In this document: positions 1 to 64,000 of the stretch, piece by piece
Layout of the letters: each line of letters opens with the position of its first letter
How positions within the stretch are numbered: position 1 is the stretch's first letter
DNA from: Tetrahymena thermophila SB210
Taxonomy: Eukaryota > Ciliophora > Oligohymenophorea > Hymenostomatida > Tetrahymenidae
DNA: 64,000 nt
Reading direction: 5' to 3'
Assembly (NCBI RefSeq): GCF_000189635.1
Contig: NW_002476355.1
Span: 310,001-374,000, forward strand
Program-made: the position numbers and the translations under genes
The notes under the pieces: model-generated
Seen by the model: the letters and a program-made list of their open reading frames with translations, nothing else
The model's database searches: none
What the model was told of the DNA's origin: nothing

Positions 1-435
1 GAAAATAATGGAAATTAACAAGATTCTAAAGAAAAGTAGTAATGTTCACCAATATATTCTTAAGACGAATGCAATGACCCAAGCTAATAAGATCCTGTTA
101 ACGAAAAAGACAATGCTTCTTCTTCGTTTTACACATAAAAATAGATATAAGGCCCATCCTCTAAGATTGAAGAAAGCTTAGAGCTAGATAAAAACTGCCC
201 TAATGAATCCCCTAAATAAAAAAAGGGCCAAACATACTTGATAGAAAATGATTTTGTTGAGACAAAATAAAAATAAATTGGATTAAATATGAAAATGGAA
301 ACATTTGGAATGATATAAAAGAGTAAATCTATAAAAACCCAACAAATCATAGACTCTCAAGACGAAAAAATAATCGAAGAATAAAGCATCATAGACTAAA
401 GCAATTAAAAATAAACTCCTAATTAATTTCTTCAT
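1..435 (-). CDS. Partial hypothetical membrane or secreted protein, runs off the window start
   Basis: Two overlapping minus-strand frames stay open with TAA/TAG as Gln. One starts at about 435 with a signal-peptide-like MKKLIRSLFLIALVYDA. The other starts at about 350 with MICWVFIDLLFYIIP and then reads into a more soluble, acidic stretch that is still open at base 1. The second has the more protein-like composition downstream, and the first may be its true N-terminus if an unseen intron joins them. No family is recognised. The boundary and even the frame are uncertain because the gene continues outside the window. Confidence 0.3.
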
Positions 436-859
436 AGTCAAAATAATAGAGAATGCTTTTACCAACAAAGATTTTCAGATTATATTTAATAATGAAATAA
501 ATAATTTAAAGTGTTTGTTGAATTTTAGTAAATAATTTATTAGAAAATTTAATTTCACCAAAAAAAAAAATTCATTCATTAAACGAAAAATTTTAATTTT
601 TAAGATTATTAATTACTAGAATTTTTTCAAATATAAATAAGTGCCCTTTTCTAATTCCTACTATATTTTTAAGTATATATAAAAAATACAAATTTTAATA
701 TTAAATAATGAATGCTAAATTCATTTTTTGTGATATCTCTTCATAAAAGTAAATTTATAGATTAATATTTGATAATTATTAAATTTTATCTCTCAATTTT
801 ATCCATTTATAATTAATTAAATTACATAAATTGCTGTTAAATATATTTGAAAAAAATAA
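436..859. other. AT-rich intergenic upstream of LRR gene A
   Basis: No gene is seen. The segment at about 708-790 reappears upstream of LRR gene C (minus strand, about 26850-26920), so it is duplicated 5' flank and a candidate place for the shared promoter. This is inference from similarity only. Confidence 0.5.
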
Positions 860-3800
860 ATGATATAATAGATTAAATATTACAAAGAATTAGAAGATGT
901 AATTATTTATTTTTTTATTAATATCCTTTAAATTTATTTTTATTTATAAAAAAAGTTTTTAAACTCTTCACTTTAATTTCATTAGGTTCTCCATATTTAT
1001 CTAAAGTAAATTTAATTTATAAATATTATTAATTTTTTTAATTATTTTACTTTCAATTTATTTAAAAAATAATTTTTCTAATAGAAATTCTTATCATTAT
1101 TCATTGATTTGAATTTATAAAAAAATTTTTTAGCTATTTTTACTAATTCATTTTTTATTATTTTATATTTTATCTTCATTTTTTGCTATTAACACTTACA
1201 CTTGATAAAAAAAGTTTATTTATTTTTCTATTAATATTTTTAATTATAAAAATGAATTTAAACCATAAAAACTCTTTTAATTTATTTTATTTACTTTTCT
1301 TTTCTTTTAATTGTGATTACTTGCTTTTTTTTCTTTCTTTGTTAATTTAACTAGTTATTTTATTTTCAACTTTTGCTTTTATGATTAATCAATCTTCTTA
1401 TTTTAAATTTTTTCTTCATTTTTTCCTTCTAATTAACTAATTAATTATTATTTTTTCTTCTATATTTAAAAAGTTCAAATTAAATTGGTGCAATGGGTGC
1501 ATCAGGCTTAGCTTCTGCTTTAGCAAAGTGCATTAATCTCTCAAATTTAAGACTTTGGCTTTAGTAAAAACAGTTATTTATTTTGGATTTTAATAATTTT
1601 AGTTATTAAAACTAACTTAAAAGAGTAAAGGTCTTTTTTCTTTTTCTTTTTATTGTGCTCGCATATTTTCTTCTTTCTTTGTTGATTTAACTAATTATTT
1701 TATTTTCAACTTTTGCTTTTATTATTAATTAATCTTATTATTTCATAATTTTTCTTAATTTTTTCCTTCTAATTTACTAATTAATTATTTATTTTTTCTT
1801 CAATATTTAAAAAGTGAAAATTAAATTGGTGATGAAGGTACATCAGCTTTAGGTTCAGGTTTAGAAAAGTGCATGAATCTCTCAAATTTGACACTTGAAC
1901 TTAGGTAAAAATATTCTATTTATTTTAGATTGTGATATTTTAAATTATAAAAAAAAATTTAAAACTATAAAGGTCTTTTTTTCTTTTTCTTTTTATTGTG
2001 CTTACTTTTTTTCTTTCTTTCTTTGTTAATTTAATTCATAATTTCATTTTCAACTTTTGTTTTTATTATTAATTAATTAATCATATTATTTCATATTTTT
2101 TCTTCATTTTTATCTTTTAATTAACTAATTAATTTTAAATATTTTTTTCAATATTTAAAAAGTAATAATTAAATTGGTGCAAAGGGTGCATCAGGCTTAA
2201 GTTCTGGTTTAGCAAAGTGCTTTAATCTCTCAAATTTGACACTCTAATTTAAGTAAAAACAGTTTATTTTCTTTTTATTGTGCTTTTTTTATCTTCTTTC
2301 TTTTTTGTTAATTTAAGTCATCATTTTATTTTCGGCTTTTGCTTTTATTACTAATTAATCATATTATTTCTTCATTTTTTCCTTCTAATTAACAAATTAA
2401 TTATATATGTTTTCTTCAATATTTAAAAAGTAATAATTAAATTGGTGATGAAGGTACTTCAGGCTTAGGTTGTGCTTTAGCAAAGTGCATTAATCTCTCT
2501 AATTTGGCACTTTTCCTTAAGTAAAAATAGTTTATTTATTTTGGATTGTGAAAATTTTAATTATAATAAATTATTTAAAATAATAAAACTCTTTTTTTTT
2601 GTTGCTTTATTTCTCCTTTCTTTGTTAATTTAATTGATCATATTATTTTCAACTTTTGCTTTTATTCGTTTTTTCATATACTGCCTTCAATATTTGCCAC
2701 AAATTAACTAATTAGTTGTTTATTTTTTACTTTAATATTTAAAAAGTTCCAATTAAATTGGTGAAATAGGTGCATCAGGATTAGGTTCTGGTTTAGCAAA
2801 GTGCATTAATCTCTCAAATTTGACACTTTTTATTGGGTAAATAAAACAAGTTTATTTATTTTGGATTGTGATATTTTTAATAATTAAAACTAAGTTAATG
2901 CAATTAAGCTCTTTTTTCTTTTTATTATTTAATGTTTTTTCTTCATTTTTTCCTTCTAATTAACTAATGAATTATATATTTTTTCATCAATATTTAAAAA
3001 GTAAAAATTAAATTGGTGTAATGGGTGTATCAGGCTTAGCTTCTGCTTTGGCAAAGTGCATTAATCTCTCAAATTTGACACTTAACATTTTGTAAAAACA
3101 GTTTATTTATTTTGGTTTGTAATGTTTTTTATTATAAAAACTAACTTAAAACAATAAAGGTCTTTTTTCTTTTTATTGTGCTTGCTTTTTTATTTTCTTT
3201 CTTTGTTAATTTAATTAGCTATTTTATTTTCAATTTTTGCTTTTATTATTTATTAATCTTATTATTTGATATTTTTTCTCTATTTTTTCCTTTTAGTAAA
3301 CTAATTAATTATATATATTTTCTTCAATATTTAAAAAGTGAAAACTAAATTGGTGATGAAGGTACATCAGCTTTAGGTTCTGCATTAGCAAAGTGCATAA
3401 ATCTCTAAAATTTGACACTTCACCTTTAGTAAAAATAGATTATTTATTTTGGATTGTGATCTTTTTAATTTTTATAACTAATTTATATCAATAAAGCTCT
3501 TTTTTCTTTTTATTGTAGTTTGTTTTTTTATTTTTCATTTTTTAACTTAAGTAATAATTTTATTTTCAACTTTTGCTTTTATTATTAATTAATCTTATTA
3601 TTTCATATATTTTCTTCATTTTTCCTTCTTAATAATATACTTTTTCTTCAATATTTAAAAAGTGAAAATTAAATTGGTGATGAAGGTACATCAAGTTTAG
3701 GTTCTGCATTAGCAAAGTGCATTAATCTCTCAAATTTGACACTTTACCTTTAGTAAAAACAGTTTATTTATTTTGGATTGTTATATTTTTAATAAAAATA

Positions 3801-6068
3801 ACTAATTTAAAACAAAAAAACTCTTTTTTTTCTTTTTCTCTTTATTAAACTTGCTTTTTTCTTTTTCTTTCTTTGTTAATTTAATTAGTTATTTTATTTT
3901 CAACTTTTGCTTTTGTTATTAATCAATCTTATTATTTCATATTTTTTCTTCTTTTTTTCCTTCTAATTTTCTAATTAATTATTTATTTTTTATTCAATAT
4001 TTAAAAAGTTCTAATTAAATTGGTGATGAAGGTACATCAGCTTTAGGTTTTGCATTAGCAAAGTGCATAAATCTCTCAAATTTGACACTTTACCTTAAGT
4101 AAAAACAGTTTATTTATTTTGGATTGTGATATTTTTAATTATAAAAACTAATTTAAAATAATAAAACTCTTTTTTTTCTTCTTTATTTGTGCTTGCTTTT
4201 TTTCTTCTTTCTTTGTTAAAATAACTCATCATTTTATTTCCAGCCTTTGCTTATTTTATTATTTCTTATTTTTTCTTCATTTTTTCCTTCTAAGTATCTA
4301 ATTATATATTTTTTCTTTAATATTTAAAAAGTAATAATTAAATTGGTGATGAAGGTATATCAGGCTTAGGTTCTGCTTTAGCAAAGTACATTAATCTCTC
4401 AAATTTGAGTCTGTACCTTAGGTAAAAACAGTTTATTTATTTTGGATTGTGTTATTTTTAACTATTATAGCTATTTTTAAACAATAAAGCTCTTTTTTAT
4501 TTTTTGTGCTTGCTTTTTTTATTATTTCTTTGTTAATTTAACTAATTATTTTATTTTCAAATTTTGCTTTTATTATTAATTAATGTTATTTTTTCATATA
4601 TTTTATTCATTTTTTCCTACAAATTAACTAATTAATTATATATTTTTTACTATAATATTTAAAAAGTTCCAATTAAATTGGTGAAATGGGTGCATCAGGT
4701 TTAGGTTTTGGTTTAGCAAAGTGCATTAATCTCTCAAATTTGATACTTGACCTTAGGTAAAAACAGTTTTTTATTTTGGATTGTGAATTTTTAATTATAT
4801 TAACTAATATAAAACAATAAAACTCTTTTTTTCTTTTTCTTTTTATAGTGCTTGCTTTTTTTTCTTCTCTCTTTATTAACTTAACTAATTATTTTATTTT
4901 CAACTTTTGTTTTTATTATTAATTAATTAATCTTATTATTTCATATATTCTTCATTTTTTCCTTCTAGTTAACTAATTAATTATGTATTTTTTCTTCAAT
5001 ATTTCAAAAGTGAAAATTAAATTGGTGATGAAGGTACATCAGACTTAGGTTCTGCATTAGCAAAGTGCATTAATCTCTCAAATTTGACACTTTACCTTTA
5101 GTAAAAACAGTTTATTTTTTTTGGATTGTGATATTTTTAATGATAATAACTAATAAAAAAACGATTAAGCTCATTTTTCTAATTCTTATTTTTTGTAATT
5201 GCTTTTTTTTTTCTCATTCTTTGTTAATTTAATTCGCCATTTTATTTTCAACTTTTGCTTTTGTTATTAATTAATCTTATTATCATATTATTTCATTATT
5301 TTTTCCTTCTAATTAACTAATTAATTAAATATTTTTTCTTCAATATTTAAAAAGTGAAAATTAAATTGGTGACAATGGTACTTCAGACTTAGGTTCTGCT
5401 TTAGCAAAGTGCATTAATCTCTCAAATTTGGCACTTGACCTTACGTAAAAATAGTTTATTTATTTTGGATTGTGATAATTTAATTATAAAAACTAACTTA
5501 AAACAATAAATCTCTTTTTTCTTTTTATTGTGCTTAAATTTTTTTTTCATCTTTCTTTGTTAATTTAACTCATCATTTTATTTTCAACTTTTACTTTTAT
5601 TATTAATTAATCCTATTATTTCATCATTTTTCCTTCTAATTAACTAACTAACTAATTAATTATAAATTTTATTCAATATTTAAATAGTGAAAATGAAATT
5701 GGTGATGAAGGTGCATCAGTCTTAACTTCTGCTTTAGCAAAGTGCATTAATATCTCAAAATTGAGACTCTAACTTAGGTAAAAACAGTTAATTTATTTTA
5801 GATCATGATATTTTTAACTATAAAAATGAATATAAAACAAAAAAGCTCTTTGAATTTATTTGATTTATTTTTTTTATTTTTATTCCATTAATCTTATTTT
5901 ATTTATTAATTTAATTAATTTTGAAATAGCTTATTTTATTTAATATTTATTTAAAATTTACACAAATATATAAAAAGTTCAAACTAAATAAATGAATCAT
6001 AAGAATTCAAAGTAATAAGCAAGTGTCTTAAATCAAAACGATTAGTTATCTTTGAAATATAATTCTGA
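860..6068 (+). CDS. LRR (RNI-like) repeat protein A, 17 exons, one repeat per exon
   Basis: Predicted 479 aa. Exons: 860-898, 956-1005, 1474-1563, 1815-1904, 2163-2252, 2431-2520, 2747-2836, 3002-3091, 3339-3428, 3663-3752, 4009-4098, 4332-4421, 4667-4756, 5011-5100, 5355-5444, 5688-5777, 5978-6068. The start gives MIQQIKYYKELED. Exon 2 supplies the first half-repeat. Fourteen exons of exactly 90 nt follow, each encoding one repeat of the type NQIGDEGTSGLGSALAKC with INLSNLTLDL behind it. The last exon ends in LVIFEIQF and TGA. All repeat introns are phase 2, with donors mostly AG|GTAAAAACAG and acceptors TTTAAAAAG|T. The pattern LxLxLxxNxIG is that of ribonuclease-inhibitor-like LRRs, which bind proteins. 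No signal peptide, membrane segment or catalytic domain is seen, so an intracellular binding or scaffold role is inferred. Function is unknown. Confidence 0.88.
1006..1473 (+). other. Long second intron of LRR gene A with a relic repeat unit
   Basis: This 468-nt intron is about twice the usual length. Near 1190-1215 it keeps the last bases of an LRR exon (ACACTTGA) followed by the conserved start of the repeat intron, but the donor GT now reads AT, so the exon cannot be spliced. The same relic occupies the equivalent intron of genes B and C. Confidence 0.6.
1474..5777 (+). repeat. Tandem array of 14 exon-intron LRR cassettes (gene A)
   Basis: The repeating unit is a 90-nt exon plus an intron of about 180-260 nt. 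The 5' part of the intron is shared between units: GTAAAAACAG, then TTTATTTATTTTGGATTGTG and an AAACTAACTTAAAACAATAA block. So is the 3' pyrimidine-rich tail ending CTTCAATATTTAAAAAG. Exon lengths never vary, while intron lengths vary by tens of bases. Confidence 0.9.
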
Positions 6069-6583
6069 TGATAAACAAGTATTAAAAAAAAGATGAATAA
6101 ATATTAAATTTTTGAATAATTGAATATTATATTTTTTATTAAATAATATTTTGAAAAATATTTTTAACCTAAAATATAGATATATAGATAGATTTTATTA
6201 TTGTTTTTATATTTTATAGTATCATATTATTGTAAGTTAATATATTGCTTATAAAAAATAAAAAAATTTAAAAATTAAATTTACTTAAATAAATAAATTA
6301 ATTCCTCTTAAGACAGCCCTATTATTTCACCATCAAACCATTTTAAATTTTTAGTAGAAAATTATATCTTATTAAATTATGTAAATACCCAGCTTTAATA
6401 TTCATGTTAGATTTTAATCTTAAATAACAAATATATTTAGATTATAAAACATAAATGAGTTACTCCATTTGAAAACACTGTATTTGATAATTATTAAATT
6501 TTATCTGTTCTTTTTATCTATTTATATATAATTAATTAAATTCCATAAATTGATATTCGATATTTTTGAGAGAGAAAAAATAA
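6069..6583. other. Intergenic between tandem LRR genes A and B
   Basis: About 515 bases of AT-rich DNA with no reading frame of interest. The last 100 bases resemble the stretch before gene A (TTTGATAATTATTAAATTTT), which fits a tandem gene duplication that included the 5' flank. Confidence 0.6.
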
Positions 6584-9500
6584 ATGATATAATAGATTAA
6601 ATATTTCAAAGAATTAGAAGAAGTAATTATTTATTTTTTAATTAATATCCTTTAAATTTATTTTTATTAATAAAAAAAGTTTTTAAACTCTTCACTTTAA
6701 TTTCATTAGGTTCTCCATATTTGTCTAAAGTAATTTAATTTTTTAATATCATAAAAAATTTTTTTATATTTAACTTTCAATTTATTTAAAAAATAATTTT
6801 TCTAATAGAAATTTTCATCATTAATTATGGATTTGAATTTATCTATAAACTTTTTAGCTATTTAAACTTAATTTTCATTTCAATTTTTACTATTTATTAT
6901 TTGATATTTTTTTTTCATTTTTTGCTATTAATATTTACACTTGATAAAAACAGTTTATTTATTTTGGATTGAAATATTTTAAGTATAAAAATTAATTTAA
7001 AACATTAAAGCTCATTTATTTTATTTATTTTTCTTTTAATTGTGCTTGCTTGTTTTTTTTCTTTCTTTGTTAATTTAACTAATTATTTTATTTTCAACTT
7101 TTGATTTTATTATTAATTAATCATATTATTTCATATTTTTTCTTAATTTTTTCATCTAATTAACCATATAAGAATATACTTTTTCTTCAATATTTAAAAA
7201 GTTCCAATTAAATTGGTGAGAAAGGTACATCAGACTTAGGTTCTGCTTTAGCAAAGTGCATTAATCTCTAAAATTTGACACTTGAACTTAGGTAAAAACA
7301 GTTTATTTATTTTGGATGGTGATATTTTTAATTATAAAAACTAACTTAAAACAATAAAGCTCTTTTTTCTAATTCTTTTTATTTTTTTTGTTATTGATTT
7401 TTTTTCTTCTTTTTTTGTTAATTTAGCTCATCATTTTATTTTAAACTTTTGCTTTTATTATTAATTAATCTTATAATTTCATTTTTTTTCTTCATTATTT
7501 CCTTCTAATTAACTAGTTAATTGTATATGTTTTCTTCAATTTGTAAAAAGATACAATTAAATTGGTGGTGAAGGTACATCAGGCTTAGGTATTAGTTTAG
7601 CAAAGTGTATTAATCTCTCAATTTTGAAACTTGGTCTTGGGTAAAAACAGTTTATTTATTTTGGATTGTGATATTTTAATTGTAAAAACTAATTTAAAAC
7701 AATAAAACTCTTTTTTCTTTTTCTTTTTAGAGTTAAATGCCTTTTTAATTTTGGATAGGCTATCTATACTAATGAATTTTTAATTAAAAGAAATGTAGAC
7801 AATAGCTAAATTAATTATTTATTTTTTCTTTAATTTTAAAAAGTTGCAATTAAATTGGTGCAATGGGCGCATCAGGCTTAGGTTCTGCCTTAGCAAAGTG
7901 CATTAATCTGTCAAATTTGACACTTGACCTTAGGTAAAAACAGTTTATTTATTTTGGATTGTTATATTTTTAATTATTAAAACTACAATATTTATTATTA
8001 ATTAATCTTATTTTATTATTTCATATTTTTTCTTCATTTTTCCCTTCTAATTAACTAATTAATTATATATATTTTCTTCAATATTTAAAAAGTTACAATT
8101 ATTTTGGTGATGAAGGTACATCAGGCTTAGGTTCTGGTTTAGCAAAGTTCATTAATCTCTAAAATTTGACACTTAACCTTTAGTAAAAACAGTTTATTTA
8201 TTTTGGATTGTGTTATTTTTAATTATAAAAACTAACTTAAAACAATAAAGATCTTTTTTCTTTTTCTTTTTATTGTATTTGCTTTTTTTTCTTGTTTTTT
8301 TGTTAATTTAACTCATCATTTTACTTTAAAATCTTATTTTTATTACTAATTAATTAATCTTATTATTTCATATTTTTCTTCATTTTTTCCTTCTAATTAA
8401 CTAATTAATTATATATGTTTTCAATAATATTTAAAAAGTAATAATTAAATTGGTGATGTAGGTACATCAAGCTTAGGTTCTGCTTTGGCAAAGTGCATTA
8501 ATCTCTAAAATTTGACACTTAACCTTTTGTAAAAATAGTTTATTTATTTTGGATTATGATATTTTTAATTATAAAAACTAACTTAAAACAATAAAGCTCT
8601 TTTTTCTTTTTCTTTTTATTATGCTTACTTGTTTTTTATTATTCTTTTGTTTTTAATTCAGCTCATCATTTTATTTTCAAAATTTTGCTTTAATTATTAA
8701 TCAATGTTATTATTTCATATTTTTTCTTCATTTTTTCCTTCTAAATTCCTAATTAATTATATATGTTTTCTTCAATATTTAAAAAGTGAAAATTAAATTG
8801 GTGATGAAGGTACATCAGATTTAGGTTCTGGTTTAGCAAATTGCATTAACCTCTCAAATTTGACACTTAACCTTTTGTAAAAACAGTTTATTTATTTTGG
8901 ATTGTGACATTTTTAATTATAAAAAATAACTTAAAAAAATAAAACTCTTTTTTCGTTTTCTTTTTATTGTGATTGCTTTTTTTTCTTTCTTTCTTTGATA
9001 ATTTAACTACCGTCATTACACGTGTTTAAGAGTATGGAAAAATATAATTTTTTAAAAATTTTATACTCATATAATTTTTTTAAAAAATTTAATCCTTAAA
9101 TATAAATCACTCATAAATATGTGTACATACAGTAATTATATATTTTCAAATTTTACTTTTTTTATTAATTTATATTAATATTTATATTTCATATTTTTTG
9201 TTCATTTTTTCCTTCTAATTAACTATTTAATGATATATTTTTTCTTAAAAAGTGACAATTAAATTGGTGATGAAGGTACATCATGCTTAGGTTCTGCTTT
9301 AGCAAATTGCATTAATCTCTCACATTTGATGCTTGATCTTGGGTATAAACAGTTTATTTATTTTGGATTGTGATATTTTTATTTTGAAAACTAATTAAAA
9401 ACAATAAAGCTCTTTTTTCGTTTTATTGTGCTTCCTTTTTTTTGTTCTTTCGTTGTTAATTTATCTTATCATTTTATTTTCAACTTTTGTTTTTATTATA

Positions 9501-11961
9501 TCTTATTATTTCATATTTTTTCTTCTAATTAATTAATAATTTATTTTTTCTTCAATATTTATAAAGTTCCAATAAAATTGGTGCAATGGGTGCATCAGGC
9601 TTAGCTTCTGGTTTAGCAAACTGTATTAATCTCTAAAATTTGACACTTAACCTTTAGTAAAAACCGTTTATTTATTTTGAATTGTGATATTTTTAATTAT
9701 AAAAACTAACTTAAAACAATTAAGCTCTAAATTTATTTTCTTTTTATTGTGATTGCTTTTTTTTCTTCTTTCTTTGTTAATTTAACTCATCATTTTATTT
9801 TCAAGTTTTTTTTTATAAATTATTAATTAATCTTATTATTTATATTTTTTCTTCATTTTTTCCTTCTAATTAATTAATTATATTTAAAAAGTCGCAATTA
9901 AATTGGTGCAATGGGCGTATCAAGCTTGGGTTCTGCTTTATTAAATTGTATTAATCTCTCAAATTTGACAATTAATCTTTGGTAAAAAAGTTTATTTATA
10001 TAGGATTGTGATATTTTTAATAAAAAAACTAACTGATAGCAATTTTTTTTTTCTACATCCTTTATTAATTTAACTCATCATTTTATTTTCAACTTTTGTT
10101 TTTATTAATAATTAATCTTATTATTTCATATTATATCTTTATTTTTTCCTTCTAATTAACAAAATAATTGAAAATATATTTTTTAATATTAAAAAAGTGA
10201 CAATTAAATTGGTGATGAAGGCACATCAGGCTTAGGTTCTGGTTTAGCAAATTGTATTAATCTCTCAAATTTGACTCTTAGCCTTGAGTAAAAATAGTTT
10301 ATTTATTTTGGATTGTGATATTTTTAATTATAAAAACTAATTTAAAATATTAAAACTCTTTTTTTATTTTCTTTTTATTGGCTTACTTTTTTATTTCTTT
10401 CTTTGTTATTTGAACTTATAAATTTATTTTATTCTTTTGTTTTTATTATTTTTAATTAATCTTATTGTTTCATATTTTTTCTTTCTAATTAACTAATTAA
10501 TTATATATTTTTTCTTTAATATTAAAAAGTCTCAATTAAATTGGTGCAATAGGCGCATCAGACTTAGGTTCTGCTTTAGCAAATTGTATTAATCTCTCAA
10601 ATTTGATACTTGATCTTGGGTAAAAATAAATTATTTATTTTGGATTGTGATATTTTTAATTATAAAAACTAACTTAAAACAATAAAGCCCTTTTTTCTTT
10701 TTCTTTTTATTGTGCTTGCTTTTTTTTCTTCTTTTTTTGTTAATTTAACTCATCATTTTATTTTCAGCTTTTGTTTTATTATTATTAATTAATTTTATTA
10801 TTTCATATTTTTTTATTCATTTTCTCCTTAAAATTAACTAAATTTTTGTTTTAATTTTCATTAATATTTAAAAAGTGACAATTAAATTGGTCATCAAGGT
10901 ACATCAGGCTTAGGTTTTGGTTTAGCAAAGTGCATTAATCTCTCCAATTTGACACTTAAGCTTTAGTAAAAACAGTTTATTAATTTTGGATTGTGATATT
11001 TAATTATAAAAACTAACTTAAAACAATAAACCTCATTTTTCTTGAGCTTGCTTTTTTTTCCTCATTCTTTGTTAATTTAACTCATCATTTAATTTTCAAA
11101 TTTTGGTTTTATTATTAATTAATCTTATTATTTCATATTTTTTTCTTCATTTTTTCCTTCTAAATAACTAATTAATTATTATATTTTTTCTTCAACATTT
11201 AAAAAGTCGCAATTAAATTGGTGAAATGGGTGCATCAGGCTTAGGTCATACTTTAGAACAGTGCATTAATCTCTCAAATTTGACACTTGACCTTAGGTAA
11301 AAACAGTTTATTTATTTTGGATTGTGATATTTTTAATTATAATAACTAATTTAAAACAATAAAACTTTTTTTTTCTTTTTCTTTTTATTGGATTTGCTTG
11401 ATTTGTTTTCTTCTTTCTTTGTTAATTAGACTCATCATTTTATTTTCAACTTTTGCTTTTATTATTAATTAATTAATCTTATTGTTTCATATTCTTTCTT
11501 CATTTTCTCCTTCTAATTTACTAATTAATTATACTGTATATTTTTTCTTCAATATTTAAAAAGTGAAAATGAAATTGGTGCAATAGGTGTATCAGACTTA
11601 GGTTCTGCTTTAGCAAAGTTCATTTATCTCTCAAATTTGACACTCTATCTTAGGTAGAAACAGTTTATTTATTTTGGATTGTGATATTTTTAACTATAAA
11701 AATGAATATAAAACAAAAAAACTCTTTGAATTTATTTGATTTATTTTTTTATGTTTTTTTTCCAATAATGTTATTTTATTTATTTATTTATTAATTTAAA
11801 AAATAATTTTGAATTTAAAAGTTTATTTTATTTAATATTTATTTAAAATTTAACAAATTTATAAAAAAAGTTTTAACTAAATAAATGAATCATAAAAATT
11901 CAAAGCAATAAGCAAGTGTCTTAAATCAAAAAGTTTAGTTGTTTTTGAAATATAATTCTGA
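6584..11961 (+). CDS. LRR (RNI-like) repeat protein B, 17 exons, one repeat per exon
   Basis: Predicted 479 aa, the same size as its upstream neighbour gene A. Exons: 6584-6622, 6680-6729, 7202-7291, 7551-7640, 7844-7933, 8093-8182, 8439-8528, 8787-8876, 9253-9342, 9567-9656, 9892-9981, 10198-10287, 10530-10619, 10876-10965, 11207-11296, 11564-11653, 11871-11961. The start reads MIQQIKYFKELEE and the end LVVFEIQF followed by TGA, nearly the same as in gene A. Fourteen repeat exons are each 90 nt with phase-2 introns. In-frame TAA codons occupy the Gln of NQIG in most repeats and no TGA interrupts any exon. The intron after the 8787-8876 exon carries a TA-flanked MITE-like insertion. Protein binding is inferred from the fold; the partner is unknown. 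Confidence 0.88.
7202..11653 (+). repeat. Tandem array of 14 exon-intron LRR cassettes (gene B)
   Basis: This has the same unit as the gene A array. Intron lengths range from about 159 (between the third and fourth repeat exons) to about 376 where the insertion sits. Repeat variants alternate irregularly between a GDEGTS form and a GAMGAS form. Confidence 0.9.
9010..9132. mobile_element. MITE-like insertion in an intron of LRR gene B
   Basis: The usual intron text is interrupted by about 123 bases bounded by TA on both sides. Ends are imperfect inverted repeats: CCGTCATTACACGTG at the left and, read from the right on the other strand, CTGTATGTACACATA. Including the flanking A, 18 of 25 positions match. 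TA target duplication and short inverted ends are typical of Tc1/mariner-type non-autonomous elements. No coding capacity is seen. Confidence 0.55.
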
Positions 11962-12628
11962 CGATAAACAAGTAGCGAAAAAGGATAAATAAATATTATA
12001 TGTTTTATTATATAAGATTTTGAAAAATTTTTTTAAATCTAAAATATAGAGAGATAGATAGATTTTATTATTATTGTTTTTATATTCATAAATATCATAT
12101 GTTTGTAAGTTAATAAATAGCTGATAAAAAATTAAATTTAATTAAATAAATTAATTCCTCTTATGACACCATATAAAAGGAAAAGTGTGGTCTAGCCATA
12201 GATTTTTTGGACTATCTTTTTTTCATATAATTATAATAATTTTTTTTTATTACAAATAAAATAATTAAAAATTTAAACTTTTTTCAAATAAAAACATCCT
12301 ATTAGAAAGTTATTAAAAAATTCAACAATTAAAAAAACTGAGAATTTAATTTTATTGAATATTATTGAATTTTATTTTAAAATGTGAAAAAGTTAAAAAT
12401 TAATGATAATTAATTTTAAATTTATTCAAATTAGCTTTTTCTTATTTCTAACAAATTATAAGTAATATTTTACTTTATTAAATGTATTTTTATATGAAAA
12501 CAAATAACCATTTATTTTAATACAAAGTAAGATAATATTTAATTATGATTTTATTAATCTATTTATTGTAAGTAAATGATGAAAAAAAATTAAGAGAAAT
12601 AAATAAATAAAATGAATAAATAGTTAGA
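11962..12628. other. AT-rich intergenic between convergent LRR genes
   Basis: This is the 3' flank of gene B. The first 60 bases resemble the 3' flank of gene A (GATAAACAAGTA), showing that the duplication ran past the stop codon. Nothing else is recognised. Confidence 0.5.
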
Positions 12629-13855
12629 TCAGAAAAAGCGTAAATTTTTCTACTTTATATTAGTAATTAAATGTATTTAATCTCGGATATCCTTTGCTTC
12701 ATAAACAGGAATATTATTAAATGATAAATCTAGTTCTAGTTTTACTAAATTATAAATCTACTTTAAAGCTTCGAGAATAGGATATGATCCATGCTAAGTT
12801 AAATTATTATTGTCAAGCCATAATGTCAACTCTACCAAATTTTCTTGCTGCTTTATACACTCGCCAAGGGCCACTCCTCCTTCTTGGTTGACATCATTGT
12901 GGGAGATATTTATTGAAAGTTACTGCAACTTTCCGATTATTGATATAGCATCAAACAAAAGAATTAAGCTGCTTTCTGTTAGCTAGTTAGCACTGACATC
13001 TATTGATAATTAATTGATAAATCTCATCTAAGCTATTGTATTTGAGACATGTAACAACCCACTATCTTTCAATTTATTCCACTTAAAGTTTAGATTGAGT
13101 TAATTCAAAAATTTTAAGTTAGACATACTTTTACAAATCAGTCTCACTCCTTCTTCTCCTATATTATTCCCTTCAATATTCAAAGTGAAGACCTTTAAAT
13201 CAGGAAGGTTTGTCACACAATTGCTGATACATTCATTATTCATCGCCATTTTATTGTGAGAAAAATCAAGAACCAAATACTGCAAATGATATAATTTCTA
13301 AATTGAATTGCAAATTCTAGCTATTCCTACTTTGTCGAACATATGATAATGAATTTCTACCAAAACGAATTCCATCCATAATGTGTTATTTAGTGACACG
13401 AAGGCATCTATTTTCTTGTAATTCATTGCTGTAAACAATAAAACTATTTTTATCGAAGTATCTGTATGGTGAATCTCATATTCCTCTCCTTAAAATCCTG
13501 TGTCACTCATATTTTTTATGATCAGAGCAATCCAATCAGAAATTGTGTAATCGATTGTCTCTTTATTTACTTAAAACCTACTTATATCGCCATCTTATTT
13601 TCCAATAAATTAATTGTAATTGCTTATTTCATTTCTGTTATCATAATTTTCTTCATTTTCGTAAATAAATACAGCTTTTGTGTTTGTAATTGTAGATCTT
13701 GCTACTTATGATTATTCCTCATTCTGCTAAACCAAGTTTTTTTATGACTGCGATCTTACAAATTAGTTAAAATTCTTAATGTTATCTTCATATTCCTCTT
13801 TTGAAATAACCTTATTAGGATCTTATTCTTACTCTTTTGTCTATGCTTATCCCAT
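12629..13855 (-). CDS. Single-exon LRR protein with possible N-myristoylation
   Basis: The frame is open without introns for 408 codons and ends TGA at 12629-12631. The first ATG at 13855 gives MGQAQTKEQEQDPNK, a Gly at position 2 with Thr at position 6, which matches the general N-myristoylation pattern. Residues 1-130 are polar and Gln/Asn-rich. From about residue 170 to the end there are RNI-like LRRs with LVLDFSHNKM, FTLNIEGNNIGEEG, LSIDVSANQL, LSINISHNDV and LELDLSFNNI as repeat cores. It is related in fold to genes A-C but is neither split into cassettes nor close in sequence. It lies tail to tail with gene B. A membrane-tethered binding role is inferred; the function is unknown. Confidence 0.75.
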
Positions 13856-14953
13856 TCCTTCCTACCTAACTAATGTAAAATTCTAACTAAAGAAAAGCTT
13901 AAAATATTTATTTGATTTGAAAAATAGGTTTTTTTTTTTTAAAGATTTTCTACCAGAATTTACTCCTAGTTATTATCTATCTATTTGGTGTTAAAAATCT
14001 TCAATCTTTTTATTAATAAAATATAAATAAAATTAATCAATTAAATAAAAAATAATATTTATTATGTAAGTATTTACTTTAAAAAAAATAAAAAACATAA
14101 ATTTTTGTTATCTTCATTCATTCATTAATTAATTAATGATTGAAAAAAGATCCAATTAATTATTCTAAATTTAAAAGTGGTATTTCATATTAATCAAGTG
14201 TTCACTGAAATTTTAATAAGAATTTAACTTTTTGAATATAAATTAAATAAAATATTTTTTGACAGAAATATCAGTTTCATTTCATTTGATTTTAAAGTTT
14301 GCAATTTAATTAGCATTTATTTAGCTTTATGCTATTAAAACTCAATATAACTTAATTGATATGTCGAATCAAAAGCAAGAAAAAGAAAAGTATTTAATTT
14401 CATTAAAAATTTAAAATTAATATTAACTTTAGGTTTTTGAAAAAAATTAAATAAAAATAAAATATTTATTTAACTACCAATATCAAAAACGAGTTTTATT
14501 TCATTTAATTTTTAGGTTTACAGCCATTTTAATGAGATTGATTTCATGTTTTTTATAAGTAAGATAAACATTTCATAATATTTATGCTATTAAAACTCAA
14601 TAATTTTATCATAATATATAAAAAATGTCAAATGCAGATTAAGAAAAAATAATATTTATTTTAATATAAAAACTCTTAACCTTACTTAAAGAAAATTCAT
14701 GAGTAAGTAACATCTGAAAAAATAGTGATTTTTTAGGAATATGTTAAAGGTAAAAATTAATTTTAAATGAATAAAAGAATATATCCTTTTTTGTTATAAG
14801 TAGAGTAAATAGCTAATTCTCTACTAATTAATTGCATTCATTATTATATACTTTTATTAATTATATAAAATATTAAGAATGATATATTATTTTTTTATTT
14901 ATATATTTAAGAAATCGCATATCAAATTTAGTAAAATAACATCAATCCATCCA
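13856..14953. other. Intergenic, no gene seen
   Basis: About 1.1 kb of AT-rich DNA with many homopolymer runs. No long Gln-code frame, tRNA or repeat was found. Confidence 0.5.
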
Positions 14954-15403
14954 TCAGTCATACATTTTATCATTATTTTCTTAATATTCTACAGTTTGCT
15001 ATGGTTAATTCTACTTTAATTTATACATTTCCTTCATTTTATTGTAAGTTTTATCATCTACATAATATGAATCGGAATAATTAGTATATCTTCTGATAAT
15101 GGTTCCAGCGTTGGACCACATATATTCAGATGCAAAGAAATCTCCTATTGAAATAACTCCATATCCTCCTACCATTAATAATAATTCTCTCATGAAAAAT
15201 GGGCTTTATTTTGCAAAAAATCCTCTTTTGTATAATAAAGCAACAGAACCTATAAAAGACAGTCTCAAAGCAACCTTTATGCCAGTCTATATTTACATAT
15301 TTTACTTTACTGTTTCCTTTTCATGAGCTTTTGCATCTTCATTTTTCATGAACTCTTCTGCAGCTTGATTTCTTCTAATTACCCTACCAAAAAGCTTATC
15401 CAT
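14954..15403 (-). CDS. Small two-pass membrane protein, unknown function
   Basis: An intronless frame of 149 aa starts at 15403 with MDKLFGRVIRRNQAAEEF and stops at TGA 14954-14956. A charged N-terminal 45 residues is followed by two hydrophobic segments, around residues 47-63 (IKVALRLSFIGSVALLY) and 78-95 (LLLMVGGYGVISIGDFFA). A tyrosine-rich soluble tail (YTNYSDSYYVDD) follows. Size and topology resemble small organellar inner-membrane proteins, but no family is recognised. TAA/TAG glutamines in the tail support the ciliate code. Confidence 0.65.
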
Positions 15404-16201
15404 TTCTACTTTTCTTTAACCTTAAAAAAATTAATTAATTTTTATGAATATTTATAATTAATTTGAAGTATCAAAAAAAGCTTGCTTCCTCTAATAGAAA
15501 TTTCTTCCATACAAAAAGCATCATAATAAAAACCATAGCTAAATATCTTTCTTTTTTAAATGCAAAATGATAAATAATTACGAACTTTCTCAAATTTATC
15601 AAATTAAAAAATTTTATCCATTCATGAACATCGTAGAATTAATTATTTACAAAAACCAATAAGTAGAAAATATTCAGATTTATAAATCAAAATAATTTTT
15701 TTCATTGTAAAGAGCATAAAAATAATCACAGTTTTCATCCATTTAAAGCTCCTTTAATATTTTTTTTCAAAATGGAATTTTATTATTAATATTCTAAACT
15801 ATCTTACATTTTTCAGCAAGAGGTTGCTTAAAATAAGATTTAAAATGATTGGCTTATCATACAATGAATGAAGATCATACTTAAGAGATAAAAATTAGTA
15901 TTTATAAAAGTAAAATAATTTAAGATTGTTAAAAATTTAAATAAATCCCAATAATATTATTTATTGTAAAATCAATTAAATTAAGAATAAATAATTTATT
16001 TCAAACAATTTTCAGAATTTAGATATAATAGTCTTTTCCTTGGCTCAGTATGCTTAAAACCGAGAATTTAGGTTAAAGAAACTACGGTATTTGTAAATAC
16101 AGTTTTAAAAATACTAAAAATAACTTTAGTTTGAGTGAAAAATAAAATTTAATTCTAAATATTTCTTTACACAAGCAAAAAAGAAAAATAAGAAATTAAT
16201 A
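15404..16201. other. Intergenic between two minus-strand genes
   Basis: AT-rich. A slightly GC-richer patch at about 16030-16090 has no recognised RNA signature. No coding frame is supported. Confidence 0.45.
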
Positions 16202-17673
16202 TCATAAATATTTGTTTGATTAGATTTTATTTATAATAAATTATGATAAAGTTAAATTTTTTTAGCTAAGGAATGGATAAATGTCTTCGATTTCATATTT
16301 TGTATTGTTTTGTCTTATAAACTCAGCATTTTCAATCCATTTCTTCCATCTATTTATCTGATAACTAGTGAGATCATCTAATTTATTTGAGTCTATTTTA
16401 TCTTTTGGTATTTATAAATAATTATTTTTAAGTTAATTCAATTTACTAAATTCAAATTTGGCGATTAAGGCATCCAGCTTACAAATATCTTGTTTGCTTA
16501 AATTGTTTTCAACATTGAATTTTTTTTCATCAGATTATTAATTAAAATCCAAAATATCAAAGCTTGATAGACCTAAGAAATGAATATTTGGCAAGTTATC
16601 TTGTTAGTAGACAGAATTTTCGGAACCAAAAGTGTAATTGAAGAGTATATCTAAGCCAAATGGATCGAAATCCCCTAAATAAAATAAAGGCGAGTTTGGA
16701 TTGTTAGCAGTTAGCATCTTTATATATTATTTGGTGCTATAATCGCCATACCCTTTCCCAGTAATCATTATACAATTCTTCAAAAGCTATCTAATTATAT
16801 AAATCAAAATATTAAAAATCATAAAACTAATAAATAAATTAATAGGAACTTACTCGTCTTTTTCAGCTATGATTTTTTAAAAAACAGTTTCTTTCTCTAC
16901 AACCAATATAAATGCAGAGTTTGTTTCAATCCATAAAATTTCTTCCTTTGGCTATATTTGCCTGACTTCTCCAAAATTTTTACTAAGATCAATAAACTAT
17001 TAAAGAATTTTTGTGAGTTAAATCAAGGAAATACATAAAGGAATTTTACTTCAGCTTAAGAACTAACTTAGAATTATACATTACCAGTTACTAAACCTTT
17101 AGCTGAAGCAATAATATTTAAACAATTTCTTGGCAGTCTTAATTAATTTTGCAATATTTGAATAATTTTTTCTAAGTTTTACTAATTTTAGTCAAAAAGT
17201 TCAACATTTGTGTAGAATATTTCTCTTTTTGTGATTTAAAAATCATTTTTAAGGGCATTCAAAATTTATTTTATGCAAAAAAGTAACTTTTCTAATGATT
17301 TTAAATTATTCTTATGGATAACCATTGTTTTATTTTTTCCTTCTTTGTTAAGTTTTCTTAATGATTAGAATTGACTGTAAAAATTTTGATATTTTTAGCT
17401 AGTTATTTCTAAGGATTAGTTGGAGATATATTGCTACTCTGCATGTATAAAATAAAAGTAGTCAAATTATATATCTTTTTTTTCCATAAGTTTAAGGCAT
17501 GAATTCTAAATAATAATCTCTTTCAGAAGTTAAAAGAAAAAATCTCTTAACCTGTTAATGATACTTTCTTTATCTAAATCATGTATTGAATATTAAATTC
17601 CAAGAAAATTGAGAGCTTCAAAGTGTCTTTGGAGTATTTGAGCATTTAGAGATTTTAACTGGTTGAAATTCAT
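16202..17673 (-). CDS. SPO11: SPO11 / topoisomerase VI subunit A homologue
   Basis: Predicted 456 aa in three exons: 17035-17673, 16854-16996, 16202-16790, all in frame. Family members make the meiotic DNA double-strand breaks through a tyrosine-phosphate linkage. The winged-helix part contains KREIFYTNVELFDQNQ, in which the Tyr after Phe matches the catalytic tyrosine, and IIASAKGLVTG, the family motif that follows. The Toprim part has FILVVEKE (metal-binding Glu), ITGKGYGDYSTK and LGDFDPFGLDIL (the DxD pair), then HFLGLSSFDI. The length is close to known Spo11 proteins. The C-terminus runs on after YPFLS for about 19 residues to the TGA. The start at 17673 is the first ATG of the long exon. 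All catalytic residues appear intact, so it is probably functional. Confidence 0.9.
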
Positions 17674-18916
17674 TTTTCTTTAGGTTTAAAAGTTTTTTGT
17701 ACTTTTCAGATTATTAATAAATTTAATATTTAGCTAAAATTTATTTATTATTTAATCCAATTATTTATCAATAGATTTAAAAAATTAGACTGAAATTTAC
17801 TGAAATTTATTTAATAAGCATAAGATTAAAATAAATCTATTTTAATTTAAAATTGATTATTTTATACTTAAGAAATCAATCTTTTATTTACAAAATTATG
17901 GAAAATTTTCGTATAATTTTATAAAATATTTTGTTTATGTATTTGAATTGATATTTTAAATATCCATTTTGATGCATTTCAAATAAATTGTTTAATTATT
18001 TTTTATGGCAATAAATCTTGTCACTACATTTTGATAAGCTATGAATTGAGAAAAAATTAATAAATATTTTTACTGACTAGAGTAAAGATGTAAAATAATT
18101 TTGAATCAAAAAAAAAGACATCGTATTTCTATTTAGTAAAATAGTAAGGTCTACCTACACAAATTCTGATTTAATAATAAAATAAAGATATTCAATTTAT
18201 TTATGTTAAAATAATACTTATTAATTTACTTTTAAAAAATATATTTAAAAAGTTTATTTTTAGGAATAATAGAAAAACAAATTAATTAATCTATTTTAAA
18301 TCATTAAAATTAAAAAATATTTTATGGAAATTAGTTTAAAATTTCTAATAAAAATTTAAAGAGCATAAGTTGGTTTGAATAATATATTTAGAATATTAAA
18401 TTCTAAATTTAAATTTTTCTATTATTAAATTATAATTTTTAAAATTTGGAAAATAAATTTAAAAGAAAGATGATTCTTTAAAAAAAGTAAATATGTTTAT
18501 TTAAAGATTAAAAATATTAAAAATTCGGATGCCAAATATTTAGACAAGGAAAAGCATATTTATAGTACTAAATTAAATTTCAAATGTTTAGTTGTCTATC
18601 TATTCTATCTATATTTTCTTTGATAAATTAATTAATTCTTTAATTCAAATTCAGCACATAAATTTCAGCTTGAAATTAATAATTATTATTATATTCAGAC
18701 TGTGTAAATCCTTAATTTAATTTCAAACGCATAATCATCAAATCAAAATTTAATTAATTTTACAATCTAATTTACAATAAACGTAAATAAAAACCTTAAT
18801 AGTTAAGTAATAGACAATATTTAATTCTGTTTATATATGCCAAATTTACTTTATTTGAAATTTAGATAATCAAATTTAAATAAAACATTCCAAAATAATT
18901 AAAAAAAATAACAAAA
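17674..18916. other. Divergent intergenic between SPO11 and Kazal gene 1
   Basis: About 1.2 kb of AT-rich sequence between divergently transcribed genes, so it must hold both promoters. No specific element is recognised. Confidence 0.5.
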
Positions 18917-19351
18917 ATGAACAAATTCGCTATTGTTTTCGCTATAATTATGACAGTCTGTGCTGCTTCTAACATTAAATGCACTGAAAAATAAAAATAG
19001 GCAATTGCCTGTACTTATGAATATGAACCTGTTTGCGGAGTAAAATTAGACGAAAAGAGCTAGTATATCCAAAAATACTCTACCTATGGAAATAAATGCT
19101 AAGCTTGCGGTGAAGAAGGAGTTGAATTCTATGCTGTCGGTGAATGTTAAAACTATCCTGAAAATGCCATTTTCTGCCATCCTGAAGCTTACTTGCAACC
19201 TGGTTGTACTAGAGAATTAAACCCTGTGTGTGGATACTTTGATGAATCATTTTCATGCTCTAATTCTGTGTGTTCTTCAAACTATAGTAATAGATGCAGC
19301 GCTTGCATAAATTAGGAAGTTTCTTATGTTTTATAAGGTTTCTGTTAATGA
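18917..19351 (+). CDS. Secreted two-domain Kazal-type protease inhibitor 1
   Basis: An intronless frame of 144 aa begins with a signal peptide (MNKFAIVFAIIMTVCAAS). Domain one has Cys residues around YEYEPVCGVKLDE and TYGNKCQACGEEGVEFYA. Domain two has ELNPVCGYFDES and NYSNRCSACINQEVSY. The PVCG and Y-x-N-(K/R)C-x-AC elements define Kazal modules, whose exposed loop blocks serine proteases. Four TAA/TAG Gln codons interrupt a standard-code reading. It is the first of four similar genes in the window and closest to Kazal gene 2. The target protease is unknown. Confidence 0.85.
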
Positions 19352-20712
19352 AAATTTATATTTTTATGTAGTAGTAATCAATTAATTACATTTAAAAATA
19401 TAACAATTTTTCATTTTGATTAATTTTATATTTAATTATTTAATTATTTATGAATAAATTTGAAGAATAATTATTAATTGTTAATAAAGAATTATAAAGA
19501 AAAGAAATACTATTTAAAAACATTTATAAATAGCAAGCACTTAATTTTTTAAATTATTGTTAAAGTAAAATGAAATACAAAATTTAATTACTGAATTTAT
19601 TAAAAATTAGATTAAATAATAATTTTATTATATTTTTAAAAATAATAACCCTGTTTGCTCTATGATATTAAAATTAGATATGATAGATAATGTAATAAAG
19701 TTTCTTTTCTATTATTTTAATTTATTGAATAGCAAATTAATATAAATTTAATTAGCTAAAAATATATTAATAATTTTATTTATTTTAACTAGAGTTTATT
19801 TATAACAAACAATTAAATATTAAAGAGATCAAATATCTATAAAATATATTTACTTTTAGGTAGAAATATCATTAAATATTTAGATAGTTGTAGTAGCACT
19901 CACTATTGAATCTTAATACTATTAAATCAATTTATTTACTGAAACATTTAGCAGAAGTTAAAGATGTAATAGATTTAAAAAATACAAATTAATTATATTA
20001 ATTAAAAAAAATCTAATTCTTCTTCTAACATCTCTTCTCCATATCTTTGCCAGTTAAAAATAAATTATTGTAATTAAATAATCACAGATTTTATAATTTT
20101 AAACGGCCTTTCTCGTAAAAGAAATGAACATTTATGAAAAACAAACCATTTAATTTTCCCAAAAAAGAGTTTTTATTATAAATTGACCTTCTCTTTTTTA
20201 TGTGAAATTAAGAATAGTTTCTATAAAATTAATCAAGAAAAAAATCTACATTTTTAAATAAAGAAATATATTAAAGTAGATTAAAACTTTATATTAAGCG
20301 TTTACTCTTTTATTTGCTTGAGAAAATATTAAAAATAAACAAATTTATTTATGTTATGAGTTCCAAAATAATTGTAATTATTAATCCAAATTTATTGATT
20401 TAAGTTGTTTACTTAGTTATTTGCTTCTATTCCAAAATTAAACATTATTTTATTTTTTTAATTTAGAAAACAATCTATTTCAATATTTTATTAATTTTAT
20501 TGGAGCGTTTACAATAAATTTAACAAAAAACACTTCAAATTTTAATCAAAACTAGTAATTTATAGAATCATTTAATTATTAATCCTAACTCATCAAAAAA
20601 AATAGACAATTTATTTTTTAAATAAAGCTGTGGCTTATTCAAAGTTTAGATATAATTAATTAATTAATTTAACAAATAATAAAATAATATATCAAAATCA
20701 AATCAAATAAAA
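19352..20712. other. Intergenic between Kazal genes 1 and 2
   Basis: About 1.36 kb of AT-rich DNA. No coding frame or clear repeat was found. Confidence 0.5.
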
Positions 20713-21144
20713 ATGAAAACTCTTTTAATTACTCTTGCTATTATTTCACTTTGTGCTGCAGAGAATATTAAATGCACTGAATAACAAAAGAAAGCTGAAG
20801 CTTGTACTTATGAATATGAGCCTGTCTGTGGTGTTAAAGTTGACTAAACTAGCTTATACATCTAATCCAAAGAGACTTATGGAAATAAATGTTCTGCTTG
20901 TGCTACAGAAGGAGTTGAATTTTATGCTGTTGGCAAATGCGAAGAATACCCTGAAAATGCTGTATTTTGTCACCCTGATATCTCTTCATAATAATTAGGT
21001 TGCACTAGAGAATACTATCCTGTTTGTGGCTACTTTGACGAATCCATAAAATGCAGAAAAGCTCCATGTGGATCAAATTACAGCAACAAATGCGCAGCTT
21101 GCATCAATAAAGAAGTTAATTACTACTTAAATGGTTTTTGCTGA
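20713..21144 (+). CDS. Secreted two-domain Kazal-type protease inhibitor 2
   Basis: An intronless frame of 143 aa opens with MKTLLITLAIISLCAAEN, a clear signal peptide. It has the same cysteine plan as Kazal gene 1: EYEPVCGVKVDQ then TYGNKCSACATEGVEFYA, and REYYPVCGYFDES then NYSNKCAACINKEV. The TGA at 21142-21144 follows the last cysteine (NGFC). Genes 1 and 2 share CTEQQK/CTEKQK starts and YPENA linkers, so they form one pair by duplication, distinct from genes 3 and 4. Confidence 0.87.
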
Positions 21145-21701
21145 CTACTTTCTTGAGAAATATTGATTGACTGTAAGTCTTTTTCTTAGATTGATAAAAA
21201 TATTACATTAAATTGTGTTAAAATATTGTAGAAAACATTTATATTTTATTTTAGTATTAAATATAAATTAATTCAATATGTTTTAATTTTAATTTTTAAT
21301 TCATTAAAGTAATTTTATTCAAATATTTTATTTTATTCGTTTTTGAGGTTTATTATTTTTAATTAGGTAATATCTTAAACAATATAAGAATCTTCTTCAG
21401 ATAATAAACAAACAAACTAACTAACTATCTAACAAATAAAATAAAAATATCTTAAAATTTTCAATTAGAAATAAATATTGATTGTATTTGCTTTTTGTGA
21501 TATTTTTAAAAATGTTATTTGAAAAAATTGATATTTAATATTTAACTTAAAAAAATATGAATTATATAAATATAAAAACAATAATTAAATCTATATATAA
21601 TTAAGGTTAAAAACACTTTCAAAATATTATATTATAAAACATATAATATTAAATTATTCAAACATTTAATATTTATTCATCTTTTTTTTACTACTTGTTT
21701 A
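21145..21701. other. Intergenic downstream of Kazal gene 2 and LRR gene C
   Basis: Convergent 3' flanks, AT-rich, with no recognised gene. Confidence 0.5.
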
Positions 21702-24700
21702 TCATCTGAATAATATTTTAAAGACAACTAATCTTTTTGATTTAAGACACTTGCTTTTTACTTTTAATTTTATTTGTTCATTTAATAAGTAAAAACCTTT
21801 ATTACTTTGTATAAATTTTAAATAAACATTAAATAAAATAAAATTTAAAATTAAAAAAATTTAAATTATTAAATAAATAAAATAACATTAGTCGTATTAA
21901 AAAAGTTAAAAAAATAAATCATAAAAAAGCTATCAAATATATTCTAAGAGCTTTATTGTTTTTAATTAGTTTTATAATTAAAAATATCACAATCCAAAAT
22001 AAATAAACTGTTTTTACTGAAGATAAAGTGTCAAATTTTAGAGATTAATGCAATTTGCTATAACAGAACAGAAGGCTGATGTACCTTCATCACCAGTTTA
22101 TTTAGAACTTTTTAAATATTGAAGAAAAAATAAAAAGTTTATTATTTAATTAGATGAAAAAAATGAAGAAAAAATATGAAATAATAAGATTAATGAAAAA
22201 TTAAAGTAAAGTTAAAATTAAAATAATGAGTTTTATTAACAAAGAAAGAAGAAGAAAAAGCAAGCAAGCAAGCATAATAAAAAGAAAAAGAAAATAGAGA
22301 TTTATTGTTTTAAATTAGTTAAATAATTAAAAATATCACAATCCAAAATAAATAAATTGTTTTTACTATAAGTAAAGTGTCAAATTTGAGAGATTAATGC
22401 ACTTTGTTAAAGCAAAACCTAAGCCTGATGCACCTGTTGCTCCAATTTAATTATTACTTTTTAAATATTGAAGAAAAAATAAAAAATTTATTAATTAATT
22501 AGATGAAAAAATGAAGAAAAAATATGAAATAATAAGATTAATGAAAAATAAAAGCAAAAGTTAAAAATAAAATTAAAATGATGAGTTTTATTAACAAAGA
22601 AAGAAGAAAAAAAAGCAAGCAAGCACAATAAAAAGAAAAAGAAAAAAGAACTTTATTATTTAAATTAGTTTTATAATTAAAAATATCACAATCCAAAATA
22701 AATAAACTGTTTTTACCCAAGATTAAGTTCCAAATTTGAGAGATTAATGCAATTTGCTAAAGCAGAACCTAAGCTTGATGTACCTTCATTACCAATTTAA
22801 TTGGAACTTTTTAAATATAAAATATTAAAGAAAAAATTTATTATTTAATTAGATGAAAAAATGAAGAAAACATATGAAATAATAAGATTAATAAAAAATA
22901 AAAGCAAAAGTTAAAAATAAAATGATTAGTTTTATTAACAAAGTAAGAAGAAAAAAAGCAAGCAAGCACAATAAAAAGAAATTGAAAAAAGAGCTTTAGT
23001 TTTATAAAAATAAAATATCACTATCCAAAATAAATAAACTATTTTTACCCAAGATTAAGTGTCAAATTTTAGAGATTAATGCACTTTGCTAAAGCAGAAC
23101 CTAAGCCTGATGTACATTCATCACCAATTTAATTTTCACTTTTTAAATATTAAAGAAAAAAAAATAATTAAATAGGTATTTAGAAGGTAAAAATGAACAA
23201 AACTTATGAAATAATAAGATTAATGAAAAATAAAAGTAAAATTTAAAAATAAAATAATGAGTTTTATTAACAAATAAAGAAGGATAAAAAGCAAGCAAAC
23301 ACAATAAAAAGAAAAATGAGCTTTATTGTTTTAAATTAGTTTTATAATTAAAAATATCACAATCCAAAATAAATAAACTGTTTTTACTGAAGATCAAGTT
23401 TCAAATTTGAGAGATTAATGCACTTTGCTAAAGCAAAACCTAAGTCTGATGCACCCATTGCACCAATTTAATTTTTACTATTTAAATATTGAAGAAAAAA
23501 TAAAAAATTTATTATTTAATTTGATGAAAAAATGAAGAAAACATTTGAAATAATAAGATTAATGAAAAATAAAAGCATAAGTTAAAAATAAAATGATGAG
23601 TTTTATTTACAAAGAAAGATTCAAAAAAAGCAAGCAGGCACATTAAAAAGAAAAAGAAAAAAGAGCTTTATTTTTTAAATTAGTTTTATAATTAAAAATA
23701 TCACAATCCAAAATAAATAAATAGTTTTTACACAAGATCAAGTGTCAAATTTTAGAGATTAATGCAATTTGCTAAAGCAGAAACGAATCTTGAAACACCT
23801 TCATCACCAATTAAATTATAACTTTTTAAATATTGTAGAAAAAATTAAAAATTTATTAGTTAATTATTTAGAAGGAAAAAATGAAGAAAAAATATGAAAT
23901 AATAAGATTAATGAAAAATAAAAGCAAAAGTTAAAAATAAAATGATGAGTTAAATTAACAAAGTAAAAGAAAAAAAAGCAAAAAAACACAATAAAAAGAA
24001 AAAGAAAAATGACCTTTCTTGTTTTAAATTAGTTCTATAATTAAAAATATCGCAATCCAAAATAAATAAACTGTTTTTACCTAAGATCAAGTGTCAAATT
24101 TGAGAGATTAATGCAATTTGCTAAAGCAGAACCTAAGCCTAATGCACCTATAGCACCAATTTAACTAGAACTTTTTAAATATTGAAGAAAAAATATGTAA
24201 TTAATTAGTTATTTAGAAGGAAAAAATGAAGAAATAATATGAAATAATAAGATTAATCAAAAGTAAAAGCAAAATTTAAATAAAATGATAAGTTTTTTTA
24301 GCAAAGAATGAAGAAAAAAAATCAAGCAAACACAATAAAAAGAAAAAGAATAAAGAGCTTTATTGTTTTAAATTAATTTTGTAATTAAAAATATCACAAT
24401 TCAAAATAAATAAACTGTATTTACGCAAAATTAAATGTCAAATTTGAAAGATTAATGTAATTTGCTAAAGCAGAACCTAAGTCTGATGTACCTTGATCAC
24501 CAATTTAAGTAAATCTGTTTAAATATTTAATAAAAATATATAGTTAATTAGAAGGAAAAAATGAACAAAATGAACAAAACTTATGAAATAATAAGATTAA
24601 TGAAAAATAAAAGTAAAATTTAAAAATAAAATAATGAGTTTTATTAACAAAGAAAGAAGAAAAAAAATCAAGTAAACACAATAAAATGAAAAAGAAAAAA

Positions 24701-26792
24701 GAGCTTTATTTTTTAAATTAGTTTAAAATTAAAAATATCACAATCCAAAATAAATAAACTGTTTTTACCCAAGATTAAGTGTCAAATTTGAGAGATTAAT
24801 GCAATTTGCTAAAGCAGAACCTAATCCTGATGCGCCCATTGCACCAATTTTATTAATACTTTTAAAATATTGAAGAAAAAATAAAAATTTATTATTTAAT
24901 TAGATGAAAAAATTAAGAAAAAATATGAAACAATAAGATTAATAAAAAATAAAAGCAAAAGTTAAAATTAAAATGATGAGTTTTATTAACAAAGAAAGAA
25001 AAAAAAATCAGGTATGCACAATAAAAATAAAAATGAGTTTTGTTGTTTTAAATTAGTTTACAATTAAAAATATCACAATCCAAAATAAATAAACTGTTTT
25101 TACCTAAGATCAAGTGTCAAATTTGAGAGATTAATACACTTTGCTAAAGCAGAACCTAAACCTGATGCACCCTTATCACCAATCAAACTGATACTTTTTA
25201 AATATTTTAGATAAAAATAAAAATTTATTAATTAATTATTTAGAAGGAAAAAATGAAGAAAAAATATGAAATATGATGATTAATGAAAAATAAAAGCAAA
25301 AGTTAAAAATAAAATGATGAGTTTTGTTAACAAAGTAAGAAGAAAAAAAGCAAGCAAGCACAATAAAAAGAATAAAGATCTTATTATTTTAAATTAATTT
25401 TATGATTAAAAATATCATAATCTAAAATAAATAAACTGTTTTTACCTAAGTTCAAGTGTCAAATTTGAGAGATTAATGCAATTTGCTAAAGCAGAACCTA
25501 AACCTTATGTACCTTTATCACCAATTTAATTATTACTTTTTAAATATTGAAGAAAAAATAAAAAATTTATTATTTAATTAGATGAAAAAATGAAGAAAAC
25601 ATATGAAATAAAAAGATTAATAAAAAATAAAAGCAAAAGTTAAAAATATAATAATGAGTTTTATTAACAAAGAAAGAAGAAAAAAAAGCAAGCAATCACA
25701 ATAAAAAGAAAAAGAAAAAAGAACTTTATTTCTTTAAATTAGTTTTATAATTAAAAATATCACAATCCAAAATAAATAAATTGTTTTTACCTAAGAATAA
25801 GTGTCAAATTTGAGAGATTAATGCACTTTACTAAAGCAGAACCTAAGCCTGATGCGCCTTCATCATCAATTAAATTTTCACTTTTTAAATATTGAAGAAA
25901 AAATAAACTATTAATTAGTTATTTTGAAGTGAAAAATGAAGAAAAAATATGAAATAATAAGATTTATGAAAAATAAAAGCAAAAGTTAAAAATTAAATGA
26001 TGAGTTTTATTAATAAAGAAAGAAGAAAAAAAAAAGCAAGCAAACACAATAAAAAGAAAATGAAAAAAGAGCTTTATTGTTTTAAATTAGTTTTATAATT
26101 AAAATATCACAATCCAAAATAAATAAACCGTTTTTACCGAAAATTAAGTGTCAAATTTGAGAGATTAGTACAATTTGCTAAAGCAGAAGCTAAGTCTGAT
26201 GCAAAAACTTCATAAATTAAATTCTATCTTCTTAAATATTGAAGAAAAAAAAAATATATAATTAGTTAATTAAAAGGAAAAAATATGAAATAATAAGATT
26301 AATTAATAATTAGTTAAACTAACAAAGAAAGAAAAAAAATTAAGCAAGCACAATTAAAAGAAAAAGGAAAGCAAATCAAATAAATTAAAAGAGCTTTAAT
26401 GTTTTAAAATAATTTTTATAATTAAAAAATATTACAATGCAAAATAAAAAAACTGTTTTTATTAAGTGTAATTGTTAATAGAAAAAATGAAGAAAAAATA
26501 TCAAATAATAAAAAATGAATAGTAAATAATTAAAAATTTAAATGATAATTAAGTTGAAATAGCTAAAAATTTTTGTATAAATAGAAATCAATGAATAATA
26601 TTTGAAAGTTTAAATAAAATTTTTATAATATTTTTTATTTAAATATACCTTAGATTAATATAGAGAATCTAATGAGATTAAAGTGAAGAGTTTAAAAACT
26701 TTTTTTATCAATAAAAAAATTTAAAGGATATTAATTAATAAATAAATAATTACTTCATTTAATCTTTTGTAATAATTAATCTATTATATCAT
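21702..26792 (-). CDS. LRR (RNI-like) repeat protein C, 16 exons, one repeat per exon
   Basis: Predicted 453 aa. Exons in transcript order: 26754-26792, 26649-26698, 26138-26227, 25791-25880, 25446-25535, 25104-25193, 24769-24858, 24425-24514, 24081-24170, 23732-23821, 23388-23477, 23049-23138, 22717-22806, 22367-22456, 22018-22107, 21702-21804. It starts MIQQINYYKRLNE and ends KCLKSKRLVVFKILFR then TGA. The thirteen repeat exons are each 90 nt with phase-2 introns, exactly as in genes A and B but in inverted orientation. The first repeat exon is the most diverged (NLIYEVFASDLA in place of the NQIGDEG core). One repeat less than A and B implies gain or loss of a whole cassette. Function is unknown; protein binding is inferred from the fold. 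Confidence 0.87.
22018..26227 (-). repeat. Tandem array of 13 exon-intron LRR cassettes (gene C)
   Basis: This is the reverse complement of the cassette type at 1474-5777 and 7202-11653. The conserved intron start appears on the plus strand as CACAATCCAAAATAAATAAA followed by CTGTTTTTAC before each exon. Confidence 0.9.
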
Positions 26793-27439
26793 TTATTTAT
26801 TTTTTTCAAAAATATTGAGTAGCAATTTAAGGAACTTAATTAATTAATAAATATAATAATTATCAAATATTAATTTATAAATTTGCTTTTACGAAGAGAT
26901 ACCACAAAAAAAACTAATTTAACATTGATTATTTAATCTTAATATTATTATTTAAAGCATATACTTAAAAATATAGTAGGAATTAGAGATAGTTAGTCAT
27001 ATTTGAAAAAATAAATTCTAGTAATTAATGTCCTTAAATTTAATAAGAATAATGTTAAAAAGTAGATTTTGATCTTTTATCCAAGTTTTTTGAGTATTTA
27101 TTAAATTTATTTATTATTTTGAATTAAATATAATTTTATTTAATATGTATGTATATAATTATCTCTTTATGTGTAGTGTTTATCTATTTTACTTTGATCT
27201 TATTTTCTGAATAATTTAAATATATTATAAATAATTAAAATTTGGTGATAAAGTATAACAATTATGGTAAATACTGGTTATTTATTTTTATCAAAATTTT
27301 ATTAATTTGATATTATTCTATCTTAATTTCTTATCAAAAACTTAAGATAAAAAAATATTCTTTCTTAGCACATAAACTAATATTTTGTAGATTAATAACA
27401 AAGTAGAAAAGCAAAGCCTTCTTTAGATATTTCGCTCAG
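26793..27439. other. Divergent intergenic 5' of LRR gene C
   Basis: The part next to gene C (to about 26990) is similar to the 5' flank of gene A, including a TTTGATAATTATT and a GATATCTCTTC-like stretch. The rest is AT-rich. The frame of the next gene is open back to about 27391, behind a possible acceptor TTTTGTAG, so a further 5' exon may lie here. Confidence 0.45.
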
Positions 27440-29252
27440 ATGAAGAAATAGGAAATAACATTTAGCCATGAACAGTATATTCATTATCTCAATTTAAAAA
27501 TATAAGAATCAAAAGAAGATTTATTATCTTCGCCATGTAAAGATTAAATATTTTAATTAGGATTATTATTTTAACAAAGTTATGTTCAAAACTTAATAAT
27601 AATAGATGAAGCCAGGTCATTGAACTATTTATAAAATAATTCAGATGATATTTATTAAGTAAATAACATTAATTCAAATTTAAATATAATATTTTTATTT
27701 TTTTTAAGACAGAAGGCGAAAATCTAAGTTAGTTTGTTGAGCATCGCAAAAAGATGGAAAATGGACTCATATCGTTACCTGAAAATGCTCCTATTGATTT
27801 TGTAGAATCAGGTATAGTGATGAGTCAAGAAAGACCATTTAACTATCTCAGTGAAGAAGAATATTAACTGAATATTCCTACAAACTTAGGACAGAACATG
27901 TAATCTCAATATAAAAGGTAGCTTGATAAGCATATTTCATAGCTTAAAAAAAGATAATAATATGAAAATAATGTAAAGAAAGACTACTTGAAGTCACCAA
28001 AATAAGTAAAAAAATTATAAATTTATTTTAAAGTTTAACAAAATTATCTATTCATAAAAATACTTAATATTTATCTTAATTAAAAACACAATATAAAGTA
28101 ACTTAAAGATGAGGATCCACTGTTTTAGATTTCTTATTAAAGCTTAATTGCAAATAGAAGTATTAAGCAAAGTGATGAAGTAAATAAATATTTTTTGTAT
28201 AATCATTTTTGAAAATGTCTCTTAAATAATAGATTGTTGACTAGAAATATCTTATAGCAAATTTTTTCAAAGTGAATGAGTCTTTCAATGAATTGTAAAA
28301 GCTGATTCAACAGAAAGAAGAAAATGTAAGGAATAGTTTGATGTAACCATAAGGAGATATTCCTTTTGATATTTAGCTATCTAAATCTTAGACTGAACAA
28401 AACAGATGCTCGTTTTTATTAGGATAACTTTTATCTCTCGAATAAAACAAAATACATTCACCATATTTCGAAAGAGTTCAGTTTAAAATAAAACTCATTT
28501 ATTAATTAATGGACAAACTTTAACAGATTTAATAGTTTTACTTAGAAGTTTTTGAGATTTTTAATTTTTTATAATAAAATGTGAAATAAATATCAATACC
28601 TCTTATTTAAGATGCGACTGAATAGTTTCATAGATTTATTTAAAAACAAAAGACATGCTTTCTAACTTAAAAAGAGAATGATAATTCAAATTATTAAATG
28701 TAAACTAAAAAATAGCCTCACTTATCTGAGAGACTGAGATAAGAATTAATAAATATCTTTAGAGAAAAAAAAAGTCTTGAAAAAATTAGAAATGACATTA
28801 GAGAGAATTTTATAAATAAAAAAGAAATTTAAAAACTCTTCTCATATTAATAATATTTTTTGGCAATCACATAGATTTAAGATCAAATCTAATAAAAAAT
28901 TCAATAGAAAGGAAAATTATTGCACATAACTCAAATTCTTTATAAAGAGATAATTGATTAAGCTTCGCTGATAACCTTTAGATACTTTTCTGAGTATGAA
29001 GACGAAGAAATACAAAACAGTTACATTTTTGCTGAGGAAATTTACAAACTTAAAAAACAATTAAAAATATATATATAAAGAAATTTAGAATTTAATGATG
29101 ATTAAATGCTTAATCTCACATATTATTATCAATAGCTTGTTTAACAAAGAAGAAATACTTAAAATTAATTGCTTAGAAAAGTTTACAGAAAATTTCTTTA
29201 AACTAGAAAAGAGTATTTAAAGAAGGTAGGAAAATACAACAAAAACGAATGA
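27440..29252 (+). CDS. Gln-rich, helical protein of unknown function
   Basis: Four exons in consistent frame: 27440-27658, 27709-28005, 28099-28179, 28233-29252, about 538 aa, stop TGA. TAA/TAG glutamines are very frequent. The protein is rich in Gln, Lys, Glu and Asn with long predicted helices and coiled-coil-like stretches in the last exon (for example REKKSLEKIRNDIRENF). No signal peptide, membrane segment or known domain is seen. The chosen ATG is the first in the open frame, but a 5' exon upstream is possible. Function is not assigned. Confidence 0.6.
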
Positions 29253-29950
29253 TTAATTTACATAAAAATAAATTGATAAATCACAATATTATCAAATGCA
29301 ATCTCTTTAAAGAAATAATTCAATTGGTAATAAAACATAAGGCATTAAAAATATATATTTTAGGATAAAATAAAAAAGGCTTTGTAAAATATTTAACTGT
29401 CTATCTTCTTTTTATTTAAAAATGCATATTTTATTGTAAAATTTGAATTTTTTCACAAATAAAAATTAACTCTTTTTAAATAATATTTTATTTCATTTTT
29501 ATAGATTCTGAATGCCTTACAATAAAATAATAAGAAACAAACCATTATAAAAATTGTAAAAATGTAAAAATTGAATTAAAAATTGATATATTTTGGTAAT
29601 CAATTATTAATTTAATCTTATTTTAACATATTGCTTTAAAATTGATTGAAATATTGTAATTATTTATGTAAATTAACTCAAGTTATAGATTTTTATTTGG
29701 TCCTGAAAATAAAAAATTCTATTTATAGTTTGAATTTTCTATTAGAAATAAATTTGATCCTTTATCTATTTCAATAAAAATGAATAGATTAATGAATTTA
29801 ATATGTTTACATATTCAAAAACATATCAAATTTAATTAAATTATGAAATAGATAATATTTCATTAAAAATAAAAAAATTTAACATTAGATAAAATATAAA
29901 TCATATTCTAAAAATATTATAAAAAACATCTAAAAATAAAAATAAAAAAA
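29253..29950. other. Intergenic upstream of Kazal gene 3
   Basis: About 700 bases of AT-rich DNA without a supported gene. Confidence 0.5.
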
Positions 29951-30409
29951 ATGAACAAGTTGATTCTTTGCCTTGCTTTAGTTGGATTCTGTACTGCTGC
30001 CAACTTTATTTGTACTCCTGAAATGAAACAAAACAAAAACTGTACCAGAGAGTACAATCCTGTCTGTGGTGTTAAAATCGACCCTACTAAAAGCTATAAA
30101 TATAGCTCCATTAAGTCTACTTATTCAAACAAGTGTACTGCATGTGCTGAACAAGATGTAGAGTTCTATGCTGAGGGAAGTTGTGAGGATTATCCAAAAA
30201 TCGCTACTTTCTGTCATCCAAATGCATATTTGAATTAAGCTTGTACTCTAGAGTTTTTCCCTGTTTGTGGACTATTTGATAATAGTGTCATCTGTAAGAA
30301 AGGTCCATGTGGCTCAAATTACTCAAATAAATGTGTTGCTTGCACTAACGAATAAGTTTCATACTTCTTACCAGGTTATTGCCACTTATAAGAATAATAT
30401 TAACCCTGA
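29951..30409 (+). CDS. Secreted two-domain Kazal-type protease inhibitor 3
   Basis: An intronless frame of 152 aa has signal peptide MNKLILCLALVGFCTAAN. Domain one carries REYNPVCGVKIDP and TYSNKCTACAEQDVEFYA. A YPKIATFCHP linker follows, then domain two with EFFPVCGLFDNS and NYSNKCVACTNEQV. It ends PGYCHLQEQYQP before TGA, past an in-frame TAA that would stop a standard reading at 30236-30238. It is closest to Kazal gene 4, from which the Tc1 relic separates it. Confidence 0.88.
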
Positions 30410-31033
30410 TATATTAATAAATTACATTAAGTTTTAATATAAGTTCAATTATATAAATATATATATGCATGTATGTATGCTACTTTGAAATCAGCAATTT
30501 CCTCTTTTTTAAATTAAAATAAATTTCTATTCTTTAATTAAATAAAGTTCTTTCTTTTAATAATTTAAAAATAAATGAAAAAACATTAATTATTATTTTA
30601 AACTCTATTTTGTATCAAGTAATAACTAATTTGATAGTATACCGTATATCCTCATAATATCTCATTTATTAATTTAAATTAAATCTCAAAAGCGATATTT
30701 AAATACTGGGAACTAAAAACCCTTAAAAAAGTATCATAAATAGTAACTTTAGATTTATAATAGGATGAATGAATATTTCTCTCAAATAAAAATATTAGAA
30801 GATGAAAAAATTTTAATGAATTTAAGTGATTTTAAAATATTAAATAATATAAATATCAATGTTAAATCTCATCATTAATCTATATTATACCTATTAAATT
30901 ATTTATAGCATGTTATATGCATCTTTTAATAAAATCCTAATAAATATTTTACCATATTTCTTAGATTATATTGATTAAATCATCTCTTTTTTTATTCTTT
31001 CTTTATAATTATTAATTTTTTTAAATTATTTTT
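30410..31033. other. Intergenic between Kazal gene 3 and the transposase relic
   Basis: AT-rich, with a short TATG/CATG simple repeat near 30460-30480. No gene is seen. Confidence 0.5.
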
Positions 31034-31851
31034 TCATCCTTTTCCAGACTAATTAGATTAATTAGTATTTGGACTCCAAGGAGAGTTTTATTAAATCTCT
31101 ATTTTTTTTTCTTTACACCACATTTAGGTCAATTTAGATGTATAACTACTAACACCATCTTGGAGTAACATCCACTTTTTTCTATTGTAAACTGAATTTA
31201 CCTTTGGTAATAAGATTGTCTCTAAGCACTTGATATATGCTTAACTATCAACTGAATTATCATCAATAAACCTTTGTATGATAATTTACTTTCCCTTTTC
31301 AAACAATTTCTCTGATTCACTATACCAGATTTCGAGATCATTGACTTATAATAAGCCTTCATCAGAAAATATGATACTCTCTTAGTTTAGTGATTATAAA
31401 ATTTTTACATGCAATATTTTGCTCTCTTTGTTGCTTAAGTAAGCTTATGAACAATTTTAACTCCTCCATATTTCTATCCTAAAGATTTTAAACACTTTAT
31501 GACAGTTAAAAACAAATGTTGATTGAGTGTTGTTATTTCAAGTCTTTTTAAATATTTTTAGAAGTAAAACATGCATTTTTAGAGTCAGTCTTCTAGGATC
31601 TATTTTATACATTCTTATGCTTCATCATACATAATGCTATCTCTACCCTTAAATTAATGGTTATTTTGAACATTACTTTTGGTAAGATATTAGTAATATA
31701 TCTTAGAAACAGTATCTTTTTTTGCTAAATTATTAAAATTATTAACTATCCCATTATATGTCAAAGTTAAATATTTGATAGAAATAATTATGGCCTACTT
31801 AATTTCCTCACTGAGGTAGAGGTTTTTGCTTGTTGAATCCTCCTCTATCAT
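31034..31851 (-). pseudogene. Decayed Tc1/mariner (IS630-like) transposase
   Basis: The minus strand from 31851 reads MIEEDSTSKNLYLSEEIK, a helix-turn-helix-like N-terminus, until an in-frame TGA at 31585-31587. The catalytic half is recognisable further on. IIFSDEGLL holds the first acidic residue near 31363, and WMLLQDGVSSYTSKLTQMW the second near 31158. SPWSPNTNQSNQ stands where the family has SPDLNPIE, so the third catalytic acid is replaced by Asn. At least one further frame change lies near 31375 (KLTQATKRAKYC reads in a different frame from IIFSDE). With an internal stop, shifts, a lost catalytic residue and a short C-terminus, it cannot be active. Terminal repeats were not identified. 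Confidence 0.75.
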
Positions 31852-32889
31852 ACTTTCAATTTTTTATTAGTAATTATATGAAAAAGGTGATTTTTTTTAT
31901 ATATATATATAAATGAGATAAGCATAAAAGAATTTGATAAGAAATTGTCTCTATGGTTAACATAAAGCTATAACCATGAATTTCATATTAATTTTGATTA
32001 ATTTTTAAGAGTTTCCTTTATTAGATTTCTCACTATAGTTAGCAAGATGGATAATAAGGGAATTTACAGTGTACATACAATTTTAAAATAAATATATGTT
32101 TTCTTTAAATATTTTAAGCTTTGTATCAAAAATGTGTTTAATATAATTCTTATCATTAATTGTGATAATTTTATCTTTGAAAAATTTAACTTTTTATTGA
32201 CTGAATAAACTAAAATGGTTAAAATTCAAATAAATTATGAATCAGTTTTGTTTTGGATAAAATAGCCTTTACGAATATAAATTATTTTAAGTAAAAAGCA
32301 AACTATATTTCAATAAACAAATAGATAACCTAATTATTTTAAAAGTAAATAAAAAAAAGAATTTATTTTTTTAGAATAGATAGTTTGTTATCAATTAAAT
32401 TTTGTATTGAGGCGTGTAACAAAAAAAAACAAATAAACAATTCCTTTCTTTGATAAATATTTCTATAATCAATTGTATGTATTTATAACTTAAGGGTGAG
32501 AAAATAAATTATTTATCCCTAAGTATGAAATTCTAATTTATGTGATTATCAATTATCTCACCTTATAAATTTGAATTAGTAAAATAGCTTTTTAGAAAAA
32601 ATGGTGTTTTTTTTTGTTTGTAAACTTTCGTATTTGTTATAAAAGTCTTTGTTTATACTTACTTTCATTTTATCTTTTATCTATTTTTATTTTTTCAAAT
32701 TTTGATTTTTAATTTTTTCAAACGCATCAAATTAATTTATAATATTTGTTACATTGAATTGATAAAAATTTTATGCTATTTAATGTAATAGAAAGTAAAA
32801 ATTATGTTAAAATAAATCAAAAAACATAGCAATTAAATTATAATTATTAAGTAAATAAATCAATAAAAAACACTAAAATATATTTAAAA
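31852..32889. other. Intergenic upstream of Kazal gene 4
   Basis: About 1 kb of AT-rich DNA. A TATATATATATA run lies near 31900. No gene is supported. Confidence 0.5.
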
Positions 32890-33348
32890 ATGAACAAAAT
32901 AATCCTCTGCTTTGCTTTAATTAGCTTTTGTACTGCCGCTAACTTCATTTGTACTCCTGAAATGAAGCAAAATAAAAACTGTACTAGAGAGTATAATCCT
33001 GTTTGTGGAGTTAAAATGGATCCTAACAAAAGTAACAAGTATAGTTCAATTAAAGCTACTTATTCAAATAAGTGTACTGCTTGTTCTGAAGAAGATGTAG
33101 AATTCTATGCTGAAGGAAGCTGTGAATAATATCCTAAAATTGCTGCTTTTTGCCATCCAGATGCACATTTGAACAAAAGTTGCACTAGAGAATTATTCCC
33201 AACATGTGGATTATTCGATGACAGCGTTGTTTGTCAACAAGGTCCTTGTGGATCAAATTATTCAAATAAATGTGTAGCTTGTATCAATTAAGAGGTTTCA
33301 TACATCTTACCTGGCTATTGTCATTTGCATGAGTAGTATTAACCTTGA
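32890..33348 (+). CDS. Secreted two-domain Kazal-type protease inhibitor 4
   Basis: A 152-aa intronless frame that begins MNKIILCFALISFCTAAN (signal peptide). It has the same length and cysteine spacing as Kazal gene 3: REYNPVCGVKMDP, TYSNKCTACSEEDVEFYA, then ELFPTCGLFDDS and NYSNKCVACINQEV. In domain two PVCG has become PTCG. An in-frame TAA at 33127-33129 is read as Gln. The strong similarity to gene 3 points to a recent duplication. Confidence 0.88.
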
Positions 33349-34023
33349 AATATTTCTAAAAATATAATTTTAATATATTGAATTTGTATTTTATATTAAA
33401 TAAAGATACATACATACATTTTTGTATTTTAAAATAAATATTTTTTTAATTTTAAAAAATTAATTAATTTAAGATAATTTTCTTTCCATATTCAATTAAT
33501 AAATAAATAAATTACCCCTTAATCTTGAATTTAGGATGCAATTTTTATTTTTTTTAGATAATTCGAATAAAAATTTTTAATTTAAAATTATCTGTTTGCT
33601 GATAAATTTTAGATTTCCTTCCTTATCAAAAACTAAAAAGTTTAATCATTTATAATTTTTTTAAGAAGAAGGCTCAATTTTACATGTTGCTATTTCTTTA
33701 GTAATTTATAAAGTTGCTAAATAGCATAACTTAAATTTAATTGTACCACTAAATGTCAAAAAATATTATTTAAAATTTTAATTTAAATTAATCAATTTAA
33801 ATTTAAAAAAATTAAAAATAAATTATTAAAACATTAATAAAGTACCTTAAAATAAATTTAATTAATTTTAAAATATCTTAATTAATTTATAATAAAATTG
33901 AATCAATTGCTTAACAATTATATTCACAAACAATACAAATTATACTAATATGTTTATATACATTTTTCTTTTGTTAGATGAAAGATTAATAAATATGTTG
34001 CTCATAGCTAGCTAGCTAGCTTC
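33349..34023. other. Intergenic, convergent 3' flanks
   Basis: AT-rich; a CTAGCTAGCTAGC simple repeat lies at about 34008-34020. No gene is seen. Confidence 0.5.
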
Positions 34024-37000
34024 TCATTTAAATTTTCTGCAAAAATTAGAGCACATTTCAGAGATTTTATCAAAGCAATTTCTATTTTGTTTTTTAATCA
34101 AAGGCTCTTACTAATCGTTTTTATAAATTACAAATTGGTTGGGAGTGGGCGCATAAATAGAAGCATTTCTCTATGATGAACTTCTTAATTCATGAATACT
34201 AACAGAAGGAGCTATTTATTGGTCTTATTTTTAATTTTATTGCATCATTTATGCTAACTATCTAGCTCTTTCCTCTTTTTCTTCTTATTTCTTTTTTCTT
34301 TCTAGAGCTTATTATAAAGCTCTTTATTTTCTTTTGATTTCTTCATAATCTGTAATTATTTTTTAAACCTTTCCTTCTATGTTCTATTAAAATTTAAAAA
34401 TTATGAATATAAACATTCTCAATTTATAATTTTACTATTGCTTCAATAGGAGCTATTTCTTTTTAATGTTTTTCATCAAACAATTTCATTTGCATCTTAA
34501 TACTTGAGATCCATAAATCTCTTTCCTGTTTGTTTTCAGCCTTAAATTTGTAGATTTTTCCTTTTTTCCCTTTGCTACCTTATAAAACCTAATTAGTAAA
34601 TAAAAATATAAAAATTTAGTCTAAACTTATTTGTGAAATTACTATTTCAAATAGATTTTATGATTCTCCATCAGCATTGACCTCATCTATTGAAGTTATG
34701 TCAATTTTATTTTGAACATCTTATGATGTTTCAGTTAAAAACCAATAAAGACCATTATCTCTCAATTTGAAGTATCTCTTATCATAAACGCTTTATTTAT
34801 TTTTTTTTAAAGAAATAGAATTAAAAATGATAAGATTAATTAAATGATATTACTATTTATCTGGTTTTCTTTTATATAAATATCCCTCTTCAATTTTTTC
34901 AACTAAGTTTTCTTCCTAATACTTGAATATATTTAAAAAATGAGCTAAACAAAAACATATTTTCATAAAAGTTTTACTGGAGTATAAGTAATAATGCCCT
35001 TGCTATCTTTTTAGGTGATGTCTGTGACTGAAGAGTTTAGTGAGTCATCAGTATTAATTGAAATGAAAATGGTCTTTTTTTTCAATCTTTAATTTGAAGA
35101 GTCTGCATCTGTCTAACTTTCTTGCTATTCTTGATCGATATCTATACCTAGGACTTCAATGGGCTTACCTATATCAATTCTTTACAGATTTTCATCATTT
35201 TAATGTTCTTTATTGTATTGCTAAATTGTCTAAAAATTTATTAAAAGAAATTATTAAAGAGTTATTTAATGTTTTAACAATTTTTAATACATTTTCACTG
35301 GTGTTGACGACGTATTCAATGTCATCTTTGCTTAAATCTTTTCTGATTTGGAATATGTAAGCAACAGTTTTGTGAGTAAAGGCAATACCAAATGCAATTC
35401 TTAACTTTTTGATGTCTTTTTAAACATCAGATCCATCTTCAGTAGTGAGTAAGTTTTATATATTTTAAAATGAACTAAGACTCTATTCAAGTTATTTCTT
35501 GAAGAGAATTTCATTAAACTGATCTTATAAGAATTATTCATCTTGCTATAATTTTTGAATGTATTGTTGGAGATGCTCCTTTTTAGCCTTTTTGCAGCTT
35601 TGTATCATAGTTTAGAAGTAAAAAAGTATAAGATAATCAAGTATATCTTTCCATAACTTCTTTTGATACTTCATAAATAGTAATTGAGTTGTTTCTTTAG
35701 CGTTTTCAAAAATAGTGTTAAAGAGATCGTCTAAATTCAAATCAAGGAAATTTTTCTTTTAGAAGAGTGTTCTCAACTTGCATAGATGGTTTGATGCTAT
35801 GTTGTTATATGCATTAGTAGAAATAGTTATAAATTATTTAATTATTTCGTGAGTTTTAAGCATTTCATCAACCTCCTCATCACTAAACTAGCCAATTGTT
35901 TGAACTCTTTTCTAAAATCTATTTATTTATTTATTAAATTAAATTTAACAAAATAAATTGATTGATATATCAAATTATAAAAATGGATCTTTATTTGTTA
36001 ATTAATAAATAAATTAATTATTTTTATTTACTCTTTGACTTTTTCTTCAAATTTAACTGTGTTATTACAAAATACAATGAGTTGTTTTTCATTGAACAAA
36101 TCGTCCTCCAAAGCTTCTTATAAAGCTTCCTAATAAAATGAAATAGAGAACTAAGCAAACTTTCCAACAGCCTTAAGAAAACCTTTAGTTGGACAAACAC
36201 GGTAGCCAGAATCAATAGCAGTGTTAATTAATTTAAATAAATCTACAGGAGTAGTTGAATATATATAATCTTCATCTGTTGGTTATGGGTCAGTGATCTT
36301 CTTTTCACTTTATATCATATTTCCTATTGTTTCTTCACTGATTGTCATACTTCTAGAAGCGTATATATTCAACAATGTATTGGAAGCATCTTCTAAACGA
36401 TTATCTTTGACATACTTTTTCAATTTTTCATTATAATCGTGGAAAAATTTTGCTAAAGACAGGATTCCTTCGTTCTATTTTCAAAAAATAAATTCATTAC
36501 TTATTTTTCATATATATTTTTTAATTATTTACATTAATTTTTTCATGATGCTAATCCCAAAATTATTTAATTTCTTATAATATCTTTTCATGTAAATATT
36601 CTGAATATTCCTTAATAATATCTTAGCGAGGAGGCTCTTTATGCAAGCATGCTTCAAGTGTCTTTTAAAAACAATAATAAATAAAAATCTAAAATAAATA
36701 ATTAATAAATTACATTTTTCATATCTTCTACTACATCAGCTAAGTAAGAAATCAAAGTAAATATGTTGTCATTCCTATTAATTACTCAAAATATTTTATT
36801 TTCACGTATAAAATGAAGTTTAAATAAGTAAATTCTCAATTTTAAAAGCACAAATTAAAAAGAAATTATCTCAATAATCAATTAATAAATGATAGAATTT
36901 TGTTTTTTTAGAATAAAATTAATAGAAATAAAATAAATACTTTTGTTCATCACCGTAATAATTCAAAACGAAATGCATGCAATCTGTATCTATCTTTTTT

Positions 37001-38618
37001 CTTAAATCTGCTTTCTTTTTTTAGAGTGCTTCACTCTAATCATAAATTTTAGCTATGGTGTCAACATTCTTTTTTATCTAAAAGGAAATAACATAAGTTA
37101 GATACTACTTCTAATTAAACTTACCTGTCCTCCTCCTTTTTTAATCTCTTTTGCAGTTGCAATACCAACATTTAAGGCACTTATCCATTTTTGTCTGTCA
37201 GTTTCTAAATTAGAGCATAAGTAATAATCTCTTTTTTATTCGCTAACAATGAAAACAAATCCCTTTTCTTAGTGTGATTGTATGCTATCAAACTATTTAA
37301 CTTCAAGAATTTCATGCATAAGAAGCTCTTTTGAGGTTTTTTTATTCTCAGATATTTTGTTGGAGTCAAAATAGTAAAGTTTATCTATGTCCATCCAAGG
37401 AGGTCTTTATTAATTAATTAATATTTTTATATTACAGATTTTAACAAGCAATTATCAAATTTAAAGTTAAATATTACAAATCAGAATTAGTAAGAATTCT
37501 CTCATCAGTATATCCTTTGTTAAGATAAAGAGGTTTTGACGATATGAGTAAAAAGAAACGCATGTAACCAGATTTATTGTTAGACTTTGATTGTTTTCTA
37601 AGGTAGCCATAGATCATACGATTTTAAATTACTTCTTTGGGTTTAATCCCATCAATATACTGCTATAATCCAAGAAGATCAAATATTTCTTCAGCAGTTT
37701 TATGAACTTTTGTAGGCGAATCACAAATATTAGAATCAGAACCTAGTCTCTTATCTATTAATTATTAAAACAATATATTTATTTTAAAATATTTATCTGC
37801 TTGTTCAATGTCTAAGAACTCTAAATCCATTTCTAAAATATTTTTTTAAGTACCTTCTAAAGAGAGAGAAATTTTAGATGATAGCTCTGGATCTAAAACT
37901 TTATGACTTTTACTGGGCTTAATCAACTCGCTATTTCTATGGCTTCGAGGACTTTAACTAATAGAACCGTGCTTTAAAGGAGAATTTTGCAATGACTTTT
38001 TTCTTTCATCTAATATTCCATTACCAGTAACATACTTCTTTAAGTGTATAAGTGCTGTTACCCATTCATCTCTTATTTAAGTATTCTGTGCTCTTAGCTT
38101 GAAATTCTTATTTGGGTATTTAAGTAAAAACTCTTTATCTCCATCAGCTACGATTTCTTTAATATCTGCAATCAAAATTGTGCCTTTAGCTCTCTGATCA
38201 GTCTAATTAAATAGTTAAGTTTATTTTTTCAAAAATCATTTTTGAATGATATTGATTCTTAAAAATGATAATATCTGAAATTAATCTAAAAAGTATTTTT
38301 ACCTGTTTATCTTAATAAACAAGATAAAACTCTTTTTCTTATGGTTCAACTACACTGAAGAATCTATTGATATAAAAGAATAGTTAGGAAACAGTAAACT
38401 TTTGAATGAACTAAAGTAAAAGTTAGATAATTTCATAATAATACGCAAATCAATCAATCTTTACCTTTTTTACCACTAGATATCACCTTTTTTTTCTAAA
38501 TAGCCTTGAAGAGTTTTAGCCTATAAATAAAAGAATCAAATTAATATGATTTGTTTAAACATGTAATTAGATGGTCAAATACTTTGCCAATAATTTATTG
38601 AAGCTCCTGCTATTTCAT
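34024..38618 (-). CDS. SEC6: Exocyst Sec6/EXOC3-like protein with three PH domains
   Basis: A large gene with many short exons, starting MKQQELQQIIGK at 38618 (exon 38583-38618) and ending TGA at 34024-34026. PH domain 1 lies at about 37950-38525: LQGYLEKKGDIQWQKR, then RAKGTILIADIKEI and RDEWVTALIHLKKY. PH domain 2 is at about 37130-37625: MIYGYLRKQSKSNNKSG to RQKWISALNVGI. The middle, about 35100-37080, is helical and resembles Sec6, with STTPVDLFKLINTAID, a VFCNNTVKF motif and, near the end, RKDLSKDDIEYVV. PH domain 3 is at about 34440-34915: EGYLYKRKPDKY, KRYFKLRDNGLYWFL, RDLWISSIKMQMKLF. A Gln/Arg-rich coiled coil follows. Sec6 acts in vesicle tethering at the plasma membrane, and PH domains bind phosphoinositides. 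Most intermediate exon borders were not all fixed. Confidence 0.72.
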
Positions 38619-41216
38619 CTAATAATTGCTTTTACTTATTTAATTACTTGCCTTGCTTAATATTTCTTTAAAAGTTAAAAAAGTATATTTGCTTATAATT
38701 ATTTAATATCTTCTTATAAGCGAATAAATGAAAATTTAATAATCAATAATAAATGTAATCAAAATTCAATAAAAATAAAAATTTGTTTTTTTGTTTGTTT
38801 GTTTACAATCCACTATTTTAATTAGTACTATTTCTTAAATTTTGTATTGGCCATAATTTAATCTGAGGTGATTATTTCTTCAATTTATCTTAGTAATTGT
38901 TGATTGAAACTAAATATTTATTTTTAATGATCATAGATGATCTAAATTTATAAACTTTGTTTGTATTTTAGTAAGTAAGGAAAAAATATTTATTTGTTAA
39001 TATAATATTCAGCTATTTTCAATAAGTATTACTGGTGTCATGATAAATGACTTTTATCAATTAAGCTTTTAGTTGAGATGTTGAAATGATAACTATCTTA
39101 ACAAAAGCAAATTTATTATCGATCCATTAATTTCTTACAATTTTATCTCTGTTTATTTGTTTAATTGTATTTTGATAAAGTTCACTTACCTATTTTTTGC
39201 ATTTTTACTATTACCGAATTTTAGTAATATTTTCATGCTCTAAAATTGTCTTAATTTTTCTTTTAATTCTATCTAGTTTTACTTCACTTTATTAAACTAG
39301 TGATTAGCAAATATTTTTGCAGGTTTCATTATTAAAATATAGTTATATTTTATAAAAATTTAAATGTCTGTCTTGAATAAAAGAAGCAATAAAAAAAGAA
39401 TAAATAATACTTTTACACAAATTAAACAATATGAGGATATTTTAAAATATCGTATTAAATAATAAGTCCACAAAAGTTAAAAAATAAATTATCAAAATAT
39501 TTTATTATTAAAAATTAAATTAATTATTCCAAACAAAATTTTTAAAGTTGGTAGAAATTATTCATGATAGTAATCATTTTTATTAATTTTTAAATAAATT
39601 TGATTTTAATTTTTATTAATTTTGTATTTAGAAATTTATTTATTTAAATCTTTTTGATATAAATTTTGGAAATTTGCCTATTTTAAATAACAATATTCGA
39701 ATATTTGAGAATTTTATTTAGCTTTCTGACTAAAATAAAATATTTTGAATTGTTCCATTTAATTTTTGAAGAATTCTTTTAAATATTTCTTTGAAAAATA
39801 AGTTTTATTTACTTGCAAAGTATATTTTTATATTTGATTCAAAATCAATTTTAGAAAAAAAATCTTCTGAAAATAAATGATAAAATTGAAAGGTAAATAG
39901 CCTGTGATAAAAAATCAATATCAGGTGAAATGTACAAAAACATATAAGAATATATTAATTTTTGTACTAGAATGATAACTTTTATTTGGTTTTAGATAAG
40001 AAATTCTTTTATATAAGCATATTATGATTGATATATTTTTCTTAATATTTATACATGGAGAATGAGTTTATTCCTATTAGAAAAAAAATGAGCAAAATGC
40101 AAGAGAAATACTAAAAGTTATGGCATCTAGCTAATAGATTAATTATTGAACTTTTAGTAAAACCAAGCTGATAATGTTTAGGAAAAATCTAATTGTCTGT
40201 CCTAGAGGGTTAGTAGAGTTTAATAAGCTCAAAAATGCGCAAAAACAAAAGCAAATGGTTGATAGAAAATGCTTAGCTTTTGAATGGACACTTGCTTTAA
40301 ATGGTTGATTAATTGCTTAGAAGATTTTTATAATGTGAAATGCTTTACAAATGAATGGCATAAGTTATGAGACAAACAGATCTGTTTCTGAAAAGAAGAG
40401 AGGTGCTGGCCTGCTAAAACTACAAAAGCCACGAAAACATTTACAATCAAAAAGTAAGTATTCCAGTATATTTATACATTGACAATATAGCAATCATAAA
40501 GGTAAAATATATATATTATATTGACTGAAAGTTTGTCAGCGATATACAAAGAGATCTCTAAAAAGATATATTGATTATTGGTTGATTAATTTAATTAATT
40601 AATTTTATTATTCGTATGTATGTATGCATGTCAGTAAAAAGAAATTCATTTCGAAAGGAGAATTTTAAGTCTTAATTAGTGTTTGTTTACATACGCTTTT
40701 AAGCTTGTTAATTAATAACTTTGTCAATCACTCTTTGTAGATCGGTTGATCAACAAACAATTCAGCGGTTTTTTTATAGTTATTTTTATTTATATATTTT
40801 TAATATATTTTGAATTTGTTTGATTTGCCTATTGATTTCTATAATAGATAATCGAATAGTAAATTTTTATATAATCTAAATTCTTATTTTTGAGAATGTT
40901 TTTGCTGTTGTTATTTAATGTTATGTTTATGATCAATAATACTTAAATTTGTATAGGAAATAATATATTCATTTATTTGATTCTTTTATATAAATCATCA
41001 CTGAATTTAATGATGAAGAGAAAAAGCTTCCTTCAAGTCTATGTTGGCTATTCTAGAAATGAAAGAAGTTAAGATTTAGTTTGGGAATTCACTAATCTCA
41101 AAGATCTTCCATCAACTTCTCGACGTCGTGAGCTGGGTTCAACTTCCAGTACTAGTGACCCATGTACTCGCTTTAAACTTCTTCTTCTTATAATTTTTTT
41201 CTGTTTTTCATAAAAA
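38619..41216. other. Long intergenic region with a GC-richer patch
   Basis: About 2.6 kb between two minus-strand genes. Short plus-strand frames at 40089-40310 are broken by TGA and not supported. The stretch 41090-41185 is clearly richer in G and C than its surroundings and contains an inverted pair CACTA/TAGTG around a CTGGG-TTCAACT-TCCAG hairpin. It does not make a complete tRNA. The remainder holds nothing recognised. Confidence 0.4.
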
Positions 41217-44200
41217 TCAATTTTAATAATGGCTTGCTTAATTTAATTTTGATTTGCTTATCAAAAAATAAAATTACAATAGTTACTCGTCTGGTTATTT
41301 TTTAAAATCATGTTCTTCATCAGAGTTTGAATTGTTAAATTCTTCATCAGAGCTATCTCTGTTGTTAAAATCTTCTTTATCCTAAATCTAGATGTCTTCA
41401 TTGACTTATTCGTTGTTGTCCTTATTTTCGTTTGTATCGTCCTTTTTGTTGGATCTGAAGTAGTTGTTGAATTTCTTTTTAAGATAAATTTATCAATTTA
41501 ATTTTCTATTTTTTAATATTTATTTTTTTTAAATTACTTCATAGATCTTTTGGATGTCAATTTCAAATTTGTTGGGATCATCAATTTCGTCTTCCTTTTT
41601 ATTTTTGGGATTGTCTCCACCAAGATTTTAGTTTTCTCTGTCAGTGATAAACTTGAATTTAGTTTCAATATACTTTTTCCACTTCTCGTTGGCTTCCTTA
41701 ATTTATTTCATAGTTTCAGAGCTGGTGTTTTCTTGGATCTTTTTAGCAAAGAGGGTCAAGAATCCAATATAACCTTGTCTAATTTCTCTTGTAAGTTTTC
41801 CAGGTCTGGAAGTTTCTTCTTCTGATTTGTCAGCGATGAATTCAAGTAAGTTGAAAGATGTACCGAATAATTCGTTCTTTACAATGTCGTTGGATCCGTT
41901 GAAAGTAATGGTAATACCTTCGTTAACGATTTTTTCGATCAAGACATGGAGTAAGTTATTCCAAGGATATTCAATCATTAATTCCTAAATAAATATTCAA
42001 AAATTTTGTTAGATTTTATTGATTTATTTATAAATTTTTAATTACCAAAAGAATCTTGAAGCATCCGCTTTGGGCGAGTTGGGAAATCAATTCCTTGTTT
42101 TCAGATTTAAAGACGTGAGAAATCAAATCAACAACTTTAAGTTTGCCGATACCAAAAGGAACGATTTCAGCACCGTAAGAGGTTGTGTGAGCAGCACCTT
42201 CGGGTTTGCTAGAAATGAACTTAATAAGACTAGGAATATATTAACTGAATAACTTTTCTGCAGGGAAAGCGATGTTTTATGAGCATTCTTCAATAACAAC
42301 ATCTTCTTCGTCTGATTAATGAGAGGAGTTTACGTTTCCTTTTTGCTTTTACTTACTATTGTAGAAAGTAACCATGATACCCAAAATGCTAGCTGCATAA
42401 CCAACACTGCTGCTATCAGAGTTTTCATCAACAATAACCTTGAAGAAAGTTTCAATGAATGATTCTTCCAAAATGATTTATTAAACTGAAGCAGGGCACT
42501 TATTGATTCTGTATTAATTATCACCTTGAATAAAAGTGGAGATGATTTCATGGATGATATAGGAGATATTTTCTCTTTCAAATGATTCACCGCTTAAGAA
42601 CTTGGCGTTTAATAAAGTCAACAATCTTTTTCTTTCTTCCTGTTTTTTTATTTTAAAGAAATTTTAGAATCAAAAATAATTAATTTAATAGATAAAAGAA
42701 TTTTATTTTTCAAATAAAATTTCTCTTAAAATGTTAAAAATAATTACGTTGAATTGTTCTTCCTTTTCAGTTCCAACTGTTGTGATGAGTTTAAGGACAA
42801 CTTCAGCGATGCTCTTGGTTCTGATGTGCTTAATTAATTATTCTAATACTTCAGGTTTGTCAGAAATGAAATTGTAGAATTAACCGTTAGAAGTAAGAAC
42901 ATTATTGATAGCTTTAAGGAAATAACCAGCAGAAGTATCATTTAATTACTCATCAGTGTTGATGAATTAAAGTAGTTAATTCAAAAGATCCTTACCAGTG
43001 TACTTCTTTTCAGCGTTTTTATTTTCAACGGCAGCCTTTTTGCTGTTTTCACTTGCATTAGAATCCTTCTTTTCAGAGTCATCATCTTAGGCATTATCAG
43101 CAGTTTCTTAGTTTGAGGAATCTTCTTCAGAACTTTTAGCATCAGCTCTCTTTTCTTTGTTTTCAGCATTTTCTTCATCGTCTTCTTCCTCCTCTTCTTC
43201 TTCATCTTCTGCTTTTTGAGGGCTTGAAGTTTTTTCCTTTTCTTTTTCACCATCATCATAATTGTCAGCACCGTGTTCTTGATCAGATTCATCCTATTTG
43301 CAATATATTAAAATTAATTCAAAGAATATTAATATATTATAAAGCATTATTTTAAAATTTATTTAGCATGCACTAACAAAATTAGCAGGAAATAAATGAC
43401 AAAGAAAATTTGATTTTAAATAGAAAGTGAAAAATGTTCACAAAAATTCAATTTAAATTGATGAAAATTTAAAAATATATTGATTAAGTGAAAATATTAA
43501 ATCATCTCAAATATTCTTCGTCATTCTATTAAAAATTTTTGAAAAAGAGAGTCCGAAAAAGAAAACAAAATTATCCAAAAATAGAAAAAAAAAAAAAATT
43601 AAATTTAGTTAAAAGCTGAAATATAATTGAATTGTTTGTTTGTTTTGGAATTTAGTTTTGATTTGTTTTGTTTTTTTCGAAGAATCAATATCGCTTATTT
43701 ACAACAAATGCATGGATGCATATCGTTTATATCGTATGCGATATCTCAAATATTTTAAGTGCTAAGTTTGTTTTTATTTTTTAAATTAAAAAAGCATACA
43801 TTTTGACTTTCGTTGTCGTTGTAGTTATTGTTATCAAAAAGAATTTCTTCTAATCCCTTAATTTGTGTTCCTAAGATTTCACTAGAGATGAAAGGATACC
43901 TTTTTTATAAATTAAAATGAATTAAGTTATGATTAGCCATATTTAGCAATTTCAAGCATATTTTTTAACTAGACCTCCTATTTTTAAAACTTATTTTGCA
44001 GATAAAATTAATGCTGATTTCTTTTCATTTTTTATAATTTCTTTTTATTTTTTTTTCGGATCGATCCCTTTTGTGTTTTATCTAATTATTTTTGATGATT
44101 CTCTTTTTTGAAACAAATTTGTGATAATAAAATATGAATGCAAAATTCTTGCATATTTGGCTCTTATTAAGGGTAATTCGCATTAATAATAAAAGTCAAA

Positions 44201-44806
44201 GGAGTATTTCGATTAAGTTCTTAAGTGCTAGTCAAAAAATATATTTTCTTCACATAGTTTTTTTTATTGAGACCTTAATTAAATATTATGAAAATTATTA
44301 AATTTACTTGTAAAGTTTCTTTTCATCGTTGCCTTCTTGATCAGGCATATTGATGGCGTATTCAATAATCTGCTTAGTAATATGAGAATTCTTCTTTAAG
44401 CTAATTTTATAGAAAACAATTAATTAAAATGAATGAACGAATGCTTTATTTTTAAGTTCGCTTTGGATTAATTGGTTAATATTTATATAGAAAGAAGGAG
44501 CTATGAGAGACAATTAGTTAATTAATTAATCCATTTAAAATTTTCCAATAAAGAAATAAAATGTTATTACAAATCAATAAACTTAGATTAGGATTGCTTG
44601 ATTTCATTAACGATATTATCAGTGTCAAGAAGCTACTCAACTGTGAGGTTTTCTTACTTCAAAATATTTTCTAAATTAGAGGGGTTGTTAATGTACCCAA
44701 AAGCGTGCCAAAAGGAACTAATTAATAATTTTGTAAAATAAAATATTTAGAATAAATACTATAAATTTAAAAATGGTTGATTCAAATTAAATTATTCATT
44801 ATGCAT
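41217..44806 (-). CDS. SAPS-domain regulatory subunit of PP6/Sit4-type phosphatase
   Basis: Eight exons, all in frame: 44571 up to about 44806, 44308-44400, 43800-43899, 42748-43293, 42357-42639, 42046-42311, 41538-41984, 41217-41474. SAPS proteins (yeast SAP, human PPP6R) target and regulate PP6. Matches to the family: FWHAFGYINNPSNL and LLDTDNIVNEIKQSQ at the N-terminus, SAGYFLKAINNVL, GKLKVVDLISHVF, WNNLLHVLIEKIV and RQGYIGFLTLFAKKIQ. Exon 4 inserts about 110 residues of Glu/Asp/Lys low complexity within the domain. The C-terminus is acidic (NNSNSDEEHD). The start is uncertain: ATG at 44806 is in frame, but an intron acceptor just before FWHAFG (TTAATTAG) would allow a short separate first exon. 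Confidence 0.87.
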
Positions 44807-46576
44807 TCATTTAAGTGCTATTTAGCAACGTAAAGCTGCTATTTGTTGTAGGAAATTTAAGAGTAATAAAAAAAATGATTACCCGAAGAACATATTTTCT
44901 TAACTCTTGCTTATCTATCTTTTTTTTATTTATTTATTTAATTATTTTTTTCTTCTTACTTTTTATTATCAATTTTTTAATTAATTTCCTTTTTAGTTTT
45001 ATAAGAAAAATTAAAAATATTAACAAATTAAATTGTTTTTGTTTCTTTCTTTTTCCCTTTGAATAGTCTTTAATAAATAAAAGTATTGATGAATATATGC
45101 TCACATATTGTTTTATAACTAGGTTGTCATGTCAGTCAGAATCATCATTATCCTTAATTATTTTTTCTGTACTTAGAATCTTATTTACTAAATGCAAAAA
45201 TATAAGATGTAATTAATTATTTATATATTTTAAGATATTTTAGATAATAAAATTAAATGAGTACAATTTTTATTTATAATACGCCATCTTTTTAAATAAA
45301 TTCATAATATCTATTTATATATTTTAAGCTATTTTAGATATTAAAGTTCAATTAATTTATGTGGACATATTTTTAAATTATAATAGAAAATCTTATTATT
45401 TAATTGCAAAAATATTTTGATCTTTTTATTGACAATTATTGTAGAATTTTTTTTTGAATTTGAGTTTATTAAGCTTGGTTCTGATAAAAATATATTATTA
45501 AGATATGCTCAAGGAAAAATTTAATCAATTTATATCAAAGGTTTGTTTGGTTTTTAATTATTTACAAAATACTTAAAACAATTGTAAGTATTTCGTATTT
45601 GAATTTCAATAAAATGTAAAAAAATATTTTAATTCCCCTCCCAAATATTAAAAAAAATAAAATCTAATGAAGAAATTATTCTCCTGTCCTCTCAAAAATC
45701 CACTGTATTTTCAATATCTAATAATCATCAATTTTAGATATAAGATTAACCAACCTTATTTTCCTTTTTTCCTATTCTTTTTCACAAGGACTAATACTTT
45801 TCTATCAATTAGCCTAAAGATAAATATTGACCTTCAACATTAAATTCTATATGTTTAGACTGTTAAGTAGGTTGAAAAGAAAGGTATGTTTCAAGAATAG
45901 AAACTTAAAATGTAAAAAATACTGAAAAAAGCTAATTAAAACTTTAGATATTCTTATCAAATATTTTAAATTAAATAGTTTTATTAGGGGAAAACTTAAA
46001 ATTTATTGAAAAGTTTTACAAATATATATTTATCAAATGTATTTATAAATTAAATATATTTAAAAGCTTACTTTCTTAAAAATCGATAGTTATGGCCAAA
46101 CAATTTCTAGAATTGAAAAGTATAATCTTACAAAGAAAAGGGCTTAAACACCATAAATAATAATAAACTTCGAAATGGATAGAATGGATTTATATTTTAT
46201 GCTAAAAATATTATTTTACTTTATAAATTTAAGCTTATTTTTTGTTTAATTGGTTTGATATAATTAAAGATATTTTTTTTTTATGAATGAAATATTTTTT
46301 ATAAATTTATTTTTTAATAGACGCTAAAAATTATTGAATGCTTTGCAATATTAATCAATCTTTTTTTTTAATTTTCATATATTTTTAATAACAATTAATT
46401 CTTCCTAATTGCTAAACAGTTTGTTTCTGTAAAAAATTAGAAATACAAAAATTTTAAAAGACATTTTAACAAAAGCAAAAGATTTATTTGAATTTAAGAA
46501 GGATCAACAATTCAAAAATTATTTTTATATTTTTAGCAAATAAATTAGTAGTAGAAAGTACCATTTAAGTTTAAAC
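44807..46576. other. Divergent intergenic between the SAPS gene and SART1
   Basis: About 1.8 kb of AT-rich DNA holding both promoters. A hydrophobic frame at 44815-45066 is low complexity and not convincing. The 45660-45900 stretch is less AT-rich but has no frame. Confidence 0.5.
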
Positions 46577-48373
46577 ATGAGCGGCTAGCAAAAAATTTAT
46601 CATGATTTAGAAGACTTTTAAGAAGGTGAAGATGTAATTTTGACTTTATAAGATAAGCCATTGCTTGATTAAAATGGAAATCTTTATGATGATGATGATA
46701 ATTATGAAGATGTGCTCGTTAATCAAGAGAAATTTGAAAACGAAAAGGCTAATCACGAATTATATTTAAGATAAAATGTTAAAAAGCTTGCAAATGTTTA
46801 ATATGCTCATTTAGATGAAAAATTTGGTGAAGTTGATAAAAAAGTTCTGCTTCCTCATTATGAAGAGAGAAAGTTAGAAAAGAAGGGTATTAAACTAAAT
46901 GAAGAAGGAGCTTTCAGTGTTGAACAAATGCAGTAATTAGATTTAATTAAATAAAAATTGAAAAGCAAAAAGCAAAATGTTGAAACATTAGATAATCTAA
47001 ATGCAAATTAAGTAGCAAGCGATTATAAACAAGATATAGTTAAAAAAGAAACAAAGGTTAACAAATTCAAGAAGAAAAAGAATGATGATGCTAGTAAAAA
47101 AAATAAAGATGAAGGAAAAAGCCTCTTGGATTTCTTAGAGGAGAATGCTGATGAAGAGGAATAATTTAAAAATAGGAAATAAATGAAAATTGAAAAAAAA
47201 GAATAAGAATTGAAGTAGCAGCTCTTAGACTAAAAGAGTAAAAGAGATAATTATGCCAAAGCTGTTGAAAACTCAAAAAATGAACTTATAGAAGCATAAA
47301 AGCGTTGGGAGGGTATTAATAAGCAATCTAATGATACTTCAATATAGATTGAAAGTTCTATGGATTAAGAAATACCTAAAAAGTAAGAAATAGTATTTGG
47401 TGAAGATGAAGATGATTACGAACTATTGTAGATGAGCATTGAAAGAGAACGCAATATGCTTAAAAAATAGCAATAATAAATTGATGAACAACAAATCTTG
47501 AAAACAATCATTTAGGGTTAACCTGGAGAAGGGCAAGCTAAAGAAATTTTATCAAATGAAGAGCGTATAAAGCTACTTTTGGAAGAAAGTATTAAGATTG
47601 AAGAAGAAACTAAAAAGCAAATATTTAAAAAAAATGAATTTGCAGCTCCTATGAGTAAGTAGTAAAAGTCAAACAAAACAGAAATTAGCTAAATTAACTT
47701 CAGTGAAGATCAACTTCGTTTTATTGAAACTGATTAAAACAGAAAAACTGAAAATGATAACGTTTATTAAAATAAGATAAGCAAAACTCTAAAAGATATT
47801 GACAGTGGTACAACAAGTGTTGTAAATGTAAAAATGCCAACAGATGGTTACAGAGGAAAGCGCTATCAAGAGTAGTAAAAAGAATAAGAAGAATTCGAAA
47901 AAAGACTTTAAGAATCAAACTATACAGAACAAGAAATCAAGGAAATGGAGAAAGAGTTAGAAGAAATTGGTTTGCACAAAGAAGACCTTGGTGTTGGTTT
48001 GAGTGGATTTTTGCAAGAGCTTAAAGAAAGAGGTGTCCTTATGGAAGATAGTAACGATTATTCAGGTCGTAGCTTAGACAAAAAGCCTCACGAGGATGGT
48101 ACTTTTAACAAAGAATAAGATAGAATTCAGTTAGAATACAGAGATGACACAGGTAAAATCATGACCAAAAAGCAAGCTTTCCGTTATCTCTGTTGGTAAT
48201 TCCACGGAAAAGGACCTAGCAGAAATAAGATGGAAAAGTTAAAAGTGAAAGAACTTGAGTAAGAAAAGCTGAGAATGAAGCAGTTAAGTGAAGATTCCAT
48301 TATTATGAAAAACCTTAAATCTGTTTAAAAAGTTACTAACCAACCTTACCTCGTTCTTTAAAAGAAAAATTGA
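46577..48373 (+). CDS. SNU66: SART1 / Snu66, U4/U6.U5 tri-snRNP protein
   Basis: A single open frame of 598 aa from ATG 46577 to TGA 48371-48373, with many in-frame TAA/TAG codons. The protein belongs to the spliceosomal tri-snRNP and acts in the nucleus. Family features: VILTLQDKPLL followed by EDVLVNQEKFENEKANHEL near the N-terminus, a long charged coiled-coil centre, GVGLSGFLQELKERGVL at about residues 472-488, then SGRSLDKKPHEDGTF. The C-terminus is YRDDTGKIMTKKQAFRYLCW, QFHGKGPSRNKMEKLK and QPYLVLQKKN. These C-terminal blocks are the most conserved part of SART1. The lack of introns in a splicing gene is a curiosity only. The length is shorter than human SART1 (about 800 aa). Confidence 0.9.
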
Positions 48374-50008
48374 AGAAAATAAAAAAGAAACAAGCTTGGT
48401 TAGTAATAAATTCTTTTTTATATCTCGTAAAAGATGAAAGTTATACTAAAATAAAATAAATAATAGCTGAGAAAAAAGAACATAAAATATGTTTTGCTTC
48501 TTTCTTGATTTCTTTAAAAAATTTTAATATGTATGAATTGTTTGTTGTTTATAGTTAAAATAATACTCAATAATAAGATTCATCAATAGTCTATTCTAGT
48601 TAATTATTTTCATTAATTTTAAGCAAACAATATTTTCCTTATTTAAAATTTCACTATTGAGAATTATATTAAATAAAGTATTTTTTTTAATGAAGATTTA
48701 AGTAAAATAAATTAAATTTTTTCATTATTGATTCAATATTTTTTAAAATCAAAAAGCTTGTTTAAAAATATTATTCATATGAATGAAAATGAATTAGAAT
48801 TCCAAGAATATTTATACTCCATCATCTTTCTAAAGTTGAATTCATGCAAAAATTTTAAATGTTATCTATTTTTTTCTTTTTGAAAATGTTAAAATCAAGC
48901 ATGATGATTTTATAGCAACAACATTTTTATAAAATTTAAAATTAATTTTTTTCATTATTTTAACATATCAAAAAGATAAAAAATTTTAACTTCTTCTTAA
49001 AATTAAAGTAATAGTTTAAAAAATATTTTGTTTATGAGATTTAGTGTTAAAATCAAAAAGCTTGTTTAAAAATATTATTCATTTGAATGAATATCAATTA
49101 GAATTCCAAGAATATTTATACTCCATCATCTTTCTAAAGTTGAATTCATGCAAACATTTTAAATATTATCTATTTTTTTCTCCTTGAAATGTTAAAATCA
49201 AGCATGATGATTTTATAACAACAACATTTTATAAAATTTAAAATTAATTTTTTTCATGATTTTAACATATCAAAAAGATAAATATAAATTTTAACTTATT
49301 CTTAAAATTAAAATAATAGTTTAAAAAATATTTTGTTTATGAGATTTAGTGTGTATATTCATATAATTTTAACAAAATAATTTTCAAATATTTTTATTTT
49401 TTTGAGGTTTTTATTTGATATTATAAAAAATATCCAAATGCTATTTTGATTTATTGCAGAAATAAAAGCTATCCCTAAAAAGAATAATTTCTTATTTATA
49501 AGATGAATTAATTATCAGAAATTTCTGCAATTTATTTTATCATTTATTTTTTAAGGTTTTATTTATATGCAAAAGCTAGTGGATTGAAAAATAGTTACAA
49601 TCAGAATAGAATAAATATTTTAATTCAAATTTTTAAGATTGTTGAGATAGATTAAACTTATTTTTTAATTTTTGAAGGGTTAGATCTTTCATTCCTCCAA
49701 TTAATAGCTAATAATGAATGATTGATATGCAGATGATTTTAAAATCACAAGTAAACACGAAATAACTTTAAAAAGAGTATTTATTTCATATTTAACTTAT
49801 ACATACATAATTCGCTTAATTGAATTCCCTATAAGAAAGGTCAATCTCTTCAGTTCTATATTGTGATATTTCTAAAAATATCATTATGATATACATTTAC
49901 TACTACTTGATGTTTCAATCTCTATGCTTAAGATAGTATTATTAGGATTTTTGGGCAGCTTTGTTATCCAACATATACTTTTTATTTATTAAAATTAATA
50001 TTATTCCT
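48374..50008. other. Intergenic region containing a 304-bp tandem duplication
   Basis: AT-rich and non-coding. The only structure is the direct duplication listed separately. Sequence after 49353 shows no gene until the small membrane-protein gene. Confidence 0.55.
48744..49352. repeat. Direct tandem duplication, period 304 bp
   Basis: Copy one is about 48744-49047 and copy two about 49048-49352. Both open with TCAAAAAGCTTGTTTAAAAA and share TAGAATTCCAAGAATATTTA and TATTTTGTTTATGAGATTTA. Differences are scattered substitutions and small indels, so the copies are diverged but still close to 90 percent identical by eye. No coding potential is seen. Confidence 0.85.
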
Positions 50009-50337
50009 TCAATCTAATTATAATTAATGAATTACATTGTGAATTAAAGCACCACCAATAAGACCGTAAACTATGTAGACAGCGTATTTATTTTTTGCTA
50101 AGGTGTAGGCAGGAGTGCTTGTTTCAATGTAAGAAACTCTAGGAGCCCAGTTTTAGGCAAGGTAGCTATTTTACAAATATGATTATAATATTCTCATCTT
50201 AATTGATAATTTAATTACTTGGCATAAGTTGCATAGTGAATAGTAGCCTTGAAGGGACCAAAGTTACGGAAAAAGTAAGAGGTATCGTAGAGAGCTGATA
50301 CGAAACCTTCGAAAACCTTTTAACAAGAGTGATTCAT
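50009..50337 (-). CDS. Small membrane protein, probably highly expressed, unknown function
   Basis: Two exons, 50219-50337 and 50009-50165, give 91 aa: MNHSCQKVFEGFVSALYD, then TSYFFRNFGPFKATIHYA, YLAQNWAPRVSYIETSTP and the hydrophobic YAVYIVYGLIGGALI. Codons such as GTC, CTC, ACC and AAG are used more than in neighbouring genes, which in ciliates often marks highly expressed genes. One C-terminal membrane segment and the size suggest an organellar complex subunit, but no family is recognised. The C-terminal HNVIHQLQLD could be replaced if a further intron exists. Confidence 0.65.
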
Positions 50338-50890
50338 TCTCTATCTTAATATCTATTTATTTTTCTTTCTCTTTACTTTTCTATTTATTTAATTAAATTA
50401 ATTATTATCATTAAGATATCTTAAAACAGACAAATAGAAACTTCATTCTAACTAGATAGCAAGACTGGATTACTAAGGCAACAAAATATTAATAACTAAA
50501 TAGAAGGCATCAATCACACCCAAATACATTTTTTATAAAGAAAGCAAATCATTTATTCTTCTTAAATTGAATTGAATTTAATCAATTTATTAAATAATTA
50601 CAAAAAAAAAAATGTTTGATTTGATGAATTGCTTTTAAAATTCACCAAATATATTTTTGTAATGTTGGATGGAGTATGGCATTTAAGTACAAATAAATAA
50701 ATAGAAATTTACAAAATTTATTTCATAAAATATATTTTAATTAAATAAATTCAATGTTTTAAAATGAATTAATGTTTTTAATTTAATAAATTTGTTCAGC
50801 TATTGACTGTCCATTTTTTTCAGCTCTCTCCCTCATTCAATTCACTCATTTATGATCCTTTTTCTTTCATTTTCATATTAAACTAAATGC
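50338..50890. other. Intergenic 5' of the small membrane-protein gene
   Basis: AT-rich 5' flank and 3' flank of ALG14. A further upstream exon cannot be excluded, but none is supported. Confidence 0.45.
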
Positions 50891-51834
50891 TCAAATCAAT
50901 TGACCAATATATTCTATCTTAGGATTTAACTAGACGAGTTCTTCCCATTATACTAAAAACCTTATTTTAAAAAAATAAATCAGATATTGTTATTTATTTT
51001 ATATATTTGCTTACTTGTCAACAAACTTTATGAGTATTTTTCCAGTAAGGGAAAGAGTTTTTACCCTGCACCAACTTTCTACAAAGATGATCTTTGATCT
51101 TCTGTAAAGCATTAAATACTATTTTTATACAAAAAATGGATGATCAATTAAGAAACTCTTATTATTTCTTCATTTACTTTATTCATTAGAACACTAACCA
51201 CAATAGGAAGACATAGACCTGGTCCATTGCATACTAAAATAAATAAATAAATATATTTATTATTTAATAAAATAATTGCTTAAGATATTAAGGAAAAATT
51301 CTAAAATTTTTCAATAATTAGCTTACATAAAATATCTATTTGCTTGATTTTGATAACTTTGATAAAGCAATATATGATTGAAGAAAGAGTGGTGAGAGTT
51401 GAAGAGGCAAAACTCTATTTGACTTATCTGCTTCTTGGGATGTTAATCCACTCAACTTACTCATTATTTATTTCAATCTAATTTTGTTATTTTAAAAATT
51501 TTTAATCCTTATTGAACATTTTAGAAATGAATGATTGATTATATGTTAATTCTAAATCTGGTTTGCTTTTTACCTTGTTCTTTTTTAAAAAGTCTTCTAC
51601 TTTATCTTTTGAAACATTATCAGAAAACGCCTTTACAAAATAAACTTTTTTAAAATCTTTAAAGTTAATTTTCTTAATAAGACTTAACATTTCCCCTGTA
51701 TGTCCTCCTGAACCAAATACAATCATAATTCCATTCTTCAATGGCTTTAAATTCTTGCTCCGTTTAAACTAAAAGTAACATAGTGTTAAAAATCCTATGA
51801 AAAATGTAACTAAATAAAGCAAAAACTATATCAT
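50891..51834 (-). CDS. ALG14: ALG14, UDP-GlcNAc transferase membrane subunit
   Basis: Four exons, 51327-51834, 51178-51233, 51015-51118 and 50891-50960, give exactly 245 codons plus TGA. With Alg13, ALG14 adds the second GlcNAc to dolichol-PP-GlcNAc on the cytosolic ER face in N-glycan assembly. The N-terminus MIQFLLYLVTFFIGFLTLCY is the expected single membrane anchor. Then come IVFGSGGHTGEMLSLI (nucleotide-sugar fold), NIPRSRQVKQSF, LLCNGPGLCLPIVVSVL, KIIFVESWCRVKTLSLTGK and the terminal FLVQWEELVQLNPKIEYIG. All hallmark blocks are present in order and every intron keeps frame. The 59-nt intron between exons 2 and 3 is short. Likely functional. Confidence 0.94.
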
Positions 51835-52224
51835 ATCTTATAACTTTCCTTAGCTTTAATTTATAAAGTAAAAAACCTAGTTTGCTAAAAATTTTAAATA
51901 TTTAATTTTTTACTCTTTTTCTAAAATATATATTAAAAATTGATTAAATTGATCAAGTCTATCTATATAGATATTTTTTTTGTATATTTCTGTATGTGCG
52001 CCTCCAAAATTTTAGTAGAAATTCATCTGAAACTTTCAAATCATTTGAAGCATTACATAAAGGGTTACAAACAATTAGACTTGTTATCAATAAAATATCA
52101 TAGTTAAATGATAACTTAGCATAAATTTAATTGCTAAAAAAAAATTGTATTTTGATTATTTGGTTTTAAAATTAGCAATTAGCATCAGAAAAAAAGCAAA
52201 TAAATAAATAATTAAACAAATTAA

Positions 52225-53150
52225 TTTTATTGTTTTTAGCTTCTTGTAAAATAAATCTTTAAATCAAATTATTTTTGTTGAAAATAGTTAATAACATAGA
52301 ACAAATTAATTAATACCTTTAGATTCCTCATTTGTGGTTAAATTATTCATATTCTGTAATAAATTTTACATAATTCGTATAAGTCCTTCCTAAATGATAG
52401 ATTTATAAATTTATTTTTTTTGTAAATTTGTTAAGATATTCTAGAAAATAAAGATATTTATTTACTAAACAAAATATAAAGGATATTGAGAATGTGAACT
52501 CATTTTAAGAAAATCCAATTTGATCAAATTTACACGTATACGTGTAAATTTGATCAAATTGGATTTTCTTAAAATGAGTTCACATTCTCAATATCCTTTA
52601 TATAACAAACAACAAATTATTTTTATCTTTTTATAAATTATAATCAAACAATATTTTTACCATTAAATATATATTTTTTAATTGAATTAATTTATTTATT
52701 TATTTCAAAATTTTTAAAAAATTTAAATATATTTTTTAGTTAAAAAAAATGAATTATTAAATCATTAGAATTGTTTTAATTAATTTTATTGCTTTTGAAA
52801 TCTCTTTATATCAAACTATTTTTTTGAAAATAAATAGTTAATAGCATATATTAACTAATAATTTTAGATTCTTCTTTTAGTTATTCTCATTCTGTAATAA
52901 ATTTTTCACCATTCATAAAACACTATCCTAAAAAATAAATCTAAATTTATGTTTTTGTAAATTGGTCAACATATTCTAGAAAATAAAAATATTTGCTAAA
53001 CAAACAACAAATAATTTTTATCTTTTTATGAATTAAAATTAAGCAATATCTTTGAACTTAAATATAAATTTTGTAATTGAATTAATTTACTTATTTATTT
53101 ATTTGATAAGTTTTAAAAATCTAAAAATATTTTTTAGTTAAAATAAAATA
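52225..53150. repeat. Diverged direct duplication, copies about 52225-52755 and 52780-53150
   Basis: The copies share, in order, TTAATTTTATTG, a TTCATTCTGTAATAAATTTT-like block, ATATTCTAGAAAATAAA, CTAAACAAA, AACAAA(T)ATTTTTATCTTTTTAT, TTGAATTAATTTA and ATATTTTTTAGTTAAAA. Copy one is longer because it carries the palindromic insertion. Confidence 0.75.
52474..52603. mobile_element. 130-bp perfect palindrome with 6-bp target-site duplication
   Basis: The two 65-nt arms are exact reverse complements with no spacer; the axis is between 52538 and 52539 (ACACGTATACGTGT). The ends read ATATAAAGGATATTGAG from both sides. AACAAA occurs directly outside on each side (52468-52473 and 52604-52609). The second copy of the surrounding duplication has CTAAACAAACAACAAAT without the palindrome (about 52996-53012), which is what an empty target would look like. 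It behaves as a foldback insertion without coding capacity. The family is unknown. Confidence 0.75.
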
Positions 53151-54929
53151 ATTGAATAAATAGTTAAAATTTCTAAATGATATTTTACTTCTATTTTTTA
53201 GATTATTTTTAAGAATTATTTAGACAAAGTAATAGAGCTCAACTTATTTGAATAATAATACAAATTTAAATTGATATATTGATTAAAGCTGATAATTTTA
53301 ATTTCAATTGCAATCACTTAAATTAATAAAATCTTAATTCAAGCAATTAAATAAAAAGTGAAGCTAATTTTAAATTTAATGATTTATTTTTGTGTAAAGT
53401 ATGTTAAAAACTATTAATTAATTTTACACTTTTTTCCAACCTTAAAAATCCTTGATTGATTGATAAATATCTTACACTCACTTATTGATTATGAAAAAAA
53501 AAAAACTTATTTAAAATCTACACTAGTTTGTATAAAAATATTTTTAAATACTTAGAATTACACAAATATATATATTTCTTGCTTTTTAATAATTTACTTA
53601 TATGTTTTTTTTTATTATCAAATATCAAAATGCATAATAATTGCTATAAAATTAATCTCTTAATCTAAATTTATTCTAGTTATAAAAATATTTTAATAAT
53701 AACTTCAACTTTTAATAATCAAATAAGTCTTCTTACCCAAAGAAATAAAAAAATTTTTGAGTAAAATCTTTTTAAAATAAATTATTTACTATTTTACAAT
53801 ATTTTAGAAAATATTGTCTTTAAACTAAGAACAATTATTGAGGGTTTTTCCTTATTAAAAAGTTTTTGTAAAGCTTACATAAATTCATATTAAGAAAAGC
53901 TAAAACAAATATATTGTAGATAATCATTAACTAAGACTATCTTACATTAAAGTAGATTTTTACAAATTTAAAAAATAAGGCCAATAACTCTATAAAAATT
54001 TTGGAAATTCATCAACTTAATTAATTAATATGTATCTCCGGTATATAAGACAAAAATATCTATTTGTTAAAATATAGATAATAAAAAGTTTCTCTATAAA
54101 AAAATAATCTATTTGTATTTTAAAGTGTTAAAAACTATCTTCCAAATAAAGAATGAGAAGATCTATTTATTTATTTAATAATTATTTTTATGGTTTATCC
54201 TAATCTTTCAGTCTATATTGAAAAACAAATTTATTTAAATTCAAGAAGTAATAATTGTTCTAACTATTATTTGGGTTATTAAATTTATTAAGGTTTTCAC
54301 TTTTAAATTAAAAAAGTATCAGTTTTTATACTTATCAATTCTTTAATTATTTTTAATCACAAAAGATCATTTTACATTTGAATATTGTAATTTAATCAGA
54401 TTAGGTAAATAAATATTGAGAAATCAAAGTTAAAGTTATGAGAAAATAAAAGAGTTTTAAAAAAATTTAAATAATACATTTAAACAGTCAGTCATACATA
54501 ATCAGAATTATAACTAAAGCTTTTTATCAAAAAAAATACATTAAATTATGCTTAAATAATTTTAAAGATTATATTGTTTGAATTACTTCAGTAGTTTTTT
54601 TTTGTTTAAGTTAGGCTTTACTTTTATTTGAATTTAAAAATTTATTTTCCAAGATTGCTTATGATTGGATAAATTATTAACATTTTGCCTAAATTAATAA
54701 ATTAGTGGATATTTCTTAATTAATCATGCCAGAAGTACCTAATTATTTTTAAATATTATAATGTATAAATACTTAATTTTTCTTCCTCATTTCTTTTCTA
54801 TAAAATAATTAACCTCAAAATTTTCATAAAAATAAATAAAAATTGCATTTTCGAACAATTTTAAAAACCAAATTAATCAAGTTAGCAACCAAAAAAGTAG
54901 TTTTCAATATTAAAAGATAAATATTCAAA

Positions 54930-55947
54930 ATGACCTAAAACTAAAATTGCCTTGACGAAAAGCTTAATAACTCTGATGCTTGTAAGAAATAGGAAATTAG
55001 TTCAAAAAATTTGTTATTCATAAATGAGCAAACGTCTATTCATATAGAGAAATATGTCAAATATTTTAAAATTGGTTTAATTTTTTTAGCTTTGAGCACC
55101 TCCTCTATATTTTTTTTAGCCTTTTTAAATATGAATTCAGAATATTTCAAGGTACAATCTTATCTCTTAATAGTACTGGGTATTTCTCTTATAGCTATCT
55201 CTATTTACATCTTTAAAATATTTTCGAATAAGCAAGCATATGTCAGTACTAAAAAGCTGTCTATAGTATTTCTAAAATTGACGTGTCTTTCTATAGCTAT
55301 AGTATCCTTAAGTTACCTTATTAGGGTGTATGCTATTAATTGGTGTGGTAAATTACGTTTATTTATTTTTAATAAATTTTATCAATTAATATTTTTATTA
55401 TTTATAAACCTAACTAGGTTATGTAATAACTTTTAATGGTCCAGTCAGTGAGGTTGCTATTAAAAATACTTTAAATATGAATGCAATATGTTTGGAATCT
55501 AGTTATGAAGAAAAATTGTAATCAATAAAAAATACAATATTTTAATTATGTAATCATAATACCTCTTGTTAAGAAGGTTCATATTCAGTAACATCTTTTA
55601 CATGGATTTTCAGCTTATGCTTTCTGAACCTATGCATATTTATGGTTTTGGATTTTTACATCTTTATTTACATTTATCAGAAAATACATTATGCTGAGTT
55701 TGATGCTTCACAGAAAGCTTAATCCTTAGAAAATCTAAAAAAAAGTTTTTTATCAGATTGCGTTTCTATAAGCATAGATTAATTAAGTTAATAAATATAA
55801 AAAAGCAATCAGTAAGATACTTGTGATAGTCATGATTTTACTAATAGGCCAGTCTCTCAAATAGAAATGACGAATGCAGAGAAGTCAGATGATTTATCAG
55901 AACATAATAGATAAGTAAAAAACATTATCTCAATAAATAGTGAATGA
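54930..55947 (+). CDS. Four-pass membrane protein, tetraspanin-like topology
   Basis: Two exons, 54930-55347 and 55418-55947, give 315 aa. A polar N-terminus (MTQNQNCLDEKLNN) leads to hydrophobic segments at about residues 50-70 (IGLIFLALSTSSIFFLAFL), 79-102 and 110-137. A loop with Cys residues (NWCG, ICLESS, LCNHNTSC) follows, then a fourth segment (FTWIFSLCFLNLCIFMVLDF) and a cytosolic Ser/Gln/Asp-rich tail of about 95 residues. A short first loop and a larger cysteine-bearing second loop fit tetraspanin topology, but the CCG signature is absent, so membership is only suggestive. The intron is 70 nt. Confidence 0.65.
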
Positions 55948-56979
55948 GCGTATTTTTGTATGTATTTATTGATTGTTAAAAAAGTAAACAGGTTGCTAAT
56001 AATTAATTAAATTAAATGCTATTTTTGCTATTATACCATATATTTATTTATCTTTTATTAACTACTTAATTAATTTTCTTTATTATTATGAATTTTACAA
56101 TAAAGTTAAAAAATAATTTATTACTTTATATCTTTTTTAAATAATTTATTTATATTAGACATATTTTAGAATATAAAAATTTTAAAATTGTTTTAGCTTT
56201 GTTCGTTTAAGGCTAAATAATTAAAACAAATAATATAAATATATAATAGGAAATTATTTAAAATTTAGAAAAATGACACAGTTTTATATAAAAGAAAGTT
56301 TGAATTTATTATTAAATATTTATTTTAAATAAAAAGTTAATAAATAATTTTATCATTTTTTTTCTTCTAAGAAAGACTTTTAAAATTTTGTATACTATCA
56401 ATCCTCATTTATTAAGGTAACCTCTTCCTCTTTTTTTCTCCAAAATTATCTAATTTTTAAAGAAAAATGTTTATCTTATAATTTTCTCTTAACTAATGAG
56501 GATTCACAGTTTATAAATTACCTTATCGCTTTATCATTTATTTAACTTTTTAAATTCTTTATAGAATGGCATTGATGATAAATTTTGGATATAAAGCTGA
56601 TTGAGTTTAGAATTAACTTAAATTTATTTCATTAAAATTGTCTTTAAAAATCTTGATAGATAATTTAGTTATTAAAATGTGGCTGAAATCAATTTATTTA
56701 AAAAATAGATGCCATAAAAATTAATAAAAGAATTAAATTATAAGGATTACAATTTTACTTAAATTAAATTATTAAAAAATCTTGATAGATGATTTAGTAA
56801 TTAAAAGGTGGTTGAAATTTTTTTTTTTTAAATAGATGCTATAAAAATTAATAAAAGAATTAATTTTTAATGATTACAATATCACATTAATTAAATTAGC
56901 CACTTTAAGATTGAACTTTAAGATCAAATATTTGTTTTCCAAAATTATATGAATAGTAAAATAAAAAATAAAAGTGATT
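55948..56979. other. Intergenic with a small tandem duplication
   Basis: AT-rich, no gene. It contains the 129-bp period repeat at 56646-56890 just upstream of the next gene. Confidence 0.5.
56646..56890. repeat. Direct duplication, period about 129 bp
   Basis: Both copies begin AAAAATCTTGATAGAT and include TTTAGTTATTAAAATGTGG or TTTAGTAATTAAAAGGTGG, then AAAATTAATAAAAGAATTAA and GATTACAAT. They differ by several substitutions and indels. They lie about 90 bases before the start of the following gene. Confidence 0.75.
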
Positions 56980-58857
56980 ATGATAAATATAGAAAGTCTG
57001 AAGGAGTTGGATTCATTTTCAAGTAGATTCTCTCAGTAAATAGTTGAAATTACATCTTTAAAAATTTCTTTAAAGAATCAAAAAATTAATGAATTATGTT
57101 CTTTAACAAAGCTTATAAATTCATTACCCAACTTAACTATGCTCATTTTACATTTTGAAAAAACAGATATGAATAACACCCTAGTTAATGCTCTTTAAAA
57201 TGCTATTTCAGAAAGAAAATTAAAAGATGTTACCATTCATTTATTAGGAAATAATATCACTCATAAAAAAGCTAAACAATTTTTACTTTTTATCAAAGAA
57301 ATGTATCCTTAAGTTGGTGGTTACAATTATTAATACAACAAAGGAAGAGTTATGGTTTCAAATAGCTCTTCTTTATTAAAGATTGACTTTTAATATTCTG
57401 AAAAATAATCAATATTTCTTGATGATCTCTAATCAAAGATATTTTCCTTTGAAATAAAATCCAACTAAATAGATTTTGTCAAAATAATTTAGCAAAATAT
57501 TTAAAATAAAATAGATAACTGTCATGTTTCATTATCTTTCAAGTAAAAGACTTATTTAATATTTACTAATGGCAGTCTTTAGAATTAATATTAAATAACT
57601 TTAAATTTCGAAGATAAAAATGACATGACATCGTTTTATATTGATGGATTTTATCTAGTAGAGTCCTTTTTAAAAAAAGATGAATTTTAAAATTACAAGA
57701 TATTTAAATAAATTGAAAGCAGATAAATTTGTAAAATTATTCAAAAACCAAAGTATCATTTAACTTTAAGCTTTAAAACATAAAATATTTCTTTTAAATG
57801 CTTTGAAAGAATGTAAAATTATCTTAAAAAATATTAATTTGATAAATTGAATCTGTTTTAAATTGGATTCAATATCACATCATAATTATTTAAGCAATTA
57901 ATTTTTAATTTAGTCTTTTAAAATAATGATAAATTTTATGAATAACCTCATGCTTTAAATCTTTTCTTAAACTAAACAGAATTAAAAAATGAATCATAAA
58001 TTTTAAGTTTAAAAACAATAAAAAATGAAACAATTTAAAGAAAATAGTTAAACTTAGAATTTTAATCATAAGAAAATGTGCTAGATTTCTTACAACACTA
58101 TATGGACACTTTAAAAAGCGGAAATATAATTAATAATCTCAAATTATCATATATTGATTAGACTTCATAGCTAGACTCTTTTGATAATAATTTATTTTAA
58201 TAAGGTTTGAAAAACATAAACTTCTATGATCAAATTAGAACACTTTCACTAAACCTATTTACATAAATCAGTGCTTTCCCTTTAATAGCAAATTTAGAAA
58301 GCCTTAATAAAATAAGTGCTAGCTTTTAAAGCTTAAATGGTATATACAGCTTTTTGAAGTAAAATAGATACAATTTTGAAATGAAAAATGAGCAAACAAA
58401 ATTAATTAGCTTAAAAATAAAAATTTATTAAGACTACTCAAATTATAATTACATAAATATATAAAATAGAGATAGAATAGACAATGATAAATTTAGAGAA
58501 TTGTAATTTTCTTCATTGAATTTTGAAAGAATTAGTTAAATATAATATTTTCAGGATTAAGAATACCCTAAACCAACAATTTTAAACTAAATATTCACAA
58601 AATTTAAAAGATTGACAAGTTTCAAGCAAGCTTTTATATATTATTATACACAAAATAAAAATAATTATGAAGATGATCCTTAAGTTGAAGACAACTATCC
58701 ATACAGTTAATTTTTTGATTATGACTATGATATGTGTTAATGCTATGAATGTGAGCACTCTCTACTTGAATTTATTTAGACAAAAATTTTGGGTGGAAAT
58801 TATAGTGTATAATTTTAGTTAGATGCTAACTTTGCTAGGAAAATGAATTTATTATGA
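56980..58857 (+). CDS. LRR-like protein of unknown function, single exon
   Basis: One frame of 625 aa from MINIESLKELDSFSSRF to TGA at 58855-58857, with more than 60 in-frame TAA/TAG codons. Leu/Ile-rich segments such as ITSLKISLKNQKINELC, LPNLTMLILHFEKTD and LKDVTIHLLGNNITHKKA resemble degenerate LRRs. The middle is Asn/Gln/Phe-rich. The C-terminal part has acidic and Tyr-rich stretches and a YDMCQCYECEHSLLEF cysteine cluster. Such weakly conserved LRR orphans are common in ciliates. No catalytic motif is seen and the role is unknown. A different upstream ATG at 56950 is out of frame and short. Confidence 0.68.
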
Positions 58858-59155
58858 TAATATTATTAAAATTTTGCTTGCTACTTACTAGTAATAATTT
58901 TATAAATTTTCTGTATTTTTTATTCTATTTTTTATTTATCATTTGTTTTATTAATTTTTTTAATTTTAAGATTATGCATTAATGCATATTAAAGGTTTCT
59001 ATTGAAACTCAAAAAGAATAATAATTTAATCAAATTTTTACCAAAAAAATAGCAATTTATCAAAAAGTATTTAAATTTTTTTATTGATAGTTAGTTACTA
59101 CATTCAATATGTTTAAATAAAAAATGAATTTACTTAAAAAAAAATAAAATTAATT
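58858..59155. other. Convergent 3' flanks, nothing recognised
   Basis: About 300 bases of AT-rich DNA between two genes ending toward each other. Confidence 0.5.
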
Positions 59156-60682
59156 TCAATTTGAAAAAAAATCTTAGATTTGGAATATATTTTAGCGATC
59201 ATCTGACTCTTCTTAAGGAAATTGATTTTAAAATTAAATAAATTCATATATTTCATTATTATTATTATTATTATTATTTTAGTCTTAAAATTGCTAATTT
59301 TATTAATCATAAAACCTTTAAATATCATCAGAATCGTATAGAGTAGATTAAAATTAATCTAATTAATTTGTAATGAATTATTGACTTAAATTATCTTATT
59401 CCTTTTAAAACTATTCTGTATTTTAATTTTGTAAAGTTTAATTTGAATTTGAAGATTGACAATTATTGGAATCCTAATTTAGCTTTTATTTAATTTAATA
59501 TAATATTTTTTTATTAATTTTATCATCAACTTATTGACTTATTTTTTTATTAGCTTTACTTTTAATACTAGAGTATTCTGTTGGATAGAACTTTTTAATG
59601 AATTAATATCCTCCGATAAGTCGACCTAGTTTATCTTCTTGGTAGAAAGAATCAACATATGGGTAATAATCTAATGTGCCGCTTTATAATCTTTGATCGA
59701 TTTCTTGCCTTTTTTATTGCAAATCTTCTAAAACTTTTTAATTAAAAGAAAATTCTACTACTGATAAGTAATCGCAAACTCTATATCCATCAATCAATTC
59801 AACCTCACTTAATGGGTAATTAAAAATTCTGCACTTTCCCATAATTGTAAACCCCTCAACTGTAACAATATTTATATCAATTTCTTACTAGCCTGTCATG
59901 AAAGCTATATTAAGATCAATTATTCCTCTTTAATCAAGCACCTCAGGCAATTTAATATTCCTTGAGTAAAACATCAAATATTCCATAACATTCTAATAGT
60001 TTTATTGTATAAAAGAGTAATTTCCTTATATCAAATTAATAAATCCCAAGGAGCCTCCGTTAGAATAGATTTTATGAGACATACTTTCGAAACAAAATTT
60101 TTTAATTTAATATTTTAATATTTTTTCTGGATTTTCTGAGAGGTTTGCTAAGAAAGAGTGGGCCATAGAAAGAGACCTCTAGAAGTTTTTGCTTAAAATG
60201 TTATGAATTAAACTTTCATCATTTAGATATTTAAATAATATATTCTGCTTTACTTAAAAGCTCTTTTACTACCTAGGTATAATTACTTCTTTAATAAACT
60301 AAGCAACTTGATATGCTTTATTTATTTACAAGCTTTCTAATATTTTGCAAATACACTCAATTTCCTGAGGGTTAGTAAATCCAAGATAGCTCTCTTCGTG
60401 TATTGTATACCCATAATTTTTTTAAATATAAGTAGCCATCGGAGGTCGATATTTATTAAGTGGGCAAAAACCCGTAGAGTCCTCTTCGTAATATAACTAA
60501 AATGCGTCTTTCCATAAAAACATATCATCAACAATCATGAAATTATAATCTTCAGAAATATTCTTTATAATGTTTGCAGCTCTACATTAAAAACCAGCAT
60601 GTTAAATGATTTTATCTTGTTATCTTTCTTATTCTTTTTCTTCCTATTATTAGAAGTTAAAATCTTCTATCTCAAATTCCAT
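59156..60682 (-). CDS. Orphan protein with Asn/Gln-rich tail
   Basis: A single frame of 508 aa from MEFEIEDFNFQQQEEKEQ to TGA at 59156-59158. Residues 1-380 are an ordinary globular sequence (for example KYRPPMATYIQKNYGYTIHE, MAHSFLANLSENPEKILK, NIVTVEGFTIMGKCRIFNYP, VDSFYQEDKLGRLIGGYQF). The last 110 residues are dominated by Asn and Gln, including a run of seven Asn encoded by AAT repeats at 59259-59279. No family was recognised. The tail would be missed entirely under the standard code. Confidence 0.65.
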
Positions 60683-61901
60683 GGTTAAACTTTAATTTAT
60701 TCTTTTTTTCTTATTATTTGCGAAAACAAATTTAGGAAAGTATATTTTTTTAACAAGATTATTCAACTAATATGCTTTATCTTTCTATAGAATTTTAGTT
60801 AAACCTGTGGATAGTAAACATATTTAAAAAAGAAATACTGACTGATATATTCTTTCTATTATATTATAAACGAATTATAATCAATCTGCAAATAATAAAT
60901 CCATTATAATAAAAACATAAATAATGTAAAATGGCTATTTTCTGCAAATTAATAAATGAATATATTAGTTAAAACTGATTGGAATCTGCCATCTAAAAAA
61001 TCTATGAATTAATATTCTATTTAAAGAGAAAATTAAAAAGATTTGATAACCCTAAAATAATTAATGTAGGTATTTTAAATAGGTTATTTCAAATTTAAAG
61101 TTACTAAAGTATATTAAAAGCATAAATTAAACTTAATTATATGGTAATTCTAAATAAATTAACTTTGTAAAAGCAAATTTTAAAAAATAATTCTATTTTA
61201 TTTATAAAAAGCTATAGATATAATTTTATATTAGACTTTTAAAAATTCTATTTGACATTTATTATAAAATAAATTAAAAATTTCATTTAAAAAAATTAAG
61301 ATAATTAAAAGAAATATAATGAAAATGTGAGGAATAAAACTTTATATGTTTTATATTTGTAAAATAAATAAATAAATAATCAATTAAAAATTCCATTAAA
61401 CACTTAATATTTTATTCTAATATTATTATTTTTTATTAGAAAATTGTATTGATATTTAGCTAATTTTTAAGAAGAGCAAAAAGACTTTTACAAGCTAATA
61501 TTGGTTTATAACTATAAAATAAATTGCTGCAAAATCTGGCTACTTCATTTTTCTAAACTGCTATTGCAGATATTAAAATTCTTATGTTTCTGTATTTTAA
61601 AATTTTAAAAACCTAATTTAAATTAAATTTACTTAAAGATTTTATTTTTTTTAAGAAACAATAAATAAATTTAAAGTGTTTTTTTTAAAATAAAAAATAA
61701 GTATTTTAAAAATATTAAAATTCATTTAAAAAATTAAAATAATTTAAAAACAATGAAGATAGTAATTAATTTAGTTGCCAATATTTATTGACTTAATATT
61801 TTTGTTTCTTTGTTTGAATACTAATTTTAAATTGTACAAACATAAAATATATTTATTTATTTTTATCATAATAATTAATTGAGTAAATCTATTATTATGA
61901 A
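60683..61901. other. Intergenic, no gene seen
   Basis: About 1.2 kb of AT-rich DNA between two minus-strand genes. No supported frame or RNA. Confidence 0.5.
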
Positions 61902-63111
61902 TCATTTCTTTTTCTTTTTGCCTTTCTTTCTCTTTTTCTTTCCACCACCAGCATCTTTCCATTCTTGATACTCTATTTGGATGAGCTTAATAGCATTATC
62001 TAATCTAATTTGATCGAGTTCTTCTTGCTATTTGCGATCTGCCTCTTCTAATTCCTACCTCTCTCTTCTATCTTTTTCCTCTTGCTCTTTTTGATCTCTT
62101 TCTCTTAATTCCCTGAGTTCTTCTTATTTTTTTTCTTTCTCTACAGTGAGTCTATCAATTTCTTCTTGTAATTGTTCTCTGCAAGTTTCAACTTTTTTAG
62201 CCCATTCATCACTCTTTTACTTGATTTAATCTTCTTTTTCAATCAAAAAGTTTCTTAATTACTCATGCACCATATTTTCAGTGTCTGTTTTCTATTTAAG
62301 ATTATTTATCTTCTCCTTTAATTGCTTTTATTCAAATTCATACATGCGTTATTAAGTTCCTTCTTCGGCTCTAGCCTCCTTTTCTTTATATTAATTTTTT
62401 AATTAAGCACGAGCCTTTTTATACAGCAGTCTTTCCTTCAAATTTTATATTTTTAAATTAGTGTCTTTCTATTCATTATCATATTCTTTGTTTTCTTGAT
62501 TACGGTCAAACTATAGTTTTTTTATCTCTTGGTAAAGCTCTTTCTCTCTAAAAATTAGCTTACGTAACCTATCTTGATCTTCTAATTCCAAAGTGGTCAT
62601 GCTTTAGAACTTAGTCAAAGAATTATTTTAAACCATTTAAATTAATTATTCAATAACTGCCATAAATTATATTCTATCTTTCTTAACTTTTAATGCATCA
62701 CTTTCTAAATCAGGATTTTCTTTAAACAGTCTACACAATTTTTTTGTACTTTCCTTTAAATTTTGAGCAACATCTACGATCTTTGCTATTAAATATTATT
62801 AAGACATGATCAATATAAAAAAAAGTTTCATTATTTAAAATGAATTTGTAAAAAATAAATATAAATTATTTATTACTTTGAGTTTCAATGAGGTTCTTTT
62901 TATTTTAAATGCCAGTTAATGAAGTACGAAGCTAAACTAAATCGGCGTATTAATTTTCTAAATTTTTCTGCTTTTTCAACAACTTGGATATTTCATAACC
63001 TGCTAATTCTGAAGATAGATCATCTTATCTGTTGATAGTATCTAGAAAAGTTAATCTCTCTGTAGCGTCTCTAAGAATAATTGTTAATTTATGAGCATCA
63101 ATCTGATTCAT
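61902..63111 (-). CDS. DRC9: DRC9 / IQCG, nexin-dynein regulatory complex subunit
   Basis: Two exons, 62877-63111 and 61902-62785, give 372 aa. DRC9 pairs with DRC10 in the nexin-dynein regulatory complex that coordinates axonemal dyneins in cilia. The N-terminus has RDATERLTFLDTINRQDDLS. ALKVKKDRIQFMAVIEQLIQ and LTKFQSMTTLELEDQDRL follow, then a long coiled coil with ENMVHEQLRNFLIEKEDQ and QKSDEWAKKVETCREQLQ, which matches the DRC9 core. The tail IKLIQIEYQEWKDAGGGKKK ends in a Lys-rich stretch as in other DRC9 proteins, but the usual IQ motif (IQxxxRGxxxR) is not recognisable. The order and spacing make DRC9 more likely than DRC10. Confidence 0.82.
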
Positions 63112-64000
63112 ATTTACAAGCAGATAGAATCACTGATTGATTGATTGAATGAATGGCTATATTCCTCTTTGTTATAGGGTTCCTAAATCTTGTACTTAAA
63201 TTTTAGATATTACTTAAGTTGAAGACTATTTATTTACCTAATAATTTGCCTTAAACTGATATTTTATTTATTTGTTATATAAATTTGAAATATAACTCTA
63301 AATTTTCTTTATATCAATTATCAAAAGATTTAGCTCAAGCAGTTTCTTTTATAATCAATTAATAGATTATCAAAACAAACAAACAAATACAATTTTTAAT
63401 TTAAAATAAATAATTATTTTTTCTATTGAAATAATATTATGAATTAAATAAAATCAATTAAATTCATTTTTTATTCAAAAGATAATTCATTTTTATATAA
63501 TAAAATTTATAATAATAGATCATCATATAAAAAAGGTATTTCAAATCAAGATAAGCAATATTTCTTTAAATAATTCATTGAAATGTAAAATACAAAAATA
63601 GATATATATCTTACCACTAAATATAAATAAATAATTTGTTTTTTTCTTTCCCATTTATTAAAATGTTTTGTAAATAATAATGTAAAGATTAAAAAAGTAA
63701 ACTAAAAATGTGTCAATGGATAGTAAGTTGATCATAACTAAATAATATATATGTTCAAGGACTGTGATATTAGAATAAATTGAATACCAACTAAAATAAC
63801 ATTTACACCACAATGAAAATTAAATTATTGTATTATTTAATTAACTAAGGCCTTCTCTTCCTAATTTTTTGTCTCCTTTTAAAAATTTTTGAAGCCTAAA
63901 AGTACCTTATTTATTAAAAAATAGGTCTTTATTTAAGATTTTAAGAAATTGCTTTGCTATTTTCTATTAATAAATCTTATAAAAAAAAGGAAATTAATTC
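63112..64000. other. Intergenic; possible 3' end of an off-window gene near the right edge
   Basis: Mostly AT-rich. At about 63840-63990 the minus strand reads KILNKDLFFNKQGTFRLQKF and KGDKKLGREGLSQ, which could be the end of a gene entering from the right. The frame then runs on into non-protein-like sequence without a clear stop, so no CDS is called. Confidence 0.3.

Follow-up and report, generated by a model that had tools for sequence, protein, structure and literature searches.

Thousands of Tetrahymena genes that encode leucine-rich repeats (LRRs) on 90-bp exons, and that have undergone exon shuffling, were described by Xiong et al. in 2019 (PMC6564038). According to the text of that study, more than 98% of the introns are in phase 2, T. 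thermophila genes have from 1 to 51 exons, and the shuffling is proposed to proceed by ectopic recombination or unequal crossing over in the germline, with recognition of bacteria or their products offered as a hypothesis (PMC6564038). The protein logos published there omit the junction residue, and the terms "hypervariable", "concave" and "positive selection" are not used in the main text (PMC6564038).

Modular LRR exons are known from other lineages. Human NLR genes such as NLRP3 also have equal, frame-neutral LRR exons, with a border fixed in the beta-sheet and with skipping that alters activity; unlike the genes described here, they are NACHT receptors with few exons, each of 171 bp and encoding two LRRs, and no hypervariable triad is claimed in the text of that report (PMC6642158). 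The LRR-ROCO genes of brown algae (Teng et al. 2024, PMC11378527) share with Tetrahymena the encoding of one LRR per equal-length phase-2 exon and the shuffling of these exons, but as described in that text they differ in having 72-bp exons (23 residues plus the junction), an attached ROC-COR GTPase and documented splice variants. The brown-algal and Tetrahymena arrays are presumed to be of independent origin. Lamprey variable lymphocyte receptors, like the genes analyzed here, combine LRR cassettes with variable concave residues; the lamprey receptors differ in being assembled somatically from gene segments.

The three genes characterized here lie in a 64,000-nt window of T. thermophila SB210 DNA, part of a 101-Mb assembly of 445 contigs, and are members of the "group III" 90-bp-exon LRR genes of this species. 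A telomerase reverse-transcriptase exon of the same assembly matches the T. thermophila chain 6d6v_A in the PDB over 96 aligned residues, with differences confined to the exon ends. Like group III genes, the three genes have arrays of exons of exactly 90 bp, phase-2 introns, cassettes that are similar at the DNA level and many copies in the genome, and there is no difference in kind. Their architecture and proposed role were thus already published in 2019; the site-level pattern of three hypervariable codons is the addition made here. The unequal recombination invoked in the original prediction is likewise in print, as germline shuffling by unequal crossing over (PMC6564038).

Gene models and cassette architecture

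The DNA of the window is AT-rich and is read with the ciliate code. Searching it for AG-(90 nt)-GT segments that have no stop in code 6 yielded 41 LRR exons of exactly 90 nt (14 + 14 + 13) along with unrelated chance segments, and the same 41 exons were chosen by a second scan without stop exclusion. Spliced models, with predicted splicing, were built by hand from the sequence (Table 1). Scans and models agree with the original prediction of 14, 14 and 13 exons bounded by phase-2 introns, and its outer limits (860 and 26792) are the two outer ATGs. Each model opens with a 39-nt exon 1 and a 50-nt exon 2 whose end is in phase 2; the cassettes follow, and a terminal exon closes the gene. In code 6, the spliced frame closes in this phase alone. 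Array introns vary in length, as had also been predicted: 165-258 nt in gene 1, 159-376 nt in gene 2 and 242-260 nt in gene 3. As modelled with one acceptor, the tail of gene 3 appears to lack the frame common to genes 1 and 2. No cassette beyond the 41 was found in the window among nhmmer matches at E ≤ 1e-3.

A Pfam scan of the gene 1 protein identified LRR_6, LRR_4 just below the cut-off and a short match to Toxin_2, which was taken as spurious; no ROC, COR or NACHT domain was found in this protein. Inspection by eye revealed no obvious signal peptide in it. As no non-LRR domain was credited and no signal peptide was obvious, the gene products are probably intracellular binding proteins.

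Table 1. Modelled features of the three LRR genes and relic cassettes, in window coordinates
Gene	Feature	Position	Strand	Remarks
1	Whole model	860-6068	+	479 aa
1	Exon 1, ATG start, N-terminal cap	860..898	+	94.9% identical to gene 2
1	Exon 2, phase 2 end, joins first cassette	956..1005	+	98.0% identical to gene 2
1	Relic in intron 2: decayed cassette end and its intron start	1189..1278	+	
1	Array, 14 exons of 90 nt	1474..5777	+	
1	Array exon starts	1474, 1815, 2163, 2431, 2747, 3002, 3339, 3663, 4009, 4332, 4667, 5011, 5355, 5688	+	
1	Terminal exon with TGA, C-terminal cap	5978..6068	+	
2	Whole model	6584-11961	+	479 aa
2	Exon 1	6584..6622	+	Model
2	Exon 2	6680..6729	+	Model
2	Relic cassette end in intron 2	6934..7017	+	
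2	Array, 14 exons of 90 nt	7202..11653	+	
2	Array exon starts	7202, 7551, 7844, 8093, 8439, 8787, 9253, 9567, 9892, 10198, 10530, 10876, 11207, 11564	+	
2	Terminal exon with TGA	11871..11961	+	
3	Whole model	26792-21778	-	425 aa
3	Exon 1	26754..26792	-	Model
3	Exon 2	26649..26698	-	Model
3	Relic cassette end in intron 2	26387..26478	-	
3	Array, 13 exons of 90 nt	22018..26227	-	
3	Array exon 5' ends	26227, 25880, 25535, 25193, 24858, 24514, 24170, 23821, 23477, 23138, 22806, 22456, 22107	-	
3	Terminal exon as modelled	21778..21796	-	Frame unlike genes 1/2; early TGA

Reading frame and constancy of exon length

Cassettes from elsewhere in the genome were drawn from 20 extra regions, which are the best matches to one gene 1 cassette and not a random sample. 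Cassette matches outside the window showed 89-94% identity among the best 40 of 2,507 candidates, and a second genome search scored the best 40 of 903 candidates. When units of L001-L008 were dropped as copies of L009-L028 or of the window, the set was reduced from 313 to 265 exons. Although stops were not excluded when these exons were picked, TGA never occurs in their coding frame, compared with 414 and 219 occurrences in the other two frames; for the 41 window exons, the corresponding counts are 0, 74 and 39. Omission of units with no next exon within 500 nt left 220 exon-intron-exon junctions. The array introns at these junctions have a median length of 255 nt (IQR 247-260, n=220), which agrees with the group III peak given in the published text for T. 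thermophila (257 bp) but not with that for T. malaccensis (232 bp; PMC6564038). Of the 220 sampled introns, 38 of which lie in the window, 208 would on retention disrupt the frame or introduce a TGA.

Cassettes are of equal length and their junction codon nearly always has T as its third base, so that of the 1,681 possible joins among the 41 window exons only 3 create a TGA there. The cassettes are therefore modular and frame-neutral, as claimed previously. The further claim that the exons never vary holds for all cassettes detected in the window, which are 90 nt long, but not genome-wide: in the window and 20 regions combined, an intact 90-nt exon coincides with 259 of 273 nhmmer matches, which leaves 14 exceptions. 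Classified by hand, these exceptions comprise two at locus ends (L011, L028), one with a GTT donor that falls outside the scan pattern (L020), four without AG at the usual place (L009, L018, L022:3859, L025:5508), two shortened cassettes (L022:6568, L025:4387), two that are fused cassettes lacking an intron (L026) and three that are partial or donor-changed (L015).

Hypervariable codons at the exon junctions

Three codons round the splice junction are hypervariable: residue 28, the split junction codon and residue 1 of the next exon (together, the triad). Intervening and adjacent codons are conserved. Across the 41 window exons, amino-acid entropy peaks at residues 1 (3.09 bits) and 28 (2.93), with residues 7 (2.34) and 11 (2.02) next. 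The last two exon bases, which open the junction codon, are near maximal in variability (0.71 and 0.62), while the first exon base, which closes it, is T in 38/41 of these exons. The same entropy pattern was observed in 223 distinct exons from other loci. Nucleotide diversity was calculated for 262 of the 265 units, the three without flanks being left out. First and second triad bases reach 0.594, as opposed to 0.151 for the remaining first and second bases, 0.188 for the remaining third bases and 0.203 for the adjacent intron. For gene 3 alone, the respective values are 0.583, 0.159, 0.139 and 0.069. The varied binding surface that had been predicted is newly supported by this confinement of hypervariability to three codons at the exon joins.

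With the form NNT, a split junction codon allows 15 different amino acids and rules out stops, and two of the hypervariable positions end one exon while the third begins the next. Small or polar amino acids predominate at the junction (Ser 38, Gly 35, Tyr 33, Arg 25, Asp 22, Asn 16 and His 11; n=220), with no stops. In a literature search covering the running text of open-licence papers, no report of triad hypervariability in Tetrahymena was found.

The x positions of the xLxLxx motif face the concave side of LRR proteins. In an alignment to a solved LRR protein from the PDB, residue 2 aligns with the Asn of LxLxxN, which places residue 28, the junction residue and residue 1 at these x positions. 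PDB matches at E ≤ 0.001 comprised 11 sequences, RanGAP among them; ribonuclease inhibitor was absent from these 11. The triad residues are presumed to line the concave face, where they would be likely to contact a partner. Tetrahymena positions 26, 28, 30 and 31 have the same 2-2-1 spacing as the positively selected concave sites 14, 16, 18 and 19 of LRR-ROCO proteins; in the brown-algal genes, as described in that text, the selected sites lie inside the exon, whereas in Tetrahymena the triad straddles the intron (PMC11378527). The fourth concave site, position 26, shows only moderate variability.

Comparison of near-identical cassettes

Codons 28 and 1 were first spotted in a table that pooled the window with other loci, and the 27 pairs used to test the pattern contain no window unit. 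Pairs of junctions with fewer than 90 shared intron columns were dropped (24,090 to 22,262), and 27 independent nearest pairs were picked on the core, intron and next core, with the triad not used. In these near-identical pairs, 76/162 first and second bases of the triad differ, compared with 271/10,735 context bases; intron bases differ at 121/6,442 positions. None of the 27 pairs is identical across the nine triad bases. When each codon was subjected to the same procedure as a control, the triad codons gave 0.463, 0.593 and 0.352, while values for the other codons had 0.037 as their median and did not exceed 0.204 (codon 7). A similar picture is seen in a larger set of 236 pairs that are not independent and whose introns are about 2% different: 53.5% of first and second triad bases differ, as opposed to 6.5% of the remaining first and second bases and 6.9% of the remaining third bases. 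In the extreme case of L014, the introns are identical over 253 nt and 7/9 triad bases are different. In 15 of the 27 pairs the differences fall on both sides of the intron, so that these pairs cannot have been made by one crossover.

Selection and mutation

In the same 27 pairs, the third bases of conserved positions are nearly unchanged (Leu29, 1/27; junction, 2/27; residue 2, 0/27). The change thus follows codons, which points to selection on the protein. It was also considered that the triads might be old alleles in a homogenized context; this is disfavoured because synonymous sites no more than 3 nt from the triad (the third bases of Leu29 and residue 2, albeit in small numbers) are as young as the rest.

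The pN/pS ratio in the triad codons is only 1.6-2.1, and synonymous steps there are raised as well (pS 0.21-0.29, compared with 0.025-0.048 elsewhere). Compared with chance, synonymous steps in the triad were clearly under-represented in the largest set alone (P values of 0.11, 0.033, 0.065 and 0.0099 across the sets). Outside the triad, pN/pS in close pairs is 0.75-1.07, with no clear purifying selection on the rest of the cassette. For young LRR genes, a whole-gene Ka/Ks of approximately 0.4 was reported and read as purifying or relaxed selection (PMC6564038, as given in its text). In a rough simulation of selection alone, the observed pN was reached at approximately 60-100 times the neutral rate, with pS somewhat below that observed; fast turnover via A-ended codons alone raised the apparent pS. 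Either selection is of extreme strength, it seems, or a further process contributes change at the scale of codons. The rate at the triad seems very high for a process driven only by selection, which leaves some plausibility to targeted mutation or to exchange of codon-sized pieces.

That targeted mutation or codon-sized exchange between cassettes makes the diversity, with selection only keeping the frame, is nevertheless unlikely. The very high turnover (as in L014), the raised synonymous change and the rate required in the selection-only simulation are in its favour, but the turnover of A-ended codons would by itself lift the apparent pS, the triad is split by an intron of ~255 nt, and hardly any change is seen in the third base of Leu29, which lies 3 nt from two hot codons, or in that of the junction codon. 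We know of no enzyme or template for such a process at the triad.

Mutual information slightly exceeds that of shuffled data between residue 28 and the junction (3/1,000 shuffles reach the observed value) and between the junction and the next residue 1 (7/1,000), but not between residue 28 and the next residue 1 (696/1,000); kinship alone can cause triad linkage. When genes 1 and 2 were compared by position, no diagonal signal was observed in exons (73.9 vs 73.2 of 90 identical) or introns (0.155 vs 0.157). An attempt to estimate turnover since gene duplication from such positional matching was set aside as weak because the caps are similarly diverged (intron 2 is 81.6% and the last intron 89.0% identical).

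A proposed germline repertoire and its alternatives

Our preferred explanation, to which we assign a probability of roughly two in three, is that these genes constitute a germline recognition repertoire produced by cassette duplication and strong diversifying selection on the triad. Cassettes would be copied and lost in the germline by duplication and recombination, as has been published and as we infer here, while the short caps stay and the triads diversify. Each protein would then present ~3 x 14 variable contact positions (~42) on a conserved frame, with the equal cassette lengths and T-ended junction codon keeping the reading frame safe. As the intron cuts the triad, joining different cassettes makes a new triad with the frame intact, and this could occur via recombination inside the intron or via skipping. 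We put forward more tentatively a stronger version, in which any join of these intron-cut triads would yield a new triad, turnover would be tens of times faster than in the surrounding DNA and a codon-scale diversifying process might perhaps contribute. That the products are binding proteins, that they act inside the cell and that they may recognize bacteria or bacterial products is in each case inferred from sequence. A protein engaged in a contest with partners that themselves change is expected to evolve fast at its contact sites only, as these genes do at their presumed contact sites, and the triad pattern names the exact residues to examine. If strains differ at the triad codons, a unicellular recognition repertoire would be directly measurable in a laboratory organism.

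The modularity of the cassettes might instead serve isoform diversity, the surface being varied within one cell by skipping or joining of cassettes in the transcript. All 41 window cassettes are frame-neutral and 1,678 of the 1,681 joins avoid TGA. A lead in this direction is that skipped exons of T. thermophila are biased towards 3n lengths (p = 2.18e-5), the sole non-animal with an animal-like bias of this kind, LRR exons not being named in the text of that study (PMC6142364). Precedents are provided by NLRP3 exon 5 (PMC6642158) and the brown-algal ROCO splice variants (PMC11378527). Cassette duplication alone, however, yields equal length and phase, and the main text of Xiong et al. contains neither "alternative splicing" nor "exon skipping" (PMC6564038). 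We consider this explanation improbable as well.

Selfish or neutral expansion by unequal crossing over and retrotransposition, with the exposed sites merely relaxed, is very unlikely. The published set is young, numerous, species-specific and mostly low-expressed (PMC6564038, main text), pN/pS is near 1 outside the triad and the gene 3 tail lacks the common frame, but relaxation tops out at the neutral level, whereas the triad exceeds intron and synonymous levels many-fold, and a neutral array is hard to reconcile with zero in-frame TGA codons across 265 exons. Somatic rearrangement, by which repeat number or order would change between micronucleus and macronucleus, has almost no weight in our assessment, and the one assembly analyzed gives no sign of it, even though DNA rearrangement occurs in ciliate nuclei and group III genes have been reported to lie close to internal eliminated sequences (PMC6564038, main text).

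Relic cassettes in intron 2

Intron 2 of each gene contains a relic cassette end (Table 1). Local alignment scores for the relics of genes 1, 2 and 3 were 50, 59 and 61, compared with maxima of 24, 23 and 26, respectively, in 200 shuffles each.

Cassette types and atypical arrays

The cassettes (90-nt exons each encoding one LRR) of the window fall into two types at codons 6/7, one GDEGT-like and the other GAMGA-like. In the window exons these two codons covary strongly, with a mutual information of 1.04 vs 0.19 when shuffled, and codon 7 is the most variable codon beyond the triad around the exon join (residue 28, the split junction codon and residue 1).

Two array regions elsewhere in the genome are atypical. 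In L017, introns are ~107 nt and the first base of the exons tends to be G, not T. A short-intron subset of Tetrahymena 90-bp-exon LRR genes, with a peak at 122 bp, is described in Xiong et al. 2019 (PMC6564038), and it may include the L017 array. In L026 (3462-3622), the intron between two fused cassettes is missing, and this fusion may have arisen by crossover within exons.

Neighboring genes

The Toprim domain of the Spo11/TOP6A-like protein lies between the LRR genes. The 494-aa frame adjoins the LRR arrays, lacks 90-nt cassettes and is perhaps an older LRR type. The four small cysteine-rich genes are mutually related, and their starts apparently resemble signal peptides. A Toxin_2 match in the gene 1 protein (Pfam, 29.8 bits; best stretch, 9 residues) was set aside as a chance match by cysteine spacing in a repeat protein.

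Other genes in the window
Feature	Position	Strand	Evidence
494-aa single open frame	12632-14113	-	LRR_6, 24.5 bits (cut-off 23.4; weak)
Toprim domain, Spo11/TOP6A-like protein	16205-17050	-	E 1.7e-25
Small cysteine-rich gene	18908-19348	+	Pfam Kazal_1, over cut-off
Small cysteine-rich gene	20713-21141	+	Pfam Kazal_1, over cut-off
Small cysteine-rich gene	29954-30406	+	Pfam Kazal_1, over cut-off
Small cysteine-rich gene	32890-33345	+	Pfam Kazal_1, over cut-off
SAPS-domain gene	41496-42669	-	
SART-1 family gene	46259-48370	+
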